Of a stretch of DNA of 64,000 nt, positions 1 to 64,000 are shown piece by piece. Origin of the DNA: Siphonodentalium dalli (Eukaryota; Mollusca; Scaphopoda; Gadilida; Siphonodentaliidae); the NCBI GenBank assembly GCA_032622095.1, contig CP136066.1:112179319-112243318 (forward strand), in the 5' to 3' direction. Numbering within the stretch: position 1 is the first letter of the stretch; every line of letters starts with the position of its first letter. The notes beneath the pieces are model-generated. The model saw only the letters and a program-made list of their open reading frames with translations. It was not told where the DNA came from and made no database searches. The position numbers and the translations under genes were made by a program.

Positions 1-132
1 GTTGCCATTCATTGGAAAGCTCTCACTGAGAACTTTCCGATGAATGGCAACAAGCCATATTTCCGACTAAATCCTGAAAAATTGCCCATAATTCGGTTGT
101 GTTTAAGGAGTCGATTATTTAGGGCATTACTG
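1..132. mobile_element. Family E palindromic MITE (Tc1/mariner-like), cut by window edge
   Basis: Right arm and centre of a ~200-bp near-perfect palindrome. The full family begins CAGTAATGCCCTAAATAATC and ends with its reverse complement, flanked by TA. The left arm lies outside the window. Nine copies occur here. Confidence 0.85.
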
Positions 133-429
133 TATGCTTTCAAAAGATGTTCATTGGTAATTTCCAACCACTTCAAACTGGGACTGTCCTGTATAAAGCA
201 GTTCACACATTGAAAGAATAATCATTCACAGAAGTAAAGGAAAGTGAGAGAAATCAGACACAGAGGATAATGCTATTCCTTGCATACACAGGTCAGAGAA
301 ACCTCCCAAAACGGCCCTTAAATCTGCAGAGGATGTGATGACATTATGAGTATAATTTTTGACTCATGAATCTAATGTTGTCAGATACAGCTGATATGGC
401 GGTTACCCTTTGATGAATAAATACGTCCT

Positions 430-600
430 GATGAATACTTCACTTGAAGAATGTTATCTGAACATTCCCTCCAAATAATGTCTTCACTAATATATAACCA
501 AAACACCCCTGTCAATGAATAGTAGACCATTCCATTGTAATTTGTATACATTTACAAGGAATATGAGAATCCATTCAGCAAACTGCCTGTTTGGGAGGTT
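430..600. repeat. Family D MITE fragment
   Basis: Shares ATCTGAACATT, CCCCTCCAAAT-like and GAGAATCCATTCAG blocks with the fuller D copies at 3708, 19353 and 47435. No intact ends. Confidence 0.5.
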
Positions 601-966
601 TCACTTATAAATGCGCTTTCTACATTTTAACAGATCATACGTCAGTGATAAATGATACATTGTATTGAGATTTCAACATAAAATCTTATGTTCCAGTGCT
701 ATATTCAAGACTGTTTACTAGCTTGTGGGCATCAAGCCTACACAAGATTTCCCTTCCTCAATGCCGAGTCAGGATATCTAATGGCAAAAGACAAATTTTC
801 ATCCTGTTCTCATATTTTTATGGAATTGATGCATTTCTTTTCAAAGTTAAACACGAAATAACTTGTATTTCGTTTTAAGGTCATGCAGTTATAACTGAAA
901 AGTTTGAACGCAAATTATATAATTTGTATTATAGTAAATTATATAACGGCAATATAGTAAATTTGT
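601..966. other. No recognised feature
   Basis: AT-rich, non-repetitive within the window; the short open frame here has no recognisable protein. Confidence 0.5.
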
Positions 967-1046
967 CTTCAAATGACAGACAGAAGAATTGCTAATACAA
1001 GTGCAAAAGGAGTCTTATTGATTGGTGGGAAATGTTTAGATATTAA
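967..1046. repeat. Family D fragment carrying family A insertion
   Basis: About 75 bases (gacagacagaagaattg to gatattaa) nearly identical to 3803-3876. In both places a family A element starts at the same TTAA. Confidence 0.7.
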
Positions 1047-1199
1047 CCCTTTCACGATGGGAGCTGCGCTGGTGCAGCATTAAAGATCATGTGCCGGTGC
1101 AGCAATAAAGATCATGTGCCAGTGCATTCTCGCGTATATAAGAGAATGCATTGGAACAGTGTTTTCGCAAAATTTCAGGAAGCTCCAGTCATGAAAGGG
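1047..1199. mobile_element. Family A TTAA-flanked MITE, shortened
   Basis: Starts TTAACCCTTTCACGATGG and ends CATGAAAGGG followed by TTGT (decayed TTAA). Most of the two-hairpin core is lost; only part of one arm (TATATAAGAGAATGCATTGG) remains. The GTGCAGCAATAAAGATCATGTGCC block is duplicated. Confidence 0.8.
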
Positions 1200-1200
1200 T

Positions 1201-2284
1201 TGTCTTTTAGGTTTCTGATCTATCAGTAAGTTTGAGGATTTACATGTAGCTTTAACTCTGCAAGCTTAAGTTTCTAAACAATTTGCTATGACCATCATTG
1301 TTGATATTACCATCTCTTCGTCACCGTAAACTAGCGGAAAGAGTTTGGCATCGGAATGTAGCAGTCAAACTAGAATATATAATTTCTAACAGCAGGTTTG
1401 TATTGCTGGCTTCCTTTATTTCGTGGAAAGTTTTATATAGATTCCGGGGTTTAAAAAAAAAAGAGTAGATATGAATCGAGGAAACCTGAGCGGGAAAAGC
1501 TATCAATTAACATCACTTTTACTTAGTATTTTTCTCGAACAATATTTAGAACAGGTGACCTGCGGAAATTTTTTAAATGTAGCAAGAATGTTTGAAATGT
1601 AGCAATAAATGTCAGCACCCTTTATTAAGGCAAATGTTTTGAACAAACTACTTTCGTTCAGCTGGATCAGAAATAAACCATTCTATTATTCTTTAATAGA
1701 CAAATATTATACCCATTCAGTTTTGTCTCTGTATTATTCACAAAAAAAGGTATTTGTAGTCTTAAAATCTGGTTTTATGAAAGTTATGTTGTCGTCGTTG
1801 TAGTAATTGTGACCCGGAATAGATTTTTAACAATTCATATTATTTCCATAAAATATATCAATCAACAGAGCCAAATTCACATGAAGCCGACTTCTCTTAT
1901 ATTCCTGCACTGCATCAGCATTCTGATCTGAAAATATCTAAAATTAAAACAAAGAATTAACCTGTAACGTTCTTATTGTTAAACAGACGTGCCTGTTCCA
2001 CATCAACACTTTCAATATGCAACAGATTATGTTAAAAGAGTAAATGTTTTAATAAATAAAAAATTATCATTTGTCATTAAAGGATAAATAACGAAAATTA
2101 TACATTTCAACTGTAAAAGATCATTTCTTTTTAGCTTCACCAATGAGTTTGCCAGTCCAGCTGGCATGTTTAATAAATGGCATTATCACACAGCCAACGA
2201 TGCAGGGCCTCTCATTAAAAATGAAGGCCTATCAGTGTACGACATAAGTATCTCAGTGTAATTTGGCTTTTTTGACAAAAATTA
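1201..2284. other. No recognised feature
   Basis: AT-rich sequence without repeats shared elsewhere in the window and without a convincing coding frame. Confidence 0.5.
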
Positions 2285-2288
2285 TTAA

Positions 2289-2606
2289 CCTCTTGGCTGC
2301 TATACGTCAGTGCTGAATACGGACATAAAATGTCATGCTGTGTGCTATACATCCATACTGAGTATGGACCTACTTCTGCACACTAGCAGTCGGCCATTAT
2401 TCTTAACTGGAACTCGCAGATTGGTGTGTCGGAACAACTGTATATCAAAGTTTCAAACAGTGTATGATGTTCCATGATTGTGATTGATAATAGCCTTTCA
2501 ACTGAGTCAGTTTTATGGTTTTTGTGATCTTCCTGTTATATTTTTTCACTGAAAAATGGTCACAACGTCAACGGCCCAGCACTGGACGTCATTAGCAGTG
2601 AAGAGG
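2289..2606. mobile_element. Family N TTAA-flanked MITE
   Basis: Starts TTAACCTCTTGGCTGCTA and ends TTAGCAGTGAAGAGG-TTAC. Related in reverse orientation to copies at 28360 and 37048. The TTAA flank with CCTCTT terminus fits a piggyBac-type non-autonomous element. Confidence 0.7.
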
Positions 2607-2769
2607 TTACCATCAATAGGTCCTTACTTTTTGCAATAACATTATTATGAGAAGGAATTTAACAGTTTTACATGTCAGTTGGAGGGGTCATCTGGCGATG
2701 TCTGGTGATAAGGTGACTTGTGAAAAAAAAAAGACAAATAGCATGTACCAGCTCATATGTGTGGGACAG

Positions 2770-3140
2770 ACAGTGGGCTAGCATCACTAAATTCACCCTC
2801 TGGGGGCCTCATCTTCTCTGCAAAGTCTCTTAATTATCAAATTTCTATGGAAACTTCTTCACAAAGATTCTATTTCTTTTTTAGTTTAGTTTCTCCATAT
2901 CCCCAAATTGGCAGACGACACATTGCATAATCGAGGTTCACAATGGGTGTACATCACAATATTCACCATTTGGGAACTTCAATCTGAGTCTATGTCTCCC
3001 ATACCAGATGTGGTCATTGCAGAATGAGGTCCCCAGAGGGTGAATTTAGTGATGCTAGCCCACTATACGGGATAGCGTCTCTAATTTCACCCTCTGGGGA
3101 CCTCATTCTGCAAATGACTGGCACACTAATCTCAGGCTTG
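2770..3140. repeat. Family F inverted repeat element
   Basis: Built of inverted copies of AAATTCACCCTCTGGGGACC and CATCACTAAATTCACC around a middle block with TATGTCTCCCATA and a GCATAATC motif. Other copies are at 9307, 25845 and 58672. No superfamily recognised. Confidence 0.7.
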
Positions 3141-3453
3141 GGTGTGGGTAAAATTTTCCCAATATTGTGGGTTTTACACCATTCCTGGACATAAGTTGTT
3201 GGACTTAGCAGGTATATTCAAATTTAGGTTGAGGAATAAATTGGCAAAAGATTCAAATCAAAGGTACAACAACTTCATAAATAACTCAGCTGAGTTATTG
3301 TTTACAATCTGAAATTATAATACTGACATGCAATGGGCATCAAAGGTAGAAATATATTTCATATAGTTACCTTCAATCATTTTGATTCAAATTAACATCA
3401 GTCGTTTTCGTGGTTTGGGTGAACAAAGGAAACTATACTACAGTCTAAACCAC
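3141..3453. other. No recognised feature
   Basis: No coding frame or shared repeat seen. Confidence 0.4.
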
Positions 3454-3457
3454 TTAA

Positions 3458-3703
3458 CTCTTTCTTTACTGGAGATTCTTGAAATTTTGCAAAAACCCTG
3501 AGCCAATGCATTCTCTTATATATGTCTGGTGCCTCGAATATATAAGAGAATATGCATTGGCCTAACAATATTTACCTTGATATTTTAAGCCAGTGCATTC
3601 TCTTATATATGCGAGGCTCCCTATGGGAGACTGGCATATGTAAGAGAATGCACTGGCACAGGATATTTAATGCTGCACCAGAGCAGCTTTCATTATGAAA
3701 GGG
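3458..3703. mobile_element. Family A TTAA-flanked MITE (two hairpins, reverse orientation)
   Basis: TTAA at 3454-3457 and 3704-3707. Two ~65-bp hairpins (3513-3572, 3592-3654) separated by the family spacer CAATATTTACCTTG. Ends GCTGCACCAG...GAAAGGG. Confidence 0.85.
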
Positions 3704-3707
3704 TTAA

Positions 3708-4216
3708 CTCTTTCTTTATACATGGATTCTCTCATTCATTTACAAAATTATAAGTTATAAGGTCTATTATTCATTGGAGAGGTACTCATGAAAAATGAGC
3801 CAATGACAGACAGAAGAATTGATAATACAAGTGCAAAAGGAGTCTTATTGATTGGCGGGAAATGTTTAGATATTAACCCTTTCACGATGGGAGCTGCGCT
3901 GGTGCAGCATTAAAGATCCTGTGCTAGTGCATTCTGTTATATATGCGAGTCTCGGATAGGGAGCCTCGCATATATATAAGAGAATGCACTGGCTTACAAG
4001 GTCAAGGTAAATATTGTTAAGTCAATGTATTCTCTTATATATGTGAGGCTCCCTATGGGAGACTCGCATATATAAGAGAATGCATTGGCACAGGGTTTTT
4101 GCAAAATTTCAAGAAGCTCCAGTCATGGAAAGGTTGTCCAACAAACAGCCTATGACTTAGTATCTGAACATTTCCTAAGGGAACTACTCGTCAAAAAGTA
4201 TTTAGTAAAGAAAGGG
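3708..4216. mobile_element. Family D TTAA-flanked MITE with a nested family A copy
   Basis: TTAA at 3704-3707 (shared with the preceding A copy) and 4217-4220. Ends CTCTTTCTTTATACATGG and TATTTAGTAAAGAAAGGG are inverted. A family A element (3877-4133) sits at an internal TTAA. Confidence 0.8.
3877..4133. mobile_element. Family A MITE nested in family D
   Basis: Begins CCCTTTCACGATGGGAGC after TTAA (3873-3876) and ends CAGTCATGGAAAGG; the right TTAA is decayed to TTGT. Two full hairpins at about 3926-3993 and 4023-4088. Confidence 0.85.
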
Positions 4217-4513
4217 TTAACATTCTCATGATCAGTGGAAGCGAAAGAAGACTTTTGGCTCTAACACTAAACTAATCTACCAACAAATTTTCTTAATTTT
4301 GAGCACCATTTGAGAGTTGAGGTGATTATGAATACAGTGCATGGAGATGAAGGTATGTTAATTATGGGCAAAATGTTCACAACTTCATAGCACCAAACAA
4401 CCCTGGTCTTCACAAGAGATAGTGAACACCTATGTAGCATTTATCCAATATGTTGAAAACATAGTCATTTGGAAGACTGAACCCAGAATATATGCTGATA
4501 AAACAATCCTTAA

Positions 4514-4849
4514 CCCTTTCATGATGGGAGCTACGCTTGTGCAGTATTAAATTTACTGTGCCAGTGCATTATCTTATATAAGTGAGTCTCCCATAGGGAG
4601 CCTCATATATAAGAGAATGCACTGGCTTAAAAGATCAAGGTAAATATTGTTAGGCCAATGCATTCTCTTATATATTTGAGGGAGCCTCGCATATATGAGA
4701 GAATGCACTGGCTTACAAGGTTAAGGTAAATATTGTTAGGTCAATGTATTCTCTTATATATGCGAGGCTCCTGGGAGACTCGCATATATAAGAGAATGCA
4801 TTGGCACAGGGTTTTCGCAAAATTTCAGGAAGCTCCAGTCATGGAAGGG
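4514..4849. mobile_element. Family A MITE with three hairpins
   Basis: TTAA at 4510-4513 and 4850-4853. Carries three hairpins (4560-4624, 4656-4711, 4740-4804) instead of two, with the spacer GTAAATATTGTTAGG repeated. The third lost CTAT from its loop. Confidence 0.85.
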
Positions 4850-4853
4850 TTAA

Positions 4854-4955
4854 CCCTTTAAGTGCCAAGTCCGAATTTTGTATCAACCCATATTTCCTTG
4901 ATCATTTTTCAAATTTATTGATTATAATAATGTGATACATTGATGGATAGAGCTC
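4854..4955. mobile_element. Family B-like MITE end sharing a TTAA with the family A copy
   Basis: Starts CCCTTTAAGTGCCAAGTC immediately after TTAA 4850-4853 and runs into GATCATTTTTCAAAT and GATTATAATAATGTGATAC, a block found again at 50157-50228. The far end is not defined. Confidence 0.6.
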
Positions 4956-5613
4956 TAAGAGACACAAGGCACCTGCAGTGGGTAAATGTGCAAAAAATAA
5001 AAAAAGTCTGTAATAACATCACCACTAGGAAGAACATTGAGAAACAGATAAACTTTGTTCTTATATTCATTTTTTGTTGGAATTTCTCATTTATAGATAT
5101 ACTATTAAACAAAGTGGTTACAGTGATATGTCAACTAAAATCGCTAATCGTGTAGTGTGTTCAAATATTATAATCTGAATATCATTTTAAGAATATTTTT
5201 CAATGCGTTGACCATTTCCAATGTTTACCATCAAGTTTTGATTAAACTTTGGTATCTTATTAATATTTAACTTTTATTGGTAATTCAATTCTAATTGTAG
5301 TATTTTATTACATAACAATGGTTTTGACATGCAATATCTCATTCTTGGAGACTGTGTTAACTATTTTTTCACGTAGATGTCGATGATTTGTTTTACAGCT
5401 ATTTTATGTTATTTCACATGAACCCACGTACAAGGCCTGGAGTCCATTTGATCTGATTGTACAGGTTACTGATGCTAGACAAGCCATTCACTTCTTTGAA
5501 GACAGACCAGGATGCTTGATACGATATGGCCATGGCATATGACTTCTTCACTAGACCACAGCACATGGCTTTTATACACATTTGGCTATTAAAATGAAAA
5601 CATGTGACATTCA
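4956..5613. other. ITPK downstream flank / probable 3' UTR
   Basis: AT-rich. From 5613 down to about 5270 it is the likely ITPK 3' UTR; the rest shows no gene. Confidence 0.4.
5273..5309 (-). promoter_or_regulatory. Candidate ITPK polyadenylation signals
   Basis: Two AATAAA hexamers lie on the minus strand at 5309-5304 and 5278-5273, about 305-340 bases after the ITPK stop. Hexamers are common in AT-rich DNA, so this is only positional support for a ~300-nt 3' UTR. Confidence 0.35.
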
Positions 5614-5805
5614 CTAAAATTTGTCCATCATATTAATGATTTTATCGAGTCCATATAGGTAACCATCCTCATTGTTGCCTTCAATCCACTGCGATCTGTG
5701 GTCTAAATTTCTGTTTGCTGGTAAATGGCTCGTCTTCCCGAAATCTATCATCCAGATATTGGCTGTCTTGTTTGTGTGAACGAATAGAAGAGAGCTACCT
5801 ACCAC
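5614..5805 (-). CDS. ITPK: ITPK terminal coding exon (SSLLF, IDFGK)
   Basis: The acceptor is cctttcag; the exon starts with Val-Val-Gly in phase 0 and ends in TAG at 5616-5614. It holds [21 protein letters not shown] and [15 protein letters not shown], the C-lobe with the metal-binding IDF motif. The usual ITPK C-terminal tail is a few residues shorter here. Confidence 0.95.
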   Translation of the reverse strand: MVGSSLLFVHTNKTANIWMIDFGKTSHLPANRNLDHRSQWIEGNNEDGYLYGLDKIINMMDKF

Positions 5806-8800
5806 CTGAAAGGAATGGAAAATTAGATTAGAACTTAAAAGGGTACTCTACACTAAATCAGGCCATTTATGGGACCATCTCCTTTTATACTCAACAGACT
5901 ATATGCAACAAATGAATGAATTTGAGCCATAGATTAGTGCAAAATACACTCATGTGCTCTATGAATGATGCGAACAACATGGTAATTATAATTTGCCAGC
6001 CAATCACTATCGGCCTTGAATATGGGGCAGCGCTGCGCATGCGCGGACTAAGACAACCTTAGTTGTGCTTCTAGCGTTCGCGGAGACAGCCGCAAAAAAT
6101 AATTATTGTAAACACGTGGTGTTTCCTCAAAAAATAATTATGTCGTTAGAAAAAGCTGAGGCCAATGCAGTTGGCGAAATACGACCAGCTCCCGACAATG
6201 TTCTGCCTTCATTAAAGAAGGGAAACTCGTCTGCCAACCCATTAAAGGGTAAGCAGAAAGCCACTTTGGTGCCGGTTGCCTCGAAATTGGAAACCCGAAC
6301 CAATCCTAGCGACTCGCAGAGCGCGGAAATTCTGCGCAACTTAAAGCAGATTATGGCTACCCAAAGTGAACAGGGAACTAAAATAGTCGACATCGCCCAT
6401 CGTTTAGTTACTGTGGAAAATTTCCAAACATTTGACTATTCGGGCAACGCTGAATACTATGGTAATGGGTCGGAATTCACCGATGACCCGATTGTTCATG
6501 TTGATGACCCTATCGAGGGAGAAACGACCAGGCCGACGAGCAGTCGTTTTCAAACTTTTTAGAAACGTCTGAAGGCTCAGGAGACTTTGGGCCCCAATAT
6601 TTAGCCAATTCTTGCTGAATCTTTGACTGATATGTTTCGCAAAGGCATCGATGAAGACCAATATCGTTCTCTGACTCGTGACGAAACAAATCCTCGTCCT
6701 GAAAATTGTGAAGGACTCAAAATGGTGCGAATAAACCAACTTGTTTGGGACTTATTGTCGCCTCCAGTTCGCACACATGATGTTAAGCTCCAAAATGTGG
6801 AAACATCAGTTATCAAGACTGCCGTAATCCTGACAAAAGTGACCGATTCGGCTGCCCAGTTGGAAACTGCCCATCTATTGGTCCTGTTATTGACCAGATA
6901 AATGATGCGTTGGCACTTCTCGGCCATGGCAATTTTCAACTCAACATGTTCCGGCGCGACCTGTTGAAACCGGATCTGAACTCTGAATATGCACAAATGT
7001 GCACATATTCCAGACCATACACAAATTTCCTCTTTGGTGATGATGCATCAAAAACGGCGCAGGAAATTAAGGATACCTCAAAACTTGGAAGCAAGATGGG
7101 TTCTGTTGGTACTGGTCATCAAAACTTCTCATCACGTGGCCGCGGCCGTGGTGGACGAATGAGAGGCCACTCAGGGCAGATGCACCAATATTCAAGACAA
7201 AGTTTGAGTTCAACACATCCATACATGTATCCAAAGGAGCGAAAACACTCCAGGCGGGGGAGCCACTAGGGCTCAGCTCGCAGATAGATCCAATATGTTA
7301 AACTCAGGTATGTGAACTATATATATATATTTCTGATAACTGTAAAAATGAAGAGTTTTTTTAAGGTTGTTTGAGTAAATTTGTTCAAAATTGGAAATTA
7401 TTGACACGTGACCCATTTATTTTAGATGTTGTTCAGCATTGTCACCTTGAATTTGATGAGCGTGGCCCACCGACACAGGAAATTGGGCATTACGTTCAAA
7501 ATCAAGTTAAAACATCTGAGATTGACCTGGTTGAGCTTGAACTTGAAAAACTCGCACGGCAAGGGGTGATAATCAGTGTCCCCAAAACTCCAGGTCAATT
7601 TATTTCACCAATATTCATCCGGCCCAAGCCAGGAACCAATGAAGTTTGGCTGATTTTAAATTTGAAAAAATTCAATGAGTATGTGCCATACCATCATTTT
7701 AAAATGGAGACATTTGAGTCTGCTCTGTCTCTCATTAAACCACGCATGTACATGGTGTCCATAGATATTCGTCATGCTTATTATTCTGTGAATCTTGCTG
7801 ACCAACATCAAAAATATTTTCGGTGCCGCTGAAAGGAAATAGTTTATCAATATACTTGCCTTGCTAATGGATACGCGGCGGCACCTAGGTTATTTACAAA
7901 ACTGTTCAAACCTGTTTTTTTCTACATTGAGATTAGATGGTTACACTAATACGAGTTTCATAGATGACACCCTCTTAGTAGGGGTCACCAGGTCACTGTG
8001 CATCGAAAATGTTCATGCCACTCCCTCCTTACTCACTAGCCTGGGATTTGTTATCCATCCAACTATTAAAGTCTGTAACAATCCCCACGCAGGAGATAAC
8101 TTACCTTGGTAATGTTATCAATACAGCCACCATGACCGTTTATTTGCCACCTGAGAAACAAGACAGTCAATGACTGTGGGGGTCGATCACCTGACTGTAA
8201 AGACTGAGAAGACTGGGACTCTGAAGACTACAACAGTCAGTAATTGTCAAAAGACAAGTAATTCTAAACAGGGACATAGCTGATGGTTCTCAGATGAGCA
8301 AGGCTCTTCACCTTGAAATTTTTAATTAAGTTCACAAAATTCCTTTTGCACATCCCTCTTAGAATGAAATTTTACAACTGTTACCAGTACTTCAAGCTTT
8401 CAAACTTGGAAATTTCCAACCTGACATCCCCCCATAAAGTTAAAATTTGTGGCCATTTCGGTCCTACAGTTTAACCCAAAGTAGGAAAATATGGACTGAT
8501 ACTGGTTGAAAAATCAAATGTAACACTATCAGGCATGAAATTTCTAACTGTTCGAAAATTTTGATCAAATTATGGGGGGGGGGGGGGGGGGGGGGGTCAA
8601 AACCCCACCCCCTCTACACTTCCGCCCCATTGCCCCCCCCCACCAGGCAGCTTAGAAATCAAGAGGAATCTATACATTATTATACCAGTATAAAAAAGCA
8701 CAGGTGGGGTGGCTGGTTGATAATTAAATCTCTTATCTCCGCCCCTATTTGAACAAACGTGAATCTCCATCTATGAGATCCATTCATTTGGTAATTTCAG

Positions 8801-11800
8801 ACGGTAGATTTTAATAGTTGAACTGAACTGATTTTCCTAAAATTTCCTAAAATAACCCCAAATCTGAACAAATCTAAACCCCAGTCACCGAAGGACCCTC
8901 CATACCAAACATAAGCTAAATAGGCCCGATGGTTCTTGAGAAGAAATTGTTTTAAGAATTACTATGGAAGGAAAGAGTTATGGCTCTGGCTTCTCACCTA
9001 TTTGACCTGATGAACTCATTTGAACAAATCTGAATGTGAGTCATCTAGGGGACATCCACACCAAAATATATAAACCCATTTGGTCTTTAATATGTATCTG
9101 GAGAAGAAAACAATTGATGGATGGATAGATACATAATGACAGATGGATGGATGGGAGAACAGTCTGACATAGAGACAGACAAATTCAATTCAATATACCC
9201 CCCAAGTTTTCTTTGCAAAATCAGGATATAATGAGTTGAACTGGAAACTGGTGGTTAAGTAAATAATATTCGAACAGCCAAGTCTGAACATAGTGTCTGA
9301 CATTTGCAATGCAGGCTAGCATCACCAAATTCACCCTCTGGGGACCTCATTCTGTTTAGGCCTCAACTGCTATGGGAGACATAGCATCAGATTGAAGTTC
9401 TCCAGTTAAAGTTGGTGATGTGCACCCATTGGGCACCTCAATTATGCATTTTATCTTCTACAAATTAGGGGATATAGAAACTAAATAGAAGGGAAAAAGT
9501 AAGTAAAAATGTCAATTTAAGACCCTATATATTTCCCAGAAGATGAGGCCTAAGCAGAATGAGGACCATGGCTAGTGTATTTGGTGATCCTAGCCTGCTG
9601 TGCAGGGTAGCATAACTAAATTCACTCTCTGGGGACCTCATTCTGCAAATGTCAGACACACTAAATTGAGGTTTGAGAACAATAATTTGTTTTGATTTGA
9701 TTTTAATGACACACACTGGCATCAGTGCTGGCTAAGCATTTGTTCACACCTGTCAGCCTGATAACATCTCAATTGATGACTGTGTATTTATATTAACTCT
9801 CTCTCTCTGTCTGTAGCTAATACAATTGACTGAATCTGCTGGTGGGAGAGATCCTGTGAGTTATGAGATGGGGTGGGATGCTGTTGGTTGGGGGCAGGGT
9901 GGTGGTCTGGGTCATGTGGGGGCGAGGGTGATGAAAAGGGAAAGTTTCCATGATTTCATTAAAGATTTTCATAACTCTGTGAATGTTTTTTTTTTGGAGT
10001 TATGTCCCTGGGTCCACCCCTATTTGACCCAGTGACCCCATTTGAACAAATCTGAACCCCAGTCATTCAAGGACCCTCCATACCAAATATAAGCTAAATC
10101 GGCCCAATGGTTCTAGACAAGAAGTCGTTATAAGAATTACCAAGGAGGAATATAGTTATGGCCCTGGTTTCGCAACTAATTGACCTGGTGACCTCATTTG
10201 AACAAATCTGAATGTGAGTCACCTAGGGAACATCCACATCAATTATGAACCCATTCGGTCTTATGGTTCCGAAGAAGAAGATGTTTAAAGAATTGTTGAC
10301 GGACAGACGACGGACGAGGAGTGATGACTATAGCTCCACCGGAGACTTCGTCTCAGGTGAGCTAAAAACTGAAGGTACAACAGGCCTGTTCTGACCTTTT
10401 AAAGTTCAATCATGCCCCAATCCGAGCTGTGGCCAGAGTTATTGGGCTGATAATTTCTACCTTCTCAGCCGTTGAGTATGGAAATTTACATTATCGTCAG
10501 CTTAAAATAAACAAAATACAAGCCCTTCAGCACAAATGTGGTAATTTTGATGCGAAAATGGCTGTCACAGACCCAATGAAGGTCGAATTCCAATGGTGGA
10601 CCACTAATGTGGCAACCCAAGTGCGTCGCATCGAACACATGCTGTCCTTTCTGGTGTTACTGTTGGCGGCCGCTGGTCCGTACAGGAGAGTGGCATGCAA
10701 ATAAATAGCTTGGAACTCCTAGCAATAAAATTTGCCATCCAAGCCTTTATTTCCGATTTGATAGGAAAACACATTCTAGTGTTAACAGATAGTACAACAG
10801 CTATGACCTATGTCAAGAACATGGGGGGTGTAAAATCATATCTGTGTAATGACATTAGTATACAAATTTGGGAACTATGTCAGTCCCATGGCATCTGGTT
10901 ATCATGTTCACACATACCTGGGTCAACTAATGTGGCGGACCTACCTTCACGGCAATTTAATGACCGCTTAGATTGGCAGTTGAATGACAAAGTATTCACT
11001 GACATTTGTAATCTTTGGGGTTCCCCCACAATTGACCTCTTTGCATCACGCCTGACCACAAAGGTGGCGGCATATTGCTCCTGTGAAAGAGACCCGGGAG
11101 CCAGCCACATTGATGCATTTACAATACATTGGGGAAACTATAAGTTATGCTATCTGTTTCCTCCTTTCAGCTTAATCGCTCGCTGCATACGAAAGATTAC
11201 ACAAGATCAGGCCACCGGTCTTATCATCCTACCGGTGTGGCCCACACAAACATGGTTGTCGGTGTTGATGCTGAGTTTGACCAGCCATCCACGTCTACTA
11301 TCAATCCGTGCAGACCTGTTGAGGCACTCCGCGAAAACTGACATTACATCCTTTGTTTCCGCATCCTCAACTGATGGCTTGCCAAATCTCAGGAGTCAGT
11401 TCCAAAATTCAGGATTTTCAGCAAGCGCTACCGAAATCCTCATGTGTTCCTGGAGACCATCAACGAAGCCCCAGTACTCAGCTTATATTAAGAAATGGTT
11501 TAGGTTCTGCAATGAGCATCAGAGTCATCCATTTTCACCATCTGTACCGGACGTAGTTGAATACATGACGTCGCTGTTTCATAGTGGTTTGGGCTATAAT
11601 TCGCTAAATTCCGCGCAGTCAGCACTATCTGCTATAGGAATCCGGCTAGACCAGTTTCCTGCTGGAGCAAACCCTACTATTATTCGTTTTATGAGAGGTG
11701 CTTTCAATCTGCGTCCACCTGCTCACCCAACAGCCATCACTTGGGATGTAGACGTAGTGCTGAGATTATTGAGAACGATGTCGCCAGTTCATCAATTGAG

Positions 11801-14800
11801 TTTGAAGGACCTGACCATGAAGTTAGCCATGATGGCGTCTCTTTTGCATGCAGCGAGGGTGCAGACATTACATTTGTTGTCACTTGACGGCAAGCGAAGT
11901 ACGCGATCTAAGTTTTTATTTTACATAAAAGGGTTATTGAAACAAAGCCGAGCCGGCTATACACATCAGAGTGTGGAATTTAGTTCGTATCCTCCTAACA
12001 GGAGATTGTGTATATATACAGTTTTAGTTGAATATTTAAGGAGAATGCAAGGACTGCGTCTTGATGAGGATTCATTGTTTATCAGTTTAATACGTTACAC
12101 CGCATAAGAGAGTGACTAAAGCCACCATTGCTCGATGGATATGGACATTGATGTCCAAAGCAGGCATAGACATAAGTGTGTTTAAGGCCCACAGTGTGCG
12201 AGCAGCAGCATCGTCAAATGCATTCACCATAGTCCCCATCAAGGAAGTTATGGCGAAGGCAGGGTGGAGCCAAGAATCTATGTTCTATAAATACTACCAC
12301 AAGAGAGTAGTCAAGGATCAAGGATTTGCAGACGTAGGGGAGTCATAATTTGTTCTCACTATTGGCTTTGAATCCCCATATTCAAGGCCGATAGTAATTG
12401 GCTGGCGAAATATAATTCTAAAAATAAATAAGACTTACCTTGGTAAGGTGAAGTTCATTTTTAATTATATGAGACATCAATCACACCCTCCCAACCTTAA
12501 ATACCAAATAGTCTCTGAATCGCCAGCCAATCACTACCGGTATGGTTCTAAATTACTATAGAAAACATTTCGATACAAAAGACATTTGCTCGTTGAGCAA
12601 GTTACACATTCATTTTAATAGCTCGAAAAAATTTGGCTGTCAAAACTGAGGTTGTCTTAGTCCGTGAATGCGCAGCGCTCCCCCATATTGAAGCCCTCTG
12701 TGATTGATGTCTCATATAATTCAAAATGAACTTCACCTTACCAAGGTAAGTCTTATTTATTTTTAGAATTATAATGAAAATGAATTTATGGCTGTTGTTT
12801 TACATCATTCGTAAAGTAAATGAGAGTATTTTGCACTCATCCATGGTTCAAATTCATTCATTTGTTGCATGTATTCTGTTGAGTATAAAAGGAGATGGTC
12901 CAAAAAATGGCCGGATTTAGTGTACAGTACCCCTTTAATATGCATTCAATGTTTTTTGGAAATAATGTTGTCTGCTAATTTTTTCCTGAACACTACTCCA
13001 AATAAATAATAAACCATTCCAATATTACTTTTATGCCAGGTTCCCAAAACAATGCTCTTACTATTAGATGATATTGCTCCTAAATGAACATACCATTGGG
13101 AAGGGGGAAGGGTTAATACCATTGTTAAAACTCTTGTGAAATGCCATACATGCCAACATTTATTTGAACACCATAATGCTTAACCCTTTCAGTGCCAGGG
13201 GCCGATCTCATCGGTCCTAATTTACAGTCTGTAAAATTGGCCCTAAAAAAATAAAAAACATTGTTTTTTTTAAAGATTTTTTAAAATTATTAAAATTGTA
13301 AAACATAATAACAAATGATGAAAATTTGTTAGGCCAACAATGCATTCTCTTATATATGCGAGGGGACCTATGGGGGGTGGGGTATCTATCATTCCGCCTT
13401 ATATTGATAATCCGGCCTTGTCAATGATAATCTGGCCTTGTAAATATAATGGTGGTACGAGCTATGTTGTGACTGATAAAAATAGTATTAGAGACACCAT
13501 AATAACAGAACAAACATGATGAACAATGAGGTAAGTGCACATATTTTATATATCCACATCATAGAGGTGATATTCTGCTAGCATCGATATTTTATAAATG
13601 ATGTTTATCACAATTTTAGCTAATTATGCAGAATATACCATAGCAATTCCATTTTTTTTTCCAGGCAAATGGGTTAATCAAAACAAATTATATGATGCCA
13701 ATAGACATGTTTGTATGCTTTGTAATGTAAACAAACATCAAAAACATTACAGAACCATTTGTTTATAGACAAACACTCGGAACTACCGGATTGTTCAATA
13801 AAAATGTTCCATTGCGCTGTGGAAGGCGAAGATAAAATTATTGGTGCTATCAACAATCGCATTCAAATCACACCAATTTGTATTTTAATCGACTAATTCT
13901 ACCTGCTGTCAGTTCAAGATCCAGCTAATTAACATTATTTCATGATTGGGAAATGATCAGACAGAAAACTTGTACATAATATAATTGTTCTTGCAACAAG
14001 ATGAATATTTTTCAATCCAGTTAGTGTTTTCTCCAATCATATATATGGTAATACATACCAAATGAGGAATTTATTATGATAGTATTGTGAGTTGTATGTT
14101 GTAGACGCACCAAATTAAGGGTTTTACAACTGATGTATAATGCGCGCAAATCTAAATAAGGAAATGATGCAATATCATGACTCTGCTTTTAAACAATTCA
14201 CTGCACTTTTTGCGAAAAACTAAACAACATTTGACATGCATTTTCTCTGACACAAAGCATGTGTTGTGAATAATATAGAATTCTTATCATCATTATGCTA
14301 TACTAGAATATTCTTGAATGAAGGCCACCCGTCCCTTTAACTAAGATCAATATTGCATACCTAAAAAATATTTTTCAAAAAGTTGGGGGCGAGGCTAATA
14401 GCGAGCAAGAGTTTAAATGCGGCACTCTACAGTACTCCTACAATACTATTACTTCCATCATCAATAAATTCTAATGAGCAAAATGTCTGAATTCTGTGAA
14501 CTATCATGGGCAAGATGACTTAAATGAAGCATGTTGAATCCCCCACAATAAAAACTCTTCTCTGCTACAATACTGTACTCCAATTGTAACATATGTTTAC
14601 ACCAACTACGATGAAGATTTTCAACTTATATCAATATGTTTTGCTAAAAACATATTGATGAATTAGAATTAACAGTACTTTTATGAAGTTTCCTGTCTGT
14701 TGCTGTATCCAAAATTTGGATCCATCCTTCTTTCAATTTTGCAAAATGTATATATACTAGTTTTGATCTTATTACTGATGTATTGACATTGTCATGTCTT

Positions 14801-17800
14801 GATATCTGTTAATCTTACCACTAATTCTACTAGGCACATGTAACCACGGTGGGGCTTTAGGTAAAATAATCATACCTCATGTGACATGAAGAACGGAGAT
14901 GATTCCTGTGTGGCTCTGATGGCTTTTAACCTTCGGCAGTAAATGTTCTGAAAGGATAGTAGTAACTCATGAATGACTCAACATTTTAAAAACAAAGACA
15001 GAAAATAACGTACATGAATTTGGAGAATGGGTGTCTGGCATTAGTTCAAATGCAAATCGATAAGTGCCTGAAATTCAAGAAAGAGTGACAGTACACATTT
15101 CCCCAATTTAAGTTACATATGTCCCACCAGCATAAATATTAGCACCTTCCTTGTAAATGACAATCCACTATTGTTAACCATTCAATATTTGAACACTCGG
15201 TGATGGGTAGTTACTTGATTGTCAGCCATTTATTTGTGGGGATGTTCAGCTTATACCCTGTAAATGAAGAACAGACAGTTCCAAGGTATATTTTTAGAAT
15301 TGAATGGAATAATCCATTCAGAAATCAGGCGATTCAAGAGTTAACGGACTGCTACCATTTAAATGTTCTCTCCGTTATTATATGTGTTAGAATTTCCTGC
15401 AAAACTGTAAAAGATCGCGCGCTGAAATAAACCATTGCCGTGTTTAATATCCAGATGTCAGCAAGCTGCTTTCAAACACTTGATATCTTCACATCATGCC
15501 ATTATCAGTTAGCTCATTCAGTGCAAGCGACATATATATAAGGATTAACTGTCATGTGGACTGTTTTTATGGAGATGTAACGGTGAGGTAAGTGGACATA
15601 ACTTGTGTAAAACCCAAAGGGTTTTACATACAAGTTATGTCCACTTACCTCACCGTTACATCTCCATAAAAATAGTCCACATGACAGTTAATCCTTATAT
15701 TTATATACATTTAGCGAAAAAGCCACTTTTGTAAATATATTTAAATCGAAAAGTGTATCGTGACAAGATCAGCCCAAAATACCCAATAGCACCCTTGGCA
15801 AAAGTTAATAGGAACAATTTCTCTTCATGTTGAAACCCGATGATGTATTAAGTCAATCCTGCGCAAGTCAAAATGCGCCCAAAGCACTACGCGTTCGTCT
15901 TTCCAAACCTAATGACGTATCGATGGTGTTATTAGCTTGGTGTTATTAGGCGTTGCTCATTCACCGAGAAATAACTGCAACTAGCCACGTGGGCGCCGAC
16001 CAATCAGAATGCTGGATTTAGTGATGACAACACTTAGTGTGTAAATATATATGTAACAATATATATGTTGCCCGCATTACCCATCCATTTTCCAGTGATG
16101 TATATATATGTCGCCCGATGTCATTAGCCTAACGGCCAATGTATCTAGTGTTAAGTCGATACTTTTTTTTTTTTTACAAATTTGATCAAATTCCAGCAAT
16201 AAACAAACATCCAAAAATTATTTTTATAGTTACTGCCTATATTATTTTTACATTGTATGGCTACTAAACCATTATTATTACGGATGGAGAGAGCATTTGG
16301 TGACCATTTGCTTAATGATACTGGTACATTGATACAGTAGCATACTAGATGTATCTACTATGGTAATATATCCCATGTATTTCGATGCAAAACTTACATA
16401 AATTTAAGTATGCACTTCATTTTAATTCCTCTGATATAGTTTTGCATCTATGAGCATGTTGGAGAGAGCCATTCCATGGGAACATCCACTGAACACGCAA
16501 TGTTTCTTGCAAAATAGGTGATGTCATCAAACCAGCATTTCTTAGAAATAGTTATAAATATTGAAACGAGAACACCCAAGTCATGTTTTTCTCCTTCAGC
16601 AATTCAAAATTTCCAATCGAAACACTAAACAAATTATTGAAATGTGCGTGCATTTTATATCTTAAGAGTTCATTAGAACTCTGTCTACAGGGGCAGATGA
16701 TAAGCCTCTGTATGATTATATATAGGCTATAGTGTATAGGCTGGTACTGGCGGAATGCGGCTAGGGAAAAATCGAGATCCGACAACCTGTAGCCTAACCA
16801 GAGCAACCGTGTTCAGATATATAATGAAACAACATGTCATCATTTATGGTTATTGAAATAGTGCGGTGTAATGCATTAGTATTCAGAGGCAAAATATCTG
16901 ACATTAGACAACAAACACCATCTAAAATTTGGTAACTGGGCCAAGGATGACCATAAAATGTTATATCATCCACTCTCCATACCATGGCAACGCACCGACA
17001 CACCCTACTGAATAACTGGTAAATAAAGAGCCCCAACTACAGGTTGTTCCTGTGATGACAACTGTCACATTATCAGTATAGTGTGTTTTGTGGAAATGCA
17101 GTGGAACGTTGTGGGGAATGTATGTCACTAAAATATGATATACTGGCCAGAACATTTGGCAAACGGAGAGCGGAATCCCACGGAAAGCTGGCATTGAATG
17201 AGTTTATTATACTTACAGCATCACCATATCTAAATACAGCTATGAAAGAAATACAACATGGAATCTTATGATCATGAAGGCTATGAATGAAATACAACAT
17301 GGAATCTTACGGTCAAGAAGGCTATGTATGAAATACTACATGAAATTTTATGATCATGAAGGCTATGTATGAAATACAACATGGAATCTTACGGTCAAGA
17401 AGGCTATGTATGAAATACAACATGGAATCTTACGGTCAAGAAGACTATGTATGAAATACAACATGGAATCTTACGGTCAAGAAGACTATGTATGAAATAC
17501 AACATGGAATCTTATGATCATGAAGGCTATGTATGAAATACAACATGGAATCTTACGGTCAAGAAGACTATGTATGAAATACAACATGGAATCTTATGAT
17601 CATGATCATGAAGGCTATGTATGAAATACAACATGGAATCTTATGATCATGAAGGCTATGTATGAAATACAACATGGAATCTTATGATCATGAAGGCTAT
17701 GTATGAAATACTACATGAAATCTTATGATCATGAAGGTTATGTATGAAATACAACATGGAATCTTACGGTCAAGAAGACTATGTATGAAATACAACATGG

Positions 17801-20800
17801 AATCTTATGATCATGAAGGCTATGTATGAAATACAACATGGAATCTTACGGTCAAGAAGACTATGTATGAAATACAACATGGAATCTTATGATCATGAAG
17901 GCTATGTATGAAATACAACATGGAATCTTATGATCATGAAGGCTATGTATGAAATACTACATGAAATCTTATGATCATGAAGGCTATGTATGAAATACAA
18001 CATGGAATCTTACGGTCAAGAAGACTATGTATGAAATACTACATGAAATCTTATGATCATGAAGACTATGTATGGAATACAACATGGAATCTTATGATCA
18101 TGAAGACTATGTATGAAATACTGCATTGAATCTTACAATCATAAGACTGTATGAAATACTACATGGAATCTTACGATCATGAAGATTATGTATGAAATAC
18201 AACTTGGAATCTTACGATCATGAAGACTATGTATGGAATACAACATGGAATCTTACGATCATAAGACTGTATGAAATACTACATGGAATCTTACGATCAT
18301 GAAGATTATGTATGAAATACAACATGGAATCTTACGATCATGAAGACTATGTATGGAATACAACATGGAATCTTACGATCATGAAGACTATGTATGTAAT
18401 ACTACATGGAATCTTACGATCATGAAGACTATGTATGGAATACAACATGGAATCTTACGATCATGAAGACTATGTATGTAATACTACATGGAATCTTACG
18501 ATCATGAAGACTATGTATGGAATACAACATGGAATCTTACGATCATGAAGACTATGTATGTAATACTACATGGAATCTTACGATCATGAAGACTATGTAT
18601 GGAATACAACATGGAATCTTACGATCATGAAGACTATGTATGGAATACAACATGGAATCTTACGATCATGAAGACTATGTATGAATTACTACATGGAATC
18701 TTATGATCATGAAGACTATGTATGAATTACTACATGGAATCTTATTATCATGAAGACTATGTATGAATTACTACATGGAATCTTATGATCATGAAGGCTA
18801 TGTATGAATTACTACATGGAATCTTATGATCATGAAGGCTATGTATGAAATACAACATGGAATCTTATGATCATGAAGACTATGTATGAAATACAACATG
18901 GAATCTTACGGTCAAGAAGACTATGTATGAAATACAACATGGAATCTTACGATCATGAAGACTATGTATGTAATACTACATGGAATCTTACGATCATGAA
19001 GACTATGTATGAATTACTACATGGAATCTTATGATCATGAAGACTATGTATGAAATACAACATGGAATTTTACGATCATGAAGACTAAGTTTGAAATACC
19101 ACATGGAATTTTACGATCATGATATTTGCATGTGAAAATGGGCATTATCAGTATACAGTGTCATCCATGAACTGTGTAGTAACATTGGGGCACAATACTG
19201 TATAAATTCTGCCCAGATAGAAAACATCTGGCACAGGATTATCCAATAAGTAATATAAAATCGCTGTATCATTATCGCTAGCTATCGCCGAGAGGTGCGG
19301 ATCACTCTATTGGCAGATAGTAATGTATTCCCTACATGAGGTCATATCTTAACTCTTTCTATACTAAATACTCATTGATAAATAGTTATCCCTTACGAAA
19401 TGTTCAGATAATAAGTTCAACAAATGACCTACATATTGTTTGTTCAACTTATTGTCTGAACATTTCCCTCCAATAAATAGGAATTCTTCTGCACTATCTG
19501 TATCTGTTGTCTGCTTATGTGTCCAGGTGAATAATTGACCATTCTAATGTATACTTTGATGACTTAGTGGGAAAATCCATCAAGTATAGCAAGTGTTAAA
19601 TCTTACCAAAACTTCTGTGTTATTTCCAACAAATTCTCTTAGTACATCAGCCACCTGACTTGCTGTGTTTGTTTTCTTGAAATCTTTGCTGGAAGTACCG
19701 TCTTTCTGTCAGTGAAGGAAAATATTGAACATCATTAGAGGGACACTGTTCCAAAATTTCATACATGTACAACACTCAATGGAAAATATGCAACAAAAGA
19801 ATTTGGACAATACCAATATCTCAAACTTGACTTTGTGAAGTTGAGCCAAAATGAAAGTGTCAATGACACTGTAGCTCAACTTGGGAAAGAGTAATTTTTT
19901 TGCTGCGCAATGAACAGAATGACAAAGAAGAAGGATAGTAAAAAAGTTAGAGTAAAGGGTTTGTGTAGATGAAATTATTTTCATGTCAACAAATGGTGGC
20001 TGCAGGGTGTTCCAATGGATTCAAATTTGAAACCAAGATGGCTGCTGGCAGCTATGTTTTATAAAAAATTTCGGAAATAATCTATGCCTCCCATCTAGAG
20101 GTCACCCCGAAGATCCATATGAAGTTTTGACAATTGGATGAGGGATGTGGCCTGTACGATGTGCCGAAGGATTAGGTCATGCAAACAGTAAATTCCAAGA
20201 TGACCGTTGTCAGCAATGTTTTTCAACAGAGGTCACCCAGAAGATACATATGAAGTTTGGTGACGATCGGATGAGGGATCTGGCCTGCAGGGCATGCCAA
20301 AGGAATTAGTGATGCAAAGAGTAAAATCCAAAATCGATGGCTCCCATCTAGAGGTGATCCTCAACATGCCTGTAAATTTTCAAAATATTTCTCCAATAAA
20401 TGCTGGCTGCAGGGTGTTCTGATGGATTCAAATTTGAAATCCAAAATGGCTGCCGGTAGCCATCTATTTTAATAAATTTCGGAAAAATTTGATGGCTCAC
20501 ATCTAGAGGTCACCTGCAGATCCATATGAAGTTTGGTGATGATCAGATGAGGGATGTGGCCTGTAGGGTGAACCAAAGGAAATTGTTGTGGACGGATGGA
20601 CAGATGCCAACCCATGGCAATAGCTCAACTTGACTTTGTCAAGTTGAGCTAAAAATGAATTGACGAAACCTGTTATATGTAAATTTCCTCCCCCCATGGT
20701 TAATAATTATATAATATTATATATATACATACACTATAGTATTCCATAATGTGTTAGCCACGAATAGCAGCCTTATTTAATACTGAATATAGTATGGCAG

Positions 20801-23800
20801 GTTTTTAGTGGGTCACTGAAAGCTAAAGAAACTGCTGTGGAATGTTGAATGGAATTTGTTTGGAAATGGAACATAGCTGTCTCACTACTGGATAAGAACA
20901 GCTGTTATGGACCCTGGCTTTTATGTACCATCGGCTGTTACGGACCCGTGACTTGTATGGCCAGGGACTGTATCAACCACATACCGAAACAATAGTTTCC
21001 TGTCGTGGGCATGTATTGGTATAGTCTGTGCTTTTCAATCTAGACCTCTCTAATTTAAGCATATTTACCTTGATTCCTTCTATCCTGAACCCGAGCGATG
21101 TGGTGGAGCTGAGTGTATCCCTCCACTGCATGTACCGAGCCTTGATCACACCCTTCTGAGCATTTTCTTCGGGTGTCGGCTCTTTTGGGTCCACTTCAAT
21201 CATCTTCTCGTACATGTCCTGTAAATGTAAATTACATCATCATGTAATAGCAAAGTGATGGTGAAAAGCAAAATACAACAACATTGATGCTACATTCATC
21301 ATCTTCTTGTACATGTCGAATAAAGAAAGTGTAACATATAATAATTATAGAGATTTAATAAATGAAATAAAAAAATACAGAATTTGTTAGCTAAAATTAT
21401 AAATGTTGGAAATGTCTTCAACCATAAAAACACCTGAAATTTGTTGGAATATATAACAAATAATATTTACATAGCCTGTATGTGTTAAACTAAATTCTGT
21501 TCGATAATTGGTCAATTGGCCAATTCGGCCATGCATTTTATATCCCAATAAACTACACCATAACACAAACAGGTCACATATTGTTCACCAAGATATATGC
21601 AGTAGATAAAATAAGTGGGCATGTATTTTAAGTGTGTGGCCACAGACTAATCAATCGATAATGCACATGCAAAATATTGGGCTAACTTACAGTGCAGCAT
21701 GGTGTAATATCCAAACTGCGATCCAGACAGATTTCAGAAAAAAACATTCAGTTGAGTTTATAGAAATTAAGAAGGAAAAAGAGCTGTATAACTACAAGAA
21801 ATGAATGTAGTTGAGTATGTTGTATTGATGGGTATATCGATGTGACCATTGGAGCACATCTAGTGTGCCCAACAGCGCCAGCACTATATATACCCTTTAA
21901 TAAAACATTGAAACAACATCCATTTCTAAAATAAATTTTCTAAAATTGCCATTGATATTAGGGGTTGAATGAATAATGTGCCGGTTAGTCTGTACCTTTC
22001 TCAGTTTTGGTTTCTCTTTGGCTTTCATTAGTTCTTCTTCTAAGTAAGTTCTCACTCCCATCTTGATATCCATCACACAAGGGTTCTCAAAGTCACATAA
22101 CAGATCTTGCAACTGCAGGTATGCTTATATGCAGTCAAGGAAAGGTCACTATATGCAGGTAGTGTTTTAATGAATGAAAGCATCAATGATACTGTAGCTC
22201 AACTTGGAGAGGGGATAATGTCATACATTACAGTCAATGGATTGATAAGGAATACAGAAAGTTTAAATGTTTAAGTAATACCAGAGGTAAACTCGAAGAG
22301 CCATATGAAGGTTGGGATCAATTGGATGCATAAATGACAGTAGGACATGCCAAAGTATTCAGTTATGCGAAGAGTAAAATCCAAGATGGCTGCTGGCTTC
22401 CATATGAAGTTTGGTGTCGATCAGATGAGAAATGTGACCTGTAAGGTGTGCTAAAGGAAATTGTTGACTGATGCCACAGAAGCACGTGCAGACATTGGAC
22501 GTCAAGCCATGGCAATAGCTCCAACATGACTTTGTCAAGTTGATTTAAAAGTTGACTATTGGTAGGAATAGTAATTTTTCAGTAAAAGTAAAAATTTATG
22601 ATTCAAAGTATATCAAATAAATGCAACAAAATTTCTGACATGGTGGTGGATAAGGACAATCTCAAAAGTATGGTAATTATAAATCAAAATGTGCATTTTC
22701 ACAAAAAATATTGACAAAATTGGTTCATAACTGTAGGTACGGTTGATATTTGTTATAAATTTATAATAAAGCTTGAAATGAGTCATGTGTAATTAATCCA
22801 TTAAAGTGACTATTAACACTCCTGTTCAGTAAATATGGATACTTTCACCATCCTTTTCCTGAATACCAAGGTATTCCGGTACATATGGCCTGAGAACGTC
22901 ATTCATCAGTTTTTTAAAGCATTGTTCTTCTCGACTATCACATTTTTTCAAGATTGAACCTGGATCTCCTGCTTGAAAGTTACCTAAAAATAAAATTTGA
23001 AAAGTCACATCAGTGAAACTATGTCAAAAATATATCATATTTTAGCTTCAATATCGGTAACCATATCCACACAATCGAAAACACAGTAAGCGCTATGTAA
23101 AATAATACAGTACGATCACTAGTAAGATATCAATATATAGACCGCTTGCGCTTCCGTATTTCTTCTATAAATGGCAGTTGAGTCACATTCAACAAATGAT
23201 TTATCCATAATAGATGCTAGCGGTTTATTTAATGGGACAAGATGAAATAGCCATGTGTCCTTCACCTTCAGAAATAAATTCCAGGTAAATTTAAATGTAG
23301 AAGCCACACTTAACTCTTACATAATTCATAATATCTATTTAGTTAGTTTGGCATCTGTGCCCGACTTTACTTGATAATGATATCATTAAAATGTTTTGCA
23401 ATATTACACAAGGAAGTTAAGCAGAATGTCAACATCCAATGTCGAGAAATGACATCATTAATTTCATGAAAGGTTTTTCATCTAAAAAGTTCGGACTTCA
23501 CATTAAACAGGAAGTTGTCGGGAAATGATATCATTCATTTCATAAAAGGCTATGAAGGTCAATCCCATTCTATAATGCTATAGAAAATATCAGAAATGAT
23601 ACCTGTATGTGGCATTAATGCATATAGGTCATTAAAATTATAATTGAGGGCTCAACTTTGAGAAAAAATTGCGGATGAAGATGGAGAACTCTAAAATCAA
23701 GTGGTAATACGGCCAAATTTTAAGATACTTAAGTGATAATACGGCCATATTTTGTTGAACAAAATGTTGATAAATAACAAGTTTTGGGAAATTTGATAGT

Positions 23801-26800
23801 TGACAGTGGCTAGCATTATTTTGTTGCAATAAATTGATTCTGATAACTAAAGCGTATTTTGAAGAAATGTTGTTGTTGTATTTTGATGATATGGGAACCG
23901 TCTGATCGGATTGAGTACCTTTAAGGAATGGGACATATGGCTGTCGTTTTGTGTATAATACCGAGTAAATGCATATCACATGCACATAATACCCATAACT
24001 TCCCAATGAGACCATGATAAGTTAATGCTATCTTCAGCCATACAACCAAGGGACCCTTTATGATACTCTAAGGGACTTGCAATGATTGGTGTTTCATTTA
24101 TGACGATAGAGTACGTTTATGTACCAAATATTTCTGATCATTATTTGCAAAGTTATTACATATGGATTTTTAAAAGATACTCTACCGGATTTGACACCAT
24201 ATCCACTACCACTGGTACGTTTTCTATCCCGAATAATTACATCACACCCATAAGCCCATTAATAGCAGGTTTTGATAGCCATATAATGACTTTCAAAAGA
24301 GGAAGGTTAAGTAAATTTTGGATTTTTATCAGGCAATTCAAATGATTGTCTCTGAAAAAAGTGTCCATGCTTTCGTTTCCCAAAAGTTGTAGAAAATAAA
24401 GAGCGTTCTCAATTAAGATTTTTTGTACTTTGTTTTCAATGAAAAGTTAAGGATGTTTTTGTGGATTTCCACGATGCCTATGCCCTATGAATGGTGGTGT
24501 TTGTAAGTTTTTTCATTTGCTTTCTGCCTGCATGTTAAAATGGAAATTGATTGGTATCAAATCGGACCACGCATCTTTAAATAATGCAGCTTCCAATCTG
24601 ATAATGATGAGAATCTAACACTATACCTTGGTGTCCTGCGATTTGGATCCATGGATATTTGCGTTTCTTGAATTGTTGGACGAAAGGAGACCAGTATAAT
24701 ATTTGGCGTATTTTCCTCCATGAGCTTTTCTGTAAAACAAAAGGATGAGAATGCGGTTATATTCAAAACTGTTTCTAAATTTTAACTGGTTTTATAAGTT
24801 ACAAGCTAAGCAAATACAATTAGTTGAATAGGCAAGTTTTTGTTATTTCCATGATGATTAGACATAAATGTATCAATATTAACCCTGGCAGGTAGAGCGA
24901 AATTTATGTGGTACAGTTGGTTGCTGGAACGACATTTATGTTGTTTACGGTAGTTCTAGGGTAAATATTTTACAGTGCAAATAACTTCGAAAAATCATTT
25001 CCTAAATGGGAACTTTATCGGTTTGTTGAAAGTATAATCTGAACTTTTCCCACCAGTGAATATGAATCCTTCTGTACTTGTACTATTTATTCATGTCTAT
25101 CGTCTGCTCATTTTTCTAGACACCCCTCCAAATGAATCATAGACTATTTCGATTCTCTTTACTTTTATAACTGATGAGAGAATCCATTTTAATAGTAACT
25201 TTTATGATATCAAGAAAATGTAACAAAATGCTTTCTACAGCGACTCGAGAATATTTGAGGTGAAAAATTGTATAATTTCGATCAGATTTAATAGTATAAT
25301 ATGAATTTATCAGTCAGATTCAATCTACATTGGAAACGGGACAAAATCCTACAAATGGAATGTCAATCTGTCAATCACAGTATAGAAATTGACACCTCAA
25401 TCAGCTGCCTCAATTAAAAGTTTTGTTGTTGTTGATATCTCACAAGCAAATATAAACTGTATTTACAGGCCAAGAACTAAAACAAATTTCACAATGGATC
25501 ATGCCACACAGGGTGAAAGTAATAGTAGTGAAAGGTAGTAGTGTATGCATTATTTATGCCTACAATCACTGACTATCTAGTTACACCCAAATATGGCTTG
25601 TTGCCATTCATCGGAATCCATTCACTGAGAGCTTTCCGATGAATGGCAACAAGCCATATTTCCGACTAAATCCTGAAAAATTACCCATTTCTGCTGTGGT
25701 TAAGGAGTCGATTATTTAGGGCATTACCATATATTAAGAACAGGCTGTGTGTTATTCTGGATGGGTTTAGTATGGTTCAGTATATCAGCATTTCAGTCGC
25801 TATGCCATGACGGCATTGTCAGTATTACAGGTGGAGGAATCAAGAATCAAGTCTGCAAATAGTGTGTCTGTTATTAGCAGAATGAGGTCCCCAGAGGGTG
25901 ATTTGAGTGACACTATCCCACAGGGAATGATAGCATCACCAAATTCACTGTCTGGGGACCTCATTCTGCTTAGGCCTCATCTTCTGGGAAGAATCAATAG
26001 TCTCAAATTAACATTGTTTTTAGTTACTTTTTCCCTTCTCTTCAGTTTTTATATCCCCCAGTTTGCAGCAGAAGATAAAATGCATAATCAAGATGACTAA
26101 TGGGTGAACATCACCAACTTCAACTGGGGAACTTCAATTTGATCCTACGTCTCCTATAGCAGTATTCCGGTGTGCAGGATAGCGTCACTAAATTCACCCT
26201 CTGGGGACATCATTCACCAAATAATTTCACTGGAAAATCACTGTAAAAACCAAGGACTGGACCACTTATGTTGCCCTATTAAATGAGCAATGCACGTTAC
26301 AAATTAAACCACCAGGGTGGAATGGGGGTTTGGCAGTGTTGGGGTGCTGTGGGTGGTTTAATCCCCTCCCGAATGGGTTATAATTTTGAGATTGTGATTA
26401 ACTCTCCTAACTGATTTATTTCATTTATTTATTGTTAGTGGACTGAAAATGAAGAAAGTTCCCCCCATACCCCAGCTTAGTCATCCTCTCACAAGTATCG
26501 TTTAACCCTTTGAGTGCCAGGGGCCGATATTATCGGCCCTAAACCTACACAATAAGTCTGTTAAAGAATATAATAAAATATATTAAAATTGTAAAAAATT
26601 GTAAAAAAAAAACAAAAAAACAAAAAAAAAACAATAAACCAATGCATTCTCTTATATATGCGAGGCGACCTATGGTCGACTCGCATATATAAGAGAATGC
26701 ATTGGCACAGGGTATATGGGTTGATACAAAAATCGGACCTGGCACTCAAAGGGTTAAAGTGAGCCAAGAAATGATTTTCGTAGAGATACAAGATGTATAA

Positions 26801-29800
26801 CAAACTCAAAAACCAGTTCACAAACACGAACATATAATCCTAGCTTATATCTCTGACAGAGCGAAGAGCCCTGATCAAGCTATGAAACTATAATAATTAT
26901 GTGGTAATATACAGAGTCATACTATGCAGTCAGGCTCTGTCATGCATACCTTTAATATGCATCAGACTGACTTGTTGGAACAAATGAAGGACATATGTTA
27001 TACATCAATGTATACCTCTATCATCTTGACCCACTTAATGTAAAAACAAATTGAAAGGCTTTAAGCTACACTTAAACAGCCTAGGTGTCCTTACAATGTT
27101 CAATGTATTCATGATATGAACATTAATGACTTCCTTCATGTACATTATTTCCAACTGTCCAATTAAATTAGCATTACCTACTTTAACCCTCTCTTTACTG
27201 AATGCATTTTTCTTTCAGTTATGGAAGTAAAGTACGTACATTAAGCAGATGAACGACAGACACACAGATAATACATGTGCCAGGAATTCATTGGTGGGAA
27301 ATGTTCAGTCTTATTATCTGAACATTTCCTAAGTATTTAGTAAAGAAAGGGTTAATAATAGCTGATAATAATAATTGATACATTAATATAGTAAACTAGC
27401 TGATGTGCCCGACTTTGTCCGGGCTATATAGGGCTTTCTTTGTGATCGCCTCTGTCTGCATGGGCAGAATATACAGAGTCGATCAGTCCAGAAACATGCC
27501 TATATGAGCGTATATGAGCGACGTCAAGGACATGGTTGCACATGAAATTGGACCTGCTCATATCATTCCCGGGATCAAAGTAGGCCTACGTGCCAAACTT
27601 TAGGCGGCTCGGTCGAGATCCAGAAACATGCCTATATCAGCGTATATGAGCGAGGACACGGTCGCACATGAAATTTGACCTGTCCATATTGTTCCCGGGA
27701 TCAAAGTAGGCCTACATACCAAATTTGAGTTGGATTGGTTGAGCGATTTTTGAGTCTATAACACACACACATGCATACATACATAATGAAGTTCCAGAAT
27801 ATATAATTGAAGAATATAGAGTGAAATAGTTTCAATCAGATGTATTTTAGATGCGGTCATATTTAAATCTGGAAATTGACTTCAAACCAGTGCATTATTT
27901 CAGCGTACTTTAATAATCATCCATTCCATGGAATAATGGAGTTATTATCCTATATGATGCATTATTCAATTATAAGCATGGCTATGACCTCATTCCTTTG
28001 TTCAATAGGTCCAGTTTATAGCATAATGGATGGTTATTGTCAAGATAGTATATTAATTTACAAATAATGAACATATTTCAGGATGTTGTTTAATGCCGAC
28101 TGTACCTAAATTCAGCTATTTATGGGGCCATCTTCTATGCTATTCAACAAAAATATGCAACAAATGAAATAATTGAAGTCAGGGATGAGTGAAAAATACA
28201 CTAATTTACTCTATGAACTATGTAAAACAACATGAAAATTATAATGAAAATTAAGCCTTTTACTCATTTTCATAGTAATTATTAGATCATACCATGAATC
28301 TCATCATTGACTATCGCCTGGGCTGAGTCAGTACCTCATACACTGTAATATATAATTAACCCCTTCACTGCTCAATGATGTCATGACATTGTGGGCTGGG
28401 CAATTGGCATTGACGTTATGGTAATTTTACAGTGGAAAATTCAAACTGGAATATTGCGAATATCATAAAACTATCTCTATTCAAGGGCTATTAATGATCA
28501 TACACAGTCCTAGAACAGTGTACACCTTTCAAATATAGAGATACACTGGTTGTGATCCAGTGAATTCTGAGTTCCTGTTGTGAATGGTCGACTGTTAGTA
28601 GCTGAAATGGGTCTGAAGGTGTAACGGACCATATAGCATATTATGTAAAGTTTTACATCTGAAATAGTTACGGATGTCATAGAAGCTAAGAGATTAACTG
28701 CTAACGGTAACAATAATCATGGGTTTTCAAATCCTCTCTAACAGCAAATGAAAGACTTGGCGTGTCTTTTCTGTCACGAATGATGTCTCATGGCAGCAGA
28801 GGTGTAGGCATAGGTGTAGAAAACTAGGTGTAACTCGCCAATTCCGTGTCTGACTAAAGTGACACAGGTGCTTGCTAATTGCTTTGAATCACCAACCCAT
28901 TGATTCCTCTCATCCACATGCAGGCGGGAGATATCATGTTTCTATCAACGAGCAGTCTGCATTATACAAACTATAGGCAGAAATAAACACCAACATTACG
29001 ACCAGGTGACATTCTATTCAATAATAAAGATAGAAAGTCTCCTGGTTTAATGAATGACAAATTCGAAGGTTTTACAATCATTGACGTAAACAGTTTCTAT
29101 TTTCATCCATTTGAGTATTTTTGTCATAACTGACTGACAAAATTCAGCTATTTTTGAACTGAAAAATGAAACCTAAAAACATTGATGAGCAAACAATAAT
29201 GAACTCTAATTTAAGCTCTTTGTCGTGCTGTACTATCAGTTGCCTTTTGAGTTGAGAATAGTGTGGTGAAATAAAGAGATAAAGTAACCCATTGATAACT
29301 GGATACTTACTGATGATTAGTTACTCAATTCCCAGTCAATCATTTCTGGGAATATTTAGACAATATGGTAAAAAATAATTTCAAATTTTTATAACAAATG
29401 AATGAATGGATTCAACAAGCTGACTATGTCCTTACAAATGAAAAATAAACTACTATCATATAAACTTTTAGAACTTTGTGAAAACCCTGTGCCATTGCAT
29501 TCTCTTATATATGCAAGTCGCACATAGGAGGCCTTGCATATATAAGAGAATACATTGGCCTAACAATATTTACCTTGGTCTTGTAAGCCAGTTCATTCTG
29601 TTATATATGTGAGGCTCCCTGTGGGAGACTCACATATATAAGAGAAACCACTGGCACATATTTAATGCTGCACCAACATAGTAGGGTTAAAGGTGGCACA
29701 TGGCCTTCGTAAACAGCAGTAAGATACGTACCATTCCTGGAAATTGCAATAAATGTGGGACTGTCCCAATAGGACTATTAAAGGCCACCCTACCCCCTCC

Positions 29801-32800
29801 CCAGCAGTGCAAATGGGCTACATTAAGTGTAAGTTCAGACGACCACGATACAATTGTAATTGGAAAGATTTCCGTTGTAGGAAGTAACCGGTAGTTCAAC
29901 TGTGCATGCTCACGTCAAAATCGTAGGTAAAAAAATAATATCAAGCGCTGTTTGATTTTAGATGCAAAATCGTGGGGTATCCTTGGTTACCTCCACCTGC
30001 GACATAATCGCAGACGTGTGTACGTAAAAATTGTAGCTGGAAATGACCGTAGGGTAGTCAATCACATGCTTTAGGAACAATCTATGATATCATAATGCCC
30101 GACGACATCGCAATCATGTGATCAAACTATCCACGATCTCGTCGGGCCCGATTGCTCCACTTACGATTGAATCATGGTCGTCTGAACGTACACTAAGGGT
30201 AGCCATATTAACACAAGGAATACAAGTTCGGACAAATTCTATGTCGAAAACTCACTAAAAAAATTGGATCAAGCTAAAAATCTCATAAACGCAGGTTTGC
30301 ATAGTGGTAAATATCTGTGCCATGTTTTTAAAAAATTGACTGAAAATGTAGGAATACAAGCTCGAACAAAGTTACATCTACTGACGGATGGACAAACTGA
30401 TTCCTATATACCCCCTCCCCATAACTTCATTATGGGAGGTATAATAATAACAAGAGATGGACTGTCGTCCGGTACATACCCCCTAGGTGCATACCGCCTA
30501 GTGTGGGCATATCTATAACTTATGACTGCTATACTCAGACAGATGGACCCAAAAATCAGCATTTTCATATAAACGAAGATGAATAACTATAGCACAAAAA
30601 ACAAAACAAAACAGTTGAATGTGCCATTAAATGTCCTCATAGTGGTGAACATCCATACCAAATCCCATTGAGATCCCATTACAACTGTTGAAGTTACGAC
30701 ATGAACAGACACCAGACAGACCAAATAGCCAAAATTTCGAGATAAACAAAGATGTATAACTCTAGAATGGAAAATCCGAACAAAACGATGGAACCCGCTA
30801 TTTAATATCCTCATAGTTGTGAACATCCATACCAAATTTCATTGAGATCCCAGCACAACTGTTGAAGTTACGACATGAACAGACACCAGATGGACCAAAA
30901 ATTCAACATTTCCAGATAAACAAAGATGAATAACTCTAGAATGGAAAATCCGAACAAAACGATGGAACCCTCTATTTAATGTCCTCATAGTAGTGAACAT
31001 CCATACCTAATTTCATTGAGATCCGAGCACTATTGTTCAAGTTATGACATGAACAGACATCGGACGGACGTACGGACGGCTCGACGGACAGACGGATGCT
31101 AAGACGGACGGACAGACAGATGGACGGACGGACAGATGGACAGACGGACGGACAGGTGCAAAACAGTATACCCCCCTTTTAAACAAAAAAGGGGTATAAT
31201 AATTGATCCATTTATATAGTGCATTCTGCAGTAAATTAATTTAAACGCTCTTCACATGTTTATTACCCCAGTCATAGGGCATTGATTGCCCATCCTCGCT
31301 TAGGAGGAACCAATCCAAGCAGCTAATGATCACATCAGGATTAGCATACTGACAATAACCATTGACTCCCGACCATTACTCGGTTAATGGGCAAGTCTCC
31401 CGCGACAACTGTGGTATGAGATAGCTTTCCGGTGGCAACCAATGCAGCATTAAATGTTCAATGGCAGAGAGCACAATTCGAACACATGATTTTGTTCACA
31501 AAATTATGTTAACCACTACACCCAAGTTATAAATACAGTAAAAGAAAACTATGAATTTTTATATCTGCGATGTTCGTCTGTGATAACAGCTCGGTTCAGT
31601 CCTGACATGTAGCTTGTAATGTACATGTATAGCTAATACCAAAATTTATTGAGACCACTGTGTCTATGTGTAAATACTGATTCGCTTCAGATTTTTTTGC
31701 CCAATGTGTACTGAAACTTATGGCAAAGAGGAATAAACCAATATTCTAATAACATCTTGGAGAAAATTGTCCCTATGGCAATCCAGGAGTCTCACAGACA
31801 ATCCGTGAAACTTAACAGCTCTGGTTGTGGCCCTTGAGCAATGTGGCTCTTACTGTGACTACTTCAAGTGTTAAGAATACTCAGCAGAATCTTGTCAGCA
31901 TGATTAATCCTGATGGGAAGGCATTGCAACTCCACAGCAGTGCATAGAGGCAGCGAAGTCAACAAGAGGTCACATATATCTGTCACCTAGCTAGGTCTAT
32001 CACCTGGTGGGGTGTAAATTAAGTCAACATGGGGTCACATATAGTTAAACAAGTGCACCATACAGAGTATCCCCCACAAAGGTGGCTTTCCGCTGAGCTA
32101 GGTTAATATTAATTTTCTGATGTGGCTTAATTCAAATGTCCTAAGCTGGCCTATGATGACCGAATAAAACATGCATGAATCAGCATGAATCAGCATGAAT
32201 AGCATAAATTATTGAAATTGGTTTATATCTGTTTCAGTTATCAAGCCGGACAGACCTAAATCATGAAAAATTGACAAACTGAGGTCAATAACTCAGACAA
32301 AATGAAAAAGCAAGTAAGGTCATTGGGCATTCTTTTGAAATCATTCATGATGGCAAACCTCCATACTAAATATCATTCAGATCTGATAACCTCAGGCTGA
32401 GATATCTGCATAAACGAACAAAAAGAATTGATTTCCAGATAAACAAAGAAGGATAACTCTAAATGGAAAACATGAATATCATTTGAAAGCAGTCATGATG
32501 GTGAATCTGCATAACAAATTTCATTTAGATTAGGGTCGTGCGAATATTCGGTATTCAAAATGATATTCGATTCGACCTGAGTATTCGATTTGACAATCGG
32601 CGGCGAATATCTATCGAATATTTCTGCTTATCTTCGCAATGCTATTTTATGTCAGAATATTCACCACACATGAATGTGATCAGATGAAAGGCATTGTTCT
32701 GTAAGAATCACATATACATGATAGTGCAGTAGAGACCTAAACACCCCCTCAATATGAGAGTAATTCATCTTGAGGATCCCTTTCAGAGTGCTGACCAACC

Positions 32801-33650
32801 TCGGCTGTCTTAGAAAGTAGTGACTGAGCGTTTACAGATCATATTTTGAAGACTGAGGAAAAGTGAACGCATTACCAAGATCACCAATAATAACTTGCAA
32901 AAGCAGCAAAACTCAACTTTCAGTACTATAGTAGTCTTCATGGGGATCTTTTTAAGCTTGATGCTCAGATTGGAATACTTATGATCACTTTAAATTATGA
33001 AATGCTTAGCGTTCAAAAAGGTCACATCTCAGCATTCCATCAAAGAATTTACACATTGAACATTGATTACTAAACATGCACATGCTGTCCGTTTCCGATT
33101 CCGTGTGGGGAATACCTGTGTTTCTAAATATGGACAGCCTAAATATAGTGACATCATTTCGAAGTTCATTCTCTGTGTGTTAACAAGTACTGAACCAGAT
33201 ATATGTCATACATGTAGAATAGATTCACATCTATTTCAATAGGGCTGTAATGGTTATGATTGACATCCGACCTGGAATCAGGTTATTAAATATAATTATT
33301 GGCGCATAAGCAACGGTTCTGTAATAACGCGGATGAAAATAGTGGCATAACACCATTGTAGTTACAATGGAAATAAGTAAAATGTTATAAATGTGTCAAA
33401 ATTATAAAGATATGATATACATAAATATACATATATTTACTTCAGATCTCTTTGGATTGTCTGCAAGATCGATTTCGATTGGACTCTCCCAATCACTGAG
33501 TTCGTCCTCGCTTGATAGGTATCCGCTAGATGGTACTTGCAGAGTATTCCTCTTAGCATGGTTCGCATGATAACAGTGTTTTCTAACAGGAGTTTCCTCA
33601 TCAGAGGATGAGTGCTCAGGCATCACTCCAATAGACGGCACAGATGCCAT
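5614..33650 (-). CDS. ITPK: Inositol-1,4,5-trisphosphate 3-kinase family gene (8 coding exons)
   Basis: Eight minus-strand exons (33650-33441, 24729-24627, 22983-22843, 22123-21996, 21218-21069, 19705-19607, 14947-14876, 5805-5614) join with GT-AG borders and matching phases into 364 codons plus TAG. The family phosphorylates cytosolic Ins(1,4,5)P3 at the 3-position with ATP, ending Ca2+-release signalling and making InsP4. Seen in the predicted protein: an acidic, Ser-rich N-terminus (1-70); a basic Trp-containing stretch (71-92) where vertebrate ITPKs bind calmodulin; the inositol-phosphate-kinase signature PCVMDIKMG (166-174); [12 protein letters not shown] and LGFRIEGIK (family-specific, unlike IPMK or IP6K); GSSLLF (304-309); and IDFGK (321-325), whose Asp binds metal/ATP. 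No frameshift or stop breaks it, so it looks functional. The N-terminus is short compared with vertebrate ITPKB, so more 5' exons or another start are possible. Family assignment is very sure; the paralogue (A, B or C) cannot be told. Confidence 0.95.
6011..6061 (+). repeat. DIRS left inverted terminal repeat (shared part)
   Basis: The block from GGCCTTGAATATGGGG to GGACTAAGACAACCTT is the reverse complement of 12649-12697. The left terminus outside it (5990-6010) is unlike the right terminus, as in DIRS elements with unequal ITRs. Confidence 0.85.
6140..7269 (+). pseudogene. DIRS ORF1 (gag-like), broken
   Basis: The ATG at 6140 opens a hydrophilic N-terminal region. The frame is cut by TAG at 6560 and TAG at 6602, continues in the same frame to about 6898, then shifts frame and runs to 7269. 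The later part has [14 protein letters not shown] and NFLFGDD, typical of the DIRS gag-like protein. It ends in an [11 protein letters not shown] nucleic-acid-binding tail. Function is inferred from position and resemblance. Confidence 0.8.
7371..8163 (+). pseudogene. DIRS reverse transcriptase, broken and cut off by an insertion
   Basis: It begins in a frame with [23 protein letters not shown] and [13 protein letters not shown] (RT motif with the first catalytic Asp). TGA interrupts at 7830, followed by [18 protein letters not shown] frame shift near 7930 leads to FIDDTLL (YxDD box with Phe in place of Tyr), [10 protein letters not shown], and a further shift to [20 protein letters not shown]. 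It stops at about 8163 where the 2.2 kb insertion begins. Both Asp of the active-site box survive, but the frame does not. Confidence 0.9.
8574..8597 (+). repeat. G24 homopolymer
   Basis: Twenty-four consecutive G, then a C-rich stretch (8630-8640), inside the repeat that interrupts DIRS. Able to form G-quadruplexes; length may be affected by assembly. Confidence 0.8.
9307..9672. repeat. Family F inverted repeat element nested in the DIRS insertion
   Basis: Outer blocks CATCACCAAATTCACCCTCT and its inverted partner near 9600-9650 match F copies at 2770, 25845 and 58672. It lies between the two units of the surrounding repeat. Confidence 0.7.
10368..10694 (+). pseudogene. DIRS RT connection / RNase H start, with deletion
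   Basis: It resumes the polyprotein with [20 protein letters not shown], then [17 protein letters not shown] and WWTTNV. After RRIEHM near 10640 the frame changes to [10 protein letters not shown]. The segment expected to hold the first RNase H acidic residue (DASxxGWG) is missing. Confidence 0.75.
10695..12348 (+). pseudogene. DIRS RNase H C-part and tyrosine recombinase
   Basis: Begins [27 protein letters not shown] and [14 protein letters not shown], the RNase H core and C-terminus. The tyrosine recombinase follows: [17 protein letters not shown] (core-binding), [15 protein letters not shown] (first catalytic Arg), then HSVRAAAS (HxxR) and FYKYYHK (Tyr nucleophile). A single frame shift near 12095 (TAA at 12105) separates the two parts; the catalytic residues are otherwise visible. 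The recombinase would insert circular DIRS DNA. Confidence 0.88.
12355..12490. repeat. DIRS internal complementary region
   Basis: 12355-12417 is complementary to the left terminus (CCAGCCAATYACTATCGGCC); 12417-12490 is complementary to the right terminus (ACTTACCTTGGTAAGGTGAA). The two halves meet at TATAATT (12411-12417), the reverse complement of the border AATTATA. It thus holds a copy of the circle junction, as in DIRS elements. Confidence 0.85.
12649..12766 (-). repeat. DIRS right inverted terminal repeat
   Basis: 12649-12697 is inverted relative to 6011-6061. 12698-12766 is a right-end-only extension whose reverse complement lies in the internal complementary region. It ends at AATTATAAT (12767-12775). 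Confidence 0.85.
12939..13030. repeat. Family D fragment
   Basis: CTCCAAATAAATAATAAACCATTCC and nearby words match the D core; no ends. Confidence 0.45.
13184..13380. mobile_element. Family B MITE, 3' truncated
   Basis: TTAA (13180-13183) then CCCTTTCAGTGCCAGGGGCC and GATCTCATCGG. One left hairpin arm (CAATGCATTCTCTTATATAT) survives; the right half is missing. Confidence 0.75.
13386..14875. other. ITPK intron sequence, no recognised feature
   Basis: AT-rich intron sequence. The short repeat CCGGCCTTGTCAATGATAAT-like near 13400-13440 occurs twice; nothing else is recognised. Confidence 0.45.
14876..14947 (-). CDS. ITPK: ITPK coding exon 7 (72 nt)
   Basis: A 24-codon exon bounded by a ctttcag acceptor (beside aaag) and a gtatga donor. 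It encodes [16 protein letters not shown] and SHE, matching the family's RLKAIRTTLEVSPFFKCHE. Too short to stand out as an open frame; found by homology and by phase with its neighbours. Confidence 0.93.
14948..15536. other. ITPK intron sequence, no recognised feature
   Basis: No repeat shared within the window and no coding frame with recognisable similarity. Confidence 0.4.
15537..16045 (+). mobile_element. Family J foldback element, half copy
   Basis: A hairpin of ~60-bp arms (AAGGATTAACTGTCATGTGG ... inverted) is followed by ~360 bp ending GATTTAGTGATGACAACAC. It is nearly identical to the left arm of the complete foldback at 44847. The insertion sits between GCGACATATATA and ATATATATGTTGC. 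Confidence 0.85.
16051..17239. other. ITPK intron sequence, no recognised feature
   Basis: TATATATGTYGCCCG occurs twice (16065-16115); otherwise no repeat or gene recognised. Overlapping short minus-strand frames at 16550-17300 have no recognisable similarity. Confidence 0.4.
17240..19123. repeat. 41-bp minisatellite, about 46 units
   Basis: Unit: CTATGTATGAAATACAACAT followed by GGAATCTTATGATCATGAAG and G. Unit variants include CGGTCAAGAAGAC in place of TGATCATGAAGGC, and GTATGTAATACTAC or GTATGGAATACAAC. Some units are 37 bp. Between about 18340 and 18600 two variants alternate as an 82-bp higher-order unit. It lies in ITPK intron 6. Confidence 0.95.
19353..19595. mobile_element. Family D TTAA-flanked MITE beside ITPK exon 6
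   Basis: TTAA at 19349-19352 and 19596-19599. The centre is an inverted repeat (AATGTTCAGATAATAAGTTC / GAACTTATTGTCTGAACATT-like). The right TTAA starts 6 bases after the exon 6 donor GT. Confidence 0.8.
19607..19705 (-). CDS. ITPK: ITPK coding exon 6
   Basis: Acceptor actgacag, donor gtaaga; 33 codons in phase 0 with [18 protein letters not shown] and LREFVGNN, matching the family's DFKKTKTREQV...FREF block. A TTAA-flanked MITE ends 6 bases into the intron (see findings), so the donor consensus survives right beside an insertion. Confidence 0.93.
19812..19850. repeat. Family H 3' end fragment
   Basis: CTCAAACTTGACTTTGTGAA-GTTGAGCCAAA is the hairpin that ends family H. It abuts a family H 5' end. 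Confidence 0.6.
19851..20655 (+). mobile_element. Family H tandem-unit element (HINE/pearl-like)
   Basis: 5' end ATGAAAGTGTCAATGACACT, internal units with AAGATGGCTGC and CATCTAGAGGTCACC, then GACGGATGGACAGATGCCAA and a 3' hairpin AGCTCAACTTGAC-TTT-GTCAAGTTGAGCT with AAAA. It holds about four diverged internal units. It lies in ITPK intron 5. Confidence 0.75.
20656..21068. other. ITPK intron sequence, no recognised feature
   Basis: A short AT microsatellite-like run at 20700-20735; CGGACCC...TATG blocks repeat twice near 20908-20960. Confidence 0.4.
21069..21218 (-). CDS. ITPK: ITPK coding exon 5
   Basis: Acceptor tttacag, donor gtaaat; exactly 50 codons in phase 0. It encodes [36 protein letters not shown] and RIEGIK. 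This block with QWRxTxSST separates true IP3 3-kinases from IPMK and IP6K relatives. Confidence 0.95.
21219..21995. other. ITPK intron sequence, no recognised feature
   Basis: AT-rich, unique within the window. Confidence 0.4.
21996..22123 (-). CDS. ITPK: ITPK coding exon 4 (PxxxDxKxG signature)
   Basis: It carries [17 protein letters not shown] followed by [22 protein letters not shown] and G of the inositol-phosphate-kinase signature are all intact. The acceptor is taken at atataag|CAT, not the closer-looking ctgcag|TTG, because only the former keeps phase with exon 3. Donor is gtacag. It is the most conserved exon in the window. Confidence 0.94.
22174..22550 (+). mobile_element. Family H element, minimal copy in a short ITPK intron
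   Basis: 5' end ATGAAAGCATCAATGATACT, one or two internal units (AAGATGGCTGCTGG, GAAGTTTGGTGTCGATCAGA), decayed 3' hairpin GACTTTGTCAAGTTGATTTAAAA. It fills half of the 719-bp intron 3. Confidence 0.75.
22843..22983 (-). CDS. ITPK: ITPK coding exon 3 (start of catalytic core)
   Basis: The acceptor is tttttag; the exon starts in phase 1 and completes the Gly codon begun in exon 2. It encodes GNFQAG, GSILKK and [10 protein letters not shown], the N-lobe of the kinase. The donor is read as gtatcc after GATGGTGAAA, because this alone joins in frame to exon 4 and gives [13 protein letters not shown], aligned with the family's KDGERYNQMDDLL. A donor a few bases upstream (gtgaaag) breaks the frame. 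Confidence 0.9.
22984..24626. other. ITPK intron 2, mostly unrecognised
   Basis: One pair of direct repeats (AAATGAYATCATTMATTTCA) at about 23447 and 23524. No gene or mobile element recognised. Confidence 0.4.
24627..24729 (-). CDS. ITPK: ITPK coding exon 2 (calmodulin-binding-like segment)
   Basis: The acceptor is ttttacag and the donor gtatag. Its 34 codons plus one base carry [32 protein letters not shown]. This matches the vertebrate ITPK block that holds the calmodulin-binding helix and leads into the catalytic fold. A second frame across the exon is also open but has no family similarity, so the frame was set by homology and by phase with exon 3. Confidence 0.93.
25005..25200. repeat. 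Family D fragment
   Basis: CTTCTGTACTTGTACTATTTATTCATG, ACACCCCTCCAAATGAATCA and GAGAGAATCCATT match D copies; ends lost. Confidence 0.55.
25201..25590. other. ITPK intron 1 sequence, no recognised feature
   Basis: No shared repeat or coding frame. Confidence 0.4.
25597..25730. mobile_element. Family E palindromic MITE, left arm truncated
   Basis: The centre and right arm (GCTTTCCGATGAATGGCAAC to TTATTTAGGGCATTAC) are present; the left arm begins only at AATATGGCTTGTTGCC. Confidence 0.8.
25845..26222. repeat. Family F inverted repeat element
   Basis: AGAATGAGGTCCCCAGAGGG at the left and AATTCACCCTCTGGGGAC at the right, with the shared middle GCATAATC and CTACGTCTCC blocks. Confidence 0.7.
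26506..26753. mobile_element. Family B TTAA-flanked MITE (one hairpin)
   Basis: TTAA at 26502-26505 and 26754-26757; ends CCCTTTGAGTGCCAGGGGCC and GGACCTGGCACTCAAAGGG. The hairpin at 26640-26706 has stem CGACC-TAT-GGTCG. An A-rich tract (AAAAC repeats) precedes it. The nearest twin is at 48825. Confidence 0.9.
27187..27351. mobile_element. Family D TTAA-flanked MITE, short form
   Basis: TTAA at 27183-27186 and 27352-27355; ends CCCTCTCTTTACTGAATGC and TATTTAGTAAAGAAAGGG. Confidence 0.8.
27396..27805. repeat. Family Q repeat (GTCCGGGCT type)
   Basis: Starts TGTGCCCGACTTTGTCCGGG and ends GAAGTTCCAGAATATATAA. Two ~135-bp units share CAGAAACATGCCTATATSAG and CCCGGGATCAAAGTAGGCC. The same ends appear at 61560-62165. 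Confidence 0.6.
28094..28250. mobile_element. Copy of the DIRS-split MITE with an uninterrupted centre
   Basis: After TTAA, CTGTACCTAAATTCAGC and ATATGCAACAAATGAA match the left arm at 5839-5990 throughout. It passes through AATTATAAT (28237-28245) straight into GAAAATT, the start of the right arm. The rest of the right arm is lost. Confidence 0.75.
28360..28693. mobile_element. Family N TTAA-flanked MITE
   Basis: TTAA at 28356-28359 and 28694-28697; starts CCCCTTCACTGCTCAATGATG and contains ATGTCATGACATTGTG. Matches 37048-37349 along its length. Confidence 0.8.
28698..29465. other. ITPK intron 1 sequence, no recognised feature
   Basis: No shared repeat or coding frame. Confidence 0.4.
29470..29686. 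mobile_element. Family A MITE, left end lost
   Basis: Two hairpins (29492-29557, 29587-29653) and right end GCTGCACCAACATAGTAGGG with TTAA 29687-29690. Reverse orientation. Confidence 0.8.
29800..30447. repeat. Family M repeat interrupted by a TAA-flanked MITE
   Basis: CAAATGGGCTACATTA ... GGTAGCCATATTAACA ... ACAAGGAATACAAG ... GACGGATGGACAAACTGATT ... ends TATACCCCCTCCCC ... GGGAGGTATAATAA. Matches 48130-48620, which lacks the inner insertion. Confidence 0.65.
29827..30193. mobile_element. MITE with TAA target duplication (PIF/Harbinger-like)
   Basis: Terminal inverted repeats GTGTAAGTTCAGACGACCAC and GTCGTCTGAACGTACAC; TAA at 29824-29826 and 30194-30196. The empty counterpart at 48148 reads GGGCTACATTAAGGGGAGCC with one TAA. 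The 3-bp TAA fits PIF/Harbinger; no transposase is present. Confidence 0.75.
30448..31201 (+). mobile_element. Family I tandem-unit element
   Basis: Starts ACAAGAGATGGACTGTCGTC; about three ~173-bp units with GATGAATAACTCTAGAATGG and ACCAAATTTCATTGAGATCC; GACGGACGGACAGA tract; ends CAGTATACCCCCC ... GGGGTATAATAA. Abuts family M on its left. Confidence 0.75.
31202..31526 (-). mobile_element. tRNA-derived SINE
   Basis: On the minus strand it starts GGGTGTAGTGGTTAAC (A-box-like, 31518-31508). After ~34 bases comes GTTCGAATTGTGC (B box, 31482-31471). The body is ~250 bp and the 3' part AGAGCGTTTAAATTA ... GCACTATATAAATGGATC resembles the GCGCTATATAAAT tail of V-type SINEs. The head supports pol III transcription; mobility needs a partner LINE. 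Single copy in the window. Confidence 0.7.
31527..32254. other. ITPK intron 1 sequence, no recognised feature
   Basis: A triple CAGCATGAAT run at 32180-32205; nothing else seen. Confidence 0.4.
32255..32530. repeat. Family I-like tandem unit fragment
   Basis: Two diverged units with CCATACTAAATATCATTCAG and TTCCAGATAAACAAAGAAGG; ends abruptly at TAGGGTCGTGCG. Confidence 0.5.
32531..32640. repeat. Possible hAT-like MITE end
   Basis: TAGGGTCGTGCGAATATTCG with repeated GATATTCGATTCG words resembles TAGGG..GTGCGA termini of hAT MITEs. No partner end found. Confidence 0.3.
32641..33440. other. ITPK intron 1 sequence, no recognised feature
   Basis: No shared repeat or gene recognised. Confidence 0.4.
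33441..33650 (-). CDS. ITPK: ITPK coding exon 1 (N-terminal region)
   Basis: It encodes residues 1-70 and ends in a GT donor (33440-33439) in phase 0, matching exon 2. The segment is low-complexity and acidic, with SSSDEE and [10 protein letters not shown] clusters that resemble CK2 sites (inference). The ATG at 33650 has G at -3 and +4. The frame stays open about 33 codons further upstream (to a TAA near 33755), with a plausible acceptor (ccatcag) near 33722. The exon may therefore be longer and the true start elsewhere. Confidence 0.8.
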
Positions 33651-34143
33651 GACAACACAACTCAACTTAGTTAATATCCAGGTAACAAATTCAATCGTTT
33701 CCTCATGGAAATCTTCAAGTTTTAACTGATGGAGAATGAATTGTGGTTAATCCATTTTCATAGATTTTTAATCATTTTCTCCTCAAATTATTTCCATGTA
33801 TGTTCTTGATCAAATCACTATCTACTCCCTTTCAACCTTGAAGAAAATTTCAACTCCAACATCCAGCTGCTCAACTGAAAGAAGGTTGAAATATTAAAAC
33901 ACCCCATTAAATAAGCAAAATGACTGATTGAATAAATATACCATATCTCTCCCTCGATATAGTTAGAAATTGCGACTAAAATAAGAAATTTCAAGTTTTT
34001 GCTTGAAAAAACGTTTCCAATAAATTTGTATTTTAAAAAGGAAACAATTCCAACATCCTATATATTATAGTTGTTAATTTTTCATGTCACTATTTTAGGC
34101 CATCATAGGATGTTTTCCTTCCACCCCCTATACAATGTAACTA
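33651..34143. other. Upstream of ITPK exon 1
   Basis: Either 5' UTR/promoter or further coding sequence: the exon 1 frame stays open to about 33755. No TATA box at a convincing distance. Confidence 0.35.
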
Positions 34144-34369
34144 CAGTATAAATGCCCTAAATAATCGACTCCTTAACCACAGTAGAATTATGGGTAATTT
34201 TTCAGGATTTAGTCGGAAATATGGCTTGTTGCCATTCATCGGAAAGCTCTCACTGAGAGCTTTCCGATGAATGGCAAAAAGTCATATTTCCAACTAAATC
34301 CTGAAAAATTACCCATAATTCTGCTGTGGTTAAGGAGTAGATTATTTATGGCATTATTGTATGTCCATG
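34144..34369. mobile_element. Family E palindromic MITE, complete
   Basis: ~226 bp, TA on both sides, arms nearly perfect, centre GGAAAGCTCTCACTGAGAGC. Confidence 0.9.
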
Positions 34370-34988
34370 TATTCAGTATTTTGTCTATACATGTATAACC
34401 TCACTATCTTTCCAGGTTTACATTGGACTCATATAAAGGCATATCGGTTCAAGTCTAGATTATCTTATACACCAATCATAATGGATATCCAAAGATTGTA
34501 ATATCAATGTTACATGATCAAAGTAGATAGTTATTAATTAAAGTGTGACACAATGTTTTTACTTTCAGGCATGTACATCAATGGCAACCCAACCTAATTT
34601 GTGTATCTGGGCAAGTCAGTCAGTTGCTTTCTTAGGGTGGGTTGTTTCCTCCTGCAGTAGAGTGATTTCTTGGTGAAATTAACCCTCAGGCAGTCTTTGC
34701 TCCACTAAAACTGATGGTGTTATATGTCTGGCTATTGAAATGATGATAAAACCGCAATAAACGAAACTGCTATCTACCACTGCAAGTTGATGGTCTGCAT
34801 CTGGTATATATGCCTTGGGTTATATCATGTTATTTGCATATCTGTTTTTTATAGAGTTTTGCCCTGTGGATTACAAAGGTTAGTAACAATCTGGTCTTCA
34901 TTAAAATAACAAGCACCTGCCATAGACAACACTTAATTACCAATGCAAGTCGACCCTGATACATAAATTGCGGTTGGTATTGCCTGGG
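34370..34988. other. No recognised feature
   Basis: Intergenic or upstream ITPK sequence without shared repeats. Confidence 0.4.
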
Positions 34989-34989
34989 T

Positions 34990-35019
<30 letters not shown>
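34990..35019 (+). repeat. G30 homopolymer
   Basis: Thirty consecutive G after GCCTGGGT. Strong G-quadruplex potential; length may be an assembly estimate. Confidence 0.85.
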
Positions 35020-35020
<1 letters not shown>

Positions 35021-35356
35021 CTGGGCATTAGACAAGCCAACACTGTATCTATTAAATCATCAAAATCTACAATGCAACAATTACATACCAGTATTCATCA
35101 ATAATGCACCATTATTTTTTTTTGGGTGGTAACCCAACCTCAGCCTTCCAATCAACATTTCATTCCTACGTACATTCATGAATCATGGGCATCAGAGGTT
35201 GGTGTAGTGCTGTGAGTCCATATTGAAATAAAATCATTGCATCCTTTCCTCCAGGACTGAAACTCCCAACATTCCTATATTGTCATAGATGCAGAATGGA
35301 ATATACATGTATAATGCTAACAATTAATCCATTGAAAGCAAGCAATCCCCTCTTAA

Positions 35357-35492
35357 CCCATTCTATACTAAATGGATTCTCCTATTCAGTTAGCAGTATA
35401 AGAGTATACATTGGACTGCTGTATTTATACTCATTTGATGGGTGTTCTTGTACTAAAGTACCTACTCGTCAATCAGTAGTTAGTATCCCCTC
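35357..35492. mobile_element. Family D MITE copy inside 16-bp direct repeats
   Basis: CCCATTCTATACTAAATGGA to ACTCGTCAATCAGTAGTTAG. ATCCCCTCTTAACCCA occurs at 35345-35360 and again at 35485-35500. Confidence 0.6.
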
Positions 35493-35639
35493 TTAACCCA
35501 ACAACTCTACATGCACAGCATGGCATACTTCGTCCACTGTGGACTGAAAAAGAAAGGTGTTTGGCAACCAAGTGTCAAACTGGTTGACCGAGTACAACAA
35601 AAAAGGAACAAAGTCCTATCAACTACCGTCCTGGTTTGA

Positions 35640-35823
35640 TGTTGGCCGATGACGTAATATCAACCCAAATAATTACATTGCCATTTATATGCATCCATAT
35701 ATGTATATGTTGCTACTTATTTTGTTCCATATTATCTGTCCATTTTCTTGTCTTGTTATTCTATGTTAATGTACATTTGACCATACATGGTGTAACGTAC
35801 AAATAAACTTGATTGATTGATTG
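35640..35823 (+). repeat. Possible non-LTR retrotransposon 3' tail
   Basis: Ends CAAATAAACTTGATTGATTG-ATTGA, a short-repeat tail typical of CR1/L2-type elements. No coding part is visible. Confidence 0.4.
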
Positions 35824-37043
35824 AGTATACAAAGAGTTAATAGTTCAGGCAAAATTTATATCTATTATATATATTAATGCTTCCATCTCTAGATAATGGT
35901 TTATCATCTACTGTGCAGTCCATGCTATATGACCATAAACCAAATTCCTTCTATTTGACATACATATGTAATGTGAAATTATAACATTATTAAAGCCCAC
36001 ACACTATAGATGTTAAACTGGAGTTATGCAATTTTGAAGTAATTTGTTTCATAATTACTTTAGTTTTAATGTCAAAGATAATGAAACTAATTAATGACAT
36101 ATTTGTCTAAAATTATAGCTGAAATATGGCATTTTTAATGAGGAAATTACAGTAATTTTCAATAAAATGAGCTTTTGTCAAATTGGCTATATTTTATTTG
36201 TGGAGGTGTGTTTGTAGTACTATTTGTAGAAATAAAGACAATGGGGCTTACAGGTGATTTGAGCTATATCTACATTTGAGAATTTCAAGTGCCTCTGGCA
36301 AGCTGGTATATTGTGAGAAAATTAACAATCAAATTTTTGATACATGTTGACTTCGATCCTTTCCGGAATCATGTAGGTTTATAACAATTACACTCATGTT
36401 TGGAAAATTGCATTTTTCAATATATATTAAACTCAGTGTTTATTTTAAGTTTGATAGCTTATTTGGTGTTTACAGAATAGCTTCAGACTCTAAGCTATAC
36501 CATCAGTTTCAGAATTTCACTGGTGCAGTGAAGAATGTACAGAATGTGGAGAAGGTTACTTTCACTATGAATCAACACTACATTGAATGTCAAATTAACA
36601 GACTTCCCCTCCAGGGAAGCGACTGACAAACTTACCCAAATACAAAGAGTCCCCTCCTTTTGCCCTTTGTATGAAACACAAATTGCCTTATCGAGAACTG
36701 ATCCAGGTTCAATGCACTGGATAGATCATGGCTGGGCCATCAATCACTACTCTAGCTACCCCCATAGAGATATGTTCCGCCAGATCAAAATCTAACAGGG
36801 AACTTTATAACATCAACCAAATAAATTGTAATTTATATATCTTAGTTAATATCTGTTCCTCATCAATGCATTTCACAGTAGGTGAAGGTCCATCCCAAGA
36901 TCACATGATTTTAGGCACTTTCACTTTGATTTGCTTACAATAATAAAAAATTTCCCAGGGCAATGTTTATCGCAAAATTGGCTCACAAAAGTTTACTATA
37001 TCATGCAATCTTGAGATTAGACCTTCACAGGTGAAAAACATTA
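35824..37043. other. No recognised feature
   Basis: Several overlapping short frames between 36396 and 36943 lack recognisable similarity. Confidence 0.4.
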
Positions 37044-37047
37044 TTAA

Positions 37048-37349
37048 CCTCTTCGCTTCTAAATGATGTTATGACATTGTGTGCTGGGCTGCTGACATTA
37101 TTGCCATTTTCCAGTGGATAATATAACGGGAATATCACAAGAATATGACTTAGTTGAAAGGGTATTATCATTCACAATTGTCGAACATCATACACTGGTT
37201 GAAACTTCGAGATACAGTTATTCTGATGCACCAATCTCTGTGTTCCAATTATGAACAATGGCCAACTGCTGGTGTGCTGAATTAGGTCCGTTGTACCTAT
37301 GGACCATACAGCACACATAATAGTTATGGATGTCATAGCAGCAAAGAGG
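37048..37349. mobile_element. Family N TTAA-flanked MITE
   Basis: TTAA at 37044-37047 and 37350-37353; ends CCTCTTCGCTTCTAAATG and GTCATAGCAGCAAAGAGG. Confidence 0.8.
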
Positions 37350-38155
37350 TTAAGGAGCAGCTATTGACTAAGCAATATATACTGTATATACCTGTAATCA
37401 TTTTTATGATGTTATAAAGTTCCCCATCAGATCTTCAAAATGTTCCCTAGTTTTAAACTGATAGAATATTATCTCTATAGGCGTAGCCAGAGTAGATACC
37501 CATGATATGATCTATGCAAATACATGTACAAGTAATATTATCAAACAAATTGGATTCTTTAAAATGAAAATGGATTAATTACTTCAATTACAGCTTATAA
37601 CCAGTTAAATGTTACGAATCTGTTTCAGTCTTGCACAAAAAATTTATAAAAACAAAATTTCCTCTGATAATTTGCATGTAAATCCTCATTTAAATTTGAT
37701 CTCCCTGATCGGGTCCTACTAAACAACGAACACAAACGAACATAAATGAACACAGGTCCAAAAAGCGGAATAGAAGGGTGAAATTGGGTTTGTGTGTGCG
37801 TGTGGGTCCATTCTATGTGTATGTGGTATTATTTCCAACTTTGATGACTTATTTTTTTAGTTATTAGCATTATTTGAATACAAAGCTACTAAACAACGAA
37901 CACAAACGAACATAACATTGGCCATATGGCACTATAAGGCATTATCAAGGTGTTAATTAACTACTGCTTACTCTACAGCTTATACTCTGTCTCTTTGTTA
38001 ATTACACATTACTGAGCTGTTTTGACTTTGTTTAACACCCTCAGTCTTTATCTGGGCTTGGGACCAGAAGAATTCGTAGAAGTCAGGTGGATTTAAAGTA
38101 AAATTTGTTTTGAAAAAAATAAGTAGGCACGGGCTCAGTTCGCAGGTGCGATTTA

Positions 38156-38455
38156 TTATCCGTAAAAGTATCTTTGAAATTCGCTGATGAGTTTAAGTCT
38201 TGCCATTGATACATGAACGCCCTTTGATCGAACACGCATGTCGCGCAAACTCGGATTATTTCTGTAAGCTTTAATCACATGCTTGTCGAGAAGCTCATGC
38301 AATTGAGAGTTTAAATCCGTGCAATTGCGTTTGAAAATGCTTGCGATTTCAACATGTTTGCGATTGAACAATTGATTTTCGCATTCCAAGCGTTTTGATT
38401 TAGTTTCATCCTCCTTGGTTAGAATTACCATGTGTTCGTTCAATTGGCTGAAAGC
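38156..38455 (-). CDS. Unrecognised exon-like frame inside the long-TIR structure
   Basis: The acceptor-like sequences tttcag and ctttcag lie at the 5' side. The frame reads AFSQLNEHMVILTKEDETKS to SEFQRYFYG and TAA. About 98 residues, charged and helix-prone in the first half (heptad-like L/I/V spacing), then RDMRVRSKGVHVSMARLKLI. GC and codon balance look more coding-like than the surroundings. AATAAA overlaps the stop codon. I do not recognise the family. It could be the last exon of a host gene or of a transposon protein, or a captured exon. No upstream exon was found. Confidence 0.45.
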   Translation of the reverse strand, partial: AFSQLNEHMVILTKEDETKSKRLECENQLFNRKHVEIASIFKRNCTDLNSQLHELLDKHVIKAYRNNPSLRDMRVRSKGVHVSMARLKLISEFQRYFYG

Positions 38456-38460
38456 TGAAA

Positions 38461-39221
38461 TGGAATCTTACATCATGGTCAGGTAAATTTAAATACTTTG
38501 CAACAAAAAAGAATATTTTCTAATCGAATGGTTGGTCATTCGTTGGTTACATATTGTGCACGGCAAATTTTAAAGGGGTTCAGTAATAAAGAGCGTTTCT
38601 CATCAGCTTAGAAGATATGCAGGAAATTGGTTCAGATGGATCAGATATATAATTATATATATCACACCGCTCTTTCAGTAGAGCTTGTTAATTGTCACAA
38701 AATTAAGAAGTCTTCGCACCCGTCTGTCATGTTTGTTCAAATTTTGTGTCTGAATTTCAAAGAAGATGCAATATCTGTTAAGGCACACAAAATATTATTT
38801 TTTTAAAATTAGTAGGCCTATCGGGGCCTATGCATCAGATTTTATTTTCGAGCGACCGGGAAAAATTCCCTGTCCAAATATGCCAAATCACCTTGCATTT
38901 TCTATTAGTTGCAGTCTTAATTTAATTAGCTTAATTAACCTCGAAAATAGGGAACATAAAACAAGAATAAACGAAGTCTTTGATGTTTATGGTCCATGTA
39001 ATTATATATATGTTTATTAACTCAATTTGATATATGAAGGGATATTGGTTAATAAAATTGAAATGAGTTTGGACATATATGTCATGTGATTGTTTCATAA
39101 ACTTTGGTTGGTTGGTTTCATTGACTTTCTCAGCATTCTGTAGTTAAATTTGAGTGATATGTAGGCATTCTTCTATGAAGTCTGCAGGTTGCCAGACCAG
39201 ATAAAGGGTGCATAAGGGGAG
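38461..39221. other. Interior of family L, no further feature
   Basis: AT-rich, no shared repeat. Confidence 0.35.
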
Positions 39222-39225
39222 TTAA

Positions 39226-39582
39226 CCCTTTACCCAACAGAACGGCCCTGTGCCAATGCATTCTCTTATATATGCGAGTCGACCATAGGTCGCCTCGCAT
39301 ATATAAGAGAATGCATTGGCTTAACACATATTAAAGAAAAAATGGTAAAAAGTGTTAAAAAAAAGTTTTTTTTAGGCCAATGCATTCTCTTATATATGCG
39401 AGGCGACCTATGGTCGACTCGCATATATAAGAGAATGCATTGGCACAGGGCATAACTGTAACTATCACAATGTGCTCAATGGGCCGGTTCCAATGATACC
39501 CATATTTCCATGGTTTTATTGAGACAGACCGAAGATAATTTAGGCTGTTAGGGCGTTTCTGGGCGTTCTGTTGGGTAAAGGG
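39226..39582. mobile_element. Family C TTAA-flanked MITE (two hairpins)
   Basis: TTAA at 39222-39225 and 39583-39586; ends CCCTTTACCCAACAGAACG and CGTTCTGTTGGGTAAAGGG. It carries two copies of the shared hairpin (39252-39321, 39376-39443) in opposite polarity. Confidence 0.9.
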
Positions 39583-39586
39583 TTAA

Positions 39587-40906
39587 CACGTTCACTGCCG
39601 AAAACCAATGGGTAATTCCATCCCGTATGCCAACATGGGATTGCATGTTTAGCCGATAGGTGATGTATTACGTATGTAGGAGTGATGGTTCGACCAATAT
39701 CGGGTTATATGATGCTGAAACATGTCATAAGGCTACTACGAGATAACTCGTAGTCGGCAACTGGGATGGAATTAATTCATCACTGGTGCCACTACGAGTT
39801 ATCTTGTAGGTAAATACAATTACGTTTTCAACGACTTAGATGGCGAGAGTGCTACACAGGTGCAAGCATATCGTGTATAAGACATGCATTTATATACAAT
39901 CACCGGTACACTGTACATCGCTAAGACGTCAAAAACGTAATATTTATTTACCTACGAGATAACTCGTAGCTGGCACCAGCGATGACCACTGGTAAATTCC
40001 ATCCCAGGTGCCAACTATGAGTTATCTCGTATTAGCTTTATATCAAGTTTCAACATCATAAACCAGATTTTGGTGACTAAAATACTATAAAACATGATGA
40101 ATGAATTTATATATACACACTGGTACACACATAGCCAGGGAAACAAACTTGTATGCATGATTAAACAAGCCACATGTATCTGCTTGTGCATGCACTTTAT
40201 GTAGGGCTAGCTCGAGTTTCCAGCAGCCTCTGACACTATATCTGAATTCTCCTACTGTCAAAATGTATCCAGTTATAAGTACGAGAAGTGTAATAAACAT
40301 AGAACTATGTACAGCTGATAATAAGATTTGTTAAAATTTAGACATTAGACCACTCAAGCAGGGCGCTCATTTCTAACTAGTCTCAACATACATGTAAGTG
40401 TTGTTCTATTACATATTACACAGCCAAGCTTAGATATTTCGTGGACCTTTCAGTCGCTTGCATGCCCCATCCCTCTAATTAACAATGGGGTGTATTATCA
40501 CTTTATAGCCAACAGCTTCAAATGAAACCTGAAAAATCTAGAGCTAACTGATTATTGATTTATGCAACGAAAGCCCTCTATATTGTCCGGAAAATGTCTA
40601 TTTGCACCTGTCTACCATGGGTCAAGGATGTACAGAAGAGGTCCTGGTGAGTTGGAGTGTCCTAGCAATATTTAAAACTTCACCCCCACCTCTTGATCGG
40701 GATGTGGGAATCATTGTATCTCAAGCCATTGTAATTATACATTTGCAATCGATCAATGGCGTCGTTGGGCATGGATTGATGCAAAGACTTACATTGCTCT
40801 CGGTTTCTGTTATTTATGTGGTACGAACACCACTACGAGTTACCTCGTAGTAGCAGTCCCCATGCAACCATGTACTACGAGTTAACTCGTAGTGGCAGTC
40901 AACGTG
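39587..40906. mobile_element. Family K TTAA-flanked element with CTACGAG palindromes
   Basis: TTAA at 39583-39586 (shared with family C) and 40907-40910; ends CACGTTCACTGCC and GGCAGTCAACGTG. Six palindromes of the form CTACGAGNTANCTCGTAG lie at 39736, 39792, 39952, 40015, 40833 and 40875, four on the left and two on the right. No transposase frame. Confidence 0.8.
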
Positions 40907-41237
40907 TTAAATAAAGTCTTATAGTGAATTAAATAAAATCAAAACAACTCAGAGATGTGTAATTAACAAGGAGACAGAGTAAGCAGTAGTTAATTAACAC
41001 CTTGATTAACGCCTTATAGCGCTATACGGCCAATGTTATGTTCGTTTGTGTTCGTTGTTTAGTAGCAAAATTTGTATTCAAATAAAGCTAATAACTCAAA
41101 AAATAAGTCATCAAAGTTGGAAATAATACCACATACATATAGAATGGACATCCTTGCACCAGCAAACCGAATTTCACCCTTCTATTCTGCTTTTTGGACT
41201 TGTGTTCGTTTATGTTCGTTGTTTAGTAGGACCACCC

Positions 41238-41480
41238 TAATCTTCCTGATATTTTGCGAAAACCCCCTGTGCCAATGCATTCTCTTATATATGTGAGTCT
41301 CCCATAGGAAGCCTCACATATATAAGAGAATACATCGGCCTAACAATATTTACCTTGTCATTGTAAGCCATTGCATTCTCATATATATGCGAGCACCCAA
41401 TGGGAGACTCACATATATAAGAGAATGCACTGGCACAGGATCTTTAATGCTGCACCAGCATGGCTCCCGTCATTAAAGGG
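41238..41480. mobile_element. Family A MITE, left end lost at the family L border
   Basis: Two hairpins (41270-41335, 41365-41434), right end CCCGTCATTAAAGGG with TTAA 41481-41484. Confidence 0.8.
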
Positions 41481-41555
41481 TTAAGTCTATTGAGATCATG
41501 TAGCAAAATACATTCTCCTATCTTAGAAGCCTTATCTGAACTGATATGATTTATA

Positions 41556-41769
41556 CAGGAATGTCCTAAATAATCAACCCCTAAACCACAGCAGAAATAT
41601 GGGAATTTTTTTCAGGATTTAGCCGGAAATATGGCTTGCTGCCATTCATCGGAAAGCTCTTGGTGAGAGCTTTCCAATGAATGGCAAAAATCCATATTTC
41701 CGACTAAATCTTGAAATATTTCCCATAATTCTGCTGTGGTTAAAGGGCCATATACTTCGGGCATTACTG
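41556..41769. mobile_element. Family E palindromic MITE, complete
   Basis: TA-flanked, ~214 bp, more diverged arms (ATCAACCCCTAAACC). Confidence 0.85.
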
Positions 41770-43194
41770 TAGCCTACAAGCATTGCACTTGTAATTTGAT
41801 TCATAACCAAATGACCATATATATAAAAATATTAAGTAAAATTTATGAAACTGGAGAAATACCTCAACTGCCTAATCCAAAATATTCGATTATTCCATCC
41901 TTATGGCCACTGGATAAACAGAGTTTTGTCCCTTATCTATATGACAACGTCATATCCAACAGACACACGGAGTATTGTGTCCTGTCGGAGTGGAATATCA
42001 ACACTATATTTAGCTGTAAATTGGCTTCTGACATCAGTGGTTATATCGGCTTTAACACTCAGAATAAAAATATAAATCAAAGAGACAAACAGCACAGTAT
42101 TTTACCCACACAGTATAAATTTACAGCACGGCTTGTGACGTGAAGGCAATAACAATGTGAAAATAATTATGGGCTGCATACTCACAAGACTATCAACTAT
42201 TGTATAAAGACCAGGCAGTGTGTCTAGAAGTGAAACAAACCTGACACTTGAATATTTCGATGACACAGTTTAAAACAGATCTTGGTCAATATGAGAAGGA
42301 AGTAGGAAATTTCCTAGTTAATAGTCGTTAGAAACGTCAACAAAAATCCATAAAGATTGCGTCATCCAGCTGGTGTCCATGCCATAAACTTTCAGACCAG
42401 GTGTTTTTCTCCTAATACACTGTCATTTAAGGGTATATCTCATACCAAGCGCACATGTCATGCTGTTTTGCATGTTTAATATACATTAACCTGGGAAGGA
42501 AGAGCGTACTATATGTGACTACCCAGGTATATCATCAGCACATACCCAAATTTACTGGCATATGGGCGTGCTGTAAGATTTTCTATCTGTCTTAAGGTGG
42601 TGCAGAGTAGGCCGATTTCAACATTGGTTGTCACTGCAAATTTTTCCGAAACTTAATCTTCCAGAATTTAAACTACTAACTCAAAATTTTTAATTCATTG
42701 GAAAGCTAGAGTACTTTAATATCTAATTTAAGTATTGGTTTATTTTGCAGGAAATGATTAGAGAAATTTTTGACACTTTAAAAATAAAATAAATGTTCTC
42801 TACCAAAATGATTCTATTTCACCTAATAAACCAACGAGTGTACTACATGTAGGTCACAATATTTGTGTTCTTTAGTTGTAAGGATTCAACTACAAGTTGA
42901 TTTAATTTAGTTTATAGAAATATTTTTTCTGTTCAAAAACATGTCACCTGATTCTAATAGGTATTTATTTCTCCCTTTGAAATCCAACAATACCTATAGT
43001 TCAGAAGAGATGTCTAGCTTTACTATACATTTAAAATCAGTGGACTAAAGCCTTTCAACTTTTCAACAGTGAGGAACAGATATTACTGTAATGTTGGAAA
43101 AATTAGTCACCTCAGCACAATATTAAGGTGTATGCATAGACATGTCTTAATATTTCAACCTTGAATTTTATCAAATTTTTTTGAAATTCATATC
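41770..43194. other. No recognised feature
   Basis: A 135-codon plus-strand frame overlaps the family E right arm at 41736-42143. It has no recognisable domain and is not called a gene. Confidence 0.35.
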
Positions 43195-43265
43195 TTTCAG
43201 TTACGGTCGTTTGTTGAACTTATCTGAACATTTCCTAAGGGAACTACTCGTCAATCAGTCTTTAC
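43195..43265. repeat. Family D fragment
   Basis: TATCTGAACATTTCCTAAGG and GAACTACTCGTCAATCAGT match D. Confidence 0.6.
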
Positions 43266-43799
43266 AGTTTATATTATAAGATTCCTATTGTGGCTTTTTT
43301 ATTTGAAAACTGTGGACCAAATAGTTGCACAATAGCATAATTATGCAGCAGCTAATAACTACCACAGACAAATGTACAACAAAGCAATGTTGTGCATACC
43401 GGTATGTCTCATGTTCCTATTATAAAAGTTCTGATGTTCAAATAACCTCGCTACTCGTTTGATACACATTTTGATAATTTTCCTTTCCGCTATAGATATT
43501 GCCCTGACTTCACAAGAATGGACCTATCCGTAGGTACCGCCCCAATTTCAATTATGAGCCGATAGCTTAATCGCCGAAGCGACATGTGCCTGCCTAGTGA
43601 TATGAAAGACACCACAAGCGGCTCCTTAACAACCATTGTAAGCCATAGGAAAATATCCGGTTGACGAACGATATTTATACACATGTTTTAGTTCGGTTTC
43701 CTAAATAAAAAAGTAACTAAGACATCTGTTTACGCTGGATTAAACAATGCCAACGACCACACTCGGATCCTAATGTTATTTAAATTCCAATATTAATAC
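43266..43799. other. No recognised feature
   Basis: A 64-codon minus-strand frame (43490-43684) is not recognised. Confidence 0.35.
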
Positions 43800-44421
43800 A
43801 AGAGGTGTGCACTCGAGTGCTAGCATACCCCCACCGTGGCAAATTCAACCCGCATTATCCGTAAACTCAACCAAAAAGATTTTTAACTTTAAAGAAAAAT
43901 TCGGACTAATAATATCGATATGGTGTCACAAGAAGCTTGTACAGAAAAAATTATTCAAATCGGTTCATATTTGTTAAAGTTATTAAGTCAGACAGAATTT
44001 TCTAAGTCAAAATAAGTCGAAAATGAGGTGTAATATTACGAAAAACAACTGAGCCAATACCTAGCCGCATCATGTAGAGAGGGTGTTGTGAGAAGCATGT
44101 ATACCAAAAATTATTGAAATCGGTTCATATTTGTTAAAGTTATTAAGTCGGACAGAATTTTCTAAGTCAAAATAAGTCGAAAAAGAGGCGTAACTTGAAA
44201 AAAAAAGTCGGACCGAACCGCAATTAGCATCATGCGGAGAGACCGTCCTAAGGAGATTGCATACAAAACATTATTGAAATCGGTTCATAGTTGTTCGAGT
44301 TATGAGGTCGGACGGACGGACGGACAGGCTTACGGACGGACGGAGAAAGCGTGACGGACGGACGGACGGACGCAGTCAATCCAGTATACCCCCCATTTTC
44401 TTTGAAAGTGGGGGTATAATA
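43800..44421 (+). mobile_element. Family I-type tandem-unit element, variant
   Basis: Starts ACAAGAGGTGTGCACTCGAG; three ~140-bp units with TATTGAAATCGGTTCATATT and AAGTTATTAAGTCGGACAG; GACGGACGGACGGACG tract; ends GTATACCCCCCATTTT ... AAGTGGGGGTATAATAA. Confidence 0.7.
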
Positions 44422-44846
44422 ACAGATTTCAAACTAAACGTGGAAATAGTAGTCCCGATCGATGATGCGTTATGAATATTAATTGTGCCGCGAGTATTTG
44501 TTTTATGTGAAGTGTTTTTCGTTATAATGTATACATGTGTTGCTGTTATAACACCATGGTAATATTGAGTTCAAATGTCTGCTATTCACACTAACCTGTA
44601 GGATCTCCTACGAACGTTTTACTGAATCCATTTGTGAATCTAAAGCTTCCTCCATATTAATGCGACAATGTACGTGTAAATGAGAATCAACAGATGTTAT
44701 CCAAGAGAATTACACGAAATTTCACACATTGCACGTGCTTCGCGGTGTTTTTCACGCAACCCGCACCGAACGAGTTCACTTTGTGCCATTGTTGCCACAT
44801 GGCAACATGTAACTGACTCCATGGTAATTGGCGTTTTCTTTAATAT

Positions 44847-46070
44847 ATAAGGATTAACTGTCATGTGGACTGTTTTTATGGAGATGTAACGGTGAGGTAA
44901 GTGGACATAACTTGTATGTAAAACACTTACCTCACCGTTACATCTCCATAAAAATAGTCCACATGACAGTTAATCCTTATATTTATATACATTTAGCGAA
45001 AAAGCCACTTTTGTAAATATATTTAAATCGAAAAGTGTATCGTGACAAGATCAGCCCAAAATACCCAAATAGCACCCTTGGCAAAAGTTAATAGGAACAA
45101 TTTCTCTTCATGTTGAAACCCGATGATGTATTAAGTCAATCCTGCGCGAGTCAAAATGCGCCCAAAGTATTAGGCGTTCGTCTTTCCAAACCTAATGACG
45201 TATCGATGGTGTTATTAGCTTGGTGTTATGAGGCGTTGCGCATTCACCGAGAAATAACTGCAACTAGCCACGTGGGCGCCGACCAATCAGAATGCTGGAT
45301 TTAGTGATGACAACACTTAGTGTGTAAATATACTTTAATGACGGCAAAATAGGATGTGGAATTTTAAAAGACCATTATTTGATAATCCTTTGCATCCGGT
45401 CTGATGTCACCGGGGCTCATGCAGGACGCTCGATGTATGGGAAACTGATATCGTTATATTTATTTCGACAAAAGAGGGATTATAGATTAATTACTACATG
45501 TACGCACACCTCCGTTTGGTTTATTTCATCAAGGTGTGAACTATTAGCATAGCTTCGATATTAAATTTGTTATTTGATAATATTTACATACTATTAAAGT
45601 GTGATTATCACTAAATCCAGCATTCTGATTGGTCGGCGCCCACGTGGCTAGTTGCAATTATTTCTCGGTGAACGCGCGACTGCAGCCTCATAATTACATC
45701 GACGCGTCATAGGTTTTGGAAAGACGAACGTGTAATGTTTTGGGCGCATTTGGACTCGCGCAGGATTGACTTAATAAATCATCGGGTTTCAATATAAAGA
45801 GAAATTGTTCCTGTTAACTTTTGCCAAGGGTGCTATGGGATATTTTGGGCTGGTTTTGTCACGATACACTTTTCGATTTAAATACATTTACAAAAGTGGC
45901 TTTTTCGCTAAATGTATATAAATATAAGGATTAACTGTCATGTGGACTGATTTTATGGAGATTTAACCGTGAGGTAAGTGGTCATAACTTGTATGTAAAA
46001 CCCAAGTTATGACCACTTACCTCACGGTTACATCTCCATAAAAACAGTCCACATGACAGTTAATCTTTAT
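44847..46070. mobile_element. Family J: complete 1.2 kb foldback element with hairpin termini
   Basis: The left arm (44847-45332) and right arm (45604-46070) are inverted copies of ~480 bp around a unique ~270-bp centre. Each outer end is itself a hairpin of ~60-bp arms (AAGGATTAACTGTCATGTGG; CTCACCGTTACATCTCC). The arms carry GCCACGTGGGCGCCGACCAA near the centre side. No coding frame. A half copy is at 15537. Confidence 0.85.
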
Positions 46071-46730
46071 TTGAAGTTACATAATGGCTTCATTTACACA
46101 GTTTGATTCAACGTAAACATCGATCTTTGTTGGTTATCGGAAATGGCCTAACAATCACACCTGTTTTTTTTTAAATCTGGTTATATTTTTGTTTATATCT
46201 AACGACAGTCACTTTTACAAGATGCATATATACACACATAGGTATCTTGAAAATTGTGAAACTCAGAAAGAAGCTATATTATCGTGTTACATGGCATTTA
46301 ACAACACAGTCCGTTCTCATCGGAAGCCATTTTAGTAATGAATATGTAGCGAGATTGAGATGGCTTGTGGTGCTTAGTAACAGTAACCATGTAGCCTATT
46401 GGTGGGCCGTATGTACGGATAGGTCCATTGGCTTATTATGTAAGAACAGTGTGTTGTCAAATTCTTATCCACCCCCAAAACTTGTTACCTGATTATGACA
46501 TGTTAACATTCTTGAAATCAACATGCCTGCACTCAATTCAAGCTAAACCAGACATTTTGTTGCATGGTACTCTACATTAAAATTGCTCTAATAACTTAAT
46601 CTTTTCGTGAACCAACTCCCATCATTTGACAAGGAAAATGATGGTAAATTAACAACCCTCATATCGGCTAAATACTAACAATTGTTGTTCTGTTAAAAAC
46701 TGTCAATGTGTTGCTGTATACATGAGTACA
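46071..46730. other. No recognised feature
   Basis: An 81-codon plus-strand frame at 46247 has no recognisable similarity. Confidence 0.35.
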
Positions 46731-46736
46731 TGTATA

Positions 46737-46917
46737 CAGTAATGCCCTAAATAATCGACTCCTTAACCAGAGTAGAATTATGGGTAATTTTTCAGGATTT
46801 AGTCGGAAATATGGCTTGTTGCCATTCATCGGAAAGCTCTCCATATTTCCGACTAAATCCTGAAAAATACCCATAATTCTGCTGTGGTTAAGAGGTCGAT
46901 TATTTAGGGCATTACTG
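46737..46917. mobile_element. Family E palindromic MITE, centre shortened
   Basis: TA-flanked; the central GCTTTCCGATGAATGGCAAC arm is deleted, giving 181 bp. Confidence 0.85.
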
Positions 46918-46920
46918 TAG

Positions 46921-46975
46921 GTCATAAATAGGGCTTCTTCTGCACATTTATTAATTTTTCGTCCGCATTATCACC
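46921..46975. repeat. Family D fragment
   Basis: GGGCTTCTTCTGCACATTTA matches the D copy at 47435. Confidence 0.5.
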
Positions 46976-46979
46976 TTAT

Positions 46980-47434
46980 CCCTTTCATGACGGGAGCCGT
47001 GCTGGTGCAGCATTAATGATCCTGTGCCAGTGCATTCTCTTATATATTCAAGTCTCCCATTGAGAGCCTCACATACAGTAATGCCCTAATTAATCGACTC
47101 CTTTAACCACAGCAGAATTATCTTAGTCGGAAATATGGCTTGTTGCCATTCAGAACTAGTCGGAACTAGAGCTTTCCGATGAATGGCAACAAGCCATATT
47201 TCCGACTAAATCCTGAAAAGTTACCCATAATTCTGCTGTGGTTAAAGGAGTCGATTAATTAGGGCATTACTGTATATAAGAGAATGCACTGGCTTACAAG
47301 GTCAAAGGTAAATATTTTTAGGCCAATGTATTCTCTAATATATGTAAGGCTTCCTATGGCAGACTCACATATATAAAGAGAATGCATTGCACAGGTTTTT
47401 CGCAAAATTTCAGGAAGCTCCTGTCATAGAAGGG
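46980..47434. mobile_element. Family A MITE interrupted by a family E MITE
   Basis: CCCTTTCATGACGGGAGCC to GAAGCTCCTGTCATAGAAGGG. The first hairpin is split at CACATA|TATAAG by family E (47076-47272). The second hairpin is at about 47320-47390. Confidence 0.85.
47076..47272. mobile_element. Family E MITE nested in a family A hairpin
   Basis: TA at 47074-47075 and 47273-47274; removing E and one TA restores CACATATATAAGAG of the A hairpin. Proves the TA duplication and the ends CAGTAATGCCC / GGGCATTACTG. Confidence 0.92.
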
Positions 47435-47659
47435 TAAATGCTTTCTATACTAAACCATCATTGATGAGTGATAGGAAAAGTTCAGATAATAAGTTCAACA
47501 AACAACCATAAACATTTCCCTAAATAAATAGGGCGTCTTCTGCACATTTATTTATTTGTCATCTGCTTTTATCACTTTAACATCCCTCCAAATGAATAAT
47601 AGATCATTCCAGTGTATACTTTATAACTGAATGGGAGAATACATTCAGTATAGAAAGGG
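47435..47659. mobile_element. Family D MITE
   Basis: Ends ATGCTTTCTATACTAAACC and TTCAGTATAGAAAGGG, right TTAA 47660-47663. Abuts the family A copy at GGGTAAA, where the joint TTAA has probably decayed. Confidence 0.75.
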
Positions 47660-47663
47660 TTAA

Positions 47664-48129
47664 AATGATGTCCAGTTTTATACTATAAATGCAAAGAAGT
47701 AAAATAAAATCTGTTGCATCTACAGTGAGATTTGTGCAAGTATTGACCATGTGAATGTCACCTTAACAAATAATGTATTCAATAATGAGATGCCCTGAGG
47801 GCATCATAACCAATTAGCTGCTTCAGTGGAATGAAAAGCAATAGGTACACACACACAATAGACTGTGCCTATACTATAAACAGATTAGACCTATGACCCT
47901 ATTTCCAAGTATGTGTTTGGACAAATAAGATAAGAGTAATCTTAAAGATCCTATTTTCCCCAATACAGGCATAATTAATAAATCAATCATGGGCAGGTTT
48001 ATAGGGTCATATTATAGGTCAAATTCTAAGAGAGCAGTATCTCAAATTTTAATAGCGTAGGCATCATTATACAGTACAAAGCCAATTAAAGGACATCCCA
48101 GGTTTGAATCCTATGACAACTAAAGAGCG
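47664..48129. other. No recognised feature
   Basis: No coding frame or shared repeat seen. Confidence 0.4.
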
Positions 48130-48620
48130 AGAGTTTCACAATGGTGCAATGGGCTACATTAAGGGGAGCCATATTAACATATTTGTTTTCCAAAACAGAA
48201 AATACAAGGAATACAAGCTCAGACAAATTTATGCATGTTTCGAAAAATGGGGATGACTCCATTAAAAAAGTGAATTGAGCTCAAAACGCAGGTGCACAGG
48301 TTCCCATGGTACTAAATACAGTATTGCCCTAAGTAATCAACTCCTTAACCACAGCAGAATTAAGGGTAACTTTTCAGGATTTAGTCAGAAATATGGCTTG
48401 TTGCCATTCATCCGACTAAAGAGCTACAGGAGGAGCTTTCCGATGAATGGCAACAAGCCATATTTCCGACTAAATCCTGAAAAGTTACGCATAATTCTGC
48501 CGTGGTTAATGAGTCGATTACTTAGGGTATTGCTGTATATGTGCTGGGAAAATGTAAGAGTACAAGTTTGAACAGGCTGATTCCTATATATGGGGGGGGG
48601 GGGGGGGGTATAAACAAAAT
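48130..48620. repeat. Family M repeat with a nested family E MITE
   Basis: CAATGGGCTACATTAAGGGG ... ACAAGGAATACAAGCTC ... matches 29800-30447 without the TAA-flanked MITE. It is cut by family E at 48319-48535 and ends in a G17 run (48592-48608). Confidence 0.6.
48319..48535. mobile_element. Family E palindromic MITE with matched arm changes
   Basis: Left arm CAGTATTGCCCTAAGTAATC and right arm GATTACTTAGGGTATTGCTG share the same departures from the family consensus. Confidence 0.88.
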
Positions 48621-48824
48621 CTCATTATACATTCTATGGGAGATATTCATTATTCAGGTTAATAGATGCATGTACTCATATCCAGATACATTTATTAACT
48701 AAGCCCTATTAAATTCACCTGTGGAGGTTACTATACAGACACATTGTTTGCACCCACCCCCCCCCCCCTTTCCACTAACTCAATCATAGTGATCACATTG
48801 CACCACTGTGCTCTGAATAATTAA

Positions 48825-49058
48825 CCCTTTGAGTGCCAGGGGCCGATATTATCGGCCCTAAACCTACACAATAAGTCTGTTAAAGAATATAATAAAATAT
48901 ATTAAAATTGTAAAAAATTGTAAAAAAAATAATAAAATTTAGGCCAATGCATTCTCTTATATATGCGAGGCGACCTATGGTCGACTCGCATATATAAGAG
49001 AATGCATTGGCACAGGGTATATGGGTTGATACAAAAATCGGGCCTGGCACTCAAAGGG
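48825..49058. mobile_element. Family B TTAA-flanked MITE
   Basis: TTAA at 48821-48824 and 49059-49062; nearly identical to 26506-26753 apart from the A-rich tract. Probably a recent copy. Confidence 0.9.
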
Positions 49059-49298
49059 TTAAATCTATTCATGATTCCTGTGTGGTACGTTCACACACAC
49101 TTCCAAATTTATAAGATCTAGATTACTACATCCCAATATACTCCCAATGACTATAAATATAATTAAAAATATGCTTTATGTTCATGGTAGAGATCTAATT
49201 TAGCTGTACATGTATACATGAAACTTGGATATTATTATATGTATGTCAGAGTTTATACTAAACAAATGTTCAAATTTAACAAAAGACTTGAAGATATA

Positions 49299-49488
49299 CA
49301 GTAATGCTCTAAATAATCGACTCCTTATAACCACAGCAGAATTATGGGTAATTTTTCAAGATTTATCGGAAATATGGCTCGGGGAGAGCTTTCCGATGAA
49401 TGGCAACAAGCCATATTTCCGACTAAATCCTGAAAAGTTACCCATAATTCTGCTGTGGTTTAGAAGTCGATTACTTAGGGCATTGCTG
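49299..49488. mobile_element. Family E palindromic MITE, centre shortened
   Basis: TA-flanked; left inner arm partly deleted (ATATGGCTCGGGGAGAGC). Confidence 0.85.
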
Positions 49489-49496
49489 TATGGTGG

Positions 49497-50150
49497 CAAA
49501 TTTGAACCAACAACTATGGGTGAGATATCTGCATGGACGTGAAAAAACCCCAACATTTTCATAGAAACAAAGATAAATAACTGTAGAATGGAAAACATGA
49601 ACAAAACAATTGAACACTCAATTGATTGCCATCATAATAGTGAACATCCATACCAAATTTCATTGATATCCGTCAACCGGTGGTGGAGATCTGGACAAAA
49701 CAACTTCCAAATCTACAGAGATGAATAACTCTAGAAAGGAAAACTGGAAAAAAAAAAACGATTGAACACTCAATAAAATGACTGAACAATCAAGTGGTTG
49801 CCGTCATTGTAGTGAACATCCATACCAAATTTCATTGAGATTCGTCAACCGGAGGTGGAGATATCTGCTCGGACGGACAAAAAAACATTTCCAGATAAAC
49901 TAAAATGAATATCTCTATAATAGAAAATTTGTAAAAGACGATTGAACACTCTGTTGAATGCCCTCATAGTACTGAACATCAATACCAAATTTCATTCAGT
50001 TCCAACAACTGGTCTTTGAGATATGTGCCCGGATGGACGGACGGACGGACAGAAAAAACGGAGGGAAAGATGTCCAGATGGACAGATGGAAGATTGGACG
50101 AGGTCAATCCAGTATACCCCCCATTCTCTTTGAGATGGGGGGTATAATTA
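49497..50150 (+). mobile_element. Family I tandem-unit element
   Basis: Three to four ~165-bp units with GTGAACATCCATACCAAATT; GGACGGACGGACGGACAG tract; ends CAGTATACCCCCCATTC ... GGGGGGTATAATTA. Confidence 0.7.
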
Positions 50151-50156
50151 CTTATT

Positions 50157-50228
50157 TTGTATCAACCCATTGATCATTTTTCAAATATATTGATTATAAT
50201 AATGTGATACATTGATGGAAAGAGCTCT
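50157..50228. repeat. Fragment shared with the family B-like end at 4854
   Basis: TTTGTATCAACCCATTGATC and GATTATAATAATGTGATAC are nearly identical to 4873-4950. It stops where the non-LTR fragment begins. Confidence 0.6.
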
Positions 50229-50858
50229 ACAGCTTATCGGGCCCGACAGAATAAAGGAAATATATCATGGACTAGTAGTCACTTTAGAATTTAGTTCCAA
50301 CACAAGATATTCCAAGTTGGTTGAGGGTGTCAGACTTCAAAATTATATTACTTTCAACTTACCCTTGTATAAACATTCAGCATTGACTAAATTCTGCATA
50401 AGTGCACATGTGCTTATGAGCGAGGTAAGAAAATATTATAAGCCAATAAAAGATTATGATGAATGTTATTGTCCAAATTGCAAAAAATAAGTTGAAAATG
50501 AAGAACATTGTATTCAAGAATATGCACTATACAATAGCTTGAGGGAAAATTATGAACCTATATTTAACAGCACGGAGGATATATCAACTGAATCTATTTT
50601 AAATCCGACAACATATTGGGATACAAACCTAATCTGTGATGTTATTAAACATATATGCCTTTGAATAAACGGAAGAAGAAAGTAGATAAGGACAGTAGAT
50701 AACTAACATGAGCTCATTCTTGTCTGATGGTAACTATATATGTCTATAGACAGCTATATTTATATGCAGAATGTATGTAAAAAATATATATTTGTATGTA
50801 TTTGAATAATGCAAACATGTTTTAACTTGGGCTTTTTTCAATAAAGATTGATTGATAA
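50229..50858 (+). pseudogene. 5'-truncated non-LTR retrotransposon ORF2 tail
   Basis: The frame reads HSALTKFCISAHVL, CPNCKK, stop (TAA), VENEEHCIQEYALYNSLREN and ends at TGA near 50664. KHSALTKFRxSxHxL...CPxC...VEDExHFLxxCPxY is the zinc-knuckle-like end found after the RT in many non-LTR elements. A 3' UTR ending CAATAAAGATTGATTGATAA follows. An in-frame stop and missing RT make it inactive. Confidence 0.7.
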
Positions 50859-50967
50859 ATTTACTGAGTGGGAAATGATAAATGTTGAGTATTATCTGTG
50901 TCAATACATCAGGGTTTCCAATACTTATCCAGGATTTTGGAGAATGTTCAGACCTTAAAACAACAAG

Positions 50968-52160
50968 AGATGGACTGTCGTCCGGTGCATACCCCCTCTT
51001 GGCATACCGCCTAGTGTGGGCACATCTATAACTTATGATGGCTATACTCAGACATATGGACTCAGAAATCAGCATTTTCATATAAACAAAGATGAATAAC
51101 TATAGAACAAAAAACTAAAACAAACATTTGAATGTGCCATTAAATGTCCTCATAGTGGTGAACATCCATACAAAATTTCATTGAGATCCGAGCATCACTG
51201 TTCAAGTTATGAGCTGAACAGACATCGGATGGACCAAACAGCCAACATTCCCAGATAAACAAAGATGAATAACTCTAGAATGGAAAAGCGGAACAGAACA
51301 ATGGAACCCCCTATTGAATGTCCTCATAGTAGTGAACATCCATAACAAATTCCATTGAGATCCCAGCACAACTGTTGAAGTTACGACATGAACAGACACC
51401 AGACGGACCAAAAAGCCAACATTTCCAGATGAACAAAGATGAATAATTCTAGAATGGAAAAGCGGAACAAAACAATGGACCCCTCTTTTCAATGTCCTCA
51501 TAGTAGTGAACATCCATACCAAATCCCATTGAGATCCCATTACAACTGTTGAAGTTACGACATGAACAGACACCAGACAGACCAAATAGCCAAAATTTCG
51601 AGATAAACAAAGATGAATAACTCTAGAATGGAAAATCCGAACAAAACGATGGAACCCTCTATTGAATGCCCTCATAGTAGTGAACATCCATACCAAATTT
51701 CATTGAGATCCGAGCACTACTGTTCAAGTTATGACATGAACAGACACCAAACGGACCAAAAATCCAACATTTCAAGATAAACAAAGATGAATAACTATAG
51801 AATGGAAAATCCTAACAAAACGATGGAACCCTCTATTTAATGTCCTCATAGTTGTGAACATCCACACCAAATTGGGTTGAGATCCCCGCACAACTGTTGA
51901 AGTTATGACATGAACAGACACCAGACAGACCAAAAAGCCACTATTTCCAGATAAACAAAGATGAATAACTCTAGAATGGAAAATCCAAACAAAACGATGG
52001 AACCCTCTATTTAATGTCCTCATAATAGTGAACATCCATACCTAATTTCATTGAGATCCGAGCACTACTGTTCAAGTTATGACATGAACAGACATCTGAC
52101 GGACGTACGGACAGGCGCAAAACAGTATACCCCCCTTTTTTTTAAAAGGGGGTATAATAA
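50968..52160 (+). mobile_element. Family I tandem-unit element, long copy
   Basis: Starts ACAAGAGATGGACTGTCGTC; six to seven ~173-bp units (AGATAAACAAAGATGAATAA, CCATACCAAATTTCATTGAG); GACGGACGTACGGACAG; ends CAGTATACCCCCC ... GGGGGTATAATAA. Twice the unit number of the copy at 30448. Confidence 0.8.
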
Positions 52161-52965
52161 TATTCCAAAGATTTCCACACAAGCCACTCACAAAACAAAA
52201 ACAAATACTTTAAAGTGTATTCCTGTAATTCCATAAATGTTCCAGACACCCGCCAAAGAGAGGTGAATTTTCACAAAACTTTTGCAATAGTGAGGTACAA
52301 AAAATACCATCTTCTATGATTTTTCCAGAGATACAGATATAATAAATTCCTGGATTCCAGACTGACTTGAATATGAACCCTGAGTATATGGCCATACTTT
52401 TTCAAACTTCTTCGAGAAAGATCTATTGAACATGAACACACAAGCTTGGCCCCATGCTTCCTGCCTTGCAAATAGTCTAGGCCTGTCAAAAATTATCCCC
52501 AGCTCTTCCAAGATTTGCAATGATAACTACAGATCTACACCACAAAATTTTACTATTAAATCCCCAATACAATTAAGATGTAAGTAAATATGAGTACATG
52601 TGTCTGGTAGGCAATAGACCTGTTATCAGTTCCATCACACATCATATAATACTTGCATGACTAGAATGACGTCTTTCTTACGTCAGTAAACTAAATCTGT
52701 CCCAAATTACACCCCAAATATAGAGTATGATGTGAAACACACAGGATTTTCACCACCTTAAATTAACACTATCAGAGAGAAAAAGAGTACATATTAATTG
52801 AACCATCACTGCTTTGAAGTAAAAAAATTTAAGTCATGATTATAAGTGTTCTGTCAAGAACATTGTCCTAAACAAAAATTTAATGTTCTGCACTTAATTG
52901 AGTTTGTGTAGGTCAACATGACTGAAGTGTATTTTTCCTCATATGAGTAGATTTGCTAGAAGCTA
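52161..52965. other. No recognised feature
   Basis: Overlapping 60-70 codon minus-strand frames at 52210-52520 have no recognisable similarity. Confidence 0.35.
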
Positions 52966-53178
52966 CAATAATGCCCTAAATAATTGATTCCTTAACCACA
53001 GCAGAATAATGGGTAACTGTTCAGGATTTAGTCGGAAATATGGCTTGTTGCCATTCATCAGAAAGCTCTCACTGAGAGCTCTCCGATGAATGGCAATGAG
53101 CCATATTTCCGACTAAACCCTGAAAAATTACCCATAATTCTGCTGTGGATAAGTAGTCGATTAATTAGGGCATTACTG
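52966..53178. mobile_element. Family E palindromic MITE, complete
   Basis: ~213 bp, TA-flanked, centre TCACTGAGAGC. Confidence 0.9.
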
Positions 53179-53645
53179 TAGCTATATGACGAAGGGGTGA
53201 CAAGTTCACCAGCGTACCATCATTAGAGTGTTATTATTTTTAACAAAATAAAAAATCACCAAATACAAATCCCCCCAAAAAAGATGGTTTTCTCAGGGAG
53301 TAAACAAAAGTTCTGTGTGTCAAGAAAAGGGAGCAACTAGGTGAAAAAGTAATATCCGTCGTCCATATTCATGTTCCACATCAGTAAAATATGGGTAACA
53401 ATATCCTAAAGTTTAACTTTTCTACATTCAAAACACAATAAAGGTAGCCGTAATGTGTCGACCACTAGGTGGCCAGTCAGATGGAGTCTGCATAAGGTCA
53501 TTTGTATAATCCCAAAAATTGAAATTAATTTTTCGGGGGACAAAAAAAGAAATTATCCCCAATCTCCCACCAGTCTACTGACAATAGCATGTCTGATAAT
53601 TGACCGACCCCCATATTCGAACTATACTAAAACCACATACCAAGT
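53179..53645. other. No recognised feature
   Basis: No shared repeat or gene recognised. Confidence 0.4.
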
Positions 53646-53649
53646 TTAA

Positions 53650-53903
53650 CCCTTCCATGACTGGATCTTCCTGAAATTTTGTGAAAACTCTGTGCCAATG
53701 CATTCTCTTATATATGCGAGTCTCCCATAGGAAGCCTCACATATATAAGAGAAGACATTGCCCTAACAATATTTACCTTGACCTTGTAAGCCAGTGCATT
53801 CTCTTATATATTCGAGGCTCCCTATGGGACACTTGTATATATAAGAGAATGTACTGGCACATGATCTTTAAAGCTACACCAGCACACTCCCGTCATGAAA
53901 GTG
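53650..53903. mobile_element. Family A TTAA-flanked MITE
   Basis: TTAA at 53646-53649 and 53904-53907; two hairpins (53694-53762, 53790-53857), reverse orientation. Confidence 0.88.
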
Positions 53904-53907
53904 TTAA

Positions 53908-55586
53908 CAATACTAAAGTTATCATCTGGCAACTAAAAATGTTGGCGGAGGGACAGACTGATTACATAATACAGAACGTTTTTTCAAAACAGGCATATCC
54001 CATTGGAACTAAACTGAACATACCAATTGCACACAACTGCTGAAGCAGGAAAGATATAGAAGAAGCAATCTCATTGTAATTAGGCTTAAAATGTGTAGCA
54101 TCATGATCATGATGGCTCAATAAGCACCATCCAGTAATGATGTCAATCAAGTTGTCATTGACAATTGCTGGCTGAGTTGATATGAAAGCTAGGTGTAATA
54201 ACCAAGGTACAAACTTTAAGGCTCATTAGTACTTGGATGCATAACTCTCATGCATTCGAGTAAAGCACTAACCTGCATGTTGATCATCTTTATAAAGCGT
54301 CGGTGACAGGTGTCAATAACTGGTATCAGGGGGGTGAAGTGGTGGGTGGGTTTTTGGGGTATGGGGGTATTTGCATGGGTTGGTGGTTGAATGGTTGGGG
54401 ACGTATGAAATGGGCCCAAGTGTCCCAGTATCGAAAGAAAAAACTTGAAATATCAACAGAAGTATTATATTGTTCTGTATTAAAGCTAAATACATCTATT
54501 CTGGTAGATCATGCCATGAATCTCAGATATTTGCCAAAGTGAAAATTTTTACTATATGATCGATAATGCACCACCTTATATCTACCTGGTATAAATTAAG
54601 CCATTATGACACCTCCACTTGTAGAACATTTCTCAAGTTTACTTGTTTCAATATTTATATAGCTATTGACCTAGTGAAAGAAAATTGACACTTATAGATA
54701 AAGCCTCCTTTGTTCTAAACTTGAAGATTTCTATATATTATACAGGTGTTACCAGATTAAAGGTCAACAATCTCATATGACAACGAAATTTAGTGTTATT
54801 TAGCATATCCAAGATCCTCCACTTCTCCAATATCATTAAACTCACAAAAAAGTTTGACAAACATCCAAGGAGGGTAATCAATTAGCACTGTAGTAGCCAG
54901 AGAGTAATACAAATTTGGATTGGTCTACCCCTATGGAAATATACAAGGTAAATGTCAGTGATGTCTGTGTTATATGAATCGGCTTCACCTGTGTAAGTTG
55001 TGTATAATTTTCTTTATATTATGGATCTCCTGCATGCATGTATAGAACATATAAAACAATAATAATAAGATAATTGACTGATATATTTACGTCTATTACA
55101 CTTTACTGATATGAGTGTATAAATTATGAGTAAAATGTATGCATTTATGTATATAAAGAGGGACACTGAATGGTGTCCAGAAAATAATTAATAAACGATC
55201 ATGATCAGCATATGTTTAACTCATACATTCAACACTACCAACTCTAAATCAGCCAGTATTTAAAAACTAGATCAGGTACTGATTTTATAGATATCATGTG
55301 TTTATGTAGCTCAATAGAGCCCTGACACAAAAACTATAAGTTTGATTTGTAATTATTTTGCCTTTCCTCAACATTGATGATACAAATTATATTGAAAAAA
55401 ATGTTGACCCCTTATAAAGTGGTTTTGAAGTTATAATAGATGTACTCTCAGCACTGTGGATATTGGATGTTCATATATGGGCCAGTAATTAATTTATTGA
55501 CATCATTATATCACATGCAACATGCAACTATTGGAATAAAATTTTCATATTTTCAAAGCAGGTATTCAAATTATTAAATATGTGTA
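53908..55586. other. No recognised feature
   Basis: A T/G-rich stretch at 54330-54420 (GGTGGGTGGGTTTTTGGGG) is the only notable composition. No gene recognised. Confidence 0.4.
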
Positions 55587-55590
55587 TTAA

Positions 55591-55870
55591 CTCTTTCAGT
55601 GCCAGGCTTATTTTGTAGGTTTAGTGCCAGGGAATCTTACGTTTTTCATGGGCATCAAAATTATTACTATGAATACTTGGTGATAGTTGAGTTATAACAT
55701 GCCCCTAAGGACTTATCCAGTTTGTTTTTAAATTCTCTATAGCATGCTTTATAAGCATACCCAAAAAAAATTCAACCCCAAATTTTTTTTATTTTTTTTT
55801 TAAACCGGATCCTGGCACTCTACAGACAGCAAATTAGGGCCGATGAGATCGGCCCCTGGCACTGAAAGAG
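55591..55870. mobile_element. Family B-type TTAA-flanked MITE without hairpin
   Basis: TTAA at 55587-55590 and 55871-55874; ends CTCTTTCAGTGCCAGG and CCCCTGGCACTGAAAGAG, with GGGCCGATGAGATCGGCC. The shared hairpin is absent. Confidence 0.75.
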
Positions 55871-55989
55871 TTAATAAAGAGTGGTCATTAATGTTCAAAA
55901 ATAAAAGGGTTAATTAATCAATATCAAAATCCACACAGGTAAAGAGTGTGCCAAGTACTTGAGTAAGCGCATTGGATAGCACATGTTGA

Positions 55990-57200
55990 TGGGATGGATG
56001 GAAAGTAGGGCCCTGCGATGCATCGAATCGAAATTTGATTTTCGATTCATTCCTCTGAATCGAATCCAATTTTATTTTGAGTACTAGTTTCATTCCGATT
56101 ATCTCAAAGAACCTTAAGTATACTGAGCATTTCTAGTAGTGGGCGTAGATCGATCGTTTTAATGATAATGCAAAGCATTTAGCACATCAAATTCTCAAAA
56201 AATCCTGTGATACAATTGAATAAACTCCGATGTCGCCTATCAAAATGCATGGACCATGATACTGGCAACATTCTGTGTCACGTACATCATCATAGAATAG
56301 TGATAACGCAAAGTGGAATCCGCTAAAATGGGCGGAAGCTGAAAATTAATTATAAATGTATCCGTTTTTCATTTGTGGTGTACTATTAAATTGCGACATG
56401 ACGGAAAATAGACATGTGTATGCTTCATTCCATCTTCTTTTTTCTGCGCATGTGCATTTAAAAGCTTAGCTTCATAATATGCAGCGCACATTGGAATATG
56501 ACCATAATTTAGTCTTATTTGGAGGGAATAAAAAAAAAATAGCCGCAGCTACCCTCATATGAGTGGTCTTGCTTTTGTTCGTTAATTACGCTAGCGTATG
56601 ATCATATTATTTTCAATTGAATCATCAAATTTCTGATGACTTGTGAGTTTTGTTAATAATTAAACATGTACTTAGTACAAATTTAATATCAGGGTGGGCC
56701 GTGGGTGACTGGACGAGCAAGACAAACACTGCAATATGACTGCCTCTCACATGCATTTTATCAATATATCAAATGTATCATTGCCAATGTAATGTTCTGA
56801 TAATGAGTGATCATCATTAATTAGGGATTCAAATTCACTGACGATTGCACGAAGAACAGATAAGAGTGATTGGTAGTGTAAAATTGAATAGCGCATCTGC
56901 GCATGCGTATTTGAAATCAAGGTTTTCTCTCACATACAAGACAAAATGTCTTCTTGGCGAGATTGGACTCACCGTTTGTGCGCGAATCTGATAGTTCAAG
57001 TTATCTAAATTATTCACATAGCATGTCCGATGACAAACTGCATTTGTATTTCATCAATAACAGAAGTCGGGACATTCACATATGAGTCAGATAAGTTATG
57101 CGGACCTCGTTAAATTTTTTTACCTTGATTATTCACCCAATGTCCGTGCAAATGGTCTACTTTTGCTGAATTGAATCAAATCGAATCGGAAATACTGATA
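55990..57200. repeat. Possible degenerate hAT-like element
   Basis: GTAGGGCCCTGCGATGCATC with repeated ATCGAATCGAAATTTGATTT at the left; GAATTGAATCAAATCGAATCG near 57175 on the right. No transposase. Confidence 0.3.
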
Positions 57201-57249
57201 TTTCACATCACCTCGTATTCTGGTTGACTACATACTGCTATGCCTTTAA

Positions 57250-57340
57250 CCCTTTCATGATGGGATCAGCACTGGTGCAGCTTTAAGGATCCTGTGCCAG
57301 GGCATACTCTTATATATAAGGGTTTTCGCAAAATTTCAGA
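57250..57340. repeat. Family A MITE remnant
   Basis: TTAACCCTTTCATGATGGG, GGTGCAGCTTTAAGGATCC and GGTTTTCGCAAAATTTCAG with the hairpins deleted. Confidence 0.7.
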
Positions 57341-58409
57341 TTTTTTAAACATTAACTACATCTGCGACCATGCATGAATGTATTTATCATAACTTTGTTG
57401 CTGTAAAAATTATGCGGTTTACATGGCAGACCTCTTCATCTAACTAATAAATGGGGATTAATTCTGCCTATTTGCTCCAAAACATTGGGGTTAAATCAAA
57501 AGTTGGACTGCCGCCATTACATCAAAAGAAACTGGTGCATTCTTTGTGTAGTTATTGTGGTCGATTGACATTTAATAACAGCAGAGAGAGAGGATTTGTA
57601 ACAGTAGCCTTCCGTAATAGACTGAGAAAATATTTGCAGAGCCGAACAATCATCTTCATATCTATGTTCCTAACTGCAACAATTGACACTTGTCAAAACA
57701 TAATAATATCTGCTACTTCCCAGCATATAGGCCAAATTCCATCTCACTTCATTGTATCTTATATATACTACTAGATTACATCCTCAATAACAGAATATTG
57801 CAGTATTATGCTTCTCCGATCCATATGATAAACTTATAAAAGCTCCGCAAATTCATACCCCAATCTAACACCAACAAATTAACTCTCAAACTTCCAAGTG
57901 GCTTTAAACTATTGGATTGTCCCAGTGCTATGATAAGTATCTTCCTATCAATACGGTCAAGTTTTAAAGCTTCCGATAAGTTCATAGACAAATCTGACTG
58001 CAACATATTTAACACTTACAAAAACATGAAGATTTTTACCACTCAACAACAGATAAGCCAAATTAAATTTGGATTCTGCCAATGCAACCCTATTCTAATA
58101 TTTGCTTATTGGAATTTATCGTCGTTTCAGAAGTTGAGCTATATCACAATGTCAGTTTTACATGTAGATCGAGGAAGGATCATGCAGAGGGTTAACTGAA
58201 TTACACAATTGATCACTTAACTGTATGTACAGAAACTTGTCCAGATACACGAATCAGGTTACATTCCCTGTGTGTGGATCACAAATATGTTTTTAATATA
58301 TGGATTTGAACCAATGTCACCATCTAGTTGGCCTAAAGCACCCTGCACCTTACCAACTGAACCACCATGGGTCTTCTTCAATGTAGTACAAAGCACTCAT
58401 GAAACCTCA
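57341..58409. other. No recognised feature
   Basis: Frames of 107 codons (57451, plus) and 95 codons (57912, plus) are open but not recognised; not called genes. Confidence 0.35.
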
Positions 58410-58643
58410 GCTTCCCCATAGGAAATTTAAATATTTCTAAGTCCTACAGGCAATAGCTTCCCCCACAGGTAATTTAAATATTTCTAAATCCTACAGGCTA
58501 CAGCTTCCCCCACGGGTAATTTAAATATTTCTAAATCCTACTGGCTACAGCTTCCCCCACGGGTAATTTAAATATTTCTAAGTCCTACCGGCAATAGCTT
58601 CCCCCACAGGTAATTTAAATATTTCTAAGTCCTACCGGCAATT
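58410..58643. repeat. 47-bp tandem repeat, 5 units
   Basis: Unit: TAATTTAAATATTTCTAAGT, CCTACCGGCAATAGCTTCCC, CCACAGG. Units differ by a few bases. Confidence 0.9.
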
Positions 58644-58671
58644 GGTTATAAGAAAAGTCAAAAGCTTTCAA

Positions 58672-59113
58672 TGGTCAATTTTCCCTTTGGAAACCTGAGG
58701 TACCCAGAGGGTGAATTTAGTAAAGCTATCCAACATAGTGGGCCAGCATCACCAAATTCTCCCACTGGGGACCTCATTCTGCATGGCCTTGTCTGCTATG
58801 GGAGACACAGACTCAGATTGAAGTTCCCAAATGGTGAATATTGCGATGTACACCCATTGAGAACCTGGATTATGCAATGTGGTGTCGTCTGCTATTTTGG
58901 GGATATAAAGAAACTAAACTGAAAAAGAAATATAATCTATGTGAAGAAGTTTCTATAGAAATTTGATAAGAAAGAAACTTTCCAGAGAAGATGAGGCCTA
59001 AGCAGAATGAGGTCCACAGAGGGTGAATTTAGTGATGCTAGCCTGCTATATGGGATAGAGTAACTAAATTCATCCTCAGGGGCCCTCATTCTGCAAATGA
59101 CAAGCACTTTATT
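58672..59113. repeat. Family F inverted repeat element
   Basis: Inverted GAGGTACCCAGAGGGTGAAT and AATTCATCCTCAGGGGCCCT-type blocks with GCTATGGGAGACACAGACTC in the middle. Confidence 0.7.
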
Positions 59114-59242
59114 CTCAGGCCTGCCTCCAACAGGTTTTTCTTCATCTTGCATTTTCACAAATACTCCACTTTTTCCACTAAAAATACAAAGACCCTTTCC
59201 ACAACTTCGGGACCATGCAAGACTATCCCTGTCCATTAATAT

Positions 59243-61545
59243 AATGAAAGTGTCAATGACACTGTAGCTCAACTTGGAAAGGGAATAATTCAATGTATTA
59301 CAATCAATGGAGCGATTAGGAATGTGGAAAGTTGAATGTCTAATACTAGTTTATAGACATGAAGAGAAAAGTTAAATCCAAGATGGCTGCTGGCGGCCAT
59401 GTTTTCGGCCGAATGACCCCAAAATGAGTCGTTCCCATCTACATGTCATTGTTAACATCCATGACAAATTTTATGACGATCAGACTAAAGGTACGACCTG
59501 TAGCCCATGCTAAAGAATTTAGTCATACAAAGAGTAAAATCCAAGATGGCTGCTGGCGGCCATGTTTTTTCACCAAATGACCCCAAAATTACTCGTTCCC
59601 ATCTACATGTCATTATTAACATTCATGACAAATTTTATGATGATCAGACTAAAGGTACAACCTGTAGCCCGTGCTAAGGGATTTAGTCATACAAAGAGTA
59701 AAATCCAAGATGGCTGCTGGCGACCATGTTTTTTGGCCGATTGACCCCAAAATTACTCTTTCCCATTTACATTCCAATTTCAACAGCCATGACAAATTTT
59801 ATGATGATCAGACTAAAGGTACGACCTGTAGCCCGTGCTAAAGGATTTAGTCATACAAAGAGTAAAATCCAAGATGGCTGCTGGCGGCCATGTTTTTTGG
59901 CCGAATGACCCCAAGATGACTCGTTCCCATTTACATTCCAATTTCAACAGCCATGACAAATTTTATGATGATCAGACTAAAGGTACGACCTGTAGCACGT
60001 GCTAAAGGATTTAGTCATACAAAGAGTAAAATCCAAGATGGCTGCTGGCGGCCATGTTTTTTGGCCGAATGACCCCAAAATTACTCGTTCCCATCTACAT
60101 GTCATTATTAACATTCATGACAAATTTTATGATGATCAGACTAAAGGTACAACCTGTAGCCCGTGCTAAAGGATTAAGTCATACAAAGAGTAAAATCCAA
60201 AATGGCTGCTGGCGACCATGTTGTTTGGCCGAATGACCGCAAAATTACTCGTTCCCATCTACATGTCAATATTATCATCTATGACAAATTTCATGATGAT
60301 CAGACAAACAGTACGACCTGTGGCCCGTGCTGATGGATTAAATTTTGAAATCCAAGATGGCCACTGGCGGCCATGTTTTTCGGCCGAATGACCCCAAAAT
60401 GACTCGTTCCCATCTACATTCCAATATCAACAGCCATGACAAATTTTATGATAATCAGACTAAAGGTACGACCTGTAGCCCGTGCTAAAGGATTTAGTCA
60501 TACAAAGAGTAAAATCCAAGATGGCTGCTGGCGGCCATGTTTTTTGGCCGAATGACCCCAAAATTACTCGTTCCCATCTACATGTCATTGTTAATATCCA
60601 TGACAAATTTTATGATGATCAGACTAAAGGTATGACCTGCAGCCCGTGCTAAAGAATTTAGTCATACAAAGAGTAAATCCAAGATGGCTGCTGGCGGCCA
60701 TGTTTTTTGGCCGAATGACCCCAAAATTACTCGTTCCCATCTACATGTCAATATTATCATCCATGACAAATTTCATGATGATCAGACGAACAATACGACC
60801 TGTGGCCCGTGCTAATGGATTAAATTTTGAAATCCAAGATGGCCGCTGGCGGCCATGTTTTTCGGCCGAACGACTCCAAAATGACTCGTTCCCATCTACA
60901 TGTGATTATTAACATTCTTGACAAATTTTATGATGATCAGACTAAAAGTAGGACCTGTAGCCCGTGCTAAAGGATTTAGTCATACAAAGAGTAAAATACA
61001 AGATGGCTGCTGGCGGCCATGTTTTTTGGCCGAATGACCCCAAAATGACTCGTTCCCATCTACATGTCATTATTAACATTCTTGACAACTTTTATGATGA
61101 TCAGACTAAAAGTACGATCTGTAGCCCGTGCTAAAGAATTTAGTCATACAAAGAGTAAAATCCAAGATGGCTGCTGGAGGCCATGTTTTTGGGCCGAATG
61201 ATCCCAAAATTACTCGTTCCCATCTACATGTCAATATTAACATCCATGACAAATTTCATGATGATCAGACAAACAGTACGGCCTGTAGCCCGTGCTAATG
61301 GATTGAATTTTGAAATCCAAGATGGCCACTGGTGGCCATGTTTATTTTCCGAATGACCCCAATTAATCATTCTGGTCTAAATGTTGATGTCAACAGCTAT
61401 GACAAATTTCATAATGATCCAACCAAAGGTACGACCTGTAGCCTGCATTGTTGACGCCTTAATACGTACACACGCACACACGGACGACGGACGACAAAGC
61501 CATGGCAATAGCTCAAACTTTACAAAGTAAAGTTGAGCTAAAAAG
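59243..61545 (+). mobile_element. Family H tandem-unit element, expanded (13 units)
   Basis: 5' end ATGAAAGTGTCAATGACACT and GTAGCTCAACTTGG. Thirteen units of ~163 bp (or ~154 bp) with AAGATGGCTGCTGGCGGCCA, GACCCCAAAATTACTCGTTC and TTTTATGATGATCAGAC. Then ACACACGGACGACGGACGAC and a 3' hairpin AGCTCAAACTTTAC-..-GTAAAGTTGAGCT with AAAA. The ~60-codon frames inside are by-products of the units. Confidence 0.85.
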
Positions 61546-61559
61546 GATCCATATGGTCC

Positions 61560-62165
61560 ATATTTATATAATACTTCGTCCGGGCTTTGACCTTGAATTG
61601 AACATTTTGAAGGTCAAGGTCAGGTCAGGGTAATGATTTGACCCGTCCAAAACACTCCTCCGACAAAAGTATCCCTAGGTATCAAATTTCGTCGAAATCC
61701 ATGAATTAGTTCTGCCTTTTTAATCAAGAGAAATGATGGTACCAGTCCCTAAAAGAGGTACGTTTGTGGGTACCAGTTTCAATAAGATCACCTCGGGTGG
61801 AAAAACTTAGCTAGCCCTAAGTACGTAAGAATCACACAACACGCTCATGTCTGGATACAGTCACACTCACGTGTGGACCCAGACGTAAGAATCACATTAC
61901 ACACATACGCTCTTTATCAACGACACTGCGGATACGAATGCTCTTTAACTATCAACGCGATTAACCCCACCGTGCCAATGGCGGTAATGTTTGTGACTGG
62001 GCGTGGAGAATGGGTGCTCTGAGCTTCTCCAAAACGGCGGTAAACACTGCCTGTGGGTTTTTAACCTTAGATTGGAAGTTTGAGCTCAATCGGTCCAGCC
62101 GTTTTCCCGGCCATAGCTAACAAACAAACAACAAACAAACAGACAGAAGTTCCAAAATATATAGT
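61560..62165. repeat. Family Q repeat (GTCCGGGCT type)
   Basis: Starts ATACTTCGTCCGGGCTTTGA; ends AGAAGTTCCAAAATATATAG. CGTAAGAATCACAYNACACRC occurs twice (61828, 61883). Confidence 0.5.
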
Positions 62166-62845
62166 AGATGTAGGGTATGGTTTATGTTTCTCACTCATGG
62201 TCTTTAACCGTCTTTTCCTTCAGAGATAATGCACTATAATCAGCAGCCAGAATATGTTTTTAACACTGAGTCTAGTTTTCTTATACAAATGCAGAAAGCT
62301 TAGTTGTGTGACTGTTGATTTATTTGCTTGGGATTAATAGGGAAAATATCTTATATCTGCAGTATCTACCTGGAAAAGGTTAATCAAGGTTTCCGTGAGG
62401 ATGAAGTCATATAACCTTCTAATATAATCTTATAATTAGTGCAGTGGAATTGAATCAGCTGCAGATAGATGCAATGCTACTACCATGTACACGTAATAGC
62501 AAAATAATTAAAGGGACCATTAACCCTCTGAACCCTGTGATATATATCTAAAATGCATCTTGGTTTTCTTGCATACATTGCCTGATTCGTAGTGATGGGC
62601 GATATAATAAGTATATATATAAAATACACTTATGATTAGATCTGCTAGAAATTACCAAACGATATCAAGGTATTTTTTCAGGTATACCACAAGAGCTAAT
62701 ATGCCCGAGTGGTATCAATACGTAACCTGCATGAGTGGTAATTTCTGACTAATCTCAACATTTGTTGGTTCTATGTTTATTACACCTACTTCAGATCTTT
62801 TATAATTCGTAGATTTCTGACATGGAATGCTTAAAATAGATATAA
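62166..62845. other. No recognised feature
   Basis: TTAACCCTCTGAACCCTGTG at 62520 may be one end of another TTAA element; no partner found. Confidence 0.35.
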
Positions 62846-63105
62846 CAAGAGCATCGCTAGGGCATGGCAAAATATTCCCGTGGGAATTCCAACAAAGGGT
62901 CATAATTACTTTGGTGAAAATTGGAGGATGGAACCCACATTTGAACTTGACCTGTACCAAGTTTCATTCCATTTAGTTCAGAATTACTAAAGTTGATCAT
63001 CATCCAAAATTAAAAAAATAGAACGGATGGATGGATAGACGGACGGATGGCTCAGACAGACCAATAATATAATATGTCCTGTTTTTAAAAAACAGTGTAT
63101 AATAA
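62846..63105 (+). mobile_element. Family I-type element, single unit
   Basis: Starts ACAAGAGCATCGCTAGGGC; GTACCAAGTTTCATTCC; GGATGGATAGACGGACGG; ends GTTTTTAAAAAACAGTGTATAATAA. Confidence 0.55.
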
Positions 63106-63305
63106 TAGTCCCATGTACGTATCGAAAAACACACCTTGAAACAGTGATAATGAACACATGTGGTTATAGATGTGTAATAAACCCCATGCAAGTACATGTA
63201 TGTATTAAAATATTAGCGAATTGCTGCAATGTAGCTGATCACAGTGTGCACAATTTGAACATAAAGCTCTTCGATTGAAATGCGCTGGTCAATCGACTCT
63301 CGCGG

Positions 63306-63494
63306 TGTATTCGATTCTGTCAAGAATAGCTTTCGTGAATGGTGATCGAAATGTATATACTTGTGCTTTGCGATTTGAATACAAGAAAACTCGACTCGAG
63401 ACGCGATCCGTTCTTGGGTATTTGAATCGCCAAATGTGAGTAGATCCCTTTCGAACACCATTCACGAAAGCTGTTCTTAATGGATTCAAATACA
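63306..63494. repeat. Inverted repeat element with a second inverted repeat inside
   Basis: The arms (GAATAGCTTTCGTGAATGGT and ACCATTCACGAAAGCTGTTC) are ~45 bp. Inside, GCGATTTGAATAC and GTATTTGAATCGC form another inverted pair. Confidence 0.7.
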
Positions 63495-63547
63495 CTCACT
63501 GTGTGTTTTAAACAGAGGAGACAATATCCATGTACTTTACAGATTAG

Positions 63548-63661
63548 AGTCACTCCCTTCACATTGGTAGCTTCAAGATAATCTATCCATGACGATGCTG
63601 CACACTCACTTCTCTGGTTTCCTATAATGGGCCCCATGTTATATGTCGGTCCGATTGGCAT
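63548..63661 (-). CDS. Weak exon candidate, unrecognised
   Basis: After a ctag acceptor-like site the frame reads MPIGPTYNMGPIIGNQRSEC, SWIDYLEATNVKG. A gtaaag donor follows near 63545. The composition looks coding-like. No family recognised and no neighbouring exon found. Confidence 0.25.
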
Positions 63662-64000
63662 CTAGCTGTCCCAGCATGTTGGGCACTGTGTCGAACTGCT
63701 ATACATATAGCACTGCAAAGGAACCTTCAGGACAACAAAGATAAAGCCCATATTTTCTAAACTATTTTCTTCACTGCAAACACGCAATATCATATTTACT
63801 GTAGTTCATTATATGAACATAGGTAACCTATATTCACAATTTATTTGTTTTCAACTTGTTTCACTGATTTTCTCCAAGATTGTCATGTACTGTGATACAC
63901 GATGATTGGATACATGTATATGACACCCTTCATGTGCCAGTCTTTCTAACAGTTAGATCCTGGGTGTCCAATACACAAACAGTTTTTGCATGAAACACAC

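What the first reader, a model, noticed from the sequence alone, without database searches (positions are those of the whole stretch)
3513..53857. One ~66-bp hairpin module shared by three unrelated-ended TTAA families
About 20 copies of a hairpin with arms CCAATGCATTCTCTTATATA lie in families A, B and C, whose termini differ. The inner stem is CTCCC-TAT-GGGAG in A but CGACC-TAT-GGTCG in B and C: paired changes that keep the stem. This suggests module exchange among families and constraint on the folded form.
Basis: seen in the sequence. Interest (0 to 1): 0.8.

Follow-up and report, generated by a model that had tools for sequence, protein, structure and literature searches.

The report
Hairpin cassette shared among transposon families
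A 67-base hairpin present at least 146,000 times in this animal's genome sits inside four sets of tiny parasitic DNA elements with unrelated ends; it has been swapped between them by recombination, but individual copies are not kept foldable, and a similar case is already known from corals.

Summary
The window has 39 hairpin arms (≤3 mismatches; 0.01 expected) and 17 hairpins of 57-69 bp plus one deleted copy, inside TTAA-flanked families A, B and C. The 2.23-Gb genome has 346,893 exact 20-bp arms and at least 146,269 hairpin cores.

'Module exchange' is supported and widened. A fourth family, D, has TATA-flanked ends and 24,056 exact hairpin junctions. All four combinations of A/D end with A/B-type hairpin exist, and one tandem duplication switches inside the hairpin. 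Hairpin-free relatives of B show where the module begins.

'Constraint on the folded form' is not supported among copies. At the pair tested genome-wide, 2,970 hairpins carry one-sided changes and 45 the paired change; independence predicts 17. The A/B inner-stem difference dates from founders.

Extra finding: in family C the hairpin is about five times less diverged than the ends of the same copies (0.75% v 3.8%, 7 copies), meaning recent homogenisation or constraint in source elements.

Coral CMITEs are a close precedent: piggyBac MITEs whose interior is better conserved than their ends (PMC2872659). New variant of a known kind.

The parts
1043..1203 (+). A element with deleted hairpin region (hairpin remnant 1119-1154)
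   Evidence: ends and arms
3454..3707 (-). A element, TTAA on both sides, hairpins 3503-3560 and 3590-3656
3873..4137 (+). A element, hairpins 3924-3992 and 4022-4088; right-hand TTAA decayed
4510..4853 (+). A element with three hairpins (4561-4625, 4655-4711, 4741-4804)
4850..4920 (+). End of a hairpin-free B-like MITE (CCCTTTAAGTGCCAAGTCCG..CCCATATTTCCTTG), sharing the TTAA of the A element before it; right end not mapped
13180..13376 (+). B-like element with one hairpin arm (13337-13356), truncated
26502..26757 (+). B element, TTAA on both sides, hairpin 26639-26705 (CGACC type)
29470..29691 (-). A element, one end truncated, hairpins 29492-29558 and 29588-29654
39222..39586 (+). C element, TTAA on both sides, hairpins 39253-39319 and 39377-39443 (CGACC type), AT-rich core between them
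41243..41484 (-). A element, one end truncated, hairpins 41272-41338 and 41368-41433
46976..47438 (+). A element with decayed TTAA, first hairpin interrupted by a nested palindromic insert (about 47065-47264), second hairpin from 47323
48821..49062 (+). B element, TTAA on both sides, hairpin 48944-49010 (CGACC type)
53646..53907 (-). A element, TTAA on both sides, hairpins 53695-53761 and 53791-53857
57246..57350 (+). A element remnant with one arm (57297-57316)

Best explanation
The hairpin is the conserved internal cassette (CCCTGTG-hairpin, with or without an AT-rich repeat core) of a group of non-autonomous miniature transposons. Families A, B and C have TTAA target sites and CCCTTT ends and are most likely moved in trans by the many piggyBac-type transposases of this genome (inferred). 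Family D has TATA-flanked ends and probably needs another transposase (inferred). The cassette passed between families by recombination within the shared hairpin or core, which joins the end of one family to the hairpin of another; a few chimeric founders then amplified by transposition. Shown: four end types on one cassette, all A/D-end by A/B-hairpin combinations, and a switch inside the hairpin at one locus. Inferred: that this process founded the big families. After insertion, copies decay with no sign that pairing is maintained. The low divergence of the hairpin in C (and B) reflects recent spread, gene conversion, or constraint on the few source elements; the data do not separate these.
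For: Identical 67-bp consensus in B, C and D behind unrelated ends. Every one of 69 sampled hairpins has one of seven outer flanks. Four combinations of end and hairpin type: A-A, A-B (L021), D-B (L031), D-A (L032). L032: 520-bp tandem units; the middle one matches its left neighbour from inside the hairpin rightwards and its right neighbour leftwards. L042 9429: C element with its two hairpins fused into one. Hairpin-free B relatives share B's end up to CCCATAT, then differ. At least 116 scored piggyBac transposase candidates, many with open frames. One-sided changes far exceed paired ones.
Against: The switch inside the hairpin was read at one locus only. No founder chimera was caught in the act, and the first joining of cassette and ends is not explained by hairpin-hairpin recombination alone. 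Hybrid inner stems are rare (53). The ends of the transposase-coding elements were not read, so the partners are inferred. D termini were read in two loci only.
Confidence: 0.6

Rival explanations
1. The hairpin, or its dyad symmetry, is a cis-acting element that raises amplification of source elements whatever transposase acts. Source elements are selected to keep it, while dead copies decay.
For: Hairpin less diverged than the ends of the same C copies, including shared (subfamily) changes 0 v 15. Three founder-level changes kept the pair. Coral CMITE authors propose a transposition role for their conserved interior (PMC2872659).
Against: A founder-level change that breaks a pair (7:61 in A-right) and tandem arrays with three broken pairs. 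In A the hairpin is about as diverged as the ends. Hairpin-free B relatives exist.
Confidence: 0.22
2. The cassette (CCCTGTG-hairpin-core-hairpin-CACAGGG) is a transposon in its own right that inserted into the ancestors of A, B, C and D.
For: In D it is flanked by TA on both sides (TTTTA/TAAAA), and B's hairpin-free relative gives a sharp boundary.
Against: No target-site duplication around it in C or A; no stand-alone copy among 69 sampled hairpins; only 345 TTAA-CCCTGTG places and 1,738 with an unfamiliar next base.
Confidence: 0.12
3. One founder: all families descend from one recent element whose ends diverged; no exchange.
For: A, B and C share TTAA-CCCTTT and the CACAGGG-hairpin. B-type hairpins are young: the two CpG changes tested are each at about 1.1-1.2%.
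Against: The ends are unrelated beyond CCCTTT, and D does not share TTAA, while the hairpin consensus of B, C and D is identical. A/D ends and A/B hairpin types occur in all four combinations. B has hairpin-free relatives with its own ends.
Confidence: 0.06

Closest known systems
CMITE families of Acropora corals (PMC2872659)
   Same: TTAA target sites, CCCTTT-type piggyBac ends, several families with different ends around a better conserved interior (75 bp there), tandem arrays, interior of unknown origin
   Different: CMITEs are about 100 bp and about 1,600 copies; no hairpin is described for their interior; no carrier with another target site and no breakpoint inside the interior reported. 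Whether the two interiors are related in sequence could not be tested: the CMITE alignment is a figure that is not held
Galileo transposon of Drosophila (PMC3573991)
   Same: Chimeric copies with ends of different subfamilies, explained by recombination and conversion in the inverted repeats
   Different: P superfamily with long terminal repeats and 7-bp target sites; exchange among subfamilies of one element, not across ends of unrelated families
Tetris foldback element of Drosophila virilis (PMC4079207)
   Same: Repeats inside an element expand into satellite-like arrays, as the 97-bp hairpin units do here
   Different: About 220-bp repeats within terminal inverted repeats; no hairpin module shared among families

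Membership tests
piggyBac-type MITE (families A, B, C) | TTAA flanking both ends | tested here: met
   TTAA on both sides of most intact copies, e.g. 26502-26757, 39222-39586, 48821-49062, 53646-53907
piggyBac-type MITE (families A, B, C) | CC[C/T]T terminal motif in short terminal inverted repeats | tested here: met
   CCCTTT/CCCTTC ends on both sides; motif as given in PMC2872659
piggyBac-type MITE (families A, B, C) | Ends shared with a piggyBac transposase-coding element | not testable with these tools
piggyBac-type MITE (family D) | TTAA flanking both ends | tested here: not met
   Ends TGTGACCCGCC flanked by TATA at L031 2986 and 3388 and at L032 8923
CMITE-like group | Interior better conserved between families than the ends | tested here: met
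   Same 67-bp consensus in B, C and D behind unrelated ends; in C 0.75% v 3.8% divergence
CMITE-like group | Interior sequence homologous to that of CMITE | not testable with these tools
   The CMITE sequence is in a figure that is not held
Structure-constrained hairpin (as for a structured RNA) | Compensatory changes dominate over pair-breaking ones | tested here: not met
   45 paired against 2,970 one-sided changes at one pair genome-wide; 28:6, 64:6 and 14:0 one-sided to paired in sequenced copies
Structure-constrained hairpin (as for a structured RNA) | Match to a described RNA family | tested here: not met
   No Rfam match in the window at gathering scores

The most novel reading that the evidence does not exclude
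The palindromic cassette is a portable amplification element that works with more than one kind of transposase (TTAA-type and TATA-type), so that acquiring it lets an unrelated MITE family expand. Source elements would be under selection for its symmetry.
Probability: 0.15. Interest if true: 0.75.

Novelty: new variant of a known kind. Interest (0 to 1): 0.45.

Why it matters
Most MITE families are defined by their ends. Here the interior is the stable part and the ends are exchangeable, at over a hundred thousand copies and across two target-site types. It resembles coral CMITEs and makes the open question 'what does a conserved MITE interior do?' testable, by separating source-level constraint from recombination-driven homogenisation. 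It also cautions that paired changes between consensus sequences of repeat families do not show constraint on folding: copy-level counts here point the other way.

Tried and rejected
Folded-form constraint on copies: rejected by one-sided versus paired counts. Arm-templated correction of the palindrome as a frequent process: rejected by the same counts, since it would turn one-sided changes into paired ones. CpG pair 23:45 in A: both sides decay independently, paired changes as expected from the margins. Structured RNA: no Rfam match. Relatives in viral contigs: none. A large minimal TTAA-CCCTGTG family: only 345 places. Literature searches for modular MITEs with different ends gave nothing direct until the subterminal-repeat search found CMITE.

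Full report
WHAT IS THERE. The arm CCAATGCATTCTCTTATATA occurs 39 times in the 64-kb window at up to three mismatches, against 0.01 in shuffles. At up to five mismatches per arm there are 18 facing arm pairs: 17 hairpins of 57-69 bp and one deleted 36-bp copy at 1119, plus single arms. The 67-bp form has 26 outer pairs, a constant G.A mismatch, five inner pairs and loop TAT; as single-stranded DNA it folds at about -35 kcal/mol, z about -15.

SCALE. The window is part of a 2.23-Gb, nine-contig genome. The exact 20-bp arm (A or G at position 4) occurs 173,648 + 173,245 times, with no match to the reversed control. The inner core GAGGCNNCCTATGGNNGACTC occurs 146,269 times: 126,861 with the B/C type, 10,121 with the A type, 9,287 others. 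Hairpins with other changes in this core are not counted, so 146,000 is a floor.

ANATOMY. I read the window, 20 stretches of 10 kb at set positions on all nine contigs, and loci around C1 arms. In 69 hairpins the orientation is fixed: the inner side reads TTAGG or TTGTAAG, the outer side CACAGGG or a near variant (CTTACAA in tandem A units). The outer flank is always one of seven: A-left, A-right, B, C-left, C-right, D, or the A tandem unit. The base after CACAGGG is A or G, unlike the usual flanks with a full CACAGGG, at only 1,738 places. Between hairpins, C, D, B and some A elements share an AT-rich core of 31-34-bp repeats whose alignments beat shuffles in most pairs; the usual 29-bp A spacer does not.

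A FOURTH FAMILY. Family D has ends TGTGACCCGCCATATCAAATCC flanked by TATA, and its hairpin junction occurs 24,056 times exactly. It fails the TTAA test, so the cassette crosses target-site types. D termini were read in only two loci.

EXCHANGE. (i) A and D ends occur with both hairpin types: A end with A type (most A copies), A end with B type (L021), D end with B type (L031), D end with A type (L032 9346). (ii) L032 8300-10000 holds units repeated every 520 bp; the middle unit matches the third one to the left and the first one to the right, and the switch lies inside the hairpin. (iii) L042 9429 is a C element whose two hairpins have become one with loss of the middle. (iv) Hairpin-free relatives of B share its end to CCCATAT and then read TTCCTTGATC where B has A-CCCTGTG-hairpin. 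Hybrid inner stems are rare, 53 places.

FOLDING CONSTRAINT. At the inner pair G:C of the B type, left-only changes number 1,571, right-only 1,399, paired 45; independence predicts 17.3. So 98.5% of changes break the pair. In sequenced copies, one-sided against paired complementary changes are 28:6 in A-left, 64:6 in A-right and 14:0 in B/C/D; the A figures include subfamily mixtures. Between founders, pairs 29:39, 30:38 and 4:64 changed on both sides, while 7:61 in A-right changed on one side (10 of 13 copies) and the tandem arrays carry three unpaired changes. Occasional arm-templated correction would also make paired changes, so even the founder pairs are not proof of selection on folding.

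THE HAIRPIN IS LESS DIVERGED THAN ITS CARRIER. In seven C elements picked by their ends, not by the hairpin, the hairpins have 7 changes in 938 bases and the outer ends 43 in 1,128 (Fisher p 2e-6). Private changes are 7 against 28 (p 0.003), shared ones 0 against 15 (p 1e-4). The window copy has 0 changes in 134 hairpin bases and 16 in 158 end bases. In A the two are similar (8.5% v 10.6%, five elements). With the identical consensus in B, C and D, this means that the hairpin spread or was homogenised more recently than the ends diverged, or that source elements are constrained. Seven copies are few.

MECHANISM. Most likely these are non-autonomous elements moved by piggyBac-type transposases (A, B, C) and another transposase (D), sharing an internal cassette passed on by recombination within the hairpin or core and then amplified from a few founders. 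The genome has 128 matches to the piggyBac transposase domain from 116 scored candidates, many in open frames; whether their ends match was not read. How cassette and ends were first joined is not shown.

KNOWN RELATIVES. Coral CMITEs are the closest: TTAA, CCCTTT-type ends, several families with different ends, a better conserved 75-bp interior, tandem arrays, unknown origin (PMC2872659). Galileo gives the precedent for chimeric copies by recombination in inverted repeats (PMC3573991); Tetris for internal repeats turning into satellites (PMC4079207), as the 97-bp hairpin arrays of L028 do. What this case adds: a palindromic module, the copy number, a carrier with a different target site, a breakpoint inside the module, and a copy-level test that goes against folding constraint.

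Noticed in passing
window 6065-12107: Remnants of what looks like a DIRS-type retroelement: reverse-transcriptase-like and recombinase-like frames by eye. The only Pfam match at E 0.001 or better is to the Dam methyltransferase family, below its cut-off.
   Followed up: partly
window 47065-47264: A palindromic element with ends CAGTAATGCCCTAATTAATCGACTCC, apparently flanked by TA, inserted inside a hairpin of an A element.
   Followed up: no
L028 248-528 and 1722-2005: A 33-bp tandem array made of the A-family end with its TTAA (TTAACCCTTCCATGACTGGAGTTACCTCCCTTA, 8.6 copies), next to a 97-bp hairpin array.
   Followed up: partly
G000:C1:742214-926242: Hairpin arms recur at fixed spacing of about 14.56 kb and then 11.17 kb: large tandem duplications that carry hairpin elements along.
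   Followed up: no
L050 363-432: An A-ended element with a third paired inner stem, CAACC/GGTTG, and the AT core; 45 such stems (with loop TAT) exist genome-wide.
   Followed up: partly
window 51202-51696: A 164-aa open frame of internally repeated sequence on the minus strand; not examined.
   Followed up: no
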